From NCBI RefSeq assembly GCF_005145025.1, contig NZ_CP039695.1, positions 1,669,501 to 1,733,500 on the forward strand: a DNA stretch of 64,000 nucleotides, read 5' to 3'. The notes beneath the pieces are model-generated. The model saw only the letters and a program-made list of their open reading frames with translations. It was not told the DNA's origin and made no database searches. The position numbers were made by a program, and so were the translations under genes. This DNA is from Novosphingobium sp. EMRT-2 (GTDB lineage: Bacteria; Pseudomonadota; Alphaproteobacteria; Sphingomonadales; Sphingomonadaceae). Positions within the stretch are counted from its first letter, which is position 1. Each line of letters opens with the position of its first letter. Below, piece by piece: positions 1-64,000 of this stretch.

Positions 1-444
1 ATCCGCCGCATCGCCGCGCGCGAGGACGTGGCCCTGATCTTCCCCGTCCATCCCAACCCCAACGTGCGCAAGGTGATGGACGCGGCGCTGGCCGGCCTTG
101 CCAACGTGGCGATGATCGAACCGCTCGACTACCCGCATTTCGCGCGGCTGCTGGCGATCAGCGAGATCATGCTGACCGACAGCGGCGGCGTGCAGGAGGA
201 AGCGCCCGCGCTGGGCAAGCCTGTGCTGGTCATGCGCGAGACCACCGAGCGACCCGAAGGCGTGGCCGCCGGCACGGCAAAGCTCGTTGGAACCGATGCG
301 GACCGTATCGTTTCCGAAATCTTCACCCTGCTCGACGATAAGGCTGCCTATTCGGCCATGGCGCGCGCCCACAACCCGTTCGGGGATGGGCAGACATCGC
401 GCCGCATCGTGGAGCTTTTGGGACATGTCGAACCAGCCCGGTAA
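1..444 (+). CDS. wecB: UDP-N-acetylglucosamine 2-epimerase, C-terminal part (truncated by window edge)
   Basis: The reading frame is open from base 1, so the start lies outside the window. The visible 147 residues are the C-terminal half of the GT-B-fold epimerase that interconverts UDP-GlcNAc and UDP-ManNAc in the cytoplasm. Family hallmarks seen are FPVHPNPNVRK, the EPLDYPHFARLL segment, TDSGGVQEEAPALGKPVLVM (nucleotide-binding loop) and the RETTERPEG motif. Its last 20 bases overlap the following wecC, which uses the product UDP-ManNAc, so the two form an operon. Function is clear from motifs; specificity (GlcNAc rather than a modified sugar) is inferred from the wecC neighbour. Confidence 0.93.
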   Translation: MRRIAAREDVALIFPVHPNPNVRKVMDAALAGLANVAMIEPLDYPHFARLLAISEIMLTDSGGVQEEAPALGKPVLVMRETTERPEGVAAGTAKLVGTDADRIVSEIFTLLDDKAAYSAMARAHNPFGDGQTSRRIVELLGHVEPAR

Positions 445-1756
445 CCTCAAAACCGGTGAAGTGAAGCCCGACGTCTGCGTTGTCGGACTGGGATATATCG
501 GCCTGCCCACCGCCGCGATCATCGCGCGCGCGGGGTGCCGGGTGCTGGGCCTCGACGTGTCCGAACGCGTGGTCGAAACGATCAACCGCGGCGAAATCCA
601 TATCGAGGAAGTCGATCTCGACGGGCTGGTGCATGGCGTGGTCCAGCGCGGCCTGTTGCGCGCCTCCACGCGGATCGAGCCGGCCGACGTCTTCGTGATC
701 GCGGTGCCCACGCCCTTCGAGAAGGACGAGCACCACACGCCCGACATTTCCTATGTGCTGGCGGCGGCGACAGAAGTGGCCGCCGTGCTGAAGGCGGGCG
801 ATGCCGTCATCCTCGAATCCACCTCTCCGGTGGGCACGACCGAGAAGATGCGCGACCTGATGGCCGGCCTGCGTCCGGACCTGAAGTTTCCGGGCCTGAC
901 GCGTGAAACCCCCGACGTTTCGATCTCCTACTGCCCCGAACGCGTGCTGCCGGGCCGCATTCTGGAAGAACTGACCAACAACGATCGCTCGATCGGCGGC
1001 ATCACCCCGCGCTGCGCGCGCAAGGCGCTGGCCTTCTACAAGCGCTTCGTCCGCGGCACCTGCGTGACCACGGACGCGCGTTCGGCCGAGATGACCAAGC
1101 TGGTCGAGAACGCCTATCGCGACGTCAACATCGCCTTCGCCAACGAACTGTCGGTGGTGGCGGACACGATGGGGCTGGACGTGTGGGAAGTGATCCGGCT
1201 GGCCAATCGCCATCCGCGCGTCAACATCCTCCAGCCCGGCCCCGGCGTGGGCGGGCACTGCATTGCGGTGGACCCGTGGTTCATCGTCCACGGCGCGCCC
1301 GAACAGACGCCGCTGATCCGCACCGCGCGCGAAGTGAACGATGGCAAGATGCACCACGTGATCGCCAAGGCCACGGCGCTGCTGGAAGCGCATCCGGGCG
1401 AGAAGGTCGCCTGCCTGGGCCTGGCGTTCAAGGCCAACATCGACGATTTCCGCGAAAGCCCGGCGCGCTATGTCGCGGCGACGCTGGCACGCCGCTTCGG
1501 CGATCGCATCAGCGTGGTCGAACCCTATGCCTCCGCCCTGCCGATCGAGTTCACCGACACCGGCGCGGCGCTGATCGACCTCGACACCGCGCTGGAGGAT
1601 TGCGGCGTGCTGATCGTGCTGGTCGATCATGACGTGTTCCGCGTGGTGCCGCTGGCCGAACGCAGCGGCAAGGCGGTGTATGATACGCGCGGCATCTGGC
1701 CCGATCAGCCGGTAGCGGAAGCGCCGGCAGCCGGATCGCTGCGGCTCGCCAGCTAG
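425..1756 (+). CDS. wecC: UDP-N-acetyl-D-mannosamine dehydrogenase
   Basis: This 443-residue protein oxidises UDP-ManNAc to UDP-ManNAcA with NAD. The ATG at 425 sits 20 bases inside the end of wecB and gives a normal family length. A longer in-frame extension to 287 lies inside wecB and was rejected. The Rossmann motif VGLGYIGLP is near residues 20-28. The central dimerisation domain has the EMTKLVENAYRDVNIAFANE helix, and the catalytic region reads PGPGVGGHCIAVDPWF with the active-site Cys. A C-terminal UDP-binding domain follows (LGLAFKANIDDFRESPA). The product is a common capsule or exopolysaccharide sugar, so it may feed the glycan locus further right. That link is inference. Confidence 0.94.
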   Translation: MSNQPGNLKTGEVKPDVCVVGLGYIGLPTAAIIARAGCRVLGLDVSERVVETINRGEIHIEEVDLDGLVHGVVQRGLLRASTRIEPADVFVIAVPTPFEKDEHHTPDISYVLAAATEVAAVLKAGDAVILESTSPVGTTEKMRDLMAGLRPDLKFPGLTRETPDVSISYCPERVLPGRILEELTNNDRSIGGITPRCARKALAFYKRFVRGTCVTTDARSAEMTKLVENAYRDVNIAFANELSVVADTMGLDVWEVIRLANRHPRVNILQPGPGVGGHCIAVDPWFIVHGAPEQTPLIRTAREVNDGKMHHVIAKATALLEAHPGEKVACLGLAFKANIDDFRESPARYVAATLARRFGDRISVVEPYASALPIEFTDTGAALIDLDTALEDCGVLIVLVDHDVFRVVPLAERSGKAVYDTRGIWPDQPVAEAPAAGSLRLAS

Positions 1757-1781
1757 AACCGCCCTACAGTTCCCCGAGAGG

Positions 1782-1817
1782 AAAGGCCGGAAGCAGGGTC
1801 ACCTGCTTCCGGCCTTT
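1782..1817. terminator. Bidirectional rho-independent terminator between wecC and the TonB receptor gene
   Basis: Perfect 16-bp inverted arms (1782-1797 and 1802-1817) surround a 4-base loop. The left arm begins AAA and the right arm ends TTT, so the stem can terminate wecC on the plus strand and the convergent receptor gene on the minus strand. Confidence 0.88.
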
Positions 1818-1892
1818 GCGTATTGACCCCGTTGGCGCCCCTTCCGCCGAGGGAGGAGAGGAGGGGGAAAGGGGCGCCGGGGATCGCGTGCG

Positions 1893-4223
1893 TCAGAAGC
1901 GCACGCCGAGCGTGAGATTCCAGGTGCGCGGATCGCCGTAGTACACGGTCTGGATGTTGCCGACCGAGCTGAACTCCTGCCCGTCGGTCTTGTAGAGCGC
2001 GTTACCCACGTTCTTGACCATGCCGCGCAGGTAGAACCGGTCGTAATCGAGCTGGGCATAGACGTTGCCCAGCAGATAGCCGTCCTCCGTCAGGCCGGGG
2101 CGGTTGTCGACCGAAAGGTACTGCTTGTCGACGAAGCGGACATCACCGCCGAAGCTGAGCGAGGCTTCGCCCAGCGGAATGCGGTAGTCCGCGCCGATCC
2201 GCATCGTGAGCGGCGGAGCGAAGGCCGGCTTGCAGGTGATCTTCGTGCCGGTGGGGTTGCAGCTGAACGAGGGCGCGCGACGGCCGTCGTTGAACTCCTT
2301 GTACTTGGCATCGAGGTAACCGACCGACGCGGTCAGCGTCAGCGGCGTGGACGGGCGCACCGCCGCTTCGAATTCGAAGCCCTGAATGCGCAGCTTGCCC
2401 GCGTTGATGACGGGGAAGCTGCCGCCGTTGATGCCGGTGTTGCCACCGCCGACACGCGCCTGGAAGTCCTTGTAGTCGGAATAGAACGCCGCCGCCGACA
2501 GCGAGACGCGCCCGTCCAGGAACGTGCCCTTGGCGCCGGCTTCATAAGTCCACACCGTTTCCGGCTTGAACGTCGGCACGATCTGCGTGGTGCCGTTCAC
2601 CGCCAGCGTCACGTCGGCGAGGCTGTTGACGCGGCCGTTGAAACCGCCCGACTTGAAGCCCCGGCTGGCCGAGGCATAGACCAACGTGTTGGTGGTCGGC
2701 TTGTAGCTGAGCGTGGCCGATGGCGTCCACGCATCGTAGCTGACTTCGTCGAGCGTGTTGTATGGCGCCGGCAGGCTGGTCGGGAACGCGAACGTGCTGA
2801 CGATGCGGATCGCCGGGAACACCGGGCTGGTGGTCGTTGCCGTCGTGGTGCGGAAGTACTTCTTCTTCTCGTGCGTGTAGCGCAGGCCCGCCGTCAGCGC
2901 GAGCTTCTCGGTGAAGTTGTAGGTCAGCTGGCCGAACGCGGCATAGCTCTTGGTGTTCTGCCGGTCATCGATCGTGCGCAGGAAGTTCAGCGGCGTGCCG
3001 ACATACTGGAGGTAGCTGTCGGCATAGGCTTCCTGGTGCGAATTGACCTGTTCGTCGAGGAAGTAGAGCCCGACCACGCCCTTCAGCTTTTCGGTATCCA
3101 GCTTGAGCTGCAATTCCTGGCTGAACTGGTGCTGGCGCGTGCCCACGAACACATCGCCCACTTCCGCCGCCGTGGCATCGATATCGACGTAGAAGTTCGT
3201 CTTCAGCTTGCGATAGGCGGTGATCGAGGTGAGCTGGAGGTTGTCGGTCAGATCGACATTGATCGTGCCCGAAAGACCCCAGTGATCGAGCCGCTGGCCT
3301 TCGCCGTTCTTGAAGCTGGTCGATGCGGTGTAGTTATAGCGGCCGGTCGGCGCTGTGGCGATGACGAACGGCGTGACGCTGGTGAAGGTGGAATTGTAGT
3401 TGAAGCCGATGAGGTTGGCCGTGGCCTGCCCCAGCGTGAGCGCGTTGCGCTGGCGGGTGTAGTCGCCGGAGATGAGCACCTCGACCCGGTCGGACGGCTT
3501 GGCGCGCAGGATCGCGCGGCCCGACAGGTTGTTGCGATCGTTGTACTTCTTGCCGGTGGCGGGATCGGTGACGATGCCATCGCGGTTGTCATAGACGCCA
3601 GCCAGCGACAGCGCGAGCTTGTCGGTCACCAGCGGCGCCGTGATATAACCCTTGGCAGTCACTTCGTTGAAGCGGCCATAGGTGAACGCGCCCTCGCCCC
3701 GGATCGTGTCCAGATCGGGCTTCTTCGACACCACGTTGACCGCGCCACCGATGGTGTTCTTGCCGTAAAGCGAGCCCTGTGGCCCGCGCAGCACTTCCAC
3801 GCGCTGCACGTCGAACAGGTTGAGCAGCGCGCCCTGGATGCGGCTGAGATAGACGCCATCGACATAGACGCCCACGGCAGGGTCGAAGGTCTGCAACGCA
3901 TCGGGCTGGCCGATGCCGCGGATGTAGAAGTTGGCCGACGAGGCCGAGCCACGCCCCTGCACGATGTTCACGTTGGGGATCGCGCCCTGCACGCCGGAAA
4001 GGTCCTTGGCGCCGGCCTTTTCCAACCCTTCGGTGGACAGCGCCGTGATGGCGATCGGCACATCGACCAGGCGTTCCTCGCGCTTGCGGGCAACGACGAC
4101 GATTTCGCCCGAATCATTCGCCACAGCTTCGGAGGCAGCTTCCTGCGCGAAAACGGGCATGGCGGGCAGCGCAACAAGCGCAGTGGTGGCGGCCGCAAGG
4201 GCGCGCACGCGAAAACGGTTCAT
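1893..4223 (-). CDS. TonB-dependent receptor
   Basis: This 776-residue outer-membrane receptor imports a large substrate using TonB energy. A signal peptide occupies residues 1-26 (cleavage after VFA). A TonB-box-like stretch EIVVVARK lies near 41-48. The plug domain includes FYIRGIGQPDA and the EVLRGPQGSLYGKNT motif, followed by a 22-strand type barrel. The chain ends LTLGVRF, a usual barrel terminus with final Phe. The ATG at 4223 has GGGAG 8 bases upstream. A TetR-type regulator is divergent and a palindrome lies in the shared promoter region, suggesting ligand-controlled expression. The substrate cannot be told from sequence; siderophore or aromatic/terpenoid uptake are both possible in sphingomonads. 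Confidence 0.93.
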   Translation of the reverse strand: MNRFRVRALAAATTALVALPAMPVFAQEAASEAVANDSGEIVVVARKREERLVDVPIAITALSTEGLEKAGAKDLSGVQGAIPNVNIVQGRGSASSANFYIRGIGQPDALQTFDPAVGVYVDGVYLSRIQGALLNLFDVQRVEVLRGPQGSLYGKNTIGGAVNVVSKKPDLDTIRGEGAFTYGRFNEVTAKGYITAPLVTDKLALSLAGVYDNRDGIVTDPATGKKYNDRNNLSGRAILRAKPSDRVEVLISGDYTRQRNALTLGQATANLIGFNYNSTFTSVTPFVIATAPTGRYNYTASTSFKNGEGQRLDHWGLSGTINVDLTDNLQLTSITAYRKLKTNFYVDIDATAAEVGDVFVGTRQHQFSQELQLKLDTEKLKGVVGLYFLDEQVNSHQEAYADSYLQYVGTPLNFLRTIDDRQNTKSYAAFGQLTYNFTEKLALTAGLRYTHEKKKYFRTTTATTTSPVFPAIRIVSTFAFPTSLPAPYNTLDEVSYDAWTPSATLSYKPTTNTLVYASASRGFKSGGFNGRVNSLADVTLAVNGTTQIVPTFKPETVWTYEAGAKGTFLDGRVSLSAAAFYSDYKDFQARVGGGNTGINGGSFPVINAGKLRIQGFEFEAAVRPSTPLTLTASVGYLDAKYKEFNDGRRAPSFSCNPTGTKITCKPAFAPPLTMRIGADYRIPLGEASLSFGGDVRFVDKQYLSVDNRPGLTEDGYLLGNVYAQLDYDRFYLRGMVKNVGNALYKTDGQEFSSVGNIQTVYYGDPRTWNLTLGVRF

Positions 4224-4279
4224 GGATCAGGCTCCCTCTCACGGACCGATGAAAGGCCCGTCTGCGCGAACCGATATTG

Positions 4280-4303
4280 AAAGTTGAACCATGTTTCAAC
4301 TTT
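4280..4303. promoter_or_regulatory. Palindromic operator candidate between TonB receptor and TetR gene
   Basis: The sequence shows a perfect 9-bp inverted repeat, AAAGTTGAA (4280-4288) and TTCAACTTT (4295-4303), with a 6-base spacer. It lies 57 bases upstream of the receptor start and 116 upstream of the regulator start. TetR-family dimers commonly bind such 20-30 bp palindromes in divergent promoters. Binding by the adjacent regulator is inference. Confidence 0.6.
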
Positions 4304-4418
4304 TCATTTGAGACAAACCGAAATCGTGGATAGGACGTGGCGAAAGCGCAACAGCCCCGGCACTAAGGACCGGGTTCGGGCGGTCGGAGGGACGATCGCC
4401 CACGGATGGGAGAGCAGG

Positions 4419-5030
4419 GTGTCGGTAGATCCGGAAAAGGCGAGCCCCGGCAAGGCCCCGCGTACCGCGCGGGGACGGGAAACGCTGCGGCGCCTGCTCG
4501 ATGCCGCGGCGGCCGAGTTCGGCGAACGCGGCTTCCACGAAGCCTCGATCAGCGGGATCACCCGCCGCGCGGGAACGGCGCTAGGCAGCTTCTATACCTA
4601 TTTCGATTCGAAGGACGCGATCTTCACCGCGCTGGTGCGCGACATGTCCGCCCGTGTCGCCACCACCGCGGCCGCGGCCGTCAGCGCGGGAGCAACAGGG
4701 CTGGTGCGCGAGCGGGAGGCGCTGGAAGGCTTCCTGCGCTTCGCGCGCGAGCACAAGGAAATCTACCGCATCATCGACGAGGCGGAGTTCGCCGATCCGC
4801 AAAGCTACCGTGCGCACTACGAAGGCACCGCGCTGCGCATCGCCGCGCGCCTAGACGACGGCGTCGCCCAGGGTACGCTGCGCGCAGGCGATCAGGAAGT
4901 GCGCGCCTGGGCGCTGATGGGCATGAACGTGTTCCTGGGCCTGCGTTTCGGCGTGTGGGACGCCAGCCGGCCGGTGGAAGACATCGCCGGAGTGGCGGCG
5001 GACCTGCTGCGCGACGGGCTTTCAATCTAG
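4419..5030 (+). CDS. TetR/AcrR family transcriptional regulator
   Basis: This 203-residue repressor-type protein has an N-terminal helix-turn-helix (LLDAAAAEFGERGFHEASIS, then GSFYTYFDSKDAIF) typical of the family, and a C-terminal ligand-binding domain. The GTG at 4419 is preferred because GGGAG lies 6 bases upstream and the HTH then starts about 20 residues in. An ATG at 4284 would add 45 residues of poor character and sit inside the palindrome. It is divergent from the TonB receptor and probably regulates it and itself. The ligand is unknown. Confidence 0.9.
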   Translation: MSVDPEKASPGKAPRTARGRETLRRLLDAAAAEFGERGFHEASISGITRRAGTALGSFYTYFDSKDAIFTALVRDMSARVATTAAAAVSAGATGLVREREALEGFLRFAREHKEIYRIIDEAEFADPQSYRAHYEGTALRIAARLDDGVAQGTLRAGDQEVRAWALMGMNVFLGLRFGVWDASRPVEDIAGVAADLLRDGLSI

Positions 5031-5052
5031 AGCCCGTCGCCCAAAATCAAAT

Positions 5053-5130
5053 CCCGTCATCCCGGCGAAGGCCGGGATCTCATGCCGGATTGCCTGAGGC
5101 CAGAGATGCCAGCCTACGCTGGCATGACGG
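5053..5130. repeat. REP-like imperfect palindromic repeat unit
   Basis: The element begins CCGTCATCCCGGCGAAGG and ends GGCATGACGG, so its outer ends are inverted copies (CCGTCAT / ATGACGG). It contains two sub-hairpins: CCCGGCGAAGGCCGGG, and GATGCCAGCCTACGCTGGCAT. This CGTCATCCCGGC family of intergenic palindromes is widespread in proteobacteria. It lies just after the TetR gene and may also act as a transcript 3' end. Confidence 0.75.
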
Positions 5131-5232
5131 GGGAAGATGGAGAGGCATAAAGGGGTCTTGACGGTTGTCGCCCATTCTCGGTCGCTCCACTCGCTCCTGC
5201 ATTTGTCCACGCCAGGACATCAATCGAGGGGC

Positions 5233-6141
5233 TCAACCCGAGGCTGCCCCGTCCTGCCGTTCGCGCCAGCGCTGCCGGATACGGTCGGACGTGTCGCGGC
5301 TGCCATCGTGGCTCCACCCCGGTTCGCGCACGAGGTAGGCCAGCTTGTAGCGTAGCGGCGCGACCGCGAAGTCCTTCAACATGCCCGCCCATTCGTGGAA
5401 CACCGACCACCCGATCCCGAACGTGCCGAGCTGGCGGACGATGCCGTAGCGGATGCGTTCGTCCTCCAGTTCGGGCTGGAACGTGCGGAACAGGCGATCC
5501 CACACGATCAGCGCCCCGGCATAGTTGCGATCGAGATAGACCGGGTTGGTCGCATGGTGGACCCGGTGATGCGACGGCGTATTGAACACCGCCTCGAACC
5601 AGCGCGGCATCCGGCCGATCGCCTCGGTGTGAATCCAGAACTGGTACACCAGGTTCACGCCCCCCACCGTCACCAGCATCGCCGGGTGAAAGCCGAGCAG
5701 CGCCGGCCAGATGCGGAACACGAACGAGAGCGCGAAAAAGCCGGTCCAGGTCTGCCGCAGCGCGGTGGACAGGTTGTAGTGCTGGCTCGAATGGTGGTTG
5801 ACGTGGCTTGCCCAGAACCAGCGGATGCGGTGGCCGGTGCGGTGCGCCCAGTAATAGTTGAAATCGTCGAGCACGAAGCACGCGATCCAGGCCCACCAGG
5901 CGAACGGCACCGTAGCCACGCGGTGCTGATAGAGCCACATCGCGGCGGCATAGACCACCCCGGCGGTCAGCGCGCCGGCAACCGTACTGCCCAGCCCCAG
6001 CGCCAGCGAGGTCCAGGTATCGCGCGGTTCATAGGCTTCCGGCGCGCGGCGGCGCGCCCACGCCATTTCCGCGATCATCGCCAGGATGAAGAACGGCACC
6101 GCGTAAGTCACGATATCGAAAGGATGGATGTCCGGCGTCAT
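5233..6141 (-). CDS. Sterol desaturase / fatty acid hydroxylase family membrane enzyme
   Basis: This 302-residue integral membrane di-iron enzyme has at least four hydrophobic segments and the histidine clusters of the superfamily: HRTGH, then HVNHHSSQH, then HRVHH. ATG 6141 is chosen; 16 additional upstream residues look like read-through of the preceding gene. These enzymes insert hydroxyls or double bonds in lipid substrates with O2. The actual substrate is unknown; carotenoid, sterol-like and fatty acyl groups are all possible. It is the last gene of a minus-strand group with two small genes, separated from the upstream one by only 4 bases. Confidence 0.9.
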   Translation of the reverse strand: MTPDIHPFDIVTYAVPFFILAMIAEMAWARRRAPEAYEPRDTWTSLALGLGSTVAGALTAGVVYAAAMWLYQHRVATVPFAWWAWIACFVLDDFNYYWAHRTGHRIRWFWASHVNHHSSQHYNLSTALRQTWTGFFALSFVFRIWPALLGFHPAMLVTVGGVNLVYQFWIHTEAIGRMPRWFEAVFNTPSHHRVHHATNPVYLDRNYAGALIVWDRLFRTFQPELEDERIRYGIVRQLGTFGIGWSVFHEWAGMLKDFAVAPLRYKLAYLVREPGWSHDGSRDTSDRIRQRWRERQDGAASG

Positions 6142-6145
6142 GGCC

Positions 6146-6580
6146 CTATCCTTCCAGCCGGCGGAGGCTTGCCGCCCAGGCCTGCGCATCGGGGCCGAGG
6201 TTGAGCGTGATCGTGCCGAAGCGGCTGTCCCCGGTGGAAACGGTCAGGAACTGCTGGTCGAGCCGGACGCCGGCGTGGCTTTCCAGCAGTCGCGCGGCGA
6301 AGTGGCTGCCATGGCGGCGAATCAGCATGACCCGGCCCTGCGCATCGCGCACCAGCGCGCCGATCCGCGCCTTGTCGAGCCCGACCGCCACCGGCACGAA
6401 GCCGCACATCGCCTCGTCGGCCAGCGCGCCCGCGTGATCCTCGTCGCGAATCCGCACGTCGCCGCCCAGATTCATCCAGCGCGCGAGTTGCACCACGAAC
6501 AGCACCCCGACCAGGGAAGCCAGCGTCTTGAGCACGAGAAGCACGCCGGGCTGGGCAAGAAACGCCTGCACCACTTTCAC
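6146..6580 (-). CDS. Small membrane-anchored protein of unknown function
   Basis: This 144-residue protein has one N-terminal hydrophobic segment (about residues 14-33, LLVLKTLASLVGVLFVVQLA) followed by a soluble domain rich in small residues. No catalytic motif was recognised. The domain repeatedly mentions Arg-flanked strands (VRIRDEDHAGALADEAM, GRVMLIRRHGSHF) resembling clan AA aspartic protease spacing, but no clear D[ST]G motif is present, so that is not claimed. Its tight position upstream of the membrane hydroxylase suggests a partner role or shared regulation. Confidence 0.75.
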   Translation of the reverse strand: MKVVQAFLAQPGVLLVLKTLASLVGVLFVVQLARWMNLGGDVRIRDEDHAGALADEAMCGFVPVAVGLDKARIGALVRDAQGRVMLIRRHGSHFAARLLESHAGVRLDQQFLTVSTGDSRFGTITLNLGPDAQAWAASLRRLEG

Positions 6581-6595
6581 GATCGCTGTACCGGC

Positions 6596-7030
6596 TCAAC
6601 CGGCCTGCGCCGCGAGCATATCGACCTGCGCGCGAACCGGCGTGATGTCATACCCCGCGCCGGCCGCACCCGCCGCGATCCGCGACGGATTGCGGCCAGC
6701 CGCCGCCTCGGCCAGCGCCCACAGCAGCGTGGAGCGCGTACCGGATCGGCAGTAGGCGAGCACTGGCCGGTCGCCCGCCTGGTCCAGCGCCTTGCGCATC
6801 GCTTCCACCTGCCAGGCAGCGAAGCCCGCGTGCGTCACGGGGATCGCGTGATAGGCGATCCCGGCCTCGCGCGCCGCTGCCTCGATCGCGGCACCCGGCG
6901 TCTGATCGTCGGATTCGTCCTCGGGACGGTTGTTGATGATCACGGCGATTCCCAGCGCTTTCGCCTCGGCCACGTCCGCCACCGTGATCTGCGGACTGGC
7001 ATAAGTGCGATCATCGATCTTGCGGAACAA
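6596..7030 (-). CDS. TIGR01244 family protein tyrosine phosphatase/sulfurtransferase-like protein
   Basis: This 144-residue protein has the fold-defining N-terminal region (IDDRTYASPQIT, then IINNRPEDES) and the P-loop CRSGTRS near residue 100, matching the CX5R catalytic signature of dual-specificity phosphatases. Proteins of this type occur alone or fused to beta-lactamase-like sulfur dioxygenases (Blh) in sulfide detoxification. Here it stands alone, first in a three-gene minus-strand cluster. The ATG at 7030 fits the family N-terminus MFRKIDDR. Substrate is unknown. Confidence 0.87.
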   Translation of the reverse strand: MFRKIDDRTYASPQITVADVAEAKALGIAVIINNRPEDESDDQTPGAAIEAAAREAGIAYHAIPVTHAGFAAWQVEAMRKALDQAGDRPVLAYCRSGTRSTLLWALAEAAAGRNPSRIAAGAAGAGYDITPVRAQVDMLAAQAG

Positions 7031-7414
7031 CGGTGCCTACTCCCGGATTGAGGCTGACGACGGCGAATGCCGGTCGTGGCAGGACTCGTGCAGGTGATCG
7101 CGCCGGCTCGCCCTCCGAAACGGCACGCAATTGACAGTGCTTCTGCCCAAACCACTGGCCAAGAGCAAGCATTCGCAGCCGCCTCCGGGATCGGAAAAAT
7201 TGCCTCCGAAACGGCGGATCAACGAAAGTTCCCGGAAATCCGGTCTCTTTTGCCGATTCCATTCGCGCTATGGCTTTTTCTTCGCTATAGAGATGAGTGC
7301 AATGAAGAAGGTCGGCCTTTTGTCCGGCGCGGATTCCTTGTCGTGCCGCCGGTCTCCGCATCCGGCCCGCGGCGCCGGGGAAAGCAGGGGCGGAACGAAG
7401 GTCTATTGAAGTTT
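7031..7414. other. Divergent intergenic region, probable long 5' leader of the cold-shock gene
   Basis: No gene was found in these 384 bases. They separate the minus-strand phosphatase-like gene from the plus-strand cold-shock protein. A TATAGAGATGAG stretch near 7286 could hold a -10 element, but no convincing -35 was identified. A GAAGG ribosome-binding site is at 7396-7400. Long leaders are common for cold-shock mRNAs; this role is inference. Confidence 0.4.
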
Positions 7415-8188
7415 ATGGGTTTTGACAGAGGGCGGCGGGGTCGCGGACGGGATAAGCGCGACGGATTCGGCGAAGACAATTTCGATCCCTACAGCGGCGG
7501 TGGCGGCGGCTTCGGCGGCGGTTACGATCGTGGCGGATTCGGCGGTGGTGACCGCGGCGGATTCGGCGGCGGCAACCGTGGTGGCGGCTTCGGCGGCGGT
7601 GATCGCGGTGGCTTCGGCGGCGGTGGCAACCGTGGCGGCGGCTTCGGCGGCGGCGGCGGTGGTGGCGGCTTCGGCGGCCCCCGTGGCGGCGGCATGCCCG
7701 CGCAGGTCGTCGGCACCGGCAAGGGCAAGGTGAAGTTCTTCAATGCCCAGAAGGGCTTTGGCTTCATCCAGCGCGACGAAGGCGGCGAAGACGTTTTCGT
7801 GCACATCAGCGCGGTTGAACGCGCCGGGCTGGAAGGCCTGGCCGAAGGTCAGGAACTCGAATTCAACCTGGTCGATCGCGGCGGCAAGATTTCGGCGGCG
7901 GACCTTCAGGTCGTCGGCGACGTGATCGAGGTTGCCTCCAAGCCGGCCGCGCCGCAGCGCGAACTGACGGGCGAAAAGGCGACCGGCACGGTCAAGTTCT
8001 TCAACGCGATGAAGGGCTTCGGCTTCATCACGCGTGATGACGGCCAGCCGGACGCGTTCGTGCACATCAGCGCTGTGGAGCGTTCGGGCATGCGCGAGCT
8101 GAATGAAGGCGACAAGCTGGAATTCGATCTCGAGGTCGATCGACGAGGCAAGTACTCGGCGGTCAACCTGGTGCCGCGTCAGGATTGA
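7415..8188 (+). CDS. Double cold-shock-domain RNA/DNA-binding protein with glycine-rich RGG-like N-terminus
   Basis: The protein has 257 residues from ATG 7415. Residues 1-25 are basic ([10 protein letters not shown]). About 27-93 form a low-complexity GGGFGGGxRGG repeat. Two cold-shock domains follow (about 103-170 and 188-255), each with the RNP motifs KFFNAxKGFGFI and [11 protein letters not shown]. Two CSDs in one chain are common in alphaproteobacteria; the long RGG-like leader is less usual. A TTG at 7406 is an alternative start and has better spacing from GAAGG at 7396. It is monocistronic, closed by a strong terminator. Probable role: RNA chaperone or translational regulator. Confidence 0.92.
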
Positions 8189-8245
8189 TCCGGTCCGCAC
8201 CGGCCCCGGCATTTGACCGGGGGCCTGCAACACAATAAACGCGCG

Positions 8246-8273
8246 CAAATGGCGGCCAGTCGGCCGCCATTTG
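8246..8273 (+). terminator. Terminator hairpin after the cold-shock gene
   Basis: Perfect 12-bp arms CAAATGGCGGCC (8246-8257) and GGCCGCCATTTG (8262-8273) surround an AGTC loop. The arms end in an AT-rich tract resembling an intrinsic terminator, 58 bases after the stop. It lies between the cold-shock gene and argD. Confidence 0.8.
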
Positions 8274-8324
8274 TCGTTTGCGATTCCCGTCTTCCGATTT
8301 GCGTGAATGAAACAGGAGCTGCCC

Positions 8325-9518
8325 ATGTCGATCACACCGCTCATGCCCGTCTATCCCCGGTGCGGCGTGCGACCTGTGCGAGGGGAGCACTGCCACCTCA
8401 TTGACGAGAACGGCACCCGCTATCTCGATTTCGCCAGCGGCATCGCCGTCAACCTGCTCGGCCATTCGAACGCGCACCTGATCGGCGCGATCCAGCAGCA
8501 GGCGGCGACGCTGATGCACGTGTCGAACCTCTACGGCAGCCCGCAGGGCGAGCATCTTGCGCAGCGGCTGGTCGATCTGACGTTCGCCGATACCGTGTTC
8601 TTCACCAATTCGGGCGCCGAGGCTGTGGAATGCGCGATCAAGACCGCGCGCGCCTATCACCAGCATGCCGGCGACGATCACAAGTTCGAGCTGATCACGT
8701 TCAAGAACGCATTCCACGGCCGCACGATGGCCACGATCAGCGCGTCGAATCAGGACAAGATGCACAAGGGCTTCCTGCCCCTGCTGCCCGGCTTCAAGTA
8801 CGTCGAGTTCGACGATCTGGAAGGCGCGAAAGCCGCGATCGGCCCCAACACGGCCGGCTTCCTGGTCGAACCGATCCAGGGCGAAGGCGGCATCCGCGAT
8901 GGCTCCGACGCGTTCATCAAGGGCCTGCGCGACCTGTCCGACGAAAACGACCTGATGCTGGTGTTCGACGAGGTGCAGTGCGGCGTGGCGCGCACCGGCA
9001 CGCTCTATGCCTATGAACAATATGGCGTGCTTCCGGACATCATGGCGACGGCCAAGGGCATCGGCGGCGGATTCCCGATGGGCGCCTGCCTCGCCACCGA
9101 AAAGGCCGCGCGCGGCATGGTCTTCGGCACGCACGGCAGCACCTATGGCGGCAACCCGCTGGCCATGGCTGCCGGCGAAGCGGTGCTGGATATCGTCGCC
9201 ACCCCCGAATTCCTGTCCAACGTGCGCGCCACCGGCGAACGCCTGCGCGGCCGCCTGGAACAGTTCATCGGCAACTACCCGGATCTGTTCGAACTGGTGC
9301 GCGGACGCGGGCTGATGCTGGGCGTCAAGATGAAGATCGAGCCCCGCGCGTTCGTGGCGCATCTGCGCGACAACCACCAGCTGCTCACGGTTTCGGCCGG
9401 CGACAACACCCTGCGCGTGCTGCCACCGCTGGTGATCGACGATTCGCATATCGATGAATTCATGGACAAGCTCTCGGCCGGCGCCGCGAGCTACAAGGTC
9501 GAGGCCACGCCATCATGA
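8325..9518 (+). CDS. argD: Acetylornithine / succinyldiaminopimelate aminotransferase
   Basis: This 397-residue class III PLP aminotransferase transfers the amino group in arginine synthesis and often also in lysine synthesis. ATG 8325 has AGGAG 6 bases upstream; an upstream ATG at 8307 lacks this. Hallmarks are [39 protein letters not shown], the [14 protein letters not shown] cofactor motif, the PLP lysine in [12 protein letters not shown] and [13 protein letters not shown]. It overlaps argF by 4 bases (ATGA), so the two are translationally coupled. Confidence 0.96.
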
Positions 9519-10441
9519 CCCGGCATTTCCTGAACCTGACCGACGCGGGCGGCGATGCCGTTGCCGCGATGCTGAACGACGCGATCGACCGGAAGGCGGC
9601 GCGCAAGGGCTTCCCCAAGGGGCGCGTCGACGACGATGCGCCGCTGGCCGGGCACGTGCTGGCCATGGTGTTCGAGAAGAACTCCACCCGCACGCGCGTG
9701 TCGTTCGACGTGGCGATGCGCCAGCTTGGCGGCAGCGCACTGGTGCTCGACGCCGGTACCACCCAGCTTGGCCGGGGCGAGACGATCGCCGATACCGCGC
9801 GCGTGCTGAGCCGCATGGCCGACGCCATCATGCTGCGCACCGACGATCACGCCAAGGTCGAGGAACTGGCGCACCACGCGACCGTGCCGGTGATCAACGG
9901 GCTGACGGACCTGTCGCACCCCTGCCAGATCATGGCAGACCTGCTGACCGTGATCGAACACGGCAAGGCCCTGCCCGGCCTGGAAGTCGCCTGGCTGGGC
10001 GATGGCAACAACGTGCTCAACTCGATCGTCGAAGCGGCGGGGCTGATGAAGTTCAACGTTCGCATCGGCGTGCCCGAAGGCTATGAATCCGATGCCGGGT
10101 TCATCGCCCGCGCGCAGGCCGGCGGCGCGCGCGTCTCGCTTCACCGCGACGCCGCCGAAGCGGCGCGCGGCGCGGACGTGGTGGTAACCGACACCTGGAT
10201 TTCGATGGGGCAGGCCCACGCCGAAGCCAAGCTGCAGGCCATGGCGCCCTATCAGGTCAACGATGCGCTGATGGCGCAGGCAAATGCGGACGCCCTGTTC
10301 CTGCACTGCCTGCCCGCGCATCGCGGCGAAGAGGTGACCGATTCGGTGATCGACGGCCCGCGGTCGGTGGTATGGGATGAAGCGGAGAACCGCATCCATG
10401 CCCAGAAGTCGGTGCTGCGCTGGGTTTTCGGCCAGATCTGA
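9515..10441 (+). CDS. argF: Ornithine carbamoyltransferase
   Basis: This 308-residue enzyme converts ornithine and carbamoyl phosphate to citrulline. The carbamoyl-phosphate loop STRTR is at residues 57-61, DLSHPCQ is the ornithine/CP site, and [10 protein letters not shown] is the C-terminal substrate loop. Length is normal for the family. The start overlaps the argD stop by 4 bases. Only 21 bases separate it from hslO, giving an argD-argF-hslO transcript arrangement that is common in alphaproteobacteria. Confidence 0.97.
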
Positions 10442-10462
10442 AGGCAACGGTGAACACGGCTG

Positions 10463-11371
10463 ATGAGCGCTCCTGATATTCACGATGGCGAAACCGGCTT
10501 CGACCGGACGCTGCTGTTCACCGTGCCCGATCGCGACGCGCGCGGCCGGGTCGTGCGGCTTGGCCCGGTGCTGGATCGCATCCTTTCGGCGCACGCCTAT
10601 CCCGCACCGGTCAAGCATCTGCTGGCCGAAGCGCTGGTGCTGACCGCGCTGCTCGGCTCGCTGCTCAAGGACGAGCAAGGCCAGCTGACCATGCAGGCGC
10701 AGACGCGGGAGGGCGTGATCGACCTGCTGGTCTGCGATTACCGGGGCGGCGAACTGCGCGGCTATGCGCGGTTCGACAAGGCGCGGCTCGACGAGCTGGG
10801 GCCGGCCCCCACGCTGCACGCCCTGTTCGGCGATGGCTATCTGGCGGTGACCTTCGATCTTCCCTCCACCGACCAGCGCTATCAAGGCATCGTGCCGCTG
10901 GAAGGTTCGTGCCTGGCCGAAGCCTGCGAAGCCTATTTCCTCCAGTCCGAGCAGGTGCCCACGCTGATCCGGTCCGCCGTGCGCCACGATGCCACGGGCT
11001 GCGTCGGCGGCGGCCTGCTGCTGCAGCACCTGCCCGAGGGCGAGGAGGGTCGCGAGCGGCTGCACGCGCGGCTCGACCATCCGCAATGGGAGCATATCGC
11101 GACCATGGGCGGCAGCGTGAAGGCCGAAGAGCTGCTCGATCCCGCGCTGAGCATGGAAAGCATCGCGTGGCGCCTGTTTCACGAGGAACGGGAAGTGCGC
11201 GTCGAACGCGGACCGGCGCTGGAACGCGGTTGTCGCTGCACCGTCGAGCACTACCGATCGATACTGTCCCGCTTTCCCGAAAGTGAGCGCGCCGAAATGC
11301 GCAACGAAGATGGCGTGATCGTGGTCGATTGCGCGTTCTGTTCGCGCGATTTCGCAATCGATCTGGATTGA
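10463..11371 (+). CDS. hslO: Hsp33 redox-regulated chaperone
   Basis: This 302-residue cytosolic holdase is switched on by oxidation of a zinc centre. The four zinc cysteines are visible as CRC in the linker region and CAFC near the C-terminus (VVDCAFCSRDF), the CxC-X(n)-CxxC pattern of Hsp33. The N-terminal domain has the family features LLGSLLKDEQGQLTMQ and GGGLLLQHLPEG. It is the third gene of the argD-argF group. Confidence 0.94.
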   Translation: MSAPDIHDGETGFDRTLLFTVPDRDARGRVVRLGPVLDRILSAHAYPAPVKHLLAEALVLTALLGSLLKDEQGQLTMQAQTREGVIDLLVCDYRGGELRGYARFDKARLDELGPAPTLHALFGDGYLAVTFDLPSTDQRYQGIVPLEGSCLAEACEAYFLQSEQVPTLIRSAVRHDATGCVGGGLLLQHLPEGEEGRERLHARLDHPQWEHIATMGGSVKAEELLDPALSMESIAWRLFHEEREVRVERGPALERGCRCTVEHYRSILSRFPESERAEMRNEDGVIVVDCAFCSRDFAIDLD

Positions 11372-11469
11372 GGTCATGCCGCGCCGGCGCGGGCCATTGA
11401 ATCTGGTCCGGACCGCCCTATTTTTGTCATGAAATATTGTGAAATCCCGCACTGACAACGGACGTGGGG

Positions 11470-11922
11470 ATGTCATTGTTAATGGCCATGAACTGGAACG
11501 AGCGAATCATTGCGCGCCTGGGGCGCGGTGCGGTCCTTGCCGGGATCGCGACGCTGGCCTTCGCCGCGCCGTCGCTGCTGGCGCAGCGTTCGGGCCTGCT
11601 GATGCTTGACCGCTTCGAAGCGGGCCAATGGGACGTCCGCGTGCGCGATACCACGACCACACGCAGTTCGCTGTGCATCGACAACGGACGCGACCTGGTC
11701 CAGCTGCGCCACGCCGGCGCCGCCTGCCGCAGCGTGGTGATCGAGGACACGCCCAGTGCCGTCACCATTCAATACACCTGCCCCGGCAACGGCTATGGCC
11801 GCACGCGCATCCGCATGGAGAACGCGCGGCTGGCCCAGATCGAAACGCAGGGCATCGCCCAAGGGCTGCCCTTCGACTATTCGGCCGAAGCGCGCCGCGT
11901 GGGCAGTTGCACGCCGCGCTGA
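11470..11922 (+). CDS. Secreted small protein, possible DUF3617-like
   Basis: This is a 150-residue protein with a signal peptide-like N-terminus ending about LLAQRSG. The mature part has FEAGQWDVRVRD near its start, three cysteines (SLCID, AACRS, YTCPG) and a fourth near the end (GSCTPR), so two disulfides are plausible. The pattern recalls DUF3617 periplasmic proteins of sphingomonads, but that match is by eye only. ATG 11470 is chosen; GTG 11464 and ATGs at 11482/11488 are alternatives. Confidence 0.7.
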   Translation: MSLLMAMNWNERIIARLGRGAVLAGIATLAFAAPSLLAQRSGLLMLDRFEAGQWDVRVRDTTTTRSSLCIDNGRDLVQLRHAGAACRSVVIEDTPSAVTIQYTCPGNGYGRTRIRMENARLAQIETQGIAQGLPFDYSAEARRVGSCTPR

Positions 11923-11993
11923 CCCTATCCCGCATCCCGGTCCTGTTCGTGCTTGCCATTGCCAGCGCGGCTATGCCCCGCTAGCCCAAGGGG

Positions 11994-12710
11994 ATGGTCG
12001 AACACGTTGACGTGCAAGTGAAGAATACCGACGCGGCTCCCCTGGCCGTGGTGCTGCTGTCCGGCGGGCTGGATTCGATGGTCTGCGCGGGGCTGGCGCT
12101 GGAACAGGGCTTCCGCGTGCTGGCGCTGACGATCGATTACAACCAGCGCCACCGCATTGAACTGGACGCCGCGCGCAAGATCGCCGCCCGGCTCCGGGTG
12201 GACCGCCACGTGGTGCTGCCGCTCGATCTGCGCCAGTTCGGCGGTTCGGCGCTGACCGACGCCATCGACGTGCCCAAGGACGGCGTCGGGCCGGACATTC
12301 CGGTCACTTACGTGCCCGCGCGCAACCTCGTGTTTCTCTCGCTCGCGCTCGCCTGGGCCGAAGCGGCGGGATCGAAGGACCTGTTCATCGGCGTCAACGC
12401 GCTCGACTATTCCGGCTATCCGGATTGCCGCCCGGAATTCGTGGCGGGGTTCGAGGGACTGGCGCGCATTGCCACCAAGTTCGGATCGGAAGGGGGCACC
12501 GTGCGCGTCCACGCGCCGCTCCAGTACCTGACCAAGGCGGGGATCGCGCGCGAAGCCGTGCGACTCGGGCTGGATACCAGCGAAAGCTGGTCCTGCTACG
12601 ATCCCCTGCCCGATGGGACCGCCTGCGGCCTGTGCGACAGCTGTCGCCTGCGGCAGGCGGGATTTGCCGAAGCGGGACTGGAGGACGGCACGCGGTATGG
12701 AGGATCCTGA
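11994..12710 (+). CDS. queC: 7-cyano-7-deazaguanine synthase
   Basis: This 238-residue enzyme converts CDG to preQ0 with ATP and ammonia on the path to queuosine. The PP-loop motif SGGLDS is at residues 23-28. TYVPARNLVFLS and GVNALDYSGYPDCRPEF are family blocks. The zinc-binding cysteines lie in SWSCYDP and CGLCDSCRLR. Length is standard. The last 14 bases overlap the start of the MFS transporter gene, indicating coupling. Confidence 0.96.
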   Translation: MVEHVDVQVKNTDAAPLAVVLLSGGLDSMVCAGLALEQGFRVLALTIDYNQRHRIELDAARKIAARLRVDRHVVLPLDLRQFGGSALTDAIDVPKDGVGPDIPVTYVPARNLVFLSLALAWAEAAGSKDLFIGVNALDYSGYPDCRPEFVAGFEGLARIATKFGSEGGTVRVHAPLQYLTKAGIAREAVRLGLDTSESWSCYDPLPDGTACGLCDSCRLRQAGFAEAGLEDGTRYGGS

Positions 12711-14250
12711 AACCCCGGCGAGAGGCGAAAAAGCCCCCCGGATCGAACCCTATAGCTGGTACGCGCTGGGCGTACTGGTCATTGTTTATATACTCAACTT
12801 CATCGATCGCCAGTTGCTGACCATCCTTGCGGTGGACCTGAAGCGCGATCTGGGCATTTCCGACAGCGAATTCGGCTTCCTCTATGGCACGGCGTTCGGC
12901 GTGTTCTATGCGCTGTTCGGCATTCCGCTGGGCAAGCTGGCGGACCGCTGGACGCGCACCCGGTTGCTGGCGATCGGCCTCGCCGTATGGTCGGCGATGA
13001 CCGCGCTTTCCGGCCTTTCCCGCAATTTCACGCAACTGGGCCTCGCCCGGATCGGCGTGGGCGTGGGCGAAGCCTCGGCCGGCCCCTCCGCCTATTCGCT
13101 GCTGTCCGACTACTTCCCACCGCAGCGCCGCGCCACTGCGATCGCGATCTATTCCGCCGGTATCTATCTGGGCGGCGGTGTTTCGCTGTTCATCGGCAGT
13201 TCGATCGCCAATGGCTGGAACAATGGATTCGCGCCCGGCGCGCATCCGTTCGGGCTGGCGGGCTGGCAGGTCGCGTTCCTGGCCGTGGGCCTGCCCGGCC
13301 TGTTGCTGGCGCTGTGGGTGAACAGCCTGCGCGAGCCGGCGCGCGGCCGCTACGATCCGCCCGCACACCGGCGTACGCCACCGGAGGGCTCCCCGTTCAA
13401 GGCTTTCCTGGGCGACCTTGGCACGATCGTGCCGCCCTTCACCCTGATCGCCGCCGCTCGGCGGGGCGGGGCGGCGCTGACGGCCAACATCGCGGCCGCG
13501 GCGATCATCGCCGCGCTTTCGGCGGGCATCACCGCGCTGCTGGGCGATCCGGTGCAGTGGATCGCGCTGGGCGTGGGCAGCTATGCCATCTTCTCGTGGG
13601 CGGCGAGCCTGCGCGTGCAGGACCCGGCCGCTTTCGCCGCGATCTGGAAATCGCCTTCGGTGCTGGGCGTGACCGTCGGCTACGGCTTGATCAGCTTCGT
13701 GTCCTACGCCAATTCGGCGTTCGGCCCGCTCTATGCCATCCGCACCTTCCACGCCAGCACCGACGAAGTGGCGATCATGGTCGGCGGGCTGGCGGCGGCT
13801 GGCGGCGCGGCGGGGGTGATCGCCGGCGGCGCGATGGCGGACCGCCTGAGCCGGGGCCACGACAACGCCCGGCGCGTGCTGGTGGTGATCGGCGGTCTGG
13901 CGACAGGCCTGCTGCCCTATGCGGTGATGCTGACCACGGGCAGCAAGGCGGTGTTCTACGCGATGATCTTCCCGACCTGGTTCCTGCTGAGCGCCGCGCT
14001 GGGCGGGGCTTCGGGCACGATCGTCAACATCGTGCCGCCGCAGGTGCGCGCCACGGCGACGGCGGCGTTCCTGCTCGGCGCGACGATGCTGGGGCTGGCG
14101 CTCGGTCCCTATGCCGCCGGCCGCCTCTCGACCGATTTCGGCAGTCTCAAGGTCGGGCTGGTGGGGGTTCTCGCCGTGGTTCCGGTCGCCTTCGCCGCGC
14201 TGTTCATCGCGTGGCGCACGCTGAACCGCCAGCACCAGGGTGAAGGGTAG
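12697..14250 (+). CDS. MFS transporter, spinster-like
   Basis: This 517-residue inner-membrane protein has about 12 transmembrane segments. Family motifs are FIDRQLLTILAVDLKRDLGI in TM1, the loop 2-3 motif GKLADRWTRTR and GVGEASAGPSAYSLLSDYFP in TM4-5, which mark the spinster/sphingolipid-transporter-like branch found often in sphingomonads. The ATG at 12697 overlaps queC and gives the expected short cytoplasmic N-terminus. The substrate is unknown; coupling to queC might only be positional. Confidence 0.88.
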   Translation: MEDPETPARGEKAPRIEPYSWYALGVLVIVYILNFIDRQLLTILAVDLKRDLGISDSEFGFLYGTAFGVFYALFGIPLGKLADRWTRTRLLAIGLAVWSAMTALSGLSRNFTQLGLARIGVGVGEASAGPSAYSLLSDYFPPQRRATAIAIYSAGIYLGGGVSLFIGSSIANGWNNGFAPGAHPFGLAGWQVAFLAVGLPGLLLALWVNSLREPARGRYDPPAHRRTPPEGSPFKAFLGDLGTIVPPFTLIAAARRGGAALTANIAAAAIIAALSAGITALLGDPVQWIALGVGSYAIFSWAASLRVQDPAAFAAIWKSPSVLGVTVGYGLISFVSYANSAFGPLYAIRTFHASTDEVAIMVGGLAAAGGAAGVIAGGAMADRLSRGHDNARRVLVVIGGLATGLLPYAVMLTTGSKAVFYAMIFPTWFLLSAALGGASGTIVNIVPPQVRATATAAFLLGATMLGLALGPYAAGRLSTDFGSLKVGLVGVLAVVPVAFAALFIAWRTLNRQHQGEG

Positions 14251-14259
14251 GAGAACGCT

Positions 14260-15249
14260 TCAGGCGGACGGCATCTGCTGGCTGGAACAGTGGAAGCCGC
14301 CACCACCCGCCAGCACCGCATCGGCCATCAGCCCCACGGTGTCGCGCCCCGGAAACAGCGCGGCGATGGCGGCCACGCCTTCGTCATCGTGGGGCGAACC
14401 GAAGATCGGGACCACCACCAGCTTCGTGGTCACGACGAAGTTCATGTAGCTCGCCGGCTGGACCATGCCGTCCCATTCGATCCGGCCAGGCGACGGCACT
14501 TCGGCCACCTTCACGCCCATCGCCCGCGCGCGCGCCGCGGCGTCGGCATAGATCGCGGCATTGGGATCGTCCGCCCCCGTCGCGCGCGGCAGGGCGATGC
14601 GGTTGGGCGCGACGAACCGGCCGAGATTGTCGACGTGCCCGTCGGTGTGATCGTTGATCAGGCCATCGCCCAGCCACAGCACCCGGTCGAACCCGAGATC
14701 GCGCGCCAGCCGCATTTCGAGATCGGCTTGCGAGAGATGCGGATTGCGGTTGGGATTGAGCAGGCATTGCCCCGTGGTTGCGACCAGCCCGGTGCCGTCC
14801 CCATCCAGCGCACCGCCCTCAAGAATCCAGTCGCAACGGTCGGCAGCCAGCCCGGCGCTGTCGGCCAGATCGGCGCCGATCCGCGTATCGCCATCCATCA
14901 CGTACTTGCCGCCCCAGCCGTTGAAGCCGAACAGCCGTGCCCGGCGGTTTCCTGCCGCATCGCGCACCACCAGCGGCCCGGTATCGCGCAGCCAAACATC
15001 GCCATAGACGCGCTGTTCCAGCCGCACCGCGCCGCTGACGAGTTGCCGCGCGCGCGCGGCATTGGCTTCGTCGCGGACGATTAGGCGCACTTGCTGGCCG
15101 CTTTCCGCAACCGCGCTGGCGAAGGCGGCAATCTGCTCCTGCGCCGTTTCGATAACGCCGGACCATTCTTCCGCCAGATGCGGAAAGCCGATCCATAGCC
15201 AGTCCTGCGGATGCCATTCCGGCGGCATCCGCATCCCGTTCCCGCTCAT
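14260..15249 (-). CDS. aguA: Agmatine deiminase
   Basis: This 329-residue enzyme of the peptidylarginine deiminase-like family converts agmatine to N-carbamoylputrescine. Residues seen: MPPEWHPQDWLWIGFPH at the N-terminus, DVWLRDTGPLVV (substrate Asp), EGGALDGDG, NDHTDGHVDN (catalytic His/Asp) and the nucleophilic Cys in GGGGFHCSSQQMP. ATG 15249 is selected because upstream sequence overlaps the preceding peptidase end. It sits convergent with the MFS gene (9-base gap) and 16 bases after the M28 peptidase stop, likely cotranscribed. No N-carbamoylputrescine amidohydrolase is seen nearby. Confidence 0.92.
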   Translation of the reverse strand: MSGNGMRMPPEWHPQDWLWIGFPHLAEEWSGVIETAQEQIAAFASAVAESGQQVRLIVRDEANAARARQLVSGAVRLEQRVYGDVWLRDTGPLVVRDAAGNRRARLFGFNGWGGKYVMDGDTRIGADLADSAGLAADRCDWILEGGALDGDGTGLVATTGQCLLNPNRNPHLSQADLEMRLARDLGFDRVLWLGDGLINDHTDGHVDNLGRFVAPNRIALPRATGADDPNAAIYADAAARARAMGVKVAEVPSPGRIEWDGMVQPASYMNFVVTTKLVVVPIFGSPHDDEGVAAIAALFPGRDTVGLMADAVLAGGGGFHCSSQQMPSA

Positions 15250-15265
15250 CGTCCGTCTTGTCCTG

Positions 15266-16966
15266 TTACTTCGTCTTAACGCCCGCTTCGGCCAGGCTCC
15301 GGTCCCGAATGGCCCGGAACTCGTCGCCCGGATGCCAGTTCGGCCAGACCGTGCTGTCGGCCAGCGCGCGGCCGAGCCGGTAGTAGAGTTCCACTTCCTG
15401 CGCCATGCCGGAAAAGTCCCAGTTGTCCGAATATTCGTCGCTGGGCTGGTGATAGCGGTTGTTGGTGTAATCTTCCGACGCGGCCTCGCCCGCTGCCTTG
15501 CCGCCCACGACAAGATCGGTGCCACGGCCGACCGCGAACATCGGCACGCCGCGCTTGGCCATGCTGAAGTGGTCCGAACGGTAGTAGTGGCCGCGCTCGG
15601 CGTGATCCTCGGGCGTTTCGACCAGACCCATCTCGCCTTCGACGCGACGGAGAATCGCGGTCAGTTCGGACTTGTCGCCGCCCGTCACCTGCACGTCGCG
15701 CGTGGCGCCAACGGGGTACAGTCCATCCATGTTCACGCCGCCCACGGTCTTCGCCAGCGGATAGATCGGGTTGCGGGCGTAGTATTCCGAGCCGAGCAGG
15801 CCGGATTCCTCCAGCGTGACCGCCAGGAACACCTCGCTGCGCTGCGCCGGCCCCGCCGCGCGGTTCATCTTGGCAAGCTCGGCCAGCGCGGCCACGCCGG
15901 TGGCGTTGTCGACCGCGCCGTTGCAGATGTCGTCCCCCTTGGCATCGGCCTGGCAATGGCCGAGGTGATCCCAGTGCGCGGTGTAGAGGACGTATTCGTC
16001 CGGGCGCGTCTTGCCGGGCAGGATGCCGATCACGTTGTGCGAAACCGACCGCCGGATCGCATTGTCGAACGAGAAGCTGACCTTGAGCCCCAGCGGAACC
16101 GCCTTGAAGCCCTTTTGCTTGGCGGCGGCGGTGAGCTGCGCAAGGTTCTGGCCCGCCGCGGCGAAGATCGCTTCGGCCACCGGCTTCTGCAACCAGCCAT
16201 TGGCCTCGGTCTGGTCCGCGCCGTCGTTCGGCGTCTGCACGAAATACTGCGCGCCAGCCCAGCTCGATTCCACCACGTTCCAGCCATAGGCGGCGGGGAA
16301 GGTATCGTGGACGATCAGCGCCGCTTTCGCGCCCTGCCGCGCCGCTTCCTCGAACTTGTAGGTCCAGCGGCCGTAGTAGGTCATCCGGCGCCCCTTGAAC
16401 GGTCCGTCCTCGGTCGCGGTTTCGTAGTCGGGATCGTTGACGAGGATGACCACCGTCTTCCCCTTCACGTCAACGCCGGCATAATCGTTCCAGCCCAGTT
16501 CCGGCGCGTTGACGCCATAACCGACGAAGACCAGTTCGCTGTCGCGCACGTCGGTCTTCGACGTGATGCGGTAGCTGCCGGCAACGAAATCCTTGCCGCG
16601 CGTGAACGTCAGCGGTTGCGCGGCGCCCGTCACGACCAGCGGGCTGACGTTGCCTGCCGTGACTTCCACCGTGGGCACGTCCTGCAGCCAGCCACCCTTG
16701 TTGCCGGGTTGCAGGCCCGCCTGCTTGAAGCGCGCGATGATCGCATCGAGCACCTTGGGCTCGACGGCGGTGCTGGGGCCACGCCCTTCCAGCGCGTCGG
16801 ACGCCAGCGTCTTCACCATGTCGCGCATCAGCGCCTGGTCGACCGGAGGCACCTTCGGCGCCGGAGCGGCCATCGCGGCGGAAGCAACCAGAACGGAGGC
16901 CATCACACTGCCGGCGAAGCGCGCCGCAAACCGCGCGGACGAACCGCAAACCTTGCGATATGTCAT
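15266..16966 (-). CDS. Secreted M28 family zinc metallopeptidase
   Basis: The protein has 566 residues with a signal peptide of about 33 (cleavage near SAAMA). A protease-associated (PA) domain lies at about 130-280. A co-catalytic zinc peptidase domain follows with TAHWDHLG, GAVDNATG, LEESGLLGSEYY (catalytic Glu) and YYRSDHFSMAKRGVP. ATG 16966 is preceded by a GGTTG site and gives a clean signal peptide; longer frames do not. Predicted to act in the periplasm or outside as an aminopeptidase. Confidence 0.93.
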   Translation of the reverse strand: MTYRKVCGSSARFAARFAGSVMASVLVASAAMAAPAPKVPPVDQALMRDMVKTLASDALEGRGPSTAVEPKVLDAIIARFKQAGLQPGNKGGWLQDVPTVEVTAGNVSPLVVTGAAQPLTFTRGKDFVAGSYRITSKTDVRDSELVFVGYGVNAPELGWNDYAGVDVKGKTVVILVNDPDYETATEDGPFKGRRMTYYGRWTYKFEEAARQGAKAALIVHDTFPAAYGWNVVESSWAGAQYFVQTPNDGADQTEANGWLQKPVAEAIFAAAGQNLAQLTAAAKQKGFKAVPLGLKVSFSFDNAIRRSVSHNVIGILPGKTRPDEYVLYTAHWDHLGHCQADAKGDDICNGAVDNATGVAALAELAKMNRAAGPAQRSEVFLAVTLEESGLLGSEYYARNPIYPLAKTVGGVNMDGLYPVGATRDVQVTGGDKSELTAILRRVEGEMGLVETPEDHAERGHYYRSDHFSMAKRGVPMFAVGRGTDLVVGGKAAGEAASEDYTNNRYHQPSDEYSDNWDFSGMAQEVELYYRLGRALADSTVWPNWHPGDEFRAIRDRSLAEAGVKTK

Positions 16967-17128
16967 TGAGCAACCTTTCGAAAATCGATCATGCGCCAGA
17001 GCCCCTCTGGCGCGCAATGCGCGGACCTTGGCAGAGCCGGGAAAGCCGCGCAAGGCACGCCCGCGCTTGATCGCGCCGCCTTCACGAGGCATCGCGGGAA
17101 GGCGCAGGGACGAGGGAGCGGAAACACG

Positions 17129-19837
17129 ATGACGGACTGGCAAAACGCGATCGGACGGGCGCGCGATCATGCCCCGTTCCTGTGCCGCGCGCTGGACAGG
17201 CTGCCCGCCATCGAAGCCCTGCTCGCCGACGGGCGGATCGAGGATGCCCTCGCCGCCGCCAAGGGCATGGGCGAAGGCATCGACGATGTCTCTGTCGCGC
17301 TCCGCCGCGAACGGCTGGCGCTGGCGCTAGCGCTGGCGATCGGCGACCTCGCCGGCGCTCTGCCGCTGGAACGCGTGGTGGGCGAGCTTTCCACCTTCGC
17401 CGACCGCGCGCTGGACGCGGCCATCGCCGCCGCGATCCGCCGGCGCGCGCCCGATGCCGATCCGCGCGGTTTTTCCGCCATCGCGCTGGGCAAGCACGGC
17501 GCGGGCGAACTCAACTATTCGTCCGACATCGATCCGATCCTGCTCTACGATCCGCTCACCCTGCCCCGGCGCGATCGCGACGAGCCGGGCGAAGCCGCGC
17601 AGCGCGTGGCGCGGGCGGTGGTCGAGATCCTTTCCACCGTGAACGCCGACGGCTATGTGTTCCGGATCGACCTGCGCCTGCGCCCGGCGTCGGAAGTCAG
17701 CCCGCTGGCCCTGCCCTTCGAAGCGGCGATCACGCATTACGAATCGAGCGCGCTGGCCTGGGAACGCGCGGCCTTCATCCGCGCGCGCGCCGCCGCCGGC
17801 GATGTTGCCGCGGGCCAGGCCTTTCTCGACACGATCCGCCCGTTCGTCTGGCGCCGCAGCCTCGATTTCGGCGCGATCGCCGAGATCGGCCGCCTGACCA
17901 CCCGCATCCGCGATCACTATGCCGGCGGGCAGGCGATCGGCCCCGGCTATGACCTGAAGCGCGGGCGCGGCGGCATTCGCGAGGTGGAGTTCTTCGCGCA
18001 GACGCACCAGTTGATCCATGGCGGGCGCAATCCCGCCCTGCGCCAGCGCGGCACCCGCGCCTCGCTCGACGCGCTGGCGCAGGCCGGCATCATTGATGCC
18101 AGCGATGCCCGCGTGCTCGGCGACAGCTATGACCGCCTGCGCGTGCTGGAGCACCGCCTGCAGATGGTGGCCGACCAGCAGACCCACAGCCTGCCGACCG
18201 ACCCCGCAGCGCTCGACAGCGTGGCCCGGCTCGACGGGCTGCCGCACGGCAAGGCGCTGGTCGATGAACTGGCCACGATTTCGGAAGCGGTCGGCACCCG
18301 GTTCGACGCGCTGATCCGCATCTATGCCCCGACCGGCGCGGTTGCGGTTGAGACCCGGCCGCTGGTGGGCGAGCTGGAACAACTGGGCTTTGCCGATGCC
18401 GAGGCGCTGGCCACGCGCATCGAAGGCTGGGAAGGCGGCCAGTTCCGCGCCCTGCGCGGCGCCGAAGCGCGCAACGCCTATGCCCGGCTGCGCCCGCAGC
18501 TGCTACGCGCGCTGGCCGAAGCGCCCGATCCGGAACGCGCGCTGCTGCGCTGGGAGCAGTTGCTGGGCGGCCTGCCATCGGCGATCAACGTCTTCCGCCT
18601 GCTCGAAGCTCGGCCCGGCCTGCTCGCCGTGGTCATGCGCATCCTGGCCCATGCGCCGACGCTGGCCGACGAACTCGCGCGGCGCAGCGACCTGCTCGAT
18701 ACGCTGATCGACCGCTCCGCCTTCGACCTGCCCGGCAGCGTGGAGGAGATCATGGCAGAGCTTGCGCGCTGCGAGGCCGGCGACGATTACCAGCGCGTGC
18801 TCGACGCGGTGCGCGTCAAGGTCAGCGAACTGCGCTTTGCGCTGGGCGTGCAACTGATCGAGGGGCAACACGATCCGCTGGACGTGGCGGCGGCGCTCTC
18901 GCGCGTGGCCGAAGCGGCGATCGAGGTGCTGGGCGCGGCCGCCGTCAGCGAATTCGTGACGAACCACGGCGTGGTTCCGGACAGCCGGCTGGTCGTGCTC
19001 GGCCTCGGCCGACTTGGCGGCGCGGCACTGACCCATGCCTCGGACCTGGATCTGGTGTTCCTGTTCAGCGGCGATCACATGCGCGAAAGCGATGGAAGAC
19101 GGCCGCTGGGCGGCACGTTGTACTATAACCGGCTGGCGCAGCGCGTGATCGCCGCGCTGTCCGTGCCGACGGCGGCGGGCGCGCTCTACGAAGTCGATAC
19201 CCGGCTGCGGCCCTCGGGCGCGCAGGGGCCGATCGCGGTCAGCCTCGACAGCTTCGAGCGCTACCAGCGCGAAGACGCCTGGACCTGGGAACACATGGCG
19301 CTGTGCCGCGCCCGCCCGCTGCTCGGCACCGCAGACGACCGGGCGGAACTGCATGCGATCATCGACACGGTGCTGCACGCCCCGCGCGATGCCGCGAAGC
19401 TGCGCGAGGACGTGCTGCACATGCGCGGCGAGATGGCGAAGCACAAGCCGCCAAAGGGGCCGCTCGATGTCAAGCTGGCGCGCGGCGGGCTGGTCGACCT
19501 GGAGTTCATCGTCCACTACCTGCAACTGCGCGAGCACGCGGGGCTGGACCCCGATCTGGGCCGCGCGATCGAGGCGCTTTCCGCCGCCGGCCTGCTGCCC
19601 CCCGATCTGCGCGCGGCCTACGAGCTGCTGGTGCGCCTGCTGATCGTGGTGCGGCTGGTTGCCCCCGATGGCATGTTCCCGCCCGAGGCAAGCCGCTGTA
19701 TCGTCGCCAATGCTTGCTGCCTGGAAAGTGGCGGCGGCGACTGGAACGCGCTGCTTGACGCAGTGCGGCAGGCGCGGCAGCGCATCGCCGCCGCGTGGCA
19801 GCAGATGTTCGACGAAGAACTGGAGATCGAGGAATGA
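17129..19837 (+). CDS. glnE: Bifunctional glutamine synthetase adenylyltransferase/deadenylase
   Basis: This 902-residue enzyme adds and removes AMP on glutamine synthetase in response to PII and glutamine. It has two nucleotidyltransferase modules. The N-terminal one carries YSSDIDPILLYDP and the C-terminal one THASDLDLVFLFSGD, each the GSxxD-type metal motif. KRGRGGIREVEF and KLARGGLVDLEF follow each module. ATG 17129 with GGGAGCGG upstream gives standard length. The stop overlaps bcp by 4 bases. The gene is divergent from the M28 peptidase. Confidence 0.96.
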   Translation: MTDWQNAIGRARDHAPFLCRALDRLPAIEALLADGRIEDALAAAKGMGEGIDDVSVALRRERLALALALAIGDLAGALPLERVVGELSTFADRALDAAIAAAIRRRAPDADPRGFSAIALGKHGAGELNYSSDIDPILLYDPLTLPRRDRDEPGEAAQRVARAVVEILSTVNADGYVFRIDLRLRPASEVSPLALPFEAAITHYESSALAWERAAFIRARAAAGDVAAGQAFLDTIRPFVWRRSLDFGAIAEIGRLTTRIRDHYAGGQAIGPGYDLKRGRGGIREVEFFAQTHQLIHGGRNPALRQRGTRASLDALAQAGIIDASDARVLGDSYDRLRVLEHRLQMVADQQTHSLPTDPAALDSVARLDGLPHGKALVDELATISEAVGTRFDALIRIYAPTGAVAVETRPLVGELEQLGFADAEALATRIEGWEGGQFRALRGAEARNAYARLRPQLLRALAEAPDPERALLRWEQLLGGLPSAINVFRLLEARPGLLAVVMRILAHAPTLADELARRSDLLDTLIDRSAFDLPGSVEEIMAELARCEAGDDYQRVLDAVRVKVSELRFALGVQLIEGQHDPLDVAAALSRVAEAAIEVLGAAAVSEFVTNHGVVPDSRLVVLGLGRLGGAALTHASDLDLVFLFSGDHMRESDGRRPLGGTLYYNRLAQRVIAALSVPTAAGALYEVDTRLRPSGAQGPIAVSLDSFERYQREDAWTWEHMALCRARPLLGTADDRAELHAIIDTVLHAPRDAAKLREDVLHMRGEMAKHKPPKGPLDVKLARGGLVDLEFIVHYLQLREHAGLDPDLGRAIEALSAAGLLPPDLRAAYELLVRLLIVVRLVAPDGMFPPEASRCIVANACCLESGGGDWNALLDAVRQARQRIAAAWQQMFDEELEIEE

Positions 19838-20307
19838 GCGAGAGACCCGGCCCGGGCGATGCCCTGCCTGACATGGCCCTGACCACGCCCGATGGCGGCA
19901 CGGTGCGCACGTCCGATTTCGCGGGCCGCAAGCTGGTGCTGTTCTTCTACCCCAAGGACGATACCCCCGGCTGCACCACCGAGAACAAGGATTTCTCCGC
20001 GTTGGCCGGCGAATTCGACGCCGCCGGCGCCGCGCTGTTGGGGGTGAGCAAGGACCCGCCCAAGAAGCACGCGAAGTTCATCGAGAAGCACGGCCTGGCC
20101 GCGCCGCTCGCCTCCGATGCAGAGGAGGGCGGGCTGTCTGACGCCCTGGGCATCTGGACCGAAAAGTCGATGTACGGCCGCACCTACATGGGCATGGAGC
20201 GCACGACCTACCTGGTCGGCGCGGACGGCCGGATCGCGCGGGTCTGGAACAAGGTGAAGGTCAAAGGCCACGCCGAGGAAGTGCTCGCCGCCGCCAAGGC
20301 GCTTTGA
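19834..20307 (+). CDS. bcp: Thioredoxin-dependent peroxiredoxin, Bcp type (single cysteine)
   Basis: This 157-residue cytosolic enzyme reduces hydroperoxides. The peroxidatic Cys lies in FYPKDDTPGCTTENKDF. Most Bcp proteins read CTTEAC with a resolving Cys five residues later; here that position is Lys and no other Cys exists in the chain, so it must act as a 1-Cys form. ATG 19834 overlaps the glnE stop. It is coupled at its end to the DUF455 gene (TGATG). Confidence 0.94.
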   Translation: MSERPGPGDALPDMALTTPDGGTVRTSDFAGRKLVLFFYPKDDTPGCTTENKDFSALAGEFDAAGAALLGVSKDPPKKHAKFIEKHGLAAPLASDAEEGGLSDALGIWTEKSMYGRTYMGMERTTYLVGADGRIARVWNKVKVKGHAEEVLAAAKAL

Positions 20308-21104
20308 TGACCGATCGCCCGAGCGTTTCCGCCGCGATCCGCGCGGCCATGCTGACCGCCGCGCCCGATGCGAAGGTCATGGCCACGCGGGCCGTGGCGC
20401 GCGACTGGGCGGCGGGGCGGCTGGCCTTCCGCTTCGAGGCCGCGATGCCCGACATGCCGGCCCGGCCCGCCGCACCCGTCCTGCTGCGGCCCAACGCCAT
20501 GCCCAAGCGCGGGCGCGGCGGATCGGAGCGCGGCCGCATCGCCCTGCTCCACGCGCTGGCGCATATCGAATTCGTCGCGATCGATCTGGCGCTGGACGCG
20601 GCCGGACGGTTCGGCGCGGAGCGCGGCGCGCAGTTCGTCTCGGACTGGTTGTCGGTGGCCGCCGACGAAGCGATGCACCACGCCCTGCTCGCGCGGCGGC
20701 TGCGCACGCTGGGCAGCTTCTATGGCGCGATGCCCGCCCACGACGGCTTGTGGGATGCCGCGCGGGAGACCGCTCACGATATCGCCGCGCGCCTTGCGGT
20801 GGTGCCCATGGTGCTGGAAGCGCGCGGGCTGGACGTGACGCCGACCACGATCGAACGCTTCACCGCCGTTGGCGATGAACGCAGCGCGCGCATCCTGTCC
20901 CGCATCCTGGCCGACGAAATTCGCCATGTGCGCTTCGGCACATCGCACTTCGCGCAAGTCTGCCAGGAACGGGCTGAATCGCCGCCCGACCTGTGGCGAA
21001 CGCTGGTTGCGCGGCATTTTCGCGGCACTGTTAAGCCACCGTTCAACGACTCAGCGCGTCGATCAGCCGGTTTATCGTATGATTTCCTGAAAGGGGTTGC
21101 CTAA
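20307..21104 (+). CDS. DUF455 ferritin-like family protein
   Basis: This 265-residue protein is predicted all-helical with the ferritin-like pattern of paired Glu/His residues: LLHALAHIEFVAIDLALD, AADEAMHHALLARRL, LEARGLDVTP and LADEIRHVRFG. These give an E..H, E..H, E, E..H metal-binding set. In other bacteria DUF455 relatives (MiaE-like fold) are di-iron proteins of unknown reaction. ATG 20307 overlaps the bcp stop by one base, so it is part of the glnE-bcp operon. Confidence 0.88.
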   Translation: MTDRPSVSAAIRAAMLTAAPDAKVMATRAVARDWAAGRLAFRFEAAMPDMPARPAAPVLLRPNAMPKRGRGGSERGRIALLHALAHIEFVAIDLALDAAGRFGAERGAQFVSDWLSVAADEAMHHALLARRLRTLGSFYGAMPAHDGLWDAARETAHDIAARLAVVPMVLEARGLDVTPTTIERFTAVGDERSARILSRILADEIRHVRFGTSHFAQVCQERAESPPDLWRTLVARHFRGTVKPPFNDSARRSAGLSYDFLKGVA

Positions 21105-21297
21105 CCGCAACACCCCCCTCTACCCCTTGCGTCACGAGATGGCGGGGGGGCTTCCGACCAACTCTGACACAAGAACCGACGGCAGCAGGCAAAGCCTGTC
21201 TGCGGCCTGAGGGCAGAATTGTACTGGGGAAAATCGTGATCCGGACAGAGGCGCCACGCCTTCCTGCGGATCGGATAAAAGGGTTGTTCGGGTCGTA

Positions 21298-22002
21298 ATG
21301 TCGCAAAACAAAACCTTCCAGTCGGTCTTCGGTGCCCTTGCCGCCGCAACCTTCGCATTCTCCGCCGCTCCGGCTTTGGCCAACAGCGCCGCCGCCGCCG
21401 ATATCGCCGCTCCGCTCCGCGCCGCGGAAGCCGCCAAGACCGGCGCTTCGGATAACGGCGACGAGGAATTTCACCAGCTTTTCGCCAGCTGGCAGGCTCT
21501 CGATACCGGTTCGTCGACCGCAGCGCCCGTGCGCCGCTCCGGCCCGGTTTCCATCCCCTCGCTGATCCCGGTCACCAGCAGCCGTTCCATGAGCAGCGGC
21601 TTTGGCCTGCGCGTCCATCCGGTTCTCGGCGGTCTGCGCGCCCACAAGGGCATCGATCTTCCCGCGCCCACTGGCACGCCGATCCATGCGACCGCCGATG
21701 GCGTCGTCGGCCGCGCCGACTGGTTCAGCGGCTACGGCCTCTATGTTCAGCTCGAACATGGCGGCAACATGGAAACGCGCTATGGCCACATGTCGCGCAT
21801 TGCCGTTGCCGAAGGCCAGACCGTCCACAAGGGTGACGTGATCGGCTATGTCGGTTCGACCGGCCGTTCCACCGGCCCGCACCTGCACTATGAAGTCCGG
21901 GTTGCCGGCGAAGCCGTGAACCCGCTGCCTTACATGCAGACGCCCGCGAGCGGCCTGCTTGTCACCAACGACCCGGCCGAAGGACGCGGCGGACCCGAAT
22001 AA
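21298..22002 (+). CDS. M23 family metallopeptidase (LytM-type)
   Basis: This 234-residue exported peptidase has a signal peptide of about 28 residues (ending PALA). The LytM domain has SGFGLRVHPVLGG, HKGIDLPAPTGTPI (zinc His and Asp) and GPHLHYEVRV (HxH zinc/catalytic pair). It probably cleaves peptidoglycan cross-links in the periplasm. It is separated from the DUF455 gene by 193 bases in which no gene is seen, so it likely has its own promoter. It ends at a terminator. Confidence 0.93.
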   Translation: MSQNKTFQSVFGALAAATFAFSAAPALANSAAAADIAAPLRAAEAAKTGASDNGDEEFHQLFASWQALDTGSSTAAPVRRSGPVSIPSLIPVTSSRSMSSGFGLRVHPVLGGLRAHKGIDLPAPTGTPIHATADGVVGRADWFSGYGLYVQLEHGGNMETRYGHMSRIAVAEGQTVHKGDVIGYVGSTGRSTGPHLHYEVRVAGEAVNPLPYMQTPASGLLVTNDPAEGRGGPE

Positions 22003-22044
22003 CAAGCCGTCCCGGTTTTAAAGAAGCATCTTGGAGAGGGTGCG

Positions 22045-22074
22045 GAAAAAGGCGGCGGTGACGTCGCCTTTTTC
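22045..22074 (+). terminator. Terminator after the M23 peptidase gene
   Basis: Arms GAAAAAGGCG (22045-22054) and CGCCTTTTTC (22065-22074) form a perfect 10-bp stem with a 10-base loop, followed by TTTGG. This is a good rho-independent terminator 43 bases after the stop. Confidence 0.85.
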
Positions 22075-22269
22075 TTTGGTGATTGTATCGCCTTTGCCTT
22101 GGGCCTGTTCCTTCTGACAGCCATCCGCCGGCGCTACACCCGAGCCCACCGGGATATTCTCCCATAAATCGGAAGAATGCATTCCTTTCCTGGCCGATTA
22201 TCAAAGAGGTTTTCGGAGCCTACAACGAATCCCGACGCTGGCGACGTGGCTGGCGAACGGGAGGTTCCT

Positions 22270-22908
22270 ATGGCCTACGGTTTTCTGGACATCGCGATGA
22301 CGCCGAGCGTGCGCGCGGCGCAGCGCGCCATGGGCAGCGCGGACATGTGGACCGATATCCGCACGGATCGTTCGTTCGATCGCTTTACGGAAGCGGAAGC
22401 CGCCTTCATTGCCGCGCGGGACAGCTTCTACATGGCCAGCACCTCGGAAACCGGCTGGCCCTATGTTCAGCACCGGGGCGGAACGCCCGGCTTCCTGCGG
22501 ATGATCGACGATCGCACGCTTGCCTTCGCGGACTATCGCGGCAACCGGCAGTACATCAGCCTGGGCAATCTGTCGGCCGATGACCGGGTTGCCCTGATCC
22601 TCATGGACTATCCTCGTCGGCGGCGCATGAAAATCTATGCCCACGTAGAGGTGGTGGCGCTCGATGCCGATCCGGAACTGACCGCCAAAGTGATCGATCC
22701 GCGCGACAAGGCGAAGCCGGAACGGATTTTCGTTCTGCGGCTGCGCGCCTTCGACTGGAACTGCCCGCAGCATATCACGCCACGCTACACGGACCGCGAA
22801 GTGGCGCTGGCCATCCAGCCGCTGCGCGATCAGCTTGCCACGCTCGAAGCGGAAAACGCGGCGCTCCGCGCCCGCATCGCCACCCAGGAAGGACACGACG
22901 ATGACTGA
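22270..22908 (+). CDS. Pyridoxamine 5'-phosphate oxidase-like flavin-binding protein
   Basis: This 212-residue protein has the split-barrel region with [21 protein letters not shown] and [16 protein letters not shown], as in general-stress FMN-binding oxidoreductases. The C-terminus is a short predicted coiled coil ([20 protein letters not shown]). ATG 22270 has GGGAGG 5 bases upstream; the longer frame from 22177 lacks such support. It overlaps the next gene by 8 bases. Confidence 0.85.
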
Positions 22909-23371
22909 ACAGCGCCCTCCGCTGCCCCCGTTCTCCGAAGAGACCGCCATCACCAAGGTCCGGCTGGCCGAGGACGCCTGGAACAGCCGCGATCCGGAAC
23001 GGGTGGCGCTGGCCTATACGCCGGACAGTCTCTGGCGCAACCGCGACACCTTCCTGCAAGGGCGCGCCGCGATCGTGGCGTTTCTCGCCGCCAAGTGGCA
23101 GCGCGAGCGGGACTATCGCCTTATCAAGGAACTGTGGGCCTTCCACGAAAACCGGATCGCCGTGCGCTTCGCCTACGAATGGCGGGACCAGGCCGGGCAA
23201 TGGTTCCGGTCCTACGGCAACGAGAACTGGGAGTTCGACGAACACGGGCTGATGCGGCGGCGCATTGCCAGCATCAACGACGCGCCGATTGCCGAAGCCG
23301 ACAGGCGCTTCCACTGGCCGCAAGGACGGCGGCCCGACGATTATGAGAGCCTGTCCGCGTTCGGATTCTGA
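22901..23371 (+). CDS. DUF1348 family (NTF2-like) protein
   Basis: This 156-residue protein has the NTF2-like alpha+beta cone fold typical of DUF1348: [40 protein letters not shown] and [18 protein letters not shown]. Catalytic function is unknown; relatives bind small hydrophobic ligands. The ATG at 22901 overlaps the flavin-binding gene, so the two are translationally coupled. A frame starting at 22835 is within that gene. Confidence 0.88.
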
Positions 23372-23389
23372 TCGTCAGCCATTGCGCAA

Positions 23390-23407
23390 TTTAATCGGTC
23401 GGTTAAA
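23390..23407. promoter_or_regulatory. Palindromic operator-like site upstream of the FadD-type ligase
   Basis: TTTAATCGGTCGGTTAAA is an 18-base imperfect palindrome with 7 of 9 pairs matching, 53 bases before the ligase start. TetR-family regulators of lipid or steroid degradation often bind AT-flanked palindromes with a CG core. No regulator gene is adjacent, so the binder is unknown. Confidence 0.5.
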
Positions 23408-23460
23408 GTACTTCGCAAAGGAGTCCCTGAAGACTCCGCGCGAAGAAGGATGCCGAACCG

Positions 23461-25011
23461 ATGCAATACCATCCGACGTTCCATGCCCGGACCAATCCCG
23501 ATCGCCCGGCAGTGATCATGGGCGGGAGCGGACGGACCATCACCTATCGCGAGCTGGACGAAGCCAGCAACCGGGCGGCGCAACTGTTCCGGTCGCGCGG
23601 GCTGAAGATCGGCGACACGATCGCGATCTGCCTTGAGAACCATCCCGATTTCTTCTCGGTCGCCTGGGGCGCGCAGCGGGCCGGGCTGGTCTATGTCGCA
23701 GTCTCCAGCCGCCTTACCGCGCCGGAAATCGCCTATATCGCCAAGGACAGCGGCGCGAAGCTGCTGATCGGTTCGGCCTATCTCGCCCCCGTTCTCGATG
23801 AAGTCGCCGCGCTCGATCCCGACCTGCCCCAATTGCGGTTCGGCGGAGAGGGCAACCTCAGCGCCGAAGCGGCGTTCGCGGCCATGCCCGCCACGTCCAT
23901 CGCCGACGAGCGCGCGGGCTGTGACATGCTCTATTCCTCCGGCACCACGGGCAAGCCCAAGGGCGTGCGCGTGCCGCTGCCGGAAGACCCGGCAATCGGC
24001 GCGCCGAATTCGCTGCTGGCGCTCGCCTCGCAGGCGTTCGGCATCGGGCCGGACGCCGTCTATCTCTCCCCTGCCCCGCTCTATCATGCCGCGCCGTTGC
24101 GCTGGTCGATGACGGTGCATCGCCTTGGCGGCACCGTCGTCGTGATGGAAAAGTTCGATCCGGAAGCGGCGCTGGACCTGATCCAGAGGCTCAAGGTCAC
24201 CGACAGCCAGTGGGTGCCGACCCATTTCGTGCGGATGCTCAAGCTGCCGGAGGAGGTCCGCGCCCGCTATGACGTGTCCTCGCTCAAGAACGCGATCCAC
24301 GCCGCCGCGCCCTGCCCCGTGCCGGTGAAGAAGGCGATGATCGAATGGTGGGGGCCAGTGCTGCGCGAATACTACGCGGGCACCGAAGGCAACGGCTTCA
24401 CGTTCATTTCCAGCGAGGAATGGCTGCAACGGCCGGGCTCGGTCGGGCGCGCGCTGCTGGGCACGATCCGCATTTGCGACGAGAACGGCGACGAGGTGCC
24501 ACGCGGCACCGAGGGGCAGGTGTTCTTCGAGGGCGGCAGCGTGTTCAGCTATCACAACGATCCTGACAAGACGCGCGATGCCACCAACAAGCACGGCTGG
24601 ACCAGCCTGGGCGACGTGGGCATCCAGGACGAGGAAGGCTATCTGTTCCTCACCGACCGCAAGAGCTTCATGATCATTTCGGGTGGGGTGAACATCTATC
24701 CGCAGGAGATCGAGAACCTGCTGGTGCATCATCCCAAGGTCGCCGATGCCGCCGTGATCGGCGCGCCCGATCCCGACATGGGCGAACGCGTGATCGCCGT
24801 GGTCCAGCCCGCGAACATGGCCGACGCCGGGCCAGAGCTTGCCGCCGAACTGACCGAATGGCTCGCCCCGCAGCTTTCGCGGGTGAAGATGCCGCGCACG
24901 ATCGATTTCCGCGAGGAACTGCCGCGCGAACCCACGGGCAAGCTGTTCAAGCGCCTGCTGCGCGATGAATACCGCGCCGCCGCCGAAGCCGCGAAATCAC
25001 CAACCGCCTGA
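23461..25011 (+). CDS. AMP-dependent acyl-CoA synthetase (FadD-like)
   Basis: This 516-residue ANL-superfamily enzyme activates a carboxylic acid through an acyl-AMP to its CoA ester. The ATP loop YSSGTTGKPKG is at residues 158-168. Further motifs: EYYAGTEGNGFT (A5), WTSLGDVGIQDEEGYLFLTD (A7), RKSFMIISGGVNIYPQEIE (A8 hinge) and the catalytic Lys in PREPTGKLFKR (A10). A palindrome precedes it and a P450 follows after 51 bases, suggesting catabolism of a bulky hydrophobic acid such as a steroid or terpenoid. That substrate is inference. Confidence 0.93.
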   Translation: MQYHPTFHARTNPDRPAVIMGGSGRTITYRELDEASNRAAQLFRSRGLKIGDTIAICLENHPDFFSVAWGAQRAGLVYVAVSSRLTAPEIAYIAKDSGAKLLIGSAYLAPVLDEVAALDPDLPQLRFGGEGNLSAEAAFAAMPATSIADERAGCDMLYSSGTTGKPKGVRVPLPEDPAIGAPNSLLALASQAFGIGPDAVYLSPAPLYHAAPLRWSMTVHRLGGTVVVMEKFDPEAALDLIQRLKVTDSQWVPTHFVRMLKLPEEVRARYDVSSLKNAIHAAAPCPVPVKKAMIEWWGPVLREYYAGTEGNGFTFISSEEWLQRPGSVGRALLGTIRICDENGDEVPRGTEGQVFFEGGSVFSYHNDPDKTRDATNKHGWTSLGDVGIQDEEGYLFLTDRKSFMIISGGVNIYPQEIENLLVHHPKVADAAVIGAPDPDMGERVIAVVQPANMADAGPELAAELTEWLAPQLSRVKMPRTIDFREELPREPTGKLFKRLLRDEYRAAAEAAKSPTA

Positions 25012-25062
25012 ACATCTGCCCCTGATCGCCCGCAGGCTGACACGAAGCGAGGAACACGTCCC

Positions 25063-26361
25063 ATGGCCTCCACCACCACGCCCCTGGCCCCTGCCGACTA
25101 TGCGCGCGCCGTCATCGATCCGCACGCTTATGCCGCGTGGGATCCGTTGCTCGACAAGTTCGACTGGCTGCGCACGAACATGCCGGTAGCGCGCATCGAG
25201 GCGCCGGACGATTCGCACGATCCGTTCTGGCTGCTGACCCGCTTCGACGACGCGATGAAGGTGAGCAAGGCCAACACGACCTTCCTCAACCACCCGCGCG
25301 CCAGCGTGTTCGGGCTGAAGTCCAGCGAAGCGTTGATCAAGGATATCACCGGCGGCAGCCCGCACCTTGTCGAATCGCTGGTGCAGATCGATGCGCCCAA
25401 GCACCCCAAGCTGCGCCGGCTGACGCAGGACTGGTTCATGCCCAAGAACCTGGTCAAGCTGGAGGGCGAAATCCGCAAGATCGCCAACGCGGCGGTCGAT
25501 CGCCTGCTGGCGCATGGCAGCGAGGGGGATTTCACCAAGCTGGTCTCCTCGCCCTATCCGCTGCACGTCGTCATGCAGATCCTGGGCGTGCCCGAGGAGG
25601 ACGAGGCGCGGATGCTGGTGCTGACCCAGCAGATGTTCGGCGGGCAGGATGAAGACCTCAGCCAGTCGGGCCTGAAAAACCTGACGCCCGAACAGATTTC
25701 CCTGATCGTGGCGGGCGCGGTGAAGGATTTCGAAGCCTATTTCGCCGGGCTGGCCCGCCATCGCCGGGCGAATCCCACTGACGATCTCGCCACCGTGATC
25801 GCCAACGCGGTGATCGATGGCGAACCGATGAGCGACCGGGACACCGCCGGTTACTACATCATCACCGCCAGCGCGGGACACGATACCACATCGGCCTCCA
25901 CGGCGGGCGCGATGCTGGCTTTGGCGCGCGATCCGGCACAGTTCGCGCGGGTGAAGGCCGATCGCGGCCTGCTGGCCGGCATCGTCGAGGAAGCGATCCG
26001 CTGGACCTCGCCGGTCCAGCACTTCATGCGCACGGCGGCGGAGGACACCGAAGTCGGCGGGCAGGCCATTGCCAAGGGCGACTGGCTGATGATCAACTAC
26101 GTCGCGGCGAACCACGATCCCGAACGGTTCGAGGACCCGCGCCGGTTCGACGCCTCGCGCCAGGCCAACCGCCACATCGCCTTCGGCGCGGGCGCGCACC
26201 AGTGCCTGGGCCTGCACCTCGCCCGGCTGGAAATGCGCATCCTGTTCGAAGCGCTGCTGGACCGACTCGACAGCATCGAACTGGCCGGCGAACCGCGCCG
26301 GGCAAGTTCCACCTTCGTGGGCGGGCTTAAGGCGCTGCCGCTGCGCTGGAAGGCCGCCTGA
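25063..26361 (+). CDS. Cytochrome P450
   Basis: This 432-residue soluble bacterial P450 has all diagnostic parts: I-helix oxygen-binding motif AGHDTTS (271-277), the ExxR pair at E310/R313, and the haem loop FGAGAHQCLGLHLAR with the axial Cys at 381. It sits 51 bases after the acyl-CoA synthetase and probably shares its transcript. No ferredoxin or ferredoxin reductase gene is in the window, so redox partners must come from elsewhere. Substrate is unknown. Confidence 0.95.
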   Translation: MASTTTPLAPADYARAVIDPHAYAAWDPLLDKFDWLRTNMPVARIEAPDDSHDPFWLLTRFDDAMKVSKANTTFLNHPRASVFGLKSSEALIKDITGGSPHLVESLVQIDAPKHPKLRRLTQDWFMPKNLVKLEGEIRKIANAAVDRLLAHGSEGDFTKLVSSPYPLHVVMQILGVPEEDEARMLVLTQQMFGGQDEDLSQSGLKNLTPEQISLIVAGAVKDFEAYFAGLARHRRANPTDDLATVIANAVIDGEPMSDRDTAGYYIITASAGHDTTSASTAGAMLALARDPAQFARVKADRGLLAGIVEEAIRWTSPVQHFMRTAAEDTEVGGQAIAKGDWLMINYVAANHDPERFEDPRRFDASRQANRHIAFGAGAHQCLGLHLARLEMRILFEALLDRLDSIELAGEPRRASSTFVGGLKALPLRWKAA

Positions 26362-26461
26362 ACCCGTCGAAACCGCCGCAACGGCACCGGTTCGCAGGCT
26401 GACGCCCGGCATCGCGCGGGCGTCCTCTTGCGTGCCATGGCAAACCGGCTAAACGACCGCG

Positions 26462-27745
26462 ATGGACAAGATCATCATTCGCGGCGGCAAGCGCCTTTCG
26501 GGTACGGTTCCGGTCTCCGGCGCGAAGAACGCCGCGCTGACGCTGCTGCCTTGCGCGCTGCTGACGGATGAGCCGGTTACCCTGCGCAACCTGCCGCGCC
26601 TGGCCGACATCGACGGCTTCCAGCACCTGATGAACCAGTTCGGGACGTCAACGTCGATCGCCGGCGCGCGGCCCGAGGATTTCGGCCGGGTGATGACGTT
26701 GCAGGCGACGCGGCTGACGTCCACCGTCGCCCCCTATGACCTCGTGCGCAAGATGCGCGCCTCGATCCTCGTGCTCGGCCCACTGCTGGCCCGTGCCGGC
26801 GAGGCGACCGTTTCGCTGCCCGGCGGCTGCGCCATCGGCAACCGCCCGATCGACCTGCATCTGAAGGCGCTCGAAGCCTTCGGCGCGCAGATCGAGCTCG
26901 CCGCCGGCTATGTGCGCGCCATCGCCCCCGATGGCGGCCTGCCCGGCGGGCGCTACAGCTTCCCCGTGGTCTCGGTCGGCGCGACCGAGAACGCGGTCAT
27001 GGCGGCCGTGCTCGCCAAGGGCAAAAGCACGCTGCACAACGCCGCGCGCGAACCGGAAATCGTGGACCTGTGCAACCTGCTCGTCGCCATGGGCGCGCAG
27101 ATCGAAGGGATCGGCACGTCCGACCTGACCATCCACGGCGTCGATCGCCTGCACGGCGCGACCTACATGGTCATGCCGGACCGGATCGAGGCGGGCAGCT
27201 ATGCCTGCGCCGCGGCGATCACCGGCGGCGAAGTGACGCTGGCCGGCGCAAGGATCGAGGACATGGAAGCGACCGTGCAGGCGTTGCGCGACGCGGGCGT
27301 GCGCGTGGAGCCGGTCAAGGGCGGCATCCACGTCGCCGCCGACGGCCCGCTGCGCCCCGTCACCATCTCCACCGCCCCCTACCCCGGCTTCGCCACCGAC
27401 ATGCAGGCGCAGCTCATGGCCATGCTGTGCCTGGCGCAAGGCTCCAGCGTGCTGACCGAAACGATCTTCGAAAACCGCTACATGCACGTTCCCGAACTGA
27501 ACCGCATGGGCGCGCGGATCGAGACCAAGGGCCGCACGGCGATCGTTCACGGCGTCGACAAGCTGACCGGGGCCGAAGTCATGGCGACCGACCTGCGCGC
27601 GTCGATGAGCCTGGTCATCGCCGGCCTCGCCGCCGAAGGCGAAACGCAGGTACACCGGCTGTACCACCTCGATCGCGGCTACGAGCGGCTCGAAGAGAAG
27701 TTCGCGCTGCTCGGCGCCGATGTGGAGCGCGTCGGCGGGGACTGA
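26462..27745 (+). CDS. murA: UDP-N-acetylglucosamine 1-carboxyvinyltransferase
   Basis: This 427-residue enzyme transfers enolpyruvate from PEP to UDP-GlcNAc, the first committed step in peptidoglycan synthesis. VSGAKNAAL (Lys22/Asn23) and the loop [14 protein letters not shown] with the catalytic Cys at 123 are present, so the normal fosfomycin-target residue is kept. Length is typical. It ends 10 bases before the convergent DUF1905 gene. Confidence 0.97.
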
Positions 27746-27755
27746 GCGCGGCGCG

Positions 27756-28064
27756 TCAGCCGATCTCGATATGCGCGGACACGCGCGCGCCTGGGCCGAT
27801 GCTCTCTGCCCGTTGCACAGCGACCTTGACCGGCAGCAGATAGCCGCCGTCGCGCGGGAAAAGCGACGTGGTGAAGCGCGTTTTCCCGATCACCGCCGCC
27901 ACCGGCACCACCCCCCAGCCGTAACTCGCCTGGCGGGCCGCATGGGCGATCTCGCCGCGATGGCGATCGGGGATCGGCGCGAACACAAACGGCGCCGGAC
28001 CGCGCCATTCGATCAGAAGCGCTTCAAAATCGAGGCTAACCAGGGGATCGCGCCTATCCGTCAT
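27756..28064 (-). CDS. DUF1905 domain protein
   Basis: This 102-residue protein matches the small beta-barrel DUF1905 family by eye: FEALLIEWRGPAPFVFAPIP, YGWGVVPVAAVIGKTRFTTS and FPRDGGYLLPVKVAVQRAE. ATG 28064 overlaps the upstream RHH gene by 11 bases; a longer frame to 28118 is inside that gene. Function is unknown. It is convergent with murA. Confidence 0.85.
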   Translation of the reverse strand: MTDRRDPLVSLDFEALLIEWRGPAPFVFAPIPDRHRGEIAHAARQASYGWGVVPVAAVIGKTRFTTSLFPRDGGYLLPVKVAVQRAESIGPGARVSAHIEIG

Positions 28065-28305
28065 GCGCAAGGCCAATCCCCACGCGCGCCACCAGCCACA
28101 GCCGGATGGCGCTGGCAAGGCCGGGCGGCGTGGGGCTGGCGATGCGCTGGGCGTCGATGCGCGCCACCAGCGCGTTGATCGGCAGCGCTTCCGCCTCGGC
28201 GGCGGCGCGGAGCATCTCCCAGAACAGCGGTTCCAGGCTGATCGAGGTCTTGTGCCCGGCGATCTCCACCGAACGCTTGACGGGAGGATGGTAGAGCGAA
28301 GCCAC
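28054..28305 (-). CDS. Ribbon-helix-helix domain protein (RHH_4 type)
   Basis: The core VKRSVEIAGHKTSISLEPLF followed by WEMLRAAAEAEALPINALVARIDA and LASAIRLWLVARV is the arrangement of small RHH_4 proteins of alphaproteobacteria, thought to bind DNA or act as regulators. The start is uncertain: GTG 28305 (83 residues) is used here, while GTG 28326 or TTG 28338 would place a GC-rich hairpin inside the coding region. The MITE-like element begins only 47 bases upstream of the chosen start and may have replaced the native promoter. It overlaps the DUF1905 gene. Confidence 0.8.
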   Translation of the reverse strand: MASLYHPPVKRSVEIAGHKTSISLEPLFWEMLRAAAEAEALPINALVARIDAQRIASPTPPGLASAIRLWLVARVGIGLAHDG

Positions 28306-28323
28306 GCCCTGTTTTACCAGCGC

Positions 28324-28349
28324 CACGGGCGGCCGCAAAGCCGCCCGTG
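28324..28349. other. GC-rich hairpin at the 5' side of the RHH gene
   Basis: Arms CACGGGCGGC (28324-28333) and GCCGCCCGTG (28340-28349) form a perfect 10-bp stem with loop CGCAAA. It abuts the MITE-like element. No T-run follows on either strand, so a terminator role is doubtful. Confidence 0.5.
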
Positions 28350-28351
28350 CA

Positions 28352-28619
28352 TAGGGTCAGGACCCATTACTGGCGCGGTCGAGGTTTGAAGCAATTTGCC
28401 CCAGTGCAAGGAGAGAGGGCGCAGGAATATGTCGATATTTCAAGTCCTCTCGACGCCGCAATGGGGCAAATTGGTCAAATCCCTGCGGGACGCCCAAATG
28501 GCTTCCATCTCGAACCGAAAGGCGCTTGCAAAGGCAACCAGCCTTCGCCGCGCGCCTTTCGGCCCGATATGTTCGCCATTTGGACGGCTCGACCGTGCCA
28601 GTAATGGGTCCTGACCCTA
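28352..28619. mobile_element. MITE-like non-autonomous element, 268 bp
   Basis: The element is bounded by 32-base terminal inverted repeats (28352-28383 and 28588-28619) matching at 31 of 32 positions; the outer ends read TAGGGTCAGGACCC. A second perfect 12-bp inverted repeat lies inside (28392-28403 CAATTTGCCCCA and 28462-28473). No transposase frame of credible length exists within it. The terminal TA may represent a TA target duplication. It fills almost the whole gap between phbB (stop at 28622) and the RHH gene. The parent transposon was not identified. Confidence 0.8.
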
Positions 28620-28621
28620 AA

Positions 28622-29344
28622 TCAGTACATATGCTGGCCGCCGTTGATCGACAGCGTCGATCCGGTGACAAAGCCCGCCTCTTCCGAACAGAGGAACGCC
28701 ACGCCGCGCGCGATTTCGGAAGCATGGCCCAGCCGGCCGACCGGAATCTTGGCGACGATCTTCTCCAGCACGGCGGGCGGCACCGCCGCGACCATGTCGG
28801 TATCGATGTAGCCCGGCGCGATCGCGTTGACGGTCACGCCGTATTTCGCGCCTTCCTGAGCCAGCGCCTTGGTGAAGCCGTGGATGCCGGACTTGGCCGC
28901 GGCATAGTTGACCTGGCCATATTGCCCGGCCTGCCCGTTGATCGAACCGATGTTGACGATGCGCCCCCAGCCTCGTTCGCGCATGCCCGGGAAGGTCGCC
29001 TTGGCCATGTTGAAGCACCCGCCCAGGTTGATGCGCATGACCTCGTTCCAGTCATCGAACGTCATCTTGTGCAGCACACCGTCCCGCGTCACGCCGGCGT
29101 TGTTCACCACGACATCGACAGAGCCGAAATCCGCCGCCACCTGCGCGCACCCGTCAAGGCAAGCCTGATGATCGCCGACGTCCCAGCGATAGGCCTTGAT
29201 GCCGGTGGCGTCGGTGAAGGCCTTGGCCTTCTCGGCATTGCCGGCATAGTTGGCGGCGACCGTAAAACCGAGGTCCCGGAGTGCAAGACTGATCGCTTCG
29301 CCAATACCCCGAGTACCGCCGGTAACAATTGCAACACGCGCCAT
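28622..29344 (-). CDS. phbB: Acetoacetyl-CoA reductase
   Basis: This 240-residue NADPH-dependent short-chain dehydrogenase makes (R)-3-hydroxybutyryl-CoA for polyhydroxybutyrate. The cofactor loop GGTRGIG is at 9-15 and NNAG at 81-84. Catalytic residues are Ser134 (IGSINGQ), Tyr147 and Lys151 (YAAAK). The GQAGQYGQVNY segment and the ending STLSINGGQHMY are characteristic of PhaB/PhbB. No phaC or phaA is in the window. Its upstream region carries GCAG-type palindromes, and a MITE-like element begins 2 bases beyond its stop. Confidence 0.93.
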   Translation of the reverse strand: MARVAIVTGGTRGIGEAISLALRDLGFTVAANYAGNAEKAKAFTDATGIKAYRWDVGDHQACLDGCAQVAADFGSVDVVVNNAGVTRDGVLHKMTFDDWNEVMRINLGGCFNMAKATFPGMRERGWGRIVNIGSINGQAGQYGQVNYAAAKSGIHGFTKALAQEGAKYGVTVNAIAPGYIDTDMVAAVPPAVLEKIVAKIPVGRLGHASEIARGVAFLCSEEAGFVTGSTLSINGGQHMY

Positions 29345-29434
29345 GTCAAAACTCCAGTATTCACCCCAATCGGCGTCAAGCGTAAGGATATGGGCGCGGA
29401 GCTACAAGCGCTTTACGGATCAAAATCCAATTAT

Positions 29435-29462
29435 TGCAGCGCGATATATTGCTGCATCGCAG
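29435..29462. promoter_or_regulatory. CTGC/GCAG palindromes upstream of phbB, candidate PhaR operator
   Basis: CTGCATCGCAG (29452-29462) is a perfect CTGC-N3-GCAG palindrome, and TGCAGC/GCTGCA (29435-29440, 29451-29456) forms a second, overlapping inverted repeat. PhaR repressors of alphaproteobacterial PHB genes are known to bind CTGC-N3/4-GCAG type sites. The site is 91-118 bases upstream of the start. Binding is inferred; phaR itself is not in the window. Confidence 0.45.
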
Positions 29463-29543
29463 TATAATGCTGCCATTAATACTGCACGCGCGAAGAAACG
29501 TGCCAATAATGCGGCATCCCGGAAAACCTGCGATGTAGGGGAA

Positions 29544-30326
29544 TCAGAAGTGGAACTGCGTTCCGACGTAAACGGCCTGGCTGTCCTGCTTACCGTCCGT
29601 CAGCGGACGCAGACGGTCACGCTCCGACGAATAGCGGATGCCAGCCATGACGTTGAGATTGCCGGTCAGGCGATAGCTGCCGCCCAGATCGACTTGGTAA
29701 TCGCCCTGGTTCTCAAGCGTGCGCGGCGCGCGCCCGGCGCGTTCCTTCTGGTCAAGCTCCAGCCGCGGCGAAAGGCGGCCCGGCGCCGTCGGCGCAGGAC
29801 CGGACAGCTTGAACGCCTGGAAATCGGGCATTTCCAGCCGCGCGACTTCGCGGGGCTGCGATCCATCGATCGCAAAGCTCTGGTATCCGCGCGCAAGACC
29901 GAGGTTGTAGGCCGTGGGCGCGATCCGCACGGTGGCGGCACCCGGCGTCGTCGCGGCGGCGGCGAAGGCCTGGCGGACGGACACGACACGCGACGTATCG
30001 TCGTTCACCCGAACCGCCACGGTCACCGCGCGGTCCGGCCGTGTTTCGGTGCCGGCGGGCGTGAAGCGGAACAGCTTGCCATTCGACAACGCCCGCACGG
30101 TGATCTGCGCGGCAAGGCGCGGATCGATCGAGGCCGGCGTGAAGGAGCCGATCCCGCCGCGCGCGGCAAGGCTGACCGGCGAGGCATCGAAATGGTTCGC
30201 GAAAGCGCTGCTGACAGTGGGAGCGATAAGAAGGCCGGCGGAAGCCGCCGCACCGATCAGCAGGGGCGCACGCAAAATACGGCGCAAGCCGCCTTTTTTG
30301 CCGTTGCCATCAACCCTGCCAGTCAT
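29544..30326 (-). CDS. Putative outer-membrane-associated protein of unknown function
   Basis: This 260-residue protein has a basic N-terminus and a hydrophobic segment about residues 18-40 (RAPLLIGAAASAGLLIAPTV), probably a signal anchor or signal peptide. The C-terminal third alternates in barrel-like strands (YQVDLGGSYRLTGNLNVMAG, YVGTQFHF) and ends in Phe, which is typical of outer-membrane proteins. No family was recognised. ATG 30326 is chosen; sequence upstream to 30461 is unlikely to be coding. It stands alone between phbB and the divergent DUF3576 gene. Confidence 0.75.
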   Translation of the reverse strand: MTGRVDGNGKKGGLRRILRAPLLIGAAASAGLLIAPTVSSAFANHFDASPVSLAARGGIGSFTPASIDPRLAAQITVRALSNGKLFRFTPAGTETRPDRAVTVAVRVNDDTSRVVSVRQAFAAAATTPGAATVRIAPTAYNLGLARGYQSFAIDGSQPREVARLEMPDFQAFKLSGPAPTAPGRLSPRLELDQKERAGRAPRTLENQGDYQVDLGGSYRLTGNLNVMAGIRYSSERDRLRPLTDGKQDSQAVYVGTQFHF

Positions 30327-30679
30327 CTCGAAACGGTCCCTCAGCCCTGTTGCAGAGCCCCCTTTCACGCGGAATATGTGATTCTCGTGACAAAGGCGAT
30401 CTCTTTGTTTGTCCTTATAACCATTATGGCCAGAAGGCGAGTCTCCATGTGGGTGCGGCACCGCTTGCTGGCAAGCTGTTGCACGATGTCCACAGCCGCC
30501 ACGGCATTCAGGACCGGTTCACGCCAGGCGCCTGCTATGTGGACTCTTGTTTCATCGCGCTTGCGGCCCGCGGCGCCGGGGTGATAGAGGCCCCGGACCG
30601 GCGTGCGGCAAGCGCGCTTCATATCAGGACCGGAAGGATGCGCCAGCCGCCTCCTTCCCGCCAGCAAGGACGAAGTGTA

Positions 30680-31162
30680 GTGACCGTCAGCGCCTCTGGA
30701 TTCCGCCGTGCCAAACACCTCGCGTCCGGTCGCGCCCTCGTCACATGCGCTGTGCTCGGCACGCTGGCGCTGGGGCTGTCCGCCTGCGGTCACAAGAAGC
30801 AGCGCCCCCGGCTGGACCTGGCCGCCAGCAAGGTGACGACGATCGGCGTCAACGCCTACCTCTGGCGCGCCAGTCTCGAAACGCTCTCGTTCATGCCGCT
30901 GCTGCAGACCGACAGCAACGGCGGCGTGATCGTCACCGACTGGTACGCCAATCCGAAGAACCCGGGTGAGCGCGTCAAGGTCACCGTGTCGATCCTCGAT
31001 CAGGACCTGCGCGCCGACGCGCTGCGCGTCGCCGCCAGCCGGCAGGTCTCGCAGAACGGCCAGTGGGTCGATGCGCCCGTGCAGGCCGCCACCGTGCAGA
31101 AGCTGGAAGACGTGATCCTGACCAAGGCGCGCGACCTGCGCCGCCAGACGATCAAGGGCTGA
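30680..31162 (+). CDS. DUF3576 lipoprotein
   Basis: This 160-residue protein has a lipoprotein signal with lipobox LSAC near residue 30 and the DUF3576 core VGVNAYLWRASLETLSFMPL-like block, read here as IGVNAYLWRASLETLSFMPL, then TDWYANPKNPGERVKVTVSI and EDVILTKARDLR. GTG 30680 has AAGGA 9 bases upstream; ATG 30638 is an alternative but its GGAAGG touches the start codon. In alphaproteobacteria DUF3576 genes typically precede leuS and lptE, exactly as here. An envelope role is likely but unproven. Confidence 0.88.
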   Translation: MTVSASGFRRAKHLASGRALVTCAVLGTLALGLSACGHKKQRPRLDLAASKVTTIGVNAYLWRASLETLSFMPLLQTDSNGGVIVTDWYANPKNPGERVKVTVSILDQDLRADALRVAASRQVSQNGQWVDAPVQAATVQKLEDVILTKARDLRRQTIKG

Positions 31163-31246
31163 ACGCACAGATAGAGGGCCGGCGGGGCACTCCGGCCGGC
31201 ATCGACCGCCTTGCACGCGCGCGCCGCGCTCCCTAGAGGAGCGGGC

Positions 31247-33769
31247 ATGACTGCAGACCGTTTCGATCCTTCTTCCGCCGATATCCGCTGGCAGCGCGTC
31301 TGGGACGAGCGCGAGAGCTTCCGCGCCGACGACGCAAGCGCCAAGCCGCGCAGCTACGTGCTGGAGATGTTCCCCTATCCTTCGGGGCGCATCCACATCG
31401 GCCACGTTCGCAACTACACGATGGGCGACGTGCTGGCCCGCTACAAGCGGATGAAGGGCTTCGAGGTGCTGCACCCGATGGGCTGGGACGCCTTCGGGAT
31501 GCCGGCCGAGAACGCCGCCATGGAAAAGGGCGTCCACCCCGGCGGCTGGACGCGCGACAACATCGCCAACATGAAGGCGCAGCTCAAGCGCCTGGGCTTC
31601 GCGCTCGACTGGAGCCGCGAGATCGCGACCTGCGAGCCGGAATATTACGGCCACGAACAGGCGCTGTTCCTCGACCTCTACGAGGGCGGCTTGGTCTATC
31701 GCAAAGAATCGGCGGTCAACTGGGACCCAGTCGACCAGACCGTGCTGGCCAACGAACAGGTGATCGACGGGCGCGGCTGGCGTTCGGGCGCGCTGGTGGA
31801 AAAGCGCAAGCTCAACCAGTGGTTCCTCAAGATCACCGATTTCGCCGAGGAACTGCTGGAAGGCCTGGGCACGCTGGAAAACTGGCCGGAAAAGGTCCGG
31901 CTGATGCAGGAAAACTGGATCGGCAAGAGCCAGGGCCTGCAATTCGCCTTCACGCTTTCCAGCGGCGAAAAGCTCGACGTCTATACCACGCGCCCGGACA
32001 CGATCTTCGGCGCGAGCTTCGTCGCGGTCGCCGCCGATCACCCCGTGGCGCAGGCCGTTGCCGCCGGCAGCACCGCCGCGCAGGACTTCATCGCGCTGTG
32101 CAAGCAGGGCGGGACGACCGCCGCCGAGCTGGAAACGGCGGAAAAGCTTGGCTTCGACACCGGCATCACCGCGAAGCATCCGTTCACCGGCGCGGACCTG
32201 CCGGTCTTCATCGCCAACTTCGTGCTGATGGACTACGGCACCGGCGCGATCATGGCCGTGCCGGGGCATGACCAGCGCGACTTCGATTTCGCCACCAAGT
32301 ACGGACTGCCGATCCTGCGCGTCGTCGCCGCGGACGCGGCCGATGCCGGCAAGCCCTTCGCGGGCGAGGCCGAAGCCGGCGACGGCGTGCTGGTGAACTC
32401 CGGCTTCCTCGATGGCATGGCCGTGGCCGACGCCAAGGCCGCCGTGATCGCCCGCGCCGAAAGCAAAGGCTGGGGCCAGGGCAAGACGGTGTGGCGCCTG
32501 CGCGACTGGGGCGTCAGCCGCCAGCGCTACTGGGGCACGCCGATCCCCTTCATCCACTGCGAGGTCTGCGGCGTGGTGCCGGTGCCCAAGAAGCACCTGC
32601 CCGTCACGCTACCCGAGGACGTCGATTTCCAGACGCCGGGCAATCCGCTGGTCCGCCACCCCACCTGGAAGCATGTCGATTGCCCGCAATGCGGCAAGCC
32701 CGCCCGGCGCGAGACCGACACGCTCGATACCTTCGTCGATTCGTCGTGGTACTTCCTGCGCTTCGCCAGCCAGCCCGCCGACCGTCCGTTCGATCCCGAA
32801 CAGATCCGCCAGTGGATGCCGGTGGAACAGTATATCGGCGGGATCGAGCACGCGATCCTGCACCTGCTCTATGCCCGCTTCTGGACGCGCGCGCTGGCGC
32901 GGATCGGCAAGCTGGACGTGAAGGAACCGTTCGCCAGCCTGTTCACGCAAGGGATGGTGACGCACGAGACCTATTCGCGGATCGACGACGCCAGCGGCCA
33001 GCCGGTGTGGTTCGCCCCGGCCGAAGTCGAACGGACGGGCGAGAGCGCGACGCTGAAGGCGGATGGCGCGCCGGTCGAAATCGGCCGCGTCATCAAGATG
33101 TCGAAGTCGAAGAAGAACGTCGTCGATCCCGATGAGATCGTCGGCCAGTACGGCGCCGACGCGATTCGCTGGTTTATGCTGTCCGACAGCCCGCCCGAGC
33201 GCGACTTGCCGTGGTCCGAGGCCGGCATCGAGGGTTGCGCCCGCTTTGTCCAGCGTCTGTGGCGCCTGTTCGCGCAATACGACGCCGCGGCCACCGGCGA
33301 GGACAAGGCCATCGACCGCAAGGCGCATCAGACCGTCCACGCCGTGGCGCAGGACATCGAGGCGCTGGGCTTCAACAAGGCCGTGGCGCGCATCTACGAA
33401 CTGACCGGCGCGATCGAGAAGGCCGCGCCTTCGGCCTGCCGCTCCGCCGCGATTCGCGCGCTGCTGCTGCTGGTCGCCCCGATGATGCCGCACCTGGCCG
33501 AGGAAGCCTTCGCGCGCTTCGGCGAAGGGCTGGCGGCCGACGCGGCCTGGCCCGCCGTCGATCCGGCGCTGCTGGTCGATGACGAGGTGACCGTGGCGGT
33601 GCAGGTCAAGGGCAAGCTGCGCGATACGCTGACCGTGGCCAAGGGCACCGCGCGCGAGGAGCTGGAACGCCTTGCCCTCGCCAGCGACAAGGTGCAGCGT
33701 GCGCTGGACGGGGCGGAAGTGAAGAAGGTGATCGTGGTGCCCGATCGGCTGGTGAACCTTGTCGCGTAA
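31247..33769 (+). CDS. leuS: Leucine-tRNA ligase
   Basis: This 840-residue class I synthetase charges tRNA-Leu. The HIGH motif appears as [15 protein letters not shown] (HIGH at 50-53) and KMSKS as [13 protein letters not shown] in the second half. An editing domain with [16 protein letters not shown] is present, and [16 protein letters not shown] is the threonine-rich/editing block. ATG 31247 follows AGAGGAG. The lptE start is 1 base after the stop. Confidence 0.97.
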
Positions 33770-33770
33770 C

Positions 33771-34274
33771 ATGCCTCCCCTCCCCCGGCTGCTGGCCAGC
33801 GCGCTGCTGACGGCGCTGCTTGCCGGGTGTGGCGGGCTCAGCCCGATGTACGCCGGGGGCGGCAGTGGCACCGTGGCCCGCGCGCTCAGCGGCGTGGAAG
33901 TGCCCTCGATCCAGGGCCAGTCCGGCTGGCTGGTGCGCAACGCGCTGGTCGACCGGCTGGGCGCGGGCGGCAAGGACGGCGCGCGCTACCGGCTCGACGT
34001 GCGGCTGGACGAGCGCCTGCAGGGCCTCGGCATCCTCTCCGACGATACCGTCACCCGCGAACGCCGCACCCTGCGCGCGCGCTTCCAGCTGGTCGATCTT
34101 GCCAGCGGCGATGTCGTGCTGGACGCGACCGCCGGCGCCGATGCAGGGCTGGACGTGGTCTCGAGCGAATACGCGGTGATCGCGGCGGAACAGACCGCGC
34201 TCGAAAACCTTTCGCGCGAAGTGGCCGGCCAGATCGTCACCCGCGTCGCGGTCAAGCTGCGCAAGCCGCAATGA
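33771..34274 (+). CDS. lptE: LPS-assembly lipoprotein LptE
   Basis: This 167-residue outer-membrane lipoprotein is the plug partner of LptD. A lipoprotein signal ends LLAGC near residue 20. The motif GGLSPMYAGG just after the lipid Cys, the VEVPSIQGQSGWLVRNALVDRL helix region and the ENLSREVAGQIVTRV end are usual for alphaproteobacterial LptE. ATG 33771 is one base after leuS; TTG 33759 is possible. The order leuS-lptE-holA is conserved across proteobacteria. Sphingomonads without LPS still keep the Lpt bridge, presumably for glycosphingolipid. Confidence 0.9.
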   Translation: MPPLPRLLASALLTALLAGCGGLSPMYAGGGSGTVARALSGVEVPSIQGQSGWLVRNALVDRLGAGGKDGARYRLDVRLDERLQGLGILSDDTVTRERRTLRARFQLVDLASGDVVLDATAGADAGLDVVSSEYAVIAAEQTALENLSREVAGQIVTRVAVKLRKPQ

Positions 34275-34311
34275 TCCGCGCCGCGCGGGCCGCCGGACCG
34301 GGCCGCCGGCC

Positions 34312-35334
34312 GTGAAAGCCACGCAAAAGAACTTCGCCGGCACCGCCGCCCGCGCCGCGCGCGAATGCCGCGTGTTCTATTTCTGCGGTCCCGACGAAGC
34401 CGGCGCCGGTGATGCCGCGCAGAAGATCGCCGGATTGCTGGGCGAGGCCGAGCGCGTGGAGATTTCCGGATCGGAGCTGAAGCGCGATCCGGTGAAGCTG
34501 GCCGACGAGGCACGTTCGGTCTCGCTGTTCGGCGACAAGCGGCAGATTCACGTGCGGACCGCCGGAGACGAGGCGTTCGACGCGGTGGAAACGCTCCTCG
34601 CCAGCCCCGTCGATGGCTGGCCGGTGCTGATCGTCGCCAGCTCCGCCACCGACAAGTCGCGCGTGGCCAAGCTGCTGGGCGACCGGCCCGATGCGCTGGT
34701 GGCGATGTTCCATCCGCCCGACGTCAAATCGGTGACAGAGGCCGTCCGCGTCATGGCCGACGCCGCCGGCGTGCGCCTGACCGGGGAACTGGCCGAACGC
34801 ATCGCGCGCGGCACAGGTCTGGACACCCGCATGGCGCGCAGCGAGATCGAGAAGCTCGCGCTCTACCTCGACGCCAGCCCCCAGGCCCCGCGTACCGCCG
34901 ACGGCGCCGCGTTCGACGCGATCGGCGCGGTCAACGAAGACGATGGTTTCATGCCGCTGGTCAACGCCGTGCTGGGCGGCGATGCCGCCCGCCTGCCGGG
35001 CGAGCTGGCGCGGATGCGCGAACTGGCGCTCAATCCGGTGGGCCTGCTGCTCGCCTTCGAACGGCGCGCGGTGCAGCTGGCGGACCTCGCCGGCCGCCTC
35101 GGCCACCGCAGCGACCTTGGCGCCTTCATGGAAGACGAAGTGTCCTCGCGCCGCGTGTTCTTCCGCGACCGGCAAGACCTCGCCAACCAGCTCCGCCGCT
35201 GGCGCGGCCGCAAACTGGAACGCCTCCTCGCCCGCCTGATCGCCCTGCACCGCACCCTGCTGGGCGACAGCCAGAACAGCGAACTGGCGCTGGCCCAGGG
35301 CCTGGCGGAGATCGCCCGGGCGGCGGGGCGGTGA
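34312..35334 (+). CDS. holA: DNA polymerase III subunit delta
   Basis: This 340-residue clamp-loader subunit opens the beta clamp. It has the AAA+-like N-terminal fold with VFYFCGPDEAGAGDAAQKIA, SLFGDKRQIHV and GWPVLIVASS, followed by the family helical blocks ARGTGLDTRMARSEIEKLAL and AVNEDDGFMPLVNAVLGG. The start is GTG 34312, 37 bases after lptE. Its end marks the last core gene before the low-GC capsule island. Confidence 0.93.
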   Translation: MKATQKNFAGTAARAARECRVFYFCGPDEAGAGDAAQKIAGLLGEAERVEISGSELKRDPVKLADEARSVSLFGDKRQIHVRTAGDEAFDAVETLLASPVDGWPVLIVASSATDKSRVAKLLGDRPDALVAMFHPPDVKSVTEAVRVMADAAGVRLTGELAERIARGTGLDTRMARSEIEKLALYLDASPQAPRTADGAAFDAIGAVNEDDGFMPLVNAVLGGDAARLPGELARMRELALNPVGLLLAFERRAVQLADLAGRLGHRSDLGAFMEDEVSSRRVFFRDRQDLANQLRRWRGRKLERLLARLIALHRTLLGDSQNSELALAQGLAEIARAAGR

Positions 35335-35493
35335 TAGGAAGTCGATTTACGATCGATCAAAGCACAGGCATCCACTCAGAGCCAAGCCGGCTTGATATAT
35401 CCGAAAACCCCGTCAAAATGGGCTGAGCCCAGTTCTTCCAATAGTATAATCATTCCAACATCGGTCAATTTTGAAAATAGAGCAATACAAGAA

Positions 35494-36810
35494 ATGAACG
35501 ATGCCCAACCATCCATTCACCGCAAAATCTTATTATATATAAAAAAAAGGTGGCTGCGGACACAAGATCATATAAATAAACGCTGGTTCCGCTATTTTTC
35601 TTGGCGGAAATATGTTTACGAGCTGCAGAATCACTCGTTTTCCGCGATTACAGCCCGGCAGACAGGAAAGGTATACATTGATGTTTCTGTGATTTGTACG
35701 GATGACGCGGCGACCGGGATTCAACGTGTTGTAAGATCGGTAGCCTTTCATCTCAACAAATCAGGTGAGATGCTGAAATTTTCCCCCATCTTTATACATA
35801 CATATAAAAAAAATCATTATATAGTAAATATAAATGAAGGGCGTTTCGAAAAAACAAATGAATTAGTCGAATATTTTGAGGGTGATGTTTTCTTTGGATT
35901 AGATTATTGCCTGGATACCATTTGGAGAATGCGGAAGCAATTATCTTTAATGAAAAAGAAAGGTGTTAAGTTCTGGTACCTTGTTCATGATTTTTTACCA
36001 TACACGCATCCATCTTGGTTTTCATCGCCCACGGTACTCCGTTTCTACAATTGGTTAGCAATTATCGCAGCATCCGCTAACGGGTTTTTCTGTGTATCCC
36101 AACCCGTTGCGCGACAATTGCGTAACATCATCAAGAGCGACTTTGGCGTAACAAACGACGTAGCGATTCAAGTCATTCCCCTTGGGTGCGATTTATCGCA
36201 CAATAGTCCGCTAAAAGGATTTCCCGACGGGTTCGATGTGTTGCTCGAGAAAGTTCGCACCACACCATCTCTATTGATGGTGGGCACGATCGAGCCACGT
36301 AAGGGTCACAAGGATGCGCTACGCGCAATGGAAGTGCTATGGAAAGCGGGGCATCCAACGCAACTGGTGCTGGTAGGCGGCAAGGGATGGAAAATTGCAG
36401 AGTTTATCGCCGAACTCGATGCGCATCCAGAGAACGGCCATCGATTGATCCGCACAGACAAGATCAGCGACGAGGCGCTGGACCTCCTCTATCAAAACTG
36501 CACCGGTGTATTGTTCCCCTCTTTGGCGGAAGGCTTCGGCCTTCCGGTAGTGGAAGCGCTCAAGCGCGGGAAGCCGGTGCTGGCACGTCGGTTGGAGGTA
36601 TTCGCCGAACACGCGGGCAAAGGCGTGACATTTTTTGACGAGGAAATTGATGCTCCAAAACTGGCCTCGACGATCTCCGAGTGGCTCAAGGGATTGCCTG
36701 GTGACGAGCCCGCGCGCCCGGATTTGCTCGCGACATGGGATGACACTGCCCGTTGCATCGCGGACATCCTACGTCATTCCAGAAATGGATTGGGGCAAAT
36801 GACGCCGTGA
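35494..36810 (+). CDS. Family 4 glycosyltransferase
   Basis: This 438-residue GT-B enzyme has N-terminal DDAATGIQRVVRSVAFHL and FWYLVHDFLPYTHP, and a C-terminal GT4 domain with LLMVGTIEPRKGHKDALRAM, VLVGGKGWK and the donor motif EGFGLPVVEALKRGKPVLAR. The same architecture occurs in the gene at 57825. ATG 35494 is chosen without a clear Shine-Dalgarno; 35392 would add 34 poorly conserved residues. The first ~500 bases are very AT-rich while the 3' half is near 50% GC, suggesting a mosaic or recently imported gene. Probably adds a sugar to the capsule repeat. Confidence 0.88.
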   Translation: MNDAQPSIHRKILLYIKKRWLRTQDHINKRWFRYFSWRKYVYELQNHSFSAITARQTGKVYIDVSVICTDDAATGIQRVVRSVAFHLNKSGEMLKFSPIFIHTYKKNHYIVNINEGRFEKTNELVEYFEGDVFFGLDYCLDTIWRMRKQLSLMKKKGVKFWYLVHDFLPYTHPSWFSSPTVLRFYNWLAIIAASANGFFCVSQPVARQLRNIIKSDFGVTNDVAIQVIPLGCDLSHNSPLKGFPDGFDVLLEKVRTTPSLLMVGTIEPRKGHKDALRAMEVLWKAGHPTQLVLVGGKGWKIAEFIAELDAHPENGHRLIRTDKISDEALDLLYQNCTGVLFPSLAEGFGLPVVEALKRGKPVLARRLEVFAEHAGKGVTFFDEEIDAPKLASTISEWLKGLPGDEPARPDLLATWDDTARCIADILRHSRNGLGQMTP

Positions 36811-36991
36811 TGCGATAGTTTCCGCTTCATTTTGCAATGCGTATCCAGAACGATCGCAGCAAACTCGTGAACCACCATGGCTTGACCCACCAGTCAAAAA
36901 TGTTGAATGAGCAGCACGCTGGGAGCCGCGCTTCATCGTCAGGCAACATACTCCACGCTACTAGCGCGCTGGATTGCTCAAGGATTTCGGA

Positions 36992-38179
36992 ATGAATGAT
37001 ACCATTTGGAGGATGCGGTTCCGAACGACAATCTTGCTGAGCGCGTGTGCGATAATCCTGACATCCTGCACATCGCTCGGATCATCCGGGCCGAATGGCG
37101 GCGACGTACGCAAAGCGGCAAACCAGTCCTTGCGGAATACGTCAATCAAGGTGATTGAACTGACAGCACCGGTCGCATCTCGGGTCGTCCAAATGAACCA
37201 ACCCGCAACATTCTCGGATGCTTTAGGAGAAGGCACGCCGATCGGCACGATTATCGGACGCGGCGATACTTTGGATGTAGCAATCTGGGAAGCACCGCCA
37301 GCAGCGCTATTCGGCACGGTTATCACCGACAGCAGACTGGCATCAGCCACGACGGTAGCGCGCGGATCGTCGCTACCGGAACAGATGGTCGATGCTAACG
37401 GGCAGATCAACATTCCCTTCGCGGGGAGAATTGCGGCAGCCGGCCGAACGCCTACGCAGATCGAGCAAGATATCGTGAGGCGCCTGGGGGGCAAGGCACA
37501 TGACCCTCAGGCCGTCGTTCGACTGGTCCGCAATGCCAATACTAACGTCACCGTAGTCGGCGACGTAGCGAGCAGCGTGCGCATACCCCTAACACCGAAG
37601 GGAGAGCGCTTGCTTGATGCCCTAGCAAGTGCCGGCGGCGTCAAGCAACCAGTCGGCAAGACGACCATACAGGTTACGCGCGGCTCAAAGGTAGTCACGA
37701 TGCCGCTCGAAGGAGTAATCAAAGATCCACATCAGAATATCCGCCTGCAACCCGATGACGTTATTACCGCGCTCTACCAGCCCTATAGCTTCACTGCGCT
37801 TGGCGCGATCGCCAACAATGCGGAAATCAATTTTGAAGGAACGGGGATCACGCTGGCACAGGCACTTGGAAGAGTAGGTGGTTTGCGAGATGATCGCGCC
37901 AACGTACGCGGAGTGTTCATTTTCCGCCTTGAAGATCCCGCAGCGCTGGATCCAGCCATGCTAGGAGACTCCACCGCGACGCCGGATGGCAAAGTCCCAG
38001 TCATTTATCGTGTGGATTTAAAGAATCCCGCAAGCTTCTTTATCGCTCAGGATTTCCCCCTTCACAATAAAGACGTACTTTACGTATCAAATGCGCCAGG
38101 CGTAGACTTGCAGAAGTTCGTGAACATAGTCTCACAAATGGCCTTCTCGGTCATTTCGATTGGAAATGCGATAAATTGA
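36992..38179 (+). CDS. Outer-membrane polysaccharide export protein (BexD/CtrA/KpsD-type, Wza family)
   Basis: This 395-residue lipoprotein forms the outer-membrane channel for the capsule. It has a lipobox LTSC near residue 26, the Poly_export domain (IIGRGDTLDVAIWEAPP and GQINIPFAGRIAAAGRTPTQ), then SLBB-type repeats (VTVVGDVASSVRIPLTPKGE and FTALGAIANNAEINFEGTGI). ATG 36992 has AAGGA 7 bases upstream. It is separated from its likely partners kpsEMT and is on the opposite strand. Base composition is lower in GC than the core genes. Confidence 0.93.
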   Translation: MNDTIWRMRFRTTILLSACAIILTSCTSLGSSGPNGGDVRKAANQSLRNTSIKVIELTAPVASRVVQMNQPATFSDALGEGTPIGTIIGRGDTLDVAIWEAPPAALFGTVITDSRLASATTVARGSSLPEQMVDANGQINIPFAGRIAAAGRTPTQIEQDIVRRLGGKAHDPQAVVRLVRNANTNVTVVGDVASSVRIPLTPKGERLLDALASAGGVKQPVGKTTIQVTRGSKVVTMPLEGVIKDPHQNIRLQPDDVITALYQPYSFTALGAIANNAEINFEGTGITLAQALGRVGGLRDDRANVRGVFIFRLEDPAALDPAMLGDSTATPDGKVPVIYRVDLKNPASFFIAQDFPLHNKDVLYVSNAPGVDLQKFVNIVSQMAFSVISIGNAIN

Positions 38180-38298
38180 CCTTTGTTATCCTGCAATGAA
38201 GTAACCTGTAAACGGTGATATCGGCTTTCTAGTTGGTAATAATTATCCAGAAAAATGTCTGCACAGCGAAATCGTCCTCGCCAACCAACGGAAGCGCA

Positions 38299-39153
38299 TC
38301 AAAGCGCCCGCTCAATTTGTTCGAACGTATGCCTAAATTCACCGGTAACGCCTAACGCTTCGCGCGGATATCGATCGTACATCGCAAAGCTTCCTGCAAG
38401 GAACTCGTCAAGACCAAATTGCCGATAGGTATCGTAGGTTTTGAATATGTAAGAACCAGGCACCCCGAGACTTTCTCCAATTTCCGGGTACACGGCAAAT
38501 CCACCGGCATACGCAAGGTTATCGTGCGGCATAGTCACATTGGCCAACGGCTCTCGACCGATTGATTTCACCAATTCTTTCGCCAAATCAAATAGTACCC
38601 GGATCTTCGGATGGTTCGTACTATACATGAAAGCGTCGTTGTCACCCCAACGCCGAATTTGATGTGTGATGTCGATGCCGATCTGATGAAGATGGTCAAC
38701 AATGCGATCACGTTCCGACTGCCACCAGCCGAACAAACCGCAGATTTCAAACGTTCGACCACGATAGAGTTCACGCGTATCTGCCAAGCTCATACCCTTG
38801 CGATAGGCGGCGAGCGCGATCCCGGAGTGGTAGTCATCCGCCGGACTCTTGAATGTAACACCCCCGCATTGCGCGTACACAAGATCCGGATGATAAGCAC
38901 GGAAACTGAACCACGGCAGCATCGTGTGCTGCTTGATACGCTCCAACCTAGCGCGAGGGATCATCTTCTCGATGCCGGGGGATATAAACAATCGATCATA
39001 CTGGGCTAAAGTCCGATTGTTGCGCAACGGAGCATTATTGAAACTGTGCGGGTACATTCCCGTCACTTCCACATCAGGTACAAGTGATTGCAAAGAATTC
39101 GCGAGCCCATGGGTCTGGCAATTTGCGATAACCAGCCAACGTTCTTGTGCCAT
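38299..39153 (-). CDS. WcbI-type polysaccharide biosynthesis protein (putative acyltransferase)
   Basis: This 284-residue protein starts WLVIANCQTHGLANSLQSL, the N-terminal block of WcbI proteins, and contains LFISPGIEKM and FVYA-like FGWWQSERDRIVDHL segments. WcbI of Burkholderia capsule loci binds CoA and is thought to acetylate capsule sugars. ATG 39153 overlaps the GSCFA stop by one base (TGATG), so the two are coupled. Last gene of the minus-strand capsule operon. Confidence 0.8.
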   Translation of the reverse strand: MAQERWLVIANCQTHGLANSLQSLVPDVEVTGMYPHSFNNAPLRNNRTLAQYDRLFISPGIEKMIPRARLERIKQHTMLPWFSFRAYHPDLVYAQCGGVTFKSPADDYHSGIALAAYRKGMSLADTRELYRGRTFEICGLFGWWQSERDRIVDHLHQIGIDITHQIRRWGDNDAFMYSTNHPKIRVLFDLAKELVKSIGREPLANVTMPHDNLAYAGGFAVYPEIGESLGVPGSYIFKTYDTYRQFGLDEFLAGSFAMYDRYPREALGVTGEFRHTFEQIERAL

Positions 39154-40214
39154 CACATGGCCTCACGCGAATCTAGAACTTCTTCATCGCATAGATATTG
39201 AGTTATCTGCGGTCGATCAGCGACTGCAGGCAAGGCGCTGCCCCCCTCGTTCAGCGCATTCCCCCCCTCTAGGTAACTAGACAGGAAGCAACGCATCGCA
39301 TGCGCCACGCCCAGCCCGTTTACCTCTCGAGCATCGTCTTCAAAGTAGCGACCACGCGCCTGACTGCCGGTGATGATCTCGTAGGAAGGAAAATAGTCAA
39401 CCCAATCGTGCTCCTTCCAAGCCAATTCAGCAACCACGCGCAGCACAGCCTTGCTGTAAGCCGTTGCAACCGTGATGGAACGCTTATCTGCCGTCGCAAT
39501 TAATGGCACTGGCGAAACAGTCAACATTACCTGCGCTCGCGGATTTACATCCCGAAACTTTCCTAAAAAATCTCTCAGCTCGGCATAACTTTGTACGACG
39601 TCCAAATTTGTGAAGATATGCTTTGTGGAATCGAAGCTATCGGCTATCACCCCGGGAGCGGCAGAATAGACTGATCCGTCGGACAAGGCGCGCCAGCATT
39701 CTGTCAACCCTAAGGTAAAAACGAAAACGTCGCATAACTCGAACATCGCCCGAACAGCCTCGAGGTGTTCGGCTCTGCTTTCGACAACCGCCTCTGCATC
39801 AATGAAACCATCGGGTTCAATCTGCTGCCGGAATGGGTCAATCCACCGCAGATCCGGCCGTTGCCACGCACGATCATCGGGAATCCGTTTACCAAATGCT
39901 TCGTCGAACAGCTGGTTGAGCTGCATCGTGGTGTAGATATTGCCGAACCGAGCTGAAAATATGCCGTATCCAAGTCGTGCGCGCTCGCCTGAATCTAAAT
40001 GCTCGCCCATCTCGGTCTGGAAAAAGTTGCATCCTGCGTCCGCCAGCGCCCTTGCGATATGCTGGGCGAAACAGCTGCCTGCCGTGGCGACACGAGAATG
40101 GCGGTTAATAGTGAAGCGCGGCTCCAGTACAGGATTGAAGCAATGCGCTTCCGTACGGGCCACAGACCGGCGCCAGTATCTGTTATCGGGGAGATCTCGA
40201 TAGGGATTTGTCAT
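39153..40214 (-). CDS. GSCFA domain protein
   Basis: This 353-residue protein carries the defining motif TAGSCFAQHIARALADAG near residues 44-61, plus VFTLGLTECWR and TVSPVPLIATAD, which match GSCFA (SGNH/GDSL-like hydrolase fold) proteins. These occur in capsule and O-antigen loci and may acylate or deacylate glycans. Ser in GSC would be the nucleophile; that is inference. ATG 40214 overlaps by 4 bases a short open frame that follows the decarboxylase gene. Confidence 0.87.
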   Translation of the reverse strand: MTNPYRDLPDNRYWRRSVARTEAHCFNPVLEPRFTINRHSRVATAGSCFAQHIARALADAGCNFFQTEMGEHLDSGERARLGYGIFSARFGNIYTTMQLNQLFDEAFGKRIPDDRAWQRPDLRWIDPFRQQIEPDGFIDAEAVVESRAEHLEAVRAMFELCDVFVFTLGLTECWRALSDGSVYSAAPGVIADSFDSTKHIFTNLDVVQSYAELRDFLGKFRDVNPRAQVMLTVSPVPLIATADKRSITVATAYSKAVLRVVAELAWKEHDWVDYFPSYEIITGSQARGRYFEDDAREVNGLGVAHAMRCFLSSYLEGGNALNEGGSALPAVADRPQITQYLCDEEVLDSREAM

Positions 40215-40399
40215 GGCCTGCCTCTCACTAGATCATTTTCCCCGCCCTGTTGATCGGCAGTCTCGAAAATCGCTCCGGGAGAAGGGATGAATGACTGCTC
40301 GAGGGTCGTTTCAATTCGTGCGAGGCGTCCGCTTCGATCATAATGACGATAAAGAGAGCAACTCGCGCCTGGGTCAGCCAACTGCGACAGGCTCCCCAA
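40211..40399 (-). CDS. Possible small protein bridging the UXS and GSCFA genes
   Basis: A 62-codon open frame starts with TTG immediately after the TGA of the UDP-glucuronate decarboxylase gene, in the same frame, and ends in an ATGA overlap with the GSCFA start. The segment SLYRHYDRSGRLARIE has ordinary protein composition and slightly resembles the N-terminus of GIY-YIG domains, but the rest does not continue the motif. No Shine-Dalgarno is seen. It could equally be non-coding spacer or a read-through tail. Confidence 0.28.
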   Translation of the reverse strand: MGSLSQLADPGASCSLYRHYDRSGRLARIETTLEQSFIPSPGAIFETADQQGGENDLVRGRP

Positions 40400-41332
40400 T
40401 CAGACAATGGATCGGAAATAATCGATCGTTTCCTTCAACCCGTCCTCCAACGCCACTTTGGGCTCCCAGTCCAAACGAGACTGAGCGAGCGTTATGTCAG
40501 GGCAGCGCTGCTTTGGATCATCTTGCGGCAGGGGTTCGAACACCAGCTTCGATTTCGTCCCGGTTAAGCGGATCACGGTTTCCGCCAATTCGATCATCGT
40601 AAACTCGCCAGGATTGCCCACATTGACCGGCCCCGTGAATTCAACCGAGCTGTCCATCAAGCGGATCATTCCTTCGATCAGATCGTCCACATAGCAGAAA
40701 CTGCGAGTCTGCAGGCCGTCGCCGTAGATTGTAAGATCTTCCCCGCGCAGGGCCTGGACGACAAAATTGGAAACCACACGCCCGTCTTGCGGATGCATGC
40801 GAGGTCCATAGGTGTTGAAAATGCGCATCACCTTGATTTCCAGGTGGTGCTGGCGATGATAATCGAAGAACAATGTCTCTGCGCAGCGCTTGCCCTCGTC
40901 ATAGCAACTGCGAATGCCGATCGGATTAACGTTACCCCAATAGCTTTCCATCTGCGGGTGCATTGATGGATCGCCATATACCTCGCTGGTCGACGCCTGA
41001 AGTATCCGAGCCTTCACCCGTTTCGCCAGCCCCAACATGTTGATAGCCCCATGGACGCTCGTTTTCGTCGTCTGCACCGGATCATTTTGATAATGAATGG
41101 GGCTTGCAGGACATGCAAGATTGAATATACGGTCAACTTCTACATAAAGCGGCCAGCATACATCGTGGCGCATCAGCTCGAATGACGTCTTTCCCAAAAG
41201 ATGGGCGATGTTCCTTTTGCTACCTGTATAGAAGTTATCGACACACAGCACGTCATCGCCACGCGCAATCAGTCGATCACATAAATGTGATCCGAGGAAA
41301 CCTGCACCACCCGTAACCAGCACCTTACTCAT
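40400..41332 (-). CDS. UDP-glucuronic acid decarboxylase (UDP-xylose synthase) type epimerase
   Basis: This 310-residue SDR-family enzyme has the Rossmann motif [15 protein letters not shown] (residues 7-21), [20 protein letters not shown] and STSEVYGDP, the catalytic Tyr/Lys in [11 protein letters not shown], and [21 protein letters not shown]. These blocks are specific to UXS enzymes that make UDP-xylose from UDP-GlcA. ATG 41332 gives a normal start. So xylose, or a derivative, is a likely component of this capsule. 10 bases separate it from the methyltransferase. Confidence 0.9.
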
Positions 41333-41342
41333 CAAATTTTCC

Positions 41343-42185
41343 TCATTTCCCATTCTTGGCGAAAACACCGATAATTGTATTACGCATCAATGGATGATCC
41401 ATTTCGCCGTATTCAGCCTGAAAATCATAGACGTGATGGGCAGAACCGGATCTCCAATTGGCATGATCATTCATACCAAAATAGTTCTTAACCGAGAATC
41501 CATTACCCTCAAAAAGCTCCCTAACTTCATGCGGAGTAAACTCACGATTATGCCTATCAGTTCCACCAAAGAATATATCTGAATCCCAGAATATATTCCG
41601 ACCATTCAGAAGTGATATTATGTTACTTATATTACAGACGTTAGGTGTAGAAAACAGAACAACACCATCCTCACGTAGAACACGAAGAAACTCCGGCAGA
41701 ATTTCTCGAGGGTGCCGAATCGCGATGTGTTCCAGAACCTCTGTAAATACGATCGCATCGAATGCACCATCCGGATAGGGCAATGCTGATTTCTCAATAT
41801 CGCATGCCTGTACACGAAAGTGGTCGACGAATGACAAGTCTGGATAAGTCGAGTTCCATGCGTCCGACAGGTTAATTCCATCGATGCTGTAACCAGCTTT
41901 GTCGAGCATAATCGCCAAGTAGCCGGGGGCATTGCCAATGTCCAAGATACGTGCCCCGGGAGGCAGATGCATCATGCCCATTGAAACGAGCGTAGAAAAT
42001 CTGTCCCTGCAGCATTGATAGTAATCACCTTTTACGGCCTCTTCTCCGATTACCAACTCACTTTCCGCCACAATCTCGCGCGTGGCGTGCGCTATTGCTT
42101 CCGGTATGGAAGGCGCCGCAGGTAAGTTGATTGCATCAGAGGGAACCTCTTTGAGCGTCGATTCTATAATACGGTTGAAATTCAT
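41343..42185 (-). CDS. SAM-dependent class I methyltransferase
   Basis: This 280-residue protein has motif [21 protein letters not shown], an acidic motif II region, and [18 protein letters not shown] with [13 protein letters not shown], the signature of small-molecule methyltransferases. ATG 42185 is 5 bases after the GT90 stop. Lower GC than the core genes. It probably O-methylates a capsule sugar, a role inferred from the neighbours. Confidence 0.88.
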
Positions 42186-42190
42186 AGCGC

Positions 42191-43306
42191 TCAAAATCCT
42201 GATTGAGAGGCCAAGCTGACAGCGAAATCGCACATCTGCAGAGCTGCTGCTTCAAATTGACTTTCAAACGACAGGCCCTCGGCCATCGCCTTGCCTTCTG
42301 CGCCGATCTCTTCGGCAACATCAGGGCGAGCCTCCAGTATGCCAAGGCTGTGATCGAGATCAACTATATCGCGTGCCACCGGGACGAAATTGCGCCAAGG
42401 CGACAGCTTATCATAGTACCATTGCCGGAAACCCATATCGGACTCTATTTTGAGCACTGGAGATCCGGCCAACAATTTGATGAATAGGCCAGTCCATGCA
42501 CAACTCCAGCCATCGACATCCAGGTTGTACCGATAATCGAGTATATTCATTTGCGGCTCTGGTGCGCCCAGACCTCCCACGCTCCTGACTCGTTCGCCGA
42601 CAGCCTCATCGATTCCATTTAGCGAAGCGAAGCGTACATTATAAGATGCCGGCCTAGGGCTTTCCAAACTGTGCAATACCAGTTGCACGCGCTGGGAAAA
42701 CGCATGATCAGCATATTTCTGCATACCGCTTGGCGCACCACGCCAATATATCTGTGGCTTGCGCTGATCCCAGCCTTTCCAGTTTTCTGAGATTTCCGCC
42801 TTTTCCTTCGCGTACGCGCGAGTCAGGAAAAAATAAGGATCCGGAATAAGCCAAGAACGTTCCAATTGCGAGGAAAAGGCCAAGCATCGCCTGCCCCAAT
42901 CGCTATCTCCAAGCGAAACAGGCACCTCACCCACGAGCGCATTGCCACGCAAGGCATCAGCCAAGCGCGCTATGCCAGCCATCGGCACAAGCCGCGCCAG
43001 AAGAACGTCAGGGAGGTTCTCAGTCACCTTCAAAAGGATACGATCGCTCAGAAAAGCGATATGCAGCATTTCATCAGCTAAATGGTTGTCCCAAGTATAG
43101 CCTTCGCTCTCAACCAGACGCAATCTGTCGAAGCAGACAAAGATAGGCCGCATAGCGCCGTCACTATCAAGTATAGGCATTTCCATGCCAACCCGCGCGT
43201 GTCCCCCGGCAACATGAGGTTTTGAACGATTAACCCACGCCCACATGTCTTCGGGCTGCCAATTGCACGGCTGCCCCGGCAATACTTCAACCGGTATCTC
43301 AGCCAT
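42191..43306 (-). CDS. Glycosyltransferase family 90 (CAP10-like) protein
   Basis: This 371-residue protein contains KPQIYWRGAPSGM, then NILDYRYNLDVDGWSCAWTG, then AGSPVLKIESDMGFRQWYYD and FVPVARDIVDL, the core of the GT90 (CAP10/POGLUT) domain that transfers xylose or glucose. A UDP-xylose synthase two genes downstream makes xylose transfer attractive; this is inference. ATG 43306 overlaps the upstream triple glycosyltransferase gene by 8 bases. Confidence 0.85.
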   Translation of the reverse strand: MAEIPVEVLPGQPCNWQPEDMWAWVNRSKPHVAGGHARVGMEMPILDSDGAMRPIFVCFDRLRLVESEGYTWDNHLADEMLHIAFLSDRILLKVTENLPDVLLARLVPMAGIARLADALRGNALVGEVPVSLGDSDWGRRCLAFSSQLERSWLIPDPYFFLTRAYAKEKAEISENWKGWDQRKPQIYWRGAPSGMQKYADHAFSQRVQLVLHSLESPRPASYNVRFASLNGIDEAVGERVRSVGGLGAPEPQMNILDYRYNLDVDGWSCAWTGLFIKLLAGSPVLKIESDMGFRQWYYDKLSPWRNFVPVARDIVDLDHSLGILEARPDVAEEIGAEGKAMAEGLSFESQFEAAALQMCDFAVSLASQSGF

Positions 43307-46300
43307 CGAGGCGCTCCCTGATCCAGGCTGGCACAGCATCTCCGACTATGCCCAAATCGGAAAAGCCATCGAGCAGTGCGTCCTTGAAGCCCGGCGTACT
43401 CAGGAAATGTCCTTCAGCGTTAAAGAGTTTGCGATACCGTTCAGGATGCTTTCGCCACAACAGTGCGTCCTTCACGAAAAAACGTGTACGCTCGGCGAGC
43501 GATTCCCGCTCAATAGATCGCGGTTGCGCCGGGTGGAACACGATCACGTCACGAGCGTAAGGAACCTTGCCCAAGTCCTGCATGCGCCAGCCAAAATCCG
43601 TATCCTCACGGAAATGGGGCTTGTCGAACTGCAAATCGAATCCGCCCAGATGTTGGAAAGCGTCGGAGCGAACCATCAGATTGGCGGTCATGAACCCGAT
43701 GCCCTCAAAGCCTACGTTGGTGACAGGCCGCCAATCAGGATCGTCCTCGTGATCGGAGCGTATCAAACCCTCCAAACCGATGACGTCGGTATCGCCGAAA
43801 TACTTGCGGGCGTTGAGCAGCCATTCGGGTTCTGGCAGGCAATCGTCGTCGATGAATGCAATTATCTCACCCTGGGCCAGCAGGGCGCCATTGTTGCGAG
43901 CGCGGACCGCCCCTTTGACCGGGCTGTGATAATAGGACAGTGGAAAACCCCAGATTTCGCCGGCACGCTGCCAAGCGTTCTGGGATTGATCAACCACAAT
44001 CACCTCGAAATCCCGCTCGATTTGCGCCTGTAGCGCATGCATCAGGTTGTTCAGTTGCTCGGGTCGTTCATAGCTTGGAATCACGACCGAAAACTTGGGC
44101 TTTGACTGAGCAGCGATAGACTCGCGCATCGTCATGAAGTGGCCCAGTAAACCAGAGATGCGTTCCCACGAATAACCTTCTTCGACGCATTGTCGCGCCG
44201 CTCTGCCCATCCTTTCGCGGAGATCAGCGGAGCGCAGTGTGTTGATGGCGTTGGCAAAGGCATCGGCTGTCGGCTCGACTACCAGCATCGTCTCACCATC
44301 GCGTGTCTCGATTCCACGAGCGCCGGTCGATGTAGTGACCACAGGCAACCCAGCGGCCATGAAGTCGAACATCTTGATGTTCGTCCCTGACCCCGCGGTC
44401 ATAGGATTTACAGCAAAATCCGCGGCAGTATACCAGAGGTCGCGACTAGCGTCATCGAGTTGCCCAGTGACCACAACGTTGGATCGGGCTGCTGCAACAG
44501 ACCCACCAACGCCGCCCGCAATCACGAAAATCTCTTTGGGGCAGGCAGCCGAGAGCACTTCATTGATGAAATTGGCCGCCTCCTTGTTCGGTCCATAGGC
44601 ACTGCCAATGAAAATGCCTATGAACGCATCGTCGGCCAGGCCCAGTTGCTTACGCGCCGCACGCCGGCTAGCGGGCGTTGGCAGGGGGTTGGCAAACGCC
44701 ATCACGCCGTTGGGCACCACACGCATCTTGGCGGGAGAAAACCCGTAAAGTCTATTGAAACGCAACAAATCCTCTTGCGAACACGCGAAAATCCAGTCGG
44801 CGCGCCGCCCGCACTCCAGTTCATCCTGCACTACGCCTTCCAGCACCTCCCGTTCCACCGGGTTGGTCGCTTCAAGCAACTGCGCACGCAAATAGCCCTC
44901 AACATTATGTGAGTCATATATCACTACTTGATTCGGCCGCAGCTTGTCCTTGACCAGCGGGTATATCCATGGATGGGAAAAAACGACGATGTGCGCTTCA
45001 TCGGTCGCCTTGCGCACCGCCGCAACAAAATCCGGCGATAGGTGCGCCTGCCGACTGAAAGCAAGATCGATCACATTCTTGCCGCCAGCGCGCTTGGCCA
45101 AGTCTGCCGCTGCTCTGTGGTGCGCTTCCGTCAGCGGAATATCCGTCTCGAAGAGCGTCGGCGAAAGCGCGTGGGCACGGTACCGCTCACCGGGCCAGTC
45201 ATAGGTACCAACATATTTGCATTCCACGCAGTCACCAAGGTTATGGTATAGCCCCAGTAAACGCATCCGACCGCCACCGGTGGGCGGATCAATGGGCTGC
45301 ATGTCCAGCACCGCCACCTTCAACGGTGCGTCACGGATATCGGAAAGACCGTCCACGGCCGAGCAAGCAAGTTCGTAGGCGGTATCCCGCCAAGACATAG
45401 TCTCAATAAGGGTCAATCCATTCCGGCCCATTTCACGGGCCTGCTCGCGATTATCCCAAAACCAGTCGAGTGCAGCAGCTATAGCTCGGGGAGTGGGCTC
45501 AACCACCAGTCCGTTATCATAGCTACGCACGATATGCGCCGGCTCGCCCGCATCCGTGCATGTCAAGACAGGGCAAGCGCTCGCAAACGCCTCCAAGGTC
45601 ACATAGCCATAGTCTTCGCGCTGGGGAAGGAAAGGGACAGCGATAGCACCCGAATAGAGATTGACCAGATCTTCGTCGGAAACACGACCGAGAAATTCAA
45701 TCCGCGGTTCGCCTTCAGCCATTTTGTGCAACGTTTCCGCGTACTCTCCCGCGCCAGCAATCAGCAAGCGTATCGGGCGAGATGCATGCCGCACCGCATC
45801 GATCAGAAGGTCAAATCGTTTCCACGGGTGCAATCTTCCAGCGATGAAGAAGTATGCCCCTGGCCCATTCCCGGGCTGGAAGGCACTGAACCCCAATGGA
45901 GGATGCAACACGCGTGAAGGCAATCCGCGCCAACGCATCAGGCGTCGGGCAATCTCATAGCCTTGCGATAGATGAGCGCGAACATTCAAAAGTGCATCAA
46001 GGTCTGCTCTGTGAACATGCGCACGGTTACGATAGTCCTCGCCATCTGCTTGAGGGAAACGATCCTCAAACATGTCATCATAAACACGGACTGCGTGATT
46101 GAGAAACACGACATGGTTTGGATGACACACGGAATAAGTAGGCACTTTGCTCGACACGACGATATCAAAGTGCGAAATATCATGCTGAGTAGCCAAATCA
46201 TAGTTACGCAGAATTTTGTCTACCGAAGGCTCATCGGCCGCTACCTCGACAAACTCCACCTTACAACCAAGAAGTTCAAAGCCATTTTTTAGGCCTGAAT

Positions 46301-46415
46301 AAAACCTCTCCGCCCCTCCGTTACCATCAATCGGAGAGCCTGCCGTAATGATGGCGACTCTTTTTCCATGGAAGCGGCCGTCATCTTGCTTTGTTGGTAG
46401 TGCGATACTGCGCAT
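43299..46415 (-). CDS. Multidomain glycosyltransferase: GT4 + GT4 + GT2 fusion
   Basis: This 1038-residue cytoplasmic protein has three transferase domains in one frame. Domain 1 (about 15-355) is GT4 with AIITAGSPIDGNGGAERFYS, FIAGRLHPWKRFDLLIDA and REDYGYVTLEAFASACPVL. Domain 2 (about 370-740) is GT4 with VIYDSHNVEGYLRAQLLE, PNGVMAFANPLP, GIFIGSAYGPNKEAANFINE and NPMTAGSGTNIKMFDFMAAG. Domain 3 (about 755-1000) is GT2 with FSVVIPSYERPEQLNNLMHA and FIDDDCLPEPEW (DxD). ATG 46415 is one base past the DUF4214 stop. It may perform successive sugar additions in the capsule repeat. Confidence 0.92.
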   Translation of the reverse strand: MRSIALPTKQDDGRFHGKRVAIITAGSPIDGNGGAERFYSGLKNGFELLGCKVEFVEVAADEPSVDKILRNYDLATQHDISHFDIVVSSKVPTYSVCHPNHVVFLNHAVRVYDDMFEDRFPQADGEDYRNRAHVHRADLDALLNVRAHLSQGYEIARRLMRWRGLPSRVLHPPLGFSAFQPGNGPGAYFFIAGRLHPWKRFDLLIDAVRHASRPIRLLIAGAGEYAETLHKMAEGEPRIEFLGRVSDEDLVNLYSGAIAVPFLPQREDYGYVTLEAFASACPVLTCTDAGEPAHIVRSYDNGLVVEPTPRAIAAALDWFWDNREQAREMGRNGLTLIETMSWRDTAYELACSAVDGLSDIRDAPLKVAVLDMQPIDPPTGGGRMRLLGLYHNLGDCVECKYVGTYDWPGERYRAHALSPTLFETDIPLTEAHHRAAADLAKRAGGKNVIDLAFSRQAHLSPDFVAAVRKATDEAHIVVFSHPWIYPLVKDKLRPNQVVIYDSHNVEGYLRAQLLEATNPVEREVLEGVVQDELECGRRADWIFACSQEDLLRFNRLYGFSPAKMRVVPNGVMAFANPLPTPASRRAARKQLGLADDAFIGIFIGSAYGPNKEAANFINEVLSAACPKEIFVIAGGVGGSVAAARSNVVVTGQLDDASRDLWYTAADFAVNPMTAGSGTNIKMFDFMAAGLPVVTTSTGARGIETRDGETMLVVEPTADAFANAINTLRSADLRERMGRAARQCVEEGYSWERISGLLGHFMTMRESIAAQSKPKFSVVIPSYERPEQLNNLMHALQAQIERDFEVIVVDQSQNAWQRAGEIWGFPLSYYHSPVKGAVRARNNGALLAQGEIIAFIDDDCLPEPEWLLNARKYFGDTDVIGLEGLIRSDHEDDPDWRPVTNVGFEGIGFMTANLMVRSDAFQHLGGFDLQFDKPHFREDTDFGWRMQDLGKVPYARDVIVFHPAQPRSIERESLAERTRFFVKDALLWRKHPERYRKLFNAEGHFLSTPGFKDALLDGFSDLGIVGDAVPAWIRERLDG

Positions 46416-46416
46416 A

Positions 46417-48048
46417 TCACTTAAGGCCCAGTTCCTTGAGCTCGCTTTCAATTAAATCAATGACTTGCGAAACCGTTCGTTGAGCGGAACAATCACCCAG
46501 CAGATTAGGCACGATAGCATCCCCAGCAGCCGGTTGCACTGTTCCGCCCTTGCCCTTTTCAGGCGTTGGCAGAGCAGATGATGCGCTCGCGGCAGTTGCG
46601 CGCGCGGCGGCGACGCGCTCCTCGATGAGTTGTTCGATCTCTTCCAATTTTTCCTGCGCGCCACGCCACATCTGCTTGATTTCGCATTCCAGCGTAGCGA
46701 CGCGCCCTGCCTGCCAAGCATGACGCCACCCGGGCAAACGCCGGCATAATAGTCGTTCGAGAACGTAATTTGCGCGGCTTTGGCGGCGGTTTGCGTTCCA
46801 GATCGCTCTTAGCGACGACCCCGTCACGGTTGCGGCCTGGCGGGACTCGGCTGACCTGGCAAGGTCCAGCAAAACGATCCCGCGAGAAGCGCCGGCATCA
46901 AGCTTTGCGAGATAGTATTCCAGTCCACCCGTATCCGCGCCGCGATTCAGTAATAAATCATAGGCAGACATCAGAAAGTTGCGGTTGCCTGCGCCGCGAA
47001 CGGCCGAGCCATCGTACAATCGCCTAGCCGCTTCTTCGGACCGCGCCAAATCGAGCAGCAATTCTCTCCGCGTCATGCGGACGCGCAACTTAAGTCTATA
47101 GTGCTCTCTGCCATCCGCATCGACCGGACGCCCCAATACCCAGCGGAAAGCGGCTGCAATAAATGTTTCATCTGTCCAGATACTGCCCGCGGCCACTTCG
47201 AACGCAATTGAAACGCCGTCGCCCATGGCGGGCTCAGCATAGGAAGCAAGCCAAACAACCGCCTCATCAACTGACTGAGGTCGAATGTCGATATCAAACG
47301 GAGTGTCGAGGAGGAGACCAATCGCCGTGCGCGCATGGGCATTTCCATGCCCCCCGGCTTGCCGAATGACCTCTGTTAGCACGGCAATTTGCGATATGAA
47401 CTGCTTGGAGCGGGTGGCCTCATGCATCGTCGCAACTTGCCCTTGCAAGCGCGCTTCCTGCGCATTTTCACGCAGCATGGCTTCGCGCGCACGTGCATTC
47501 CGCTTCAAGGCAGCAACCTCGGCTTGTGCTGCGTCGTGAGCCGCTACTGCCCTGTCGAGATCAACCCGCGCCCGCTCCGCAAAGCTATGTGCCTGCTCCC
47601 GAACTTGCTGACACATCTCGCCAAGTTCGCCTAGTCGCGCCTCCGCATCGGCCAGCCTCTCTTTAAGATTGGACTCCGCCTGACGGTGCCTTGCAAACAG
47701 CGCTTCAACCTGGCTTTGATGAACCAGCTTGAGTCGCTCGATTTCGCGTTCAAGACGGGTGCGCTCCTCACGGATCACCTCCAGTTCCTGTTGCTGTCGT
47801 GTGGCGTCTTGCGCTATCTGGTTGCGCTCCCCACGCACCAGCGCGATTTGAGCGGACAACTCCCCTGCGCTAGCCAGAGCTCCGTCAATCACAGCCTCCA
47901 GACGAGCCTCAATCCGCGATAGTTCCCCTTCGCGCATCGTCAGAATGCCTTGTAGCTCCGACATCTCCTCTTTAAGGCGCTCGTCAAATGCCCGCCCAAG
48001 TCGGCTGATCGCCCGCGCATCGACCGTTCCACCACTCTCATCTGCCAT
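46417..48048 (-). CDS. Coiled-coil protein with two DUF4214 domains
   Basis: This 543-residue protein begins with a long predicted coiled coil (about residues 20-210, rich in E/R/Q heptads such as LEREIERLKLVHQSQVEALF). Two DUF4214-type repeats follow: FRWVLGRPVDADGREHYRLK with LLLDLARSEEA, and YDLLLNRGADTGGLEYYLAK with VLLDLARSAES. DUF4214 is found in surface or glycan-associated proteins, often with glycosyltransferases. ATG 48048 overlaps the upstream gene by 11 bases. A scaffold or chain-length role is possible but unsupported by direct evidence. Confidence 0.85.
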   Translation of the reverse strand: MADESGGTVDARAISRLGRAFDERLKEEMSELQGILTMREGELSRIEARLEAVIDGALASAGELSAQIALVRGERNQIAQDATRQQQELEVIREERTRLEREIERLKLVHQSQVEALFARHRQAESNLKERLADAEARLGELGEMCQQVREQAHSFAERARVDLDRAVAAHDAAQAEVAALKRNARAREAMLRENAQEARLQGQVATMHEATRSKQFISQIAVLTEVIRQAGGHGNAHARTAIGLLLDTPFDIDIRPQSVDEAVVWLASYAEPAMGDGVSIAFEVAAGSIWTDETFIAAAFRWVLGRPVDADGREHYRLKLRVRMTRRELLLDLARSEEAARRLYDGSAVRGAGNRNFLMSAYDLLLNRGADTGGLEYYLAKLDAGASRGIVLLDLARSAESRQAATVTGSSLRAIWNANRRQSRANYVLERLLCRRLPGWRHAWQAGRVATLECEIKQMWRGAQEKLEEIEQLIEERVAAARATAASASSALPTPEKGKGGTVQPAAGDAIVPNLLGDCSAQRTVSQVIDLIESELKELGLK

Positions 48049-49861
48049 CGCTGTCACGCTCTTCAGTGCTTGGAATTTCGATCGGTAAGCTTCCGAATCC
48101 CCATAGGCGCAACGGAAAGTCATCGCCAGACCCGTTGTCCGACCGCGCCGAAACCTCGATGCCGTGAATGATAAAGCCTAAAACGCGCTCATCGTCACCG
48201 AGATTCAGTTCCCTCGGTGACGCCGCATGGCTACACTGAACATGGAACCGGCAATTGGCAAGGACCGGCACAACCGCAGAAAATTGCAAGCGGTAGTAGG
48301 GCTGATCGCCCATCCGATGAACTATTGAAGAACAAGGCCTTTCATTAACATATAGTAGAAAAGCTGGCATTTCATGCAAAATGCCTCGAAAAAAGGAAAA
48401 GTTTATCGCCCCCTCGATCCTTAACTGAATTCCCGAATCAGCACTAATTGGTATTTCAATCGTCCCCTGCTCCCCTTCGGACCAGGCCCCGTCTTCCTCG
48501 ACGGCACAAAAGCCGCTAACCAGGGGCAGATCGGCAAGACAGTTTTGAGGATCCCAGCGCCAAGTTCCTCCATCAACGAGCGGACCTGGAACAAAATTCA
48601 GCGCGATATCAGATCGGCGTGCCTCGGCAATCGCCCGTTCGCGGCAGCCTGCAGAAGCCCCTGATAGGATATTCGCCAACCCGTCCAACTGCGCACCCGT
48701 GGCCTGCGCCGCAGGAACGACGAACTTCTCCATCGGGGAAAAAGGGTTGTCACCATTCAGGGCAGAGAAGGACCATCCCTCCAACGTGCCACGAACAAAA
48801 TTGTCTCCAAGATAGAAAGCTTCGTTCCGCGGTGCGATTCCATCACCGGTGCCGTCCATTATCTGCAACCAGAAGTCAGGCTCGAAGAGGCGATGGTCCA
48901 GCATTATCTGGGACGGGTTATCCAAACCCCTGACTGAAAATTTTTCGCACGGGTCTGCCAACAGGAAGCGCACATCGTGGCCGAAGGCCCTCGCCTCCAC
49001 ACCAATGGATGAAGACAGTGTCACCATCGGCCCAAATGACCCTCCCGACATGACGAGAGGATAACTGTTGCCCGAAACAGCGATCACGGTCTTCCCAAGA
49101 CGCGAACGGAGAAGTTCGATAACATCGTTCCGCCATTCCGCCTGAGGGTGGCGCACGAAGGCCACTTCGGTGTAATTGCGCAACAGATCGTCAAGCGCTT
49201 CGACATAGTCCTCCCAACCCGCGAAAACGCCGCTGGTGATTAATGAGGCGTCCCGGGCGGTTTGACCGAACAGCACCGGACAACCTTCCGGCAATCGGGC
49301 TTGCACCGGATCCAGCCGGGCGAAGCGCGCCGCGAAGCGCGCCACCTGCCGATTTATCTCTTTGGGATTGCAGGCTATCGCTTCCAGCGAAGCGACAGCC
49401 GCCCCCGCGTTGGAGTAGACTCCAAAAGGCAAATCTCTAAGAAATCGAAGCGGGTGGTTATGGAACGACAGGTAGTCGAACCCACGCATGGCCAGCCCAC
49501 GGCGCATGACCGGCGGAATCTCAAAACCCAGGATTAAGCTGTCGCGATCGATCGTGTCATACAGTTCGGCAAAACAATGCTCGGGAACATCGCCGTCAAA
49601 ACTGCTCGCCCAAGCCATTTCGGGATTGGCAACATATTGCCCGAACAGCGCATTATCACCGAGCTGCCGGGCAAAGATCTCTCTGCGCGCAGAGGGCATC
49701 ACCTGCCGCAACGCGCCCGCTCGGCCCCCTACAGCGGGAGCGAGAAGATGTGAAAGCCAGGCGACATTGCCCGCTTGAACGACAGCGATCCGCTCACCCG
49801 CTCCTGCCGTGCAGCGGAACCAGTCACCAACGACCGTGCAGGAGGAGTACCTTCTCGCCAT
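48038..49861 (-). CDS. Unrecognised capsule-locus protein, possible GT-B/Capsule_synth-like
   Basis: This 607-residue protein has no signal peptide or membrane segment. The central part shows VAFVRHPQAEWRNDVIELL, VIAVSGNSYPLVM and PMVTLSSSIGVEARAFGHDV, a pattern reminiscent of the donor half of KpsS/KpsC-type transferases (HP.. then SS.G.EA...G). The C-terminal ~150 residues look beta-rich (IEIPISADSGIQLRIEGAIN; FHVQCSHAASPRELNLGDDE). ATG 49861 is used; GTG 49870 is possible. Position between kpsT and the glycosyltransferases implies a role in the capsule chain. Function is not established. Confidence 0.78.
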   Translation of the reverse strand: MARRYSSCTVVGDWFRCTAGAGERIAVVQAGNVAWLSHLLAPAVGGRAGALRQVMPSARREIFARQLGDNALFGQYVANPEMAWASSFDGDVPEHCFAELYDTIDRDSLILGFEIPPVMRRGLAMRGFDYLSFHNHPLRFLRDLPFGVYSNAGAAVASLEAIACNPKEINRQVARFAARFARLDPVQARLPEGCPVLFGQTARDASLITSGVFAGWEDYVEALDDLLRNYTEVAFVRHPQAEWRNDVIELLRSRLGKTVIAVSGNSYPLVMSGGSFGPMVTLSSSIGVEARAFGHDVRFLLADPCEKFSVRGLDNPSQIMLDHRLFEPDFWLQIMDGTGDGIAPRNEAFYLGDNFVRGTLEGWSFSALNGDNPFSPMEKFVVPAAQATGAQLDGLANILSGASAGCRERAIAEARRSDIALNFVPGPLVDGGTWRWDPQNCLADLPLVSGFCAVEEDGAWSEGEQGTIEIPISADSGIQLRIEGAINFSFFRGILHEMPAFLLYVNERPCSSIVHRMGDQPYYRLQFSAVVPVLANCRFHVQCSHAASPRELNLGDDERVLGFIIHGIEVSARSDNGSGDDFPLRLWGFGSLPIEIPSTEERDSDGR

Positions 49862-49963
49862 GACTGCCACCGTATTCCCGTGTCAGAGACGGATGCCATT
49901 GCATCGTCCGTCCGAAAACCGGATCGCTCCGAAATCCATGCGAGCACCTTTCACCGTCCGTCT

Positions 49964-50617
49964 TCAGCCAAATTTCATTTTGTAGTATTCAAATGCCTCA
50001 TCTGCATTTTCAAAATCTATGATACGTCCGCCGTCTATTACCGCTATCCGATCACAATGCTCTCTAATAAAATACTCATTATGGGAGACAATTATCATAG
50101 TCCTATCAGATCGTTTTTCGAACAACTCCACATGGCATTTTCGCTGGAATCGATCGTCCCCAACCGCGATAACTTCGTCGATCAAGAAGCAGTCAAATTC
50201 GATAACCATGGAAATAGCGAATGCCAACCTGGCACGCATACCCGCGGAATAGGTGCGGAGCGGTTCGTATATGTATTCGCCCAACTCGGCGAATTCCTGA
50301 ACATAGTCCAATTTCCCTTCCGCACTGACCCCATATATGCGGCAAATGAAGCGCAGATTGTCTATGCCGGTAAGCGCAATCTGAAATGCACCACCAAAAG
50401 CCAGCGGCCACGAAACCGACATTTGCCGGGTAACTGTCCCGCTATCCGGCAGTTCCGCTCCCGAAATGACGCGTATCAGCGTCGATTTGCCCGCTCCATT
50501 TCGTCCAAGAAAGCCTACCCGCTCTCCCTTGTCGATCCGAAAACTTATATCGGAGAGAACATGCTTGCGCCCAATACGCGTATGATAGGATTTTGAAACA
50601 TTTTCGAGGAGGATCAT
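49964..50617 (-). CDS. kpsT: Capsule polysaccharide ABC transporter ATP-binding protein
   Basis: This 217-residue nucleotide-binding subunit powers capsule export. Walker A GRNGAGKST is at 38-46, the signature appears as TYSAGMRARLAFA, and Walker B as CFLIDEVIAVGD. SHNEYFIREHCDRI contains the switch His. GC is low (AT-rich codons). Its start overlaps the kpsM stop by 4 bases, and a 102-base gap follows to the next gene. Confidence 0.95.
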   Translation of the reverse strand: MILLENVSKSYHTRIGRKHVLSDISFRIDKGERVGFLGRNGAGKSTLIRVISGAELPDSGTVTRQMSVSWPLAFGGAFQIALTGIDNLRFICRIYGVSAEGKLDYVQEFAELGEYIYEPLRTYSAGMRARLAFAISMVIEFDCFLIDEVIAVGDDRFQRKCHVELFEKRSDRTMIIVSHNEYFIREHCDRIAVIDGGRIIDFENADEAFEYYKMKFG

Positions 50618-51423
50618 TCTGGGATGACCTTCAAACTAATCCGCTTGGTCTGAATAAGCCCAAGAAGCGTCATCACAAAGTTCACCTTTGCCATATACCA
50701 AAGATCATAGTGAGCGTGCATTTGCGAGCCAAAAAAACCGGCACGTATGCATTCGGTAGCATGAACCATTGGGAGATATAGCACCAGTCTTTGCGCCTCG
50801 ACTGGTAGAGCATCGACCAGAAATGCCGCACCCGACAAGGGGAACAACAGATAAGACCCCGGATGCCATAACTTTTCAAAGGTTTCGTACTCTTCGGAGT
50901 ACGAAGCCAGTACAATCGCTAACGCGGTGCCGAACCAGGCGAGCATAAGCCAGCCTGAAATGACAAGCATCATATCTTCTGGTACGGAAATCCAATTCAC
51001 CGACATGAATGCGATCGACAGGATCACAAACGACATCGTCGCGCCCGCAGCTTCCAGCAAAAGGCGCGACAGGTAAATATCGACGATCCGCACATTGCGA
51101 TGATACATCAATGCAAGATTTGGCTGCACGGCGCCGACACACCGATTGGGCATGTTCCGCCATAGGAGTACGCTGGAGTAGCCGGTTAAAGCAAATGCTG
51201 TGATCGGAATGCTGGATCCGTGGACAGCTTTTAGCGCAGTCCACAACGCAGTAACCCCCAAGGTGAACAGCATTGGTTCTATGAACAGCCACAAAAAGCC
51301 AAGGTTGTGCCGCCCATACCGTGTCAGCACCTCGCGCATCAGCAACGCACCGATAACGCGCCGCTGGATTGCCCACGATTCCAGCAGCGAACCGGCTGAA
51401 TTCAGGACGTAGCGGACGGGCAT
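50614..51423 (-). CDS. kpsM: Capsule polysaccharide ABC transporter permease
   Basis: This 269-residue inner-membrane protein has about six transmembrane segments and the family start RRVIGALLMREVLTRYGRHN, followed by LGFLWLFIEPMLFTLGVTAL. MVHATECIRAGFFG lies near the end. ATG 51423 overlaps the kpsE stop by one base (TGATG). With KpsT it forms the exporter that moves the completed lipid-linked capsule chain. Confidence 0.94.
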   Translation of the reverse strand: MPVRYVLNSAGSLLESWAIQRRVIGALLMREVLTRYGRHNLGFLWLFIEPMLFTLGVTALWTALKAVHGSSIPITAFALTGYSSVLLWRNMPNRCVGAVQPNLALMYHRNVRIVDIYLSRLLLEAAGATMSFVILSIAFMSVNWISVPEDMMLVISGWLMLAWFGTALAIVLASYSEEYETFEKLWHPGSYLLFPLSGAAFLVDALPVEAQRLVLYLPMVHATECIRAGFFGSQMHAHYDLWYMAKVNFVMTLLGLIQTKRISLKVIPE

Positions 51424-52532
51424 CAGTTTCGATGCTCGCGGATGCCCGCCAGAAGCATTGAAGCAACACCCCATATAATCATGCTGAGCATGAACGTGGT
51501 GAGCATGCTACGAAACCGAGACGGTTCGAGAGCTTCATCGGGAAGGTTGGGCTCGGCAATTCGCTCGACGTAAGCCTGTTTGCGACGAGCTTCGTTCTGC
51601 GCTTCCTGCAAGGAAGCCATGGCTGCAGCGAGTTGCCGATCCGCAAACTGACTTTCCAATATCAACCGTTGATATTGCGCAGCCGATGCCGCGAGCGATT
51701 TCTGGTCCCCCGCGATCAAGCCGGATTGGCGTCCAATCTCCTCCTCCAGCCCCGCAATACGCGTTACGAGCACCGGAACCTGGGGACTCTGAGGAGCATA
51801 CTCACGTAATTCGCGCAACTGCGTTTTCGTTGCAATCAGCTCATCCTGAAGCTTGGAAATCATCTGCAGTTGAATGACCGCCTGCTTGTCCGGATCGACC
51901 AACCCCTTTGCGTTCCTAAAGGCAGAAAGCGCCAAAGCCGCGTCACGCGCCTGGTTCTTCGCGATCTCAACTTCAGCATTGGCAAACTGGATCAAGTCCT
52001 GGCGGCCACGACTGTTGAGGCGGTTGACCGTAACCTCAGCCATACGTAGCAACTGCTCGTTAAACTTGCGAGCATCGCCTGGCTGGTAGGCGCGCACCGT
52101 CAAAGTCGTGATTGACGAACCCGCATCGTACTCAACACCAACGCGAGACTTGTAATATTTAAAAAGTGCCTCGAATGTGCCATTCCATCCAAGCGGGTCA
52201 AAACGGTTGAACACCGAGATAGTCGGTCGCGAATAAGCGCGTCGAAACTGCCCATCGCGATCGAGCTCGCGCAGCGCATCGCGGGAGTCGAGAAACCCTT
52301 GGGCAACATGGATCTCGTCGCCAGCATTAGAGAAACCTGCGCCCTTTAGCAAAAGTCCAATAGCACTTGGAGAGGATTTTTCCGGACTTCGCACAACGAA
52401 CTTCGATTCGGATATAAATACATCCGAAGCAAACACCCCGTAATACAGTATAGCCGCTACGGTTGGGATCAGTACAAATATTATAAAAAGCGGATCCAAC
52501 CTATTGACCACGCGCCTTAATAGATGCAGCAT
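51423..52532 (-). CDS. kpsE: Capsule polysaccharide export inner-membrane protein
   Basis: This 369-residue periplasmic adaptor of the PCP-3 (KpsE/BexC/CtrB) family links KpsMT to the outer-membrane channel. An N-terminal transmembrane helix (FIIFVLIPTVAAILYYGVFA) and a C-terminal one (FMLSMIIWGVASMLLAGI) enclose a long helical domain with coiled coil. FVVRSPEKSSPSA and YDAGSSITTLTVRAYQPGDA are family blocks. It is the first gene of the minus-strand capsule operon, whose promoter should lie in 52533-52715. Confidence 0.94.
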   Translation of the reverse strand: MLHLLRRVVNRLDPLFIIFVLIPTVAAILYYGVFASDVFISESKFVVRSPEKSSPSAIGLLLKGAGFSNAGDEIHVAQGFLDSRDALRELDRDGQFRRAYSRPTISVFNRFDPLGWNGTFEALFKYYKSRVGVEYDAGSSITTLTVRAYQPGDARKFNEQLLRMAEVTVNRLNSRGRQDLIQFANAEVEIAKNQARDAALALSAFRNAKGLVDPDKQAVIQLQMISKLQDELIATKTQLRELREYAPQSPQVPVLVTRIAGLEEEIGRQSGLIAGDQKSLAASAAQYQRLILESQFADRQLAAAMASLQEAQNEARRKQAYVERIAEPNLPDEALEPSRFRSMLTTFMLSMIIWGVASMLLAGIREHRN

Positions 52533-52715
52533 ATCAAGGAATTTACCTTATTTTACAAGAGGCACGCTAGGCATAGAGTCCATCAAACCGGGCGATTAAT
52601 GCCCCGCCCGATATGGTTTTGCAAGTCCATCAACGCATGCGAGCTGTTTTGAGGCGACGAGCCGTGACGCCGCCTTCTCCTACCCAGGGGCATATCTGCC
52701 ATCACCCCTATCCGA

Positions 52716-53552
52716 TCATTCAGATTCCCCCTTCACCACCTCATCGATCGCCAGCAGCTGCCGCATCAGCGGCTCGAACGCGTCGAGCGGCAGGGCGTTG
52801 GGGCCATCCGACAGGGCCTGGTCCGGATCGGGGTGCGTTTCCATGAACAGACCGGAAATGCCCGCCGCCACGGCCGCGCGGGCGAGCAGGGGGACGAATT
52901 CGCGCTGCCCGCCCGATCGTTCGCCAAGGCCGCCCGGCTGCTGGACCGAATGGGTGGCGTCGAACACCACCGGGCAGCCGGTTTCCGCCATGATGGCGAG
53001 GCCACGCATGTCGGACACCAGCGTGTTGTAGCCGAACGAGGTGCCCCGGTCGCATAGCAGGAAGGCATCGGTCTCGTGCCCCGCCGCGCGCGCGGCGTTG
53101 CGGGCCTTGGCCACAACCTGGCGCATGTCGCCCGGCGCCATGAACTGGGCCTTCTTGATGTTCACCGGCTTGCCCGAAGCGGCGACGGCGGCGATGAAAT
53201 CGGTCTGCCGCGCGAGGAACGCCGGCGTCTGGAGCACGTCCACCGCCTGCGCCACGGCCGCGACCTGGCCAGCTTCGTGGACGTCGGTCAGGACGGGCAG
53301 CCCGGTCCGTTCGCGGACCTTTTCCAGAATGCGCAGGCCTGCATCCATGCCGAGCCCGCGAAACGACTGGTCCGAAGTGCGGTTCGCCTTGTCGAAGGAG
53401 CTCTTGAAAATCAAGAACAGGTCCAGCTTGTCGGCGGTGGCGGCCAGGCGTTCGGCGACGCTCAGGGTAAGATGTTCGTTTTCGATCACGCAGGGGCCGG
53501 CGATTGCAAAAAGCTTCGAATCAGCACCAATGTCGCGTTCGCAAAGCCGCAT
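52716..53552 (-). CDS. kdsA: 2-dehydro-3-deoxyphosphooctonate aldolase (Kdo-8-P synthase)
   Basis: This 278-residue enzyme condenses arabinose-5-P with PEP to Kdo-8-phosphate. Motifs are [66 protein letters not shown] and [15 protein letters not shown] 53552 gives the usual length; GTG 53567 is possible. Upstream it is divergent from kdsD (206-base gap), and downstream lies the capsule exporter operon in the same direction. Confidence 0.95.
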
Positions 53553-53758
53553 GAGGAATTCCGCCACCTTTCGCCACCCGGGCGAGACCACCCGATTCAG
53601 ATACGAATAAACTTGATTTCAACGATCTGGCCCTCATGGATAAGCAAGGCCATTTTGGCAATTTCTCTTGTTACAAATATCTGAAATACATGCAAAACGC
53701 CCGCTCCGCACGGCACCTAGCAAGGCCTTGAGCGAACAGTGTAGAGAACAAGGTGGAA

Positions 53759-54745
53759 ATGAAGATCGAGAATTTCCGGCCGGTTTACACGGCTTCCGCA
53801 TTGAAAACGCTGGAGATCGAGCTTCAGGCGCTGAAGACCCTGAAAGGCGTGCTGCAGACGCAGCGATTCGGGCACTCGCTCGACATGGCGATCGATGCCA
53901 TGGTGCAAACCAAGGGCCGCGTCATCGTCAGCGGCATGGGCAAGAGCGGGCATATCGGCCGCAAGATCGCCGCGACGCTGCGCTCGACCGGCACCTCATC
54001 GGTGTTCCTCCACCCGGGCGAAGCCAGCCACGGCGATCTGGGCGTCATCACGCAAGGCGATGTCGTACTGGCCATCACCTGGTCGGGCGAAACCGCCGAA
54101 CTGCGGGACATCTTCGATTATTGCCACCGCCTGGGCTCCAAGCTGATCGTGGCGACGGCGCATCCCGACAGTTCGGCGGCGCGGGCCGCGGACATATGCC
54201 TGGAACTGCCGCAGGTGCGCGAAGCCTGCCCCAACGATCTCGCCCCCACCTCGTCCACCACGCTGCAGCTTGTGCTGGGCGATGTGCTGGCGGTGGCGCT
54301 GATCGAAGCGCGCGGCTTCACCCCTTCCGACTTCCGGGTGTTCCACCCAGGCGGCCGACTGGGTGCGCAGCTTTCCACCGTGGCGCACGTCATGGGCACC
54401 GGTAGCGCTATCCCCAAGGTCACCCGGCACGCGACGCTGTCGGGCGCCACGCTGGAAATGAGCCGCAAGCGCTATGGCGCGACGGCGGTCGTCGACGATG
54501 CCGAGCGGCTGATCGGCGTCTTCACCGATGGCGACCTGCGCCGCTGCATCGCGGTACATGACCTGAACGACGCGATCGGCCTGCACATGTCGCCCAATCC
54601 GGTGACGGTATCGCCCGACATGCTCTGCTCCGACGCCCTGCGCATCCTCAACGAAAACGCGGTGTCCGTGCTGTTCGTGATCGAAGGCGAACGGCTGGTG
54701 GGCGTGGTCCACATGCACGATATCGTCAGGGCCGGCATTGCCTGA
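53759..54745 (+). CDS. kdsD: Arabinose-5-phosphate isomerase (KdsD/KpsF)
   Basis: This 328-residue enzyme converts ribulose-5-P to arabinose-5-P for Kdo synthesis. The SIS domain has VSGMGKSGHIGRKIAATL, TSSVFLHPGEASHGDLG, ITWSGETAELRD and NDLAPTSSTTLQL. Two CBS domains follow (ATAVVDDAERLIGVFTDGDL and SVLFVIEGERLVGVVHMHD). ATG 53759 has AAGG just upstream. It overlaps kdsB by 8 bases. In capsule loci this paralogue is called kpsF. Confidence 0.95.
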   Translation: MKIENFRPVYTASALKTLEIELQALKTLKGVLQTQRFGHSLDMAIDAMVQTKGRVIVSGMGKSGHIGRKIAATLRSTGTSSVFLHPGEASHGDLGVITQGDVVLAITWSGETAELRDIFDYCHRLGSKLIVATAHPDSSAARAADICLELPQVREACPNDLAPTSSTTLQLVLGDVLAVALIEARGFTPSDFRVFHPGGRLGAQLSTVAHVMGTGSAIPKVTRHATLSGATLEMSRKRYGATAVVDDAERLIGVFTDGDLRRCIAVHDLNDAIGLHMSPNPVTVSPDMLCSDALRILNENAVSVLFVIEGERLVGVVHMHDIVRAGIA

Positions 54746-55580
54746 CACTTTACCTGATTCCGGGCCAGTTTCCGGGCCGGACATCATCGTTATTCCGGCC
54801 CGTTTCGGGTCCACCCGCCTGCCCGGCAAGCCGTTGCTGCCCATCGCCGGGCGAACGTTGCTGGACCGGGTGGTGGCCATCGCGCGCACGGCGGCGGCTC
54901 AGGCCGGCGATTGCGAGGTCGTGGTGGCGACCGATGACGAGCGGATCGCCGCGCACGGCCGCCAACTGGGCGTCGATGTCGCCATGACCTCGGCCGATCT
55001 CGATTCCGGCTCCGTCCGCGCCTTTGCGGCGGCGTCCACGCGCGCGGCCCCGCCCGCGTTCGTCGTCAATCTTCAGGGAGACGCCCCGTTCACGCCAGCC
55101 GCGATCGTGGCCGGGCTGCTGGACGTCCTGCGCCGGCGGACAGCCGCAGTCGTGACGCCGGTGTTCCAGCTCGATTGGCCACGGCTGGATCGCCTGCGCG
55201 CGCACAAGCAGACGGCGCCTTTCAGCGGCACGACCTGCGTGCGGGCGCCCGATGGGCGGGCGCTGTGGTTTTCCAAGACCATTCTGCCCGCCCTGCGCGG
55301 GGAAGACGGTTTGCGGGCACAACCGCTTTCTCCGGTCTGGCAACATCTCGGCCTTTACGGATATAGCTTTCCGGCCCTGGAATGGTTCGCATCGGCGCGG
55401 GCCAGCCAGTACGAGAAACTGGAAGGTCTGGAACAGTTGCGCTTCCTCGAACATGGATGGGCGATCGACACGATCGCCGTGGACGTCCCTCCGCATGTCC
55501 TTTCCGGAATCGACACGCCCGCAGACCTGACGCTGGCCGAAGAAGCCATCGCCCGGTTCGGCGATCCCTATCCCGCGTAA
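54738..55580 (+). CDS. kdsB: 3-deoxy-manno-octulosonate cytidylyltransferase (CMP-Kdo synthetase)
   Basis: This 280-residue enzyme activates Kdo with CTP. N-terminal IVIPARFGSTRLPGKPLLPI is the CTP-binding signature. VVVATDDERIAAHG, VVNLQGDAPFT, HLGLYGYSFPALEWF and EKLEGLEQLRFLEHG follow. It begins with TTG 54738 inside the end of kdsD, with AGGGCCGG just upstream. Normal CMP-Kdo synthetases read LQGDEP; here it reads LQGDAP, so one conserved acidic residue is replaced. Confidence 0.93.
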   Translation: MPDTLPDSGPVSGPDIIVIPARFGSTRLPGKPLLPIAGRTLLDRVVAIARTAAAQAGDCEVVVATDDERIAAHGRQLGVDVAMTSADLDSGSVRAFAAASTRAAPPAFVVNLQGDAPFTPAAIVAGLLDVLRRRTAAVVTPVFQLDWPRLDRLRAHKQTAPFSGTTCVRAPDGRALWFSKTILPALRGEDGLRAQPLSPVWQHLGLYGYSFPALEWFASARASQYEKLEGLEQLRFLEHGWAIDTIAVDVPPHVLSGIDTPADLTLAEEAIARFGDPYPA

Positions 55581-55588
55581 GCGCCCGC

Positions 55589-56203
55589 GTGTTCATCATC
55601 GTCCGCCACGGCAAAACCTTTGCCGCCGGGGAAGCGCCGCGCCGCATCGGCGCGCGCACCGATCTTCCGCTGACTGACGAAGGCGAACAGGAAGCCCGCC
55701 GGCTGGGCGACCACTTCGCCGAACTGGGCTGGCGTTTCGGCAAGGTACTGGTTTCACCCCTGCTCCGCGCCCAACGGACCGCAGCGCACATCCTTGCCGC
55801 GCAAGGCACGGCGATCACGGCCGAGGAGGCGGATTTCCTTGCCGAGATCGACCACGGACCGGACGAGAACCAGACCGAAGACGCCGTGCTGGCGCGGATC
55901 GGCAACGCCGCGTTGCGCGCCTGGGATCACGCCGCCGAACCGCCGCCCGGATGGATCGTGGACGCGCCCGCGCGGATCGGGGCCTGGGCGGATCTGTTCG
56001 CACGTACACCCGCAGATCGCGATGCCCCGGTGCTGCTGGTGACCAGCAACGGCGCGGCGCGCTTCGCGCTGCTGGCCGATCCGGCCCTCAGCAAGGCCGC
56101 CGAAGCGCTGCCGTCGCTCAAGCTGCCCACGGGCGGCTATGGCATGATCCGCCGCAACGCGGACGGACGGCTTGAAGTTCCCGTGTGGGGGCAGCGCCCT
56201 TGA
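55589..56203 (+). CDS. Histidine phosphatase superfamily protein
   Basis: This 204-residue protein starts VFIIVRHGKTF (the RHG catalytic motif) and continues with RTDLPLTDEGEQEARRLGDH and SPLLRAQRTAAHIL, typical of phosphoglycerate-mutase-like phosphatases. The second catalytic His normally in a GH motif is less clear. GTG 55589, 8 bases after kdsB, is the earliest credible start because the upstream frame lies inside kdsB. It overlaps the KpsC-like gene by 4 bases. A phosphatase for Kdo-8-P would suit the place, but the KdsC (HAD) family is different, so the role is unknown. Confidence 0.85.
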   Translation: MFIIVRHGKTFAAGEAPRRIGARTDLPLTDEGEQEARRLGDHFAELGWRFGKVLVSPLLRAQRTAAHILAAQGTAITAEEADFLAEIDHGPDENQTEDAVLARIGNAALRAWDHAAEPPPGWIVDAPARIGAWADLFARTPADRDAPVLLVTSNGAARFALLADPALSKAAEALPSLKLPTGGYGMIRRNADGRLEVPVWGQRP

Positions 56204-57828
56204 GCGCGACCGCCCCCCAGTCCTTGCTACGCGCGCCACCGTTTCCGGGCCTTGATGCAGGAGTCACGATCGCCGGCATTGCCTCCGCGTCGCCGGAAAA
56301 CAGCGATCCGGCGGCTCTGTTCGCGCGTATCCGCGCGGCGCGAGTCGGCGGCGCGTTCTGGGAAAGGCCCGCCGCGCTTTCGCGCCCTGCCTCGGTCGTC
56401 CTGCGCCCCCGCTCGCCCGGTGAAGCCGCAACGCTGGCCAGCGGTCTCAACCAGCAGGAAGCGGCAGAGGCACTGTGGATCACACCCGCTCGCGCGGATG
56501 CAGCCGATCCGTGGTCCGCGCTGGAAGGCGCGGGGACACTCGTCGCGCACGGCGATGACGAATGGGTCGCCCTGGCGTGCATCGCCGGCGTGCCGGTGCG
56601 CGTTCTCTCGCCCGGTCCCTTCGGCGCGCCGGGCGACGGGCAGGCGGCGCTGGAAGCGGCCGCCCTGCGCGCGCTGGCCACGCCGTGCTATCGCGATCCC
56701 TTCACCGGCGAAGCCACGACCCTTCTCGCGACGATTGCGACTCTGGCCGAATGGCGTCGGATCATCGACGGCAACCGGGCCATCGTCGCGGCCTGCGGCA
56801 TGGCATGGTGGAAACGGGAGGAAATCCGCCGCTTCCTGTGGTGCCCCGGTCAACCGTTGCGAATCGTCTCGCGCCCCGCGCGGGCGCTGGATCTCGCGGC
56901 ACGGCACGATGGCCAAGTGGCGATCTGGCCATCGCGCGTATCGCCCGCACTGCTGGCCGCGGCCGCAGACAAGGGCGTGCCTCTCGTGCGCGTGGAGGAC
57001 GGGTTCGTCCGCTCGGTGGGCCTTGGTAGCAACCTCGTGCCGCCCTCCTCGATCGTGGTGGACCGCCAGGGCATCCATTTCGATCCTTCCGGCCCCAGCG
57101 ACCTCGAAACGATTCTCGCCGCCACCCGCTTCGCGCCCGACCTGATCGACCGCGCGCGCACCTTGCGCGAAACGATCGTGGCCGCCGGGATCAGCAAGTA
57201 TTCCACCGGCAGCGCCTCATCCGCCCCACCCCGCCAGCCCGGGCGGCGGCTGGTGCTGGTTCCCGCGCAGGTAGAAGACGACATGTCGGTGCTGGCCGGT
57301 GGCGGCGGGCTGCATTCCAACCTGGAACTGCTGCGCCGCGTCCGCGCGCTGGAGCCGGATGCCGAAATCTGGTTCCGGCCGCACCCCGATGTCGATGCCG
57401 GCCACCGCAAGGGCGCGGTGCCCGATGGAGAGGTGCTGCAACTGGCCGACCGCATCGTGCGCGAAGGCGGCATGGCCCCGCTGCTCGACGTGGTCGATGC
57501 CGTGCACGTGCTGACCTCGCTGACCGGGTTCGAGGCGCTGATGCGCGGGCGCGCGGTGACCTGCCATGGCATACCGTTCTACGCCGGCTGGGGGCTGACC
57601 CGAGATCTCGCCACGATACCCGACCGGCGCGGGCGCGCGCTGACCCTGGACGAACTCGTCGCCGGGGTGCTGATTCTCTACCCCCGCTATCTCGATCCGG
57701 TCACCGGCCTCCCCTGTCCGCCCGAAGTGCTGGTGCGCCGCATGGCGGAAAACCAAGCGCCCAACCGGCTGGGCTGGGTGGCGCCCTTGCGCCGCTGGCA
57801 GGGGCGGTTCATGGCGATGTGGCGATGA
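56200..57828 (+). CDS. KpsC-like capsule beta-Kdo transferase, one full module plus remnant
   Basis: The 542-residue protein contains one complete KpsC-type module in residues ~210-540: VAIWPSRVSPALLAAAADKG, VEDGFVRSVGLGSNLVPPSS, VLVPAQVEDDMSVLAGGG, WFRPHPDVDAGHRKG, TSLTGFEALMRGRAVTCHG and FYAGWGLTRDL. The first ~200 residues resemble only the last part of another module (YRDPFTGEATTL, AEWRRIIDGNR). E. coli KpsC has two full modules that add Kdo with alternating linkages. TTG 56200 (TTGA overlap) is used; GTG 56185 is possible. It is the Kdo-linker enzyme for capsule. Four bases overlap the GT4 gene. Confidence 0.9.
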   Translation: MSATAPQSLLRAPPFPGLDAGVTIAGIASASPENSDPAALFARIRAARVGGAFWERPAALSRPASVVLRPRSPGEAATLASGLNQQEAAEALWITPARADAADPWSALEGAGTLVAHGDDEWVALACIAGVPVRVLSPGPFGAPGDGQAALEAAALRALATPCYRDPFTGEATTLLATIATLAEWRRIIDGNRAIVAACGMAWWKREEIRRFLWCPGQPLRIVSRPARALDLAARHDGQVAIWPSRVSPALLAAAADKGVPLVRVEDGFVRSVGLGSNLVPPSSIVVDRQGIHFDPSGPSDLETILAATRFAPDLIDRARTLRETIVAAGISKYSTGSASSAPPRQPGRRLVLVPAQVEDDMSVLAGGGGLHSNLELLRRVRALEPDAEIWFRPHPDVDAGHRKGAVPDGEVLQLADRIVREGGMAPLLDVVDAVHVLTSLTGFEALMRGRAVTCHGIPFYAGWGLTRDLATIPDRRGRALTLDELVAGVLILYPRYLDPVTGLPCPPEVLVRRMAENQAPNRLGWVAPLRRWQGRFMAMWR

Positions 57829-59045
57829 CCGCCGTCATTCTCGACATCTCGCGCCTGATCTCGCGCGTGCGCCACAATACGCCGTCGGGCGTGGACCGGG
57901 TGGAGATGGCCTACGCGCGCGGCCTGATGAAGCGCTATGGCGACGGGCTGGCCTTCGCCGCCGTCCACCCCACCGGTCTCTATGGGCGATTGCGGCGGGC
58001 GCAGGCCATCGCCTACCTCGACGAACTCGAGCGGCGCTGGACGCAGGAAGCGGAAGACCCGGACCAGCGCCCGCACCAGCGATCGCTGCCGTCCGTCCTG
58101 CCACAGATGGCGGCGTTGTGGCCGCAACGGCCCCCTGCTCCGACCGGCCCGGTGCCCCCGGTCTATGTCCAGGTCTCGCCCCATCACCTCACCCGCCAGG
58201 CGCTGGTGCGCCGCATCCTGCAACGGGAACGGGCGCGGTTCATGTGCATGGTGCACGATCTAATTCCGATAGAATTTCCTGAATATGCGCGGCCTTCGGG
58301 CGCGGCGCTGCATCGGCAGCGCATGGAAACGGTGGTCGCCTGTGCCGATGCGGTAATCGTCAATTCGGCTGCCACCGGCCGATCGCTGCGCCCGTGGATC
58401 GAACGGAGCGGCCGGGCGATCGCCACGCATGTCGCCTTGCTGGGCACCGAAGACCTCACCGCCCCAGCCGCTCCAGCGACCTCGGCGGAGCGGCCCGCGT
58501 TTGTGTGCCTCGGCACGATCGAGCCGCGCAAGAATCACCTGCTGCTGCTGCACCTGTGGCGCCACCTGGCGGAAACGATGCCGGCGCCGGACGTGCCGCG
58601 CCTGGTGATCATCGGCCGCCGCGGCTGGGAAAACGAACAGGTGGTGGACCTGCTGGAGCGCTGCCCAGCGCTGAAGAGCCATGTCGAGGAAATCAACGGC
58701 TGTTCCGACCAGCGGATGGCCGCGCTGCTGGCAAGCGCCCGCGCGCTGCTCATGCCCTCGTTCGCCGAAGGATTCGGGATGCCCGTTGCCGAAGCGCTGT
58801 CGCTGGGCGTGCCGGCGATCTGCAGCGATCTTCCCGCCTTGCGCGAAGTGGGCGGAAACACCCCCGACTACCTCGATCCGCTGGACGGCCCCGGCTGGAA
58901 GGCGATGATCCTTGACCACGCCCGCTCCGGCCCGGCCCACGCCGCGCAGAAGGCACGGCTTGGGCAATGGCACAAGCCGCTGTGGAGCGAGCATATGGAT
59001 ATTGTCGAACAGGCGATCGCCGGCCTCCGCCAGCCGACAGCCTGA
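57825..59045 (+). CDS. Family 4 glycosyltransferase
   Basis: This 406-residue GT-B enzyme has the N-terminal block RHNTPSGVDRVEMAYARGL and FMCMVHDLIPIEFPEYARPS, and the GT4 block FVCLGTIEPRKNHLLLLHLW, VIIGRRGWENEQVVDLLERC and SFAEGFGMPVAEALSLGVPA. The architecture matches the gene at 35494. ATG 57825 overlaps the KpsC-like stop (ATGA). It is GC-rich like the core. Probable first or linking sugar transferase after Kdo; this is inferred from its coupling to kpsC. Confidence 0.9.
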   Translation: MTAVILDISRLISRVRHNTPSGVDRVEMAYARGLMKRYGDGLAFAAVHPTGLYGRLRRAQAIAYLDELERRWTQEAEDPDQRPHQRSLPSVLPQMAALWPQRPPAPTGPVPPVYVQVSPHHLTRQALVRRILQRERARFMCMVHDLIPIEFPEYARPSGAALHRQRMETVVACADAVIVNSAATGRSLRPWIERSGRAIATHVALLGTEDLTAPAAPATSAERPAFVCLGTIEPRKNHLLLLHLWRHLAETMPAPDVPRLVIIGRRGWENEQVVDLLERCPALKSHVEEINGCSDQRMAALLASARALLMPSFAEGFGMPVAEALSLGVPAICSDLPALREVGGNTPDYLDPLDGPGWKAMILDHARSGPAHAAQKARLGQWHKPLWSEHMDIVEQAIAGLRQPTA

Positions 59046-59048
59046 GCG

Positions 59049-59666
59049 TCAGTGCCTCGGCTTGGTCGAGGTAATCGCGGTTCCGAACAGGCGGTCCCAC
59101 AGCGGCGTCGTGATCGCGTAGTTGCCATGTTCGCTGATGTGGTGGTGGCGCATGTGGTGTTGCTTGATTGCACGCGCCATGCGCCCGCGCATCGGCCACT
59201 GATGGCACGCGAAATGGGTGAAATCGTAAACCACGTAGCCCGAGATAAAGCCCAGGAACAGCCAGTCCCCACCCGGCCCCACCATCGAGACACAGGCATA
59301 CCACACCGCCGCCGCAATCGGCACGCTCACGATTGGTGGCATCATGTTGCGCAACCGGTCATTGGGGCTCGCGTGATGATTGCCGTGCATGATGAAGGTG
59401 AAAGCCTGCAGCGGCTTCCACTTTAGCCGCAAGTGGAACAGGAAGCGATGCATGGCATATTCGAACAGCGTCCACAGCCACAGACCGCCCACGACCAGGC
59501 TGAACGCAGCAGCCACGCTGACGGTGCCCCAGCCCATCCAGACCAGGAAGGGGAGAAACATCCCCCAGATCGCGCCGAAAGCGACAGGGGAAACCACGGT
59601 CAGCTTTTCAAGCCACGCGTTCCGAAACAATCTGATCGGTTGCAGATGCGAACTCCGGGCTGTCAT
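59049..59666 (-). CDS. Fatty acid hydroxylase family membrane protein
   Basis: This 205-residue integral membrane di-iron enzyme contains the histidine motifs EYAMHRFLFH, MHGNHHASPND, YDFTHFACH and KQHHMRHHH, which match the fatty acid/ceramide 2-hydroxylase branch. Three to four hydrophobic segments are present. Sphingomonads make 2-hydroxy fatty acids for glycosphingolipids, so an acyl 2-hydroxylase role is plausible. It is convergent with the GT4 gene (3-base gap). Confidence 0.9.
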   Translation of the reverse strand: MTARSSHLQPIRLFRNAWLEKLTVVSPVAFGAIWGMFLPFLVWMGWGTVSVAAAFSLVVGGLWLWTLFEYAMHRFLFHLRLKWKPLQAFTFIMHGNHHASPNDRLRNMMPPIVSVPIAAAVWYACVSMVGPGGDWLFLGFISGYVVYDFTHFACHQWPMRGRMARAIKQHHMRHHHISEHGNYAITTPLWDRLFGTAITSTKPRH

Positions 59667-59865
59667 AACCTTGACTCTGGACAGGACAGGCCGCCAAGTG
59701 TCAAGAGTCTAAAGTCCCCAAAATAGGCGAATGCACCCCTCCAGACGACAGGATGCCCAAACCGCCATCCCACTGAAAATGCGGTATTGGCGCGTGTGCA
59801 GTGCAGTAGAAATTGCATAAATCCACGGGTTCGCCCTTGGTTAGGACTCAGGATTACACGCCTAT

Positions 59866-60678
59866 ATGTTCAGCCCTATACGGTTTGATGGCAGTTTTGT
59901 TCCTGCCCCCCACACAGGCCGGGTTCTTGTCGTGGGAGCATCGGGCGAACTGGGTGGCGCCCTCGCGCGGCACTATGCCCGGGCCGGCGCCCAGCTATCG
60001 CTGTGGGGGCGCGACAGCGGCCGGCTCGATGCCCTCGCCGCAGCTTGCCTGGAGTTTGGCGCGGGCGCGGTGGCTACCCGATCCCTGGATCTATCCGATA
60101 CCGATGGCGCGCTGGACGCCCTGTCGCGCGAAGAGGCCGACGAGCCGTTCAGCCTCGCCCTGTTCGCGGCGGGCTGTGGCGATGTCCGCACCAAAGGCGC
60201 CATGGTGGAAGATGCCGCGCAGGTGGCCCGTCTGGCGCAGGTCAACTTCCTGGCGCAAGCGGCCATGGCCGCCCGTTGCGCCCAGGCGATGGCCGCGCGC
60301 GGGCACGGCGCGATCGTCGTGATCGGGTCGGCCGCCGCCGATCACGCACTGCCTTTCGCTGCGGCCTATGCCGGATCGAAGGCGGGTTTGGCCCGCTTCA
60401 CCGACGCGCTGCGCATCGGTGTGCGGCCGTACGGCGTATCCGTGACGCTCGTATCCCCCGGCTTCATCGACACGGCGGCAGCCCGGCGGGTCCCTGGTCC
60501 CAAGCCGCTGATTCTGCAGCCTGACAGAGCCGCCGCGCTGATCGCGAAAGCGGCGGCGCGCGGAAAAGCCCATGTAGTGCTGCCCTGGCCGTTCGGGCTG
60601 CTGCGGCTCTTCTCGGCGATCCTGCCGCGCTTCCTGCGCGATCGGTTGCTGCGCGCGCTTACGCCGCCGGGGGTGTAG
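59866..60678 (+). CDS. SDR family oxidoreductase
   Basis: This 270-residue protein has the cofactor loop VVGASGELGGALARHYARAG, the catalytic triad region IGSAAADHALPFAAAYAGSK (Ser..Tyr..Lys) and SPGFIDTAAARRVPG. The C-terminal stretch is hydrophobic and basic (WPFGLLRLFSAILPRFLRDR), suggesting membrane association. ATG 59866 is used. The last 20 bases overlap the tail of the convergent LTA-synthase-like gene. The substrate is unknown. Confidence 0.9.
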   Translation: MFSPIRFDGSFVPAPHTGRVLVVGASGELGGALARHYARAGAQLSLWGRDSGRLDALAAACLEFGAGAVATRSLDLSDTDGALDALSREEADEPFSLALFAAGCGDVRTKGAMVEDAAQVARLAQVNFLAQAAMAARCAQAMAARGHGAIVVIGSAAADHALPFAAAYAGSKAGLARFTDALRIGVRPYGVSVTLVSPGFIDTAAARRVPGPKPLILQPDRAAALIAKAAARGKAHVVLPWPFGLLRLFSAILPRFLRDRLLRALTPPGV

Positions 60679-62161
60679 CCAGAAGATCGTGGACCGCGTG
60701 ATGGAGCTGCGCCGGAGTGAGGTCCACGCGCCGCCCCTCCCCCTCCACCACCGCGCCGGAGGCATCGAGGCGAACGACAACATACGGCGTGTGGCGTACC
60801 GGCCCCGGCGTGGTGACACCGGGGATGCTCGGGCGGTGATCGCCGAAGAAGACGAGGACCGAAGGCCGGCCAAGGTCAGCCAGCGCTTCGAGCAATGCCG
60901 CCAGCATCGCATCGCTGTTGCGTACAAGGCGCAGGTAAGAGGCAACGAGATCGCGCGGCCCCGATCCATCCTCCGGTGCCCAGGGGCCATGATTCTCGAT
61001 CGTCACGGCGTAAAGCATCGTTGCTTCCGTTGCCTTTCGCGCCAGATCGCCAATCGTTCCGGCCATCGCCGCGTCGGTCACGTAGCGCCCCTCCCCTGCC
61101 GAGGGTTGCTCGAAATGCTCTTCGCCCACCATCTCCGCGAAGCCGGCGGCAGGCATGATGCGGTGCCGGTTGTAGAATCGCAGGTCGTGCGGGTGGAGAA
61201 ACAGGCTGCGCCATCCTCGCCCGGCAAGCCGCGCGGGCAAGGCGTGCGACGCTTCGCCCACCGCGGTCAGGAACGGATCGTACCGGCGGAAGCCCAGTTC
61301 CTCCTCGTCGCGACCGAAGATCAGGCCATACTCGGTGCGCATGGTATAGGCGCCGAACCCGCTGACGTTGAGATCGCCCCATTGCCAGGCGACCGAACGG
61401 GCGCGGGCCAGGCCCGGCAATTCCAGCGCCGGATCGCCGAACAGGTCCACGGGATCGGCGAAGGATTCGCATTGCACGATCACCGCCAGCGGAGGTTCGA
61501 CCGCCATCATTCCGACCGCCACCTCGGGGTGAGCACGCGGCGCGGGATCGACCGTCGCGCGCCAGCGCAGCCAATAGAGCAGCAAAGTCGCCAGCAAACC
61601 GTGGCGGCGCACGTCCCCGTCCAGATCGGGCTCCGGAGCAAGACCGCGCCACGGCGGAATTGCCATGACCCACCGCAACAACACCAGACTGCCCCCTAGC
61701 AACAGCGCGCCGGCCAGATGGGCACCGATGTCGCCGACGAATAGCCACGCGAACAGCGCCAGCAGCACCGGTCCGCTGGCGATCAGCACCCCCTTTTGCA
61801 CCGGGCTCAACGCTGACAGATAGAACTGCGGATGGCGCAGCACAGCGCCGACAAGCACGAGGTCGGAGAACACCAGCGGTTCACCCAGCATGGTGTGCTT
61901 GGCGTTGGAAACGACCGTGAACAGCGCCACCAGCGCCAGCGTCAGGATCGCGGAGGCCAGCGGATTGCCGCAGATGCCAAGGAATAGCCCGAAGCCGCTG
62001 GCGACCAGCAGCATGTGCAGCACCATGCCGGCCGCGCTGCGCAAGGGCCAACGCGCATCGCCATCGCGCCGGGGGCGAACCAGCCCGTCCAGCACCAGCG
62101 ACGCGGCGACAAGCCCCGAAAACAGCAGAAACGTGCCTGTCACAGCCCCTCGATAAAACAT
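60659..62161 (-). CDS. LTA synthase family (sulfatase-fold) phosphoglycerol transferase
   Basis: This 500-residue protein has about five transmembrane segments in residues 1-170, followed by a periplasmic sulfatase-fold domain: VIVQCESFADPVDLFG, the Thr nucleophile region LNVSGFGAYTMRTEYGLIFG, FLHPHDLRFYNRHR and the metal site FFGDHRPSIPG. Relatives transfer phosphoglycerol from phosphatidylglycerol onto glycans. ATG 62161 gives a direct first TM helix. It is divergent from kpsS and convergent with the SDR gene. It might decorate the capsule or a periplasmic glucan. Confidence 0.9.
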   Translation of the reverse strand: MFYRGAVTGTFLLFSGLVAASLVLDGLVRPRRDGDARWPLRSAAGMVLHMLLVASGFGLFLGICGNPLASAILTLALVALFTVVSNAKHTMLGEPLVFSDLVLVGAVLRHPQFYLSALSPVQKGVLIASGPVLLALFAWLFVGDIGAHLAGALLLGGSLVLLRWVMAIPPWRGLAPEPDLDGDVRRHGLLATLLLYWLRWRATVDPAPRAHPEVAVGMMAVEPPLAVIVQCESFADPVDLFGDPALELPGLARARSVAWQWGDLNVSGFGAYTMRTEYGLIFGRDEEELGFRRYDPFLTAVGEASHALPARLAGRGWRSLFLHPHDLRFYNRHRIMPAAGFAEMVGEEHFEQPSAGEGRYVTDAAMAGTIGDLARKATEATMLYAVTIENHGPWAPEDGSGPRDLVASYLRLVRNSDAMLAALLEALADLGRPSVLVFFGDHRPSIPGVTTPGPVRHTPYVVVRLDASGAVVEGEGRRVDLTPAQLHHAVHDLLATPPAA

Positions 62162-62335
62162 TCGCGCGGGCAGGGTGGCCGCAGCGTGGATGCCTTAGCC
62201 ATCCCCGAAGGCAATGTCATGGGCGGCTCGTGCGCAAGTGGATGAAATTGATTGGTGGAAACCTGGACGTGGCTCATCGACGCTTCATGTGCTTCGCCCT
62301 AGGGACGTTTGGATGAGGTTCCGGAACACTTGCCG

Positions 62336-63577
62336 ATGCCCGATGAAATAGTGCGTACCGGGGAACGGCGCCGGGTGCTGTTGCTGCAAGGCCTGATGGG
62401 TCCACTGTTCCGCCATCTGGGCCAGGGGCTGATTCGCGCCGGGCATACGGTTTACAAGGTCAATTTCAACGGCGGCGACCGGGCGTTCTGGCGCCTGCCC
62501 GGCGGCATCGACTATCGCGGCACCCTGCAGGACTGGCCCGCCGCGCTGGAAGCCATCCTGCGCGATCGGCGAATTACCGACGTGGTGCTGTTCGGCGATT
62601 GCCGCGATCACCACATGGCCGCCACGCGGGTCTGCCGGGCGCTGGAGGTGCCGGTCCATGTCTTCGAGGAAGGCTATATCCGGCCCGACTGGGTCACGCT
62701 GGAACTGGGCGGGGTCAATGGCCATTCCTCGCTCCCGCGCGACCCGCAATGGTATCGCGATAGCGCCGCCGCCTTGCCACCCGTCCCGCAGCACAGCCAG
62801 GTGCCATCCTCTTTCCGCCGCCGCGCGCTGGAAGGGCTGCTCTACAACGTCGCCGACGTGTTCACGCGCTGGCACTATTCCAACTGGAACAACCATCGTC
62901 CCTGGCCCCCGCTGGTGGAAGGCATGGGCTGGCTGCGCAAGCTGCGCGCGCGGAAATTGCGCGAGGCGCAGGCCGCCCGGTTGTTCGCGCGCATGGAAGC
63001 GTCGCCCGAGCCCTATTTCCTGTTCCCGCTCCAGCTTGACTCGGACGCGCAGATCCGGCTTCATTCGCCCTTCGCGGGCATTGCCGAGGCGCTGAACCTG
63101 ATCATCGCCTCGTTTGCCCGGCACGCGCCGGCCGATACGCGGCTGGTCATCAAGGAGCACCCGCTCGACAACGGCGTGCGCGATTGGGAGCAGACCGCAC
63201 ACGACCTGGGCGAACGCTATGGCGTGGCCGCGCGGATCGATTATCTGGCGGCCGGAGACATCGTGGCCATCGCCCGTGGCGCACGGGGCATGGTGACGAT
63301 CAACAGCACCAGCGGAACCTTCGCGCTGGCGATGGGCGTCCCCGTCGTCGCGCTGGGCCACGCGGTCTATGACATCCCGGACCTTACCGCGCGCGGCGGG
63401 CTGGACGCCTTCTGGCAGAACCCGGTACCGCCCGATCCGGAAACCTTCGCCGCGTTCCGGCGCGTGCTGATCGAACGCTGCCTGATCCCCGGGGGCTTCT
63501 TCTCGAAGGAAGCGCTCGACAAGGTCGTCCGGCACGCCATCGCGCGGTTCGAGGGAACGCCCCTTCCGCCCGAATAA
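62336..63577 (+). CDS. kpsS: Capsule polysaccharide beta-Kdo transferase KpsS
   Basis: This 413-residue GT-B enzyme adds the first Kdo to phosphatidylglycerol in the group 2 capsule linker. Motifs are VLLLQGLMGPLFRHLG, GDRAFWRLPGGIDYRGTL, FGDCRDHHMAATRV, EEGYIRPDWVTLELGGVN, FLFPLQLDSDAQIRLHS, VIKEHPLDNG and TINSTSGTFALAMGVPVVAL. ATG 62336 is used; TTG 62309, closer to an AGGGA sequence, may be the true start. It is divergent from the LTA-synthase-like gene by a 174-base region and convergent with the lptA-like gene. Confidence 0.93.
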   Translation: MPDEIVRTGERRRVLLLQGLMGPLFRHLGQGLIRAGHTVYKVNFNGGDRAFWRLPGGIDYRGTLQDWPAALEAILRDRRITDVVLFGDCRDHHMAATRVCRALEVPVHVFEEGYIRPDWVTLELGGVNGHSSLPRDPQWYRDSAAALPPVPQHSQVPSSFRRRALEGLLYNVADVFTRWHYSNWNNHRPWPPLVEGMGWLRKLRARKLREAQAARLFARMEASPEPYFLFPLQLDSDAQIRLHSPFAGIAEALNLIIASFARHAPADTRLVIKEHPLDNGVRDWEQTAHDLGERYGVAARIDYLAAGDIVAIARGARGMVTINSTSGTFALAMGVPVVALGHAVYDIPDLTARGGLDAFWQNPVPPDPETFAAFRRVLIERCLIPGGFFSKEALDKVVRHAIARFEGTPLPPE

Positions 63578-63593
63578 CCGGCGGGAAGACGCC

Positions 63594-64000
63594 CTACTGC
63601 TTGCTGTCGTTGCGCTTCGGCACCTTGAACGTGCCCGAAATGCGCCCGCCGCCGTTGCCGGAACCGTTGACGCCGGGAACGGAGGAACCGCCCGAACGGC
63701 CATCCACGCTGGACAGGCCGCTATCGAGGTCGATCACCAGCCGGCCGCCGTTAAGAGTGTCGGTGCCGCGCCGCAGCGCCACGTTGCCCACCATGGTGAT
63801 GAGGCGGCGGTTCACGTCATAGACCGCCACATCCCCGCGCGCGGTTTCATCGCGCTGCGTCACCACCACGCCGCCGGTCGCGTCGATCCGCTGGATTTCG
63901 GTGTCGCCGCCCGTGTTGGTATAAGCCATGACCGTGCGGGCCGAGCGCATCCGCATGTCGTCCTGCGTGATATCGACGTTGCCCGTCAGAATCACCCGGT
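63594..64000 (-). CDS. lptA: LptA-like (OstA) lipid-transport protein, C-terminal part, truncated by window edge
   Basis: The reading frame is open through the right edge, so the N-terminus is missing. The visible 135 residues have the OstA beta-taco repeats: ILTGNVDITQDDMRMRSART, GGVVVTQRDETARGDVAVYD and LITMVGNVALRRGTDTLNGG, ending in a Gly/Ser-rich tail and basic C-terminus. LptA bridges the periplasm for lipid transport to LptD/E. It is convergent with kpsS. Confidence 0.88.
   Translation of the reverse strand, partial: RVILTGNVDITQDDMRMRSARTVMAYTNTGGDTEIQRIDATGGVVVTQRDETARGDVAVYDVNRRLITMVGNVALRRGTDTLNGGRLVIDLDSGLSSVDGRSGGSSVPGVNGSGNGGGRISGTFKVPKRNDSKQ

Follow-up and report, generated by a model that had tools for sequence, protein, structure and literature searches.

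A probable ABC-transporter capsule locus in a sphingomonad with no match to LpxK, LpxC, or WaaA, and a putative substitute for KdsC beside kdsB

The channel of the E. coli group 2 (Kps) capsule system is KpsD. In Sinorhizobium, the rkp-1 region is described in a review as the maker of a specific lipid carrier that serves capsule export (PMC4881576). KdsC is missing from bacteria that produce Kdo, a gap already described in the literature, where nonspecific phosphatases are suggested (PMC5615194). We analyzed a window of 64,000 nucleotides from Novosphingobium sp. EMRT-2, whose genome has a size of 4.77 Mb and a completeness rating of 100%. The window holds what is probably an ABC-transporter capsule locus of a sphingomonad without detectable LpxK, LpxC, and WaaA, in which a phosphatase encoded beside kdsB probably takes the place of KdsC (Table 1).

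Table 1. Features of the capsule locus (positions within the window; E-values follow the profile or structure names)
Feature	Position	Strand	Matches and remarks
GT4 glycosyltransferase, locus edge	35392..36810	+	Glycos_transf_1 9.4e-22
BexD/Wza/VexA-type outer-membrane polysaccharide channel	36974..38179	+	Poly_export 6e-17, SLBB_2 3.1e-19
Capsule-specific region, seven ORFs with Pfam hits	38299..48123	-	WcbI, GSCFA, sugar epimerase/dehydratase, methyltransferase, GT90, DUF4214 protein; also a 1050-aa GT4-GT4-GT2 protein (Pfam)
KpsT, ABC ATPase	49964..50617	-	ABC_tran 2.3e-17; NCBIfam hits include TagH, Wzt, VexC
KpsM, ABC permease	50614..51474	-	NF050053 2.4e-28, below curated cut-off
KpsE/BexC/CtrB family inner-membrane protein	51423..52532	-	TIGR01010 1.8e-102, below curated cut-off
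KdsA, Kdo-8-phosphate synthase	52716..53591	-	NF003543 8e-123, above cut-off
KdsD/KpsF, arabinose-5-phosphate isomerase	53753..54745	+	TIGR00393 3e-88, above cut-off
KdsB, CMP-Kdo synthetase	54738..55580	+	NF003952 1.6e-64, above cut-off; frame overlaps kdsD
Histidine phosphatase, candidate Kdo-8-phosphate phosphatase	55589..56203	+	His_Phos_1 2.7e-25 (longer ORF)
KpsC-type beta-Kdo transferase, one intact module	56185..57828	+	Capsule_synth 3.1e-42; 6mgd 5.4e-62
GT4 glycosyltransferase, conserved kpsC neighbour (synteny)	57819..59045	+	Glycos_transf_1 3.6e-18
Fatty-acid-hydroxylase family protein	59049..59666	-	FA_hydroxylase 2.3e-20; 4zr1 3.3e-21
SDR oxidoreductase	59866..60678	+	adh_short 1.5e-27
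LTA-synthase-like (sulfatase-family) protein, possible phosphoglycerol transferase	60659..62161	-	Sulfatase 4.3e-24
KpsS, first beta-Kdo transferase	62309..63577	+	NF050054 8.9e-79, below cut-off; Capsule_synth 1.6e-76; QLDSD and HP motifs

The genes that an earlier note had read from this DNA, namely kpsE-M-T, a BexD/Wza-type channel, a KpsC-like protein, KpsS, kdsA, kdsD, and kdsB, were all recovered by profile matches. As in a group 2-type capsule, the ABC exporter comprises KpsM/KpsT and a KpsE-type partner (KpsE and KpsM scoring below their cut-offs), and the beta-Kdo transferases KpsS and KpsC carry the QxxxD and HP motifs, KpsC in a single module. The channel gene, about 12 kb from kpsEMT, also matched PRK15078 (1.1e-31) and VexA (3.2e-22). 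The earlier note had called this the full export and linker set of a group 2 capsule, which does not hold for a locus with a one-module KpsC and no KdsC found. Its placing of the DNA in a sphingomonad does hold: Novosphingobium accounted for 20 of the 27 named loci retrieved with KpsS, the closest being 97% identical. Matches with <30% query coverage were left out of the synteny comparison of the named loci. The genome samples, of completeness at least 95, comprised 79 genomes of the order, 80 of the genus, and 241 of the class.

KdsC, a HAD-family enzyme, was sought with TIGR01670. The sole match in the strain's own genome scored 25.9 bits within an 848-aa frame, below the cut-off of 106.95, and none of the 46 KdsB-positive genomes of the genus had KdsC. 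Of the 241 genomes in the class sample, 223 carried KdsB and 8 had a KdsC-type match (6 above the cut-off). In three genomes from a different family of the order, a true KdsC is encoded between kdsA and kdsB. A point against the candidate described next is a HAD-family hydrolase gene ~1.9 kb upstream of kdsB in one class locus (L151).

As Kdo-8-phosphate phosphatase, the strongest candidate is a 204-aa histidine phosphatase whose gene lies after kdsB and before kpsC. This gene starts 8 bases past the kdsB stop, and its frame overlaps kpsC. The family was found directly 3' of kdsB in all 24 genus genomes that carry it and in 21 of the 23 strong class-level matches, with a gap of -11 to 67 bases at the 19 loci measured; one strong match (L087) had no kdsB nearby. 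Around the phosphatase in 20 class loci with longer flanks (G333 and G276 left out), no match to kdsA, kdsD, kpsC, or kpsS was detected, so the pairing with kdsB is more than capsule synteny. KdsB proteins with a phosphatase neighbour formed a single clade (36/36) in a tree that is skewed toward the top-scoring KdsB matches, which supplied the 30 other class loci; hits of <150 residues had been removed. Named Croceibacterium and Sphingomonas loci (L006, L008) also carry the phosphatase, and Hirschia baltica has a distant relative. A single-sequence search of the order sample had detected it in the strain's own genome only (1/79), but the very narrow distribution read from that search was overturned by the class profile search.

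The fold model of this protein matches histidine phosphatases of branch 1, although it is weak (pLDDT near 58) at residues 1-20, where the RHG motif lies. The RHG motif and its nucleophilic His are kept, while the position of the second catalytic His reads Ser-Asn-Gly. The same residues occupy it in every row of the family alignment (27 distinct sequences, after rows with <80% coverage, with stops, or identical to others were dropped). Among the 22 readable strong class members the second His was replaced in 21, by Ser-Asn-Gly in 20 and Ser-Gln-Gly in 1, and kept in 1. With this His replaced, the protein may work by another chemistry or be inactive.

The KpsC-like protein (547 aa) was best matched, among solved KpsC structures, by 6mgd over residues 209-511 only. 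The dual-module arrangement (GT107 x 2) was not found, the Capsule_synth and PDB matches being confined to the C-terminal part. QxxxD, HP, Glu271, and Lys338-Tyr339 are kept in 16/16 aligned KpsC sequences, a set from which L002 and L022 are absent and sequences with <50% coverage, no full frame, or identity to another were dropped. Neither QxxxD nor HP occurs within residues 1-207. A profile comparison between the N-terminal part and the protein's own C module gave no similarity and thereby no support for a decayed module; only a MAFFT alignment with E. coli KpsC seemed, by eye, to pair residues ~110-207 with the tail of that protein's N module.

KpsS had no sequence match among solved structures, and the lipid-type genes beside it point to an anchor that is possibly other than phosphatidylglycerol. 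The only solved-structure matches of the hydroxylase were to the ceramide fatty-acid hydroxylase Scs7, and the LTA-synthase-like protein matched GacH (5.8e-6) and the LTA primase (3e-4). In Acidisoma, Sinorhizobium, Methylobacterium, and a Pseudomonas plasmid, a serine-palmitoyltransferase-like gene completes the module of KpsS neighbours. Its presence in some related capsule loci suggests that the anchor may be sphingoid. Of an rkp-1-type lipid module, the window shows the SDR, LTA-like, and KpsS genes; an oxoamine synthase had no match in the window or its two flanks (L077, L078).

That Kdo is a capsule sugar here is well supported. It might be supposed to serve LPS, as in most Gram-negative bacteria, with the capsule only sharing it, and kdsA, kdsD, and kdsB are indeed among the usual LPS genes. 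However, LpxK, LpxC, and WaaA had no match in the strain's own genome, while control genomes gave matches. LpxC was matched in 0/41 genomes, and WaaA had no match in the strain's own genome or in 24 others of the genus. Moreover, KdsB follows the KpsC/S-type (Capsule_synth) proteins across the genus, 44 of 80 genomes having both, 32 neither, and 2 + 2 a single one. An LPS role for Kdo is scarcely credible and is rejected as far as the absence of LpxK, LpxC, and WaaA reaches, in agreement with the earlier note, which had assigned Kdo to the capsule and proposed looking for a lipid A plus waaA pathway elsewhere in the genome. It is also quite improbable that Kdo goes beyond a short linker, whether as a sugar of the repeat unit or in a poly-Kdo capsule. 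A poly-Kdo capsule that requires the rkp-1 region is reported for S. meliloti 1021 (PMC4881576), and an S. meliloti pSymB locus holds relatives of KpsS, the LTA-like protein, and, weakly, the SDR. Yet the many other sugar enzymes and glycosyltransferases of our locus would be superfluous for a Kdo homopolymer, and the Capsule_synth matches in the genome are KpsC and KpsS only (E up to 1e-10).

It is somewhat unlikely that an inositol-monophosphatase-type or generalist enzyme acts on Kdo-8-phosphate, the locus phosphatase having another substrate or being a pseudo-enzyme that affects KdsB. The loss of the second His would fit such a case, and 22 of the 46 KdsB-positive genus genomes lack both the phosphatase and KdsC, so another phosphatase must act there and could act here. 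Inositol-monophosphatase-type matches lay within ~1.5 kb of kdsB in 14/30 other class loci and in 5/20 other genus stretches (10-17.5 kb), the latter count arising partly by construction, with a profile of at most six sequences mostly of the counted genus-locus kind. Nonspecific phosphatases are, again, suggested in PMC5615194. On the other hand, both Arg residues, the His of the RHG motif, and the Glu are invariant across three alignments of the locus phosphatase family, and its pairing with kdsB is operon-tight. The two phosphatase types were never found at the same locus (14/30 vs 0/22, Fisher p 9e-5), although the two kdsB sets are different clades and relatedness may be the cause. For the anchor, there is a little less than an even chance that KpsS uses (lyso)phosphatidylglycerol as its Kdo acceptor, like the E. 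coli enzyme, with the SDR, hydroxylase, and LTA-like genes as unrelated synteny. The family motifs of KpsS are consistent with this, as are eight genus loci with another KpsS type (38-46% identity), which had no such neighbours in the stretches fetched. Against it, the LTA-like gene adjoins KpsS in 25/27 named sphingomonad loci and lies within about 2 kb of it in 13/15 plasmid records (partly non-independent). A sphingoid-type anchor in place of phosphatidylglycerol is a tentative and rather unlikely proposal; KpsS and its SDR, LTA-synthase-like, and ceramide-hydroxylase-like neighbours would then form an anchor module that uses the sphingomonad's own sphingolipids.

Taken together, CMP-Kdo would be made from ribulose 5-phosphate via KdsD, KdsA, a phosphatase, and KdsB, the step from Kdo-8-phosphate to Kdo being most likely performed by the histidine phosphatase. 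KpsS would put the first Kdo on a membrane lipid and the one-module KpsC would add further Kdo. Export of the chain, once lengthened by the glycosyltransferases, would fall to KpsMT-KpsE together with the BexD-type channel. The sequence data give the gene identities, the missing LpxK, LpxC, WaaA, and KdsC matches, the co-occurrence, the adjacency, and the motif states; the enzyme activities, the substrate of the phosphatase, the linker length, and the kind of lipid are inferred from them. The locus lets Kdo be studied separately from LPS, and the linker and lipid anchor of its capsule are predicted to be unlike the E. coli model. The tight phosphatase-kdsB pairing in part of the class reduces the published KdsC gap to a one-enzyme assay. 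A sphingoid anchor, if true, would together with the substitute phosphatase and the one-module KpsC make a terminus pathway distinct from that of E. coli.

Compared with known enzymes, the locus phosphatase is predicted to catalyze the same step as KdsC but belongs to a different superfamily. It shares the RHG motif and fold with the Hydrogenobacter phosphoserine phosphatase, CobC, and Rv2419c (TM 0.5-0.7 among the 50 matches listed), whereas its second His is replaced by Ser-Asn and identity is ~20%. The E. coli group 2 system and the window have KpsE, KpsM, KpsT, KpsS, a KpsC-type protein, KdsB, KpsF/KdsD, and the QxxxD and HP motifs in common. E. coli KpsC, however, has 675 aa and two modules, and the window differs further in its BexD/Wza/VexA-type channel, the lack of a KdsC match, and the lipid-type genes by KpsS. 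The window differs from the Sinorhizobium rkp-1 region in carrying a gene of the fatty-acid-hydroxylase family and in lacking those for the large synthase and the oxoamine synthase. In the S. meliloti pSymB locus, which we take to be rkpGHIJ, oxoamine-synthase-like, SDR, LTA-like, and KpsS genes stand in a row; the window shares the last three kinds, with a low identity of 28% over 200 aa between the SDR proteins.

The locus lies in a genome of 4,770,198 bases in 5 contigs that is rated 100% complete. Frames and family identification of the window genes confirm the gene list of the earlier note, a Kps-type capsule locus with its own kdsA, kdsD and kdsB; the histidine phosphatase gene and the lipid-type genes are additions to it. 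The five genes from kdsD to the GT4 gene follow one another with overlaps or a very short gap, and therefore read as a single operon. A fatty-acid-hydroxylase-family gene, an SDR gene, an LTA-synthase-like gene and kpsS form the closing part of the locus. The capsule-specific block also encodes a 1050-aa protein with two GT4 domains and one GT2 domain (43299-46451), and a 610-aa frame between kpsT and a DUF4214 gene (48038-49870) gave no Pfam or NCBIfam match. A scan with KpsS yielded 27 named loci, 20 of them from Novosphingobium, the nearest being 97% identical.

Capsule and Kdo genes of the locus, in window coordinates
Gene	Position	Strand	Arrangement
BexD/Wza-type channel	36974-38179		far side of the block of glycosyltransferases and modifying enzymes
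kpsT	49964-50617	minus	serial overlap with kpsM
kpsM	50614-51474	minus	overlaps kpsE and kpsT in series
kpsE	51423-52532	minus	serial overlap with kpsM
kdsA	52716-53591	minus	just upstream of kpsE-kpsM-kpsT
kdsD	53753-54745	plus	first of the kdsD-kdsB-phosphatase-kpsC-GT4 run
kdsB	54738-55580	plus	after kdsD
histidine phosphatase	55589-56203	plus	8-base gap after kdsB
KpsC-type gene	56185-57828	plus	after the phosphatase gene
GT4 gene	57819-59045	plus	after the KpsC-type gene
kpsS	62309-63577		end of the locus, beyond the hydroxylase-family, SDR and LTA-synthase-like genes

In E. coli, the HAD enzyme KdsC converts Kdo-8-phosphate to Kdo. KdsC was absent from the EMRT-2 genome, where the one match (25.9 bits against a cut-off of 106.95) fell within an 848-aa frame, and from all 46 KdsB-positive genomes of the genus sample. 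The two matches among the 80 genus genomes (G128:C1:878566-879009 and G160:C72:30984-31418) are KdsC-like domains inside frames of about 420 aa, both in genomes without KdsB, and may represent fusions with a cytidylyltransferase. In a different family of the order, three genomes have true KdsC, encoded between kdsA and kdsB. Across the class, KdsB was present in 223 of 241 genomes, but KdsC-type matches were limited to 8 genomes, of which 6 exceeded the cut-off. Excerpts of previous reports state this gap (PMC5615194) and describe Granulibacter as lacking KdsC (PMC8036547).

The histidine phosphatase is the sole candidate seen in the window locus for this step. Its gene was detected in 24 of the 80 genus genomes, all with KdsB, and in all 24 it lay directly 3' of kdsB on the same strand (48-119 bases between alignment ends). 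Two of the 24 genomes, G005 and G123, gave no Capsule_synth match, and the phosphatase paired with their kdsB is a distant one (33-34%). Profile A3 matched 41 of the 241 class genomes at 1e-12, and best scores split sharply into 23 genomes, EMRT-2 included, with at least 104.8 bits and the rest with at most 65.3. kdsB was directly upstream on the same strand at 21 of the 23 strong loci (exceptions L087 and L105), and the 7 weak loci examined had no kdsB; from kdsB stop to phosphatase start, the 19 loci with complete frames gave -11 to 67 bases. Among 20 class loci with longer flanks (6.5-16 kb), no match to kdsA, kdsD, kpsC or kpsS was obtained, and one gave a weak match to the ABC ATPase. The pair is also present on a plasmid of Hirschia baltica, next to genes for glycosyltransferases and sugar-nucleotide enzymes; no kdsA, kdsD, kpsC or kpsS is annotated in the 18.6 kb covered. 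The KdsB proteins encoded beside the phosphatase formed one clade (36/36; support 0.885 in a midpoint-rooted FastTree phylogeny of 94 sequences), in a sample biased in that its 30 other class loci are the highest-scoring KdsB matches. Among the best 120 phosphatase relatives, the named few belong to Micavibrio, Rhodospirillales, Bdellovibrionales, and unplaced Alphaproteobacteria or Pseudomonadota, and annotations read histidine phosphatase, phosphoglycerate mutase or hypothetical.

The RHG motif, a second Arg and a Glu are kept in all aligned rows (27 distinct sequences, mostly Novosphingobium), and Ser-Asn-Gly replaces the second histidine of the superfamily in every one. The replacement was also present in 20 of 22 readable strong class members (the truncated L101 sequence falls outside these), with Ser-Gln-Gly in L100 and His-Gly-Gly retained in L106, while 6 of 7 weak, generic relatives keep the second histidine. 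A structural model based on 10 sequences (pLDDT 80.3 on average, but about 58 in residues 1-20) resembled histidine phosphatases at TM 0.5-0.7 among the 50 matches listed. A literature search for histidine phosphatases with Kdo8P found no paper.

Another phosphatase may serve this step, for example several families by lineage, or generalists; nonspecific phosphatases are suggested in an excerpt of PMC5615194. Counting against the histidine phosphatase, 22 of the 46 KdsB-positive genus genomes lack both the histidine phosphatase and KdsC, and the scarcity of KdsC-type matches across the class points the same way. Of 30 other class loci, 14 have an inositol-monophosphatase-type match no more than about 1.5 kb from kdsB. 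Such a match was also obtained in 5 of 20 other stretches from the genus, each 10-17.5 kb long, and in none of 22 class loci carrying the histidine phosphatase. Such a gene is present in other Novosphingobium kds loci, termed type B (L051, L053, L061, L064, L065, and L184 at 6237-7070), where it provides another candidate for the missing step. Pfam searches of ten neighbouring genes from five loci of the kdsB-phosphatase pair returned nine seemingly unrelated genes and one HAD-family hydrolase, encoded in L151 upstream of kdsB at a distance of about 1.9 kb, which counts a little against the histidine phosphatase. For the loci that carry the pair, gene position and the missing step suggest Kdo-8-phosphate as the substrate, and we propose that the kdsB-linked histidine phosphatase fills this role, which is a specific and testable assignment.

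The earlier note had explained Kdo as a capsule-linker sugar, sphingomonads usually having glycosphingolipids in place of LPS. LpxK, LpxC and WaaA were all unmatched in the EMRT-2 genome, with positive LpxK controls in E. coli, Caulobacter and Bacteroides. Among 41 genomes (EMRT-2, 24 of the genus and 16 of the order), LpxC was found in none and WaaA in three, all from other families and none among the 24 genus members. KdsB and Capsule_synth (the KpsC/KpsS family) were each found in 46 of 80 genus genomes (KdsB at E up to 1e-10), together in 44, neither in 32, and singly in 2 each (Fisher p 1e-17, a statistic that ignores relatedness), which fits Kdo as a capsule sugar. The main interpretation is supported within the limits of the LpxK, LpxC and WaaA searches. 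WaaA-type Kdo transferases occur in three Sphingomonadales genomes without an LpxC match (L171 7214-8677, L172 6817-8286, G033:C39:54342-54860), near PmbA and Gcw_chp genes in the two loci examined (L171 and L172) and also near an inositol monophosphatase gene in L172. Genome G014 of the genus has KpsS-type genes with an oxoamine-synthase-like gene nearby (L075 4988-6055) and no KdsB match. Plasmids carry related capsule genes in N. pentaromativorans US6-1 (pLA5, L175), Novosphingobium sp. P6W (pP6W2, L184) and Novosphingobium sp. PP1Y (NC_015583.1).

In the 27 sphingomonad loci, the LTA-like gene was found near kpsS in 25, the hydroxylase gene in 24 and the SDR gene in 23. Of 15 plasmid records matching the LTA-like protein, 13 have kpsS within about 2 kb; four are from Sinorhizobium, three from Novosphingobium and two from Shinella, and these shared genera mean that the records are not independent. 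One Roseomonas record among the 15 has no kpsS annotated nearby. An oxoamine-synthase-like gene is part of the same locus in Acidisoma, S. meliloti, a Pseudomonas plasmid and M. bullatum. Serine palmitoyltransferases were the best solved relatives of the two proteins tested (Acidisoma and S. meliloti), and in NCBIfam the Acidisoma protein matched BioF best and serine palmitoyltransferase next, all below cut-offs. The S. meliloti locus with this gene and kpsS-type genes is presumably rkpGHIJ. The rkp-1 region is reviewed, in an excerpt of PMC4881576, as the producer of a specific lipid carrier. The window, the flanking stretches L077 and L078 and the 27 loci (L001-L027) gave no match to an oxoamine-synthase-like gene. 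The sole solved match of the window hydroxylase was the ceramide hydroxylase Scs7. Given the lipid-type neighbours, the serine-palmitoyltransferase-like relatives elsewhere and the Scs7 match, a sphingoid capsule anchor is a serious but unproven reading. Two points weigh against this reading: the site of action is outside the inner membrane for LTA synthases but inside for KpsS, and eight genus loci with the other KpsS type had no such lipid-type genes in the stretches fetched.

The KpsC-type protein matched solved KpsC modules within residues 209-512 at most. Its best solved match was 6mgd (213.5 bits), which we take to be a C module; the N module of E. coli (6mgc) and variants of it scored 176-181, and 6mgb 153. 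According to an excerpt of PMC10148158, KpsC has two GT107-type modules, the N module adding beta-2,4 Kdo and the C module beta-2,7 Kdo, and QxxxD and HP motifs are common to both. Residues 1-207 of the window protein contain neither motif. Glu271, Lys338-Tyr339, Gln362...Asp366 and His400-Pro401 are identical in 16/16 aligned sequences including the window's, and all 16 read His-Phe at the position where that excerpt names Tyr, the mapping being made by reading alignments. Relatives measure 452-590 aa for 32 proteins in the fetched loci and 490-575 aa for the best 120 in the database (from length-limited candidates). Acidisoma has a similar protein (501 aa), as perhaps does Cupriavidus (634 aa). 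KpsC and KpsS are the only Capsule_synth matches in the EMRT-2 genome (E up to 1e-10); together with the one-module KpsC, this suggests that the Kdo linker is probably short or of a single linkage type. E. coli KpsC (675 aa) has two modules, both of which align to the single module of the window protein. The capsule system of the window is a variant of a known system.
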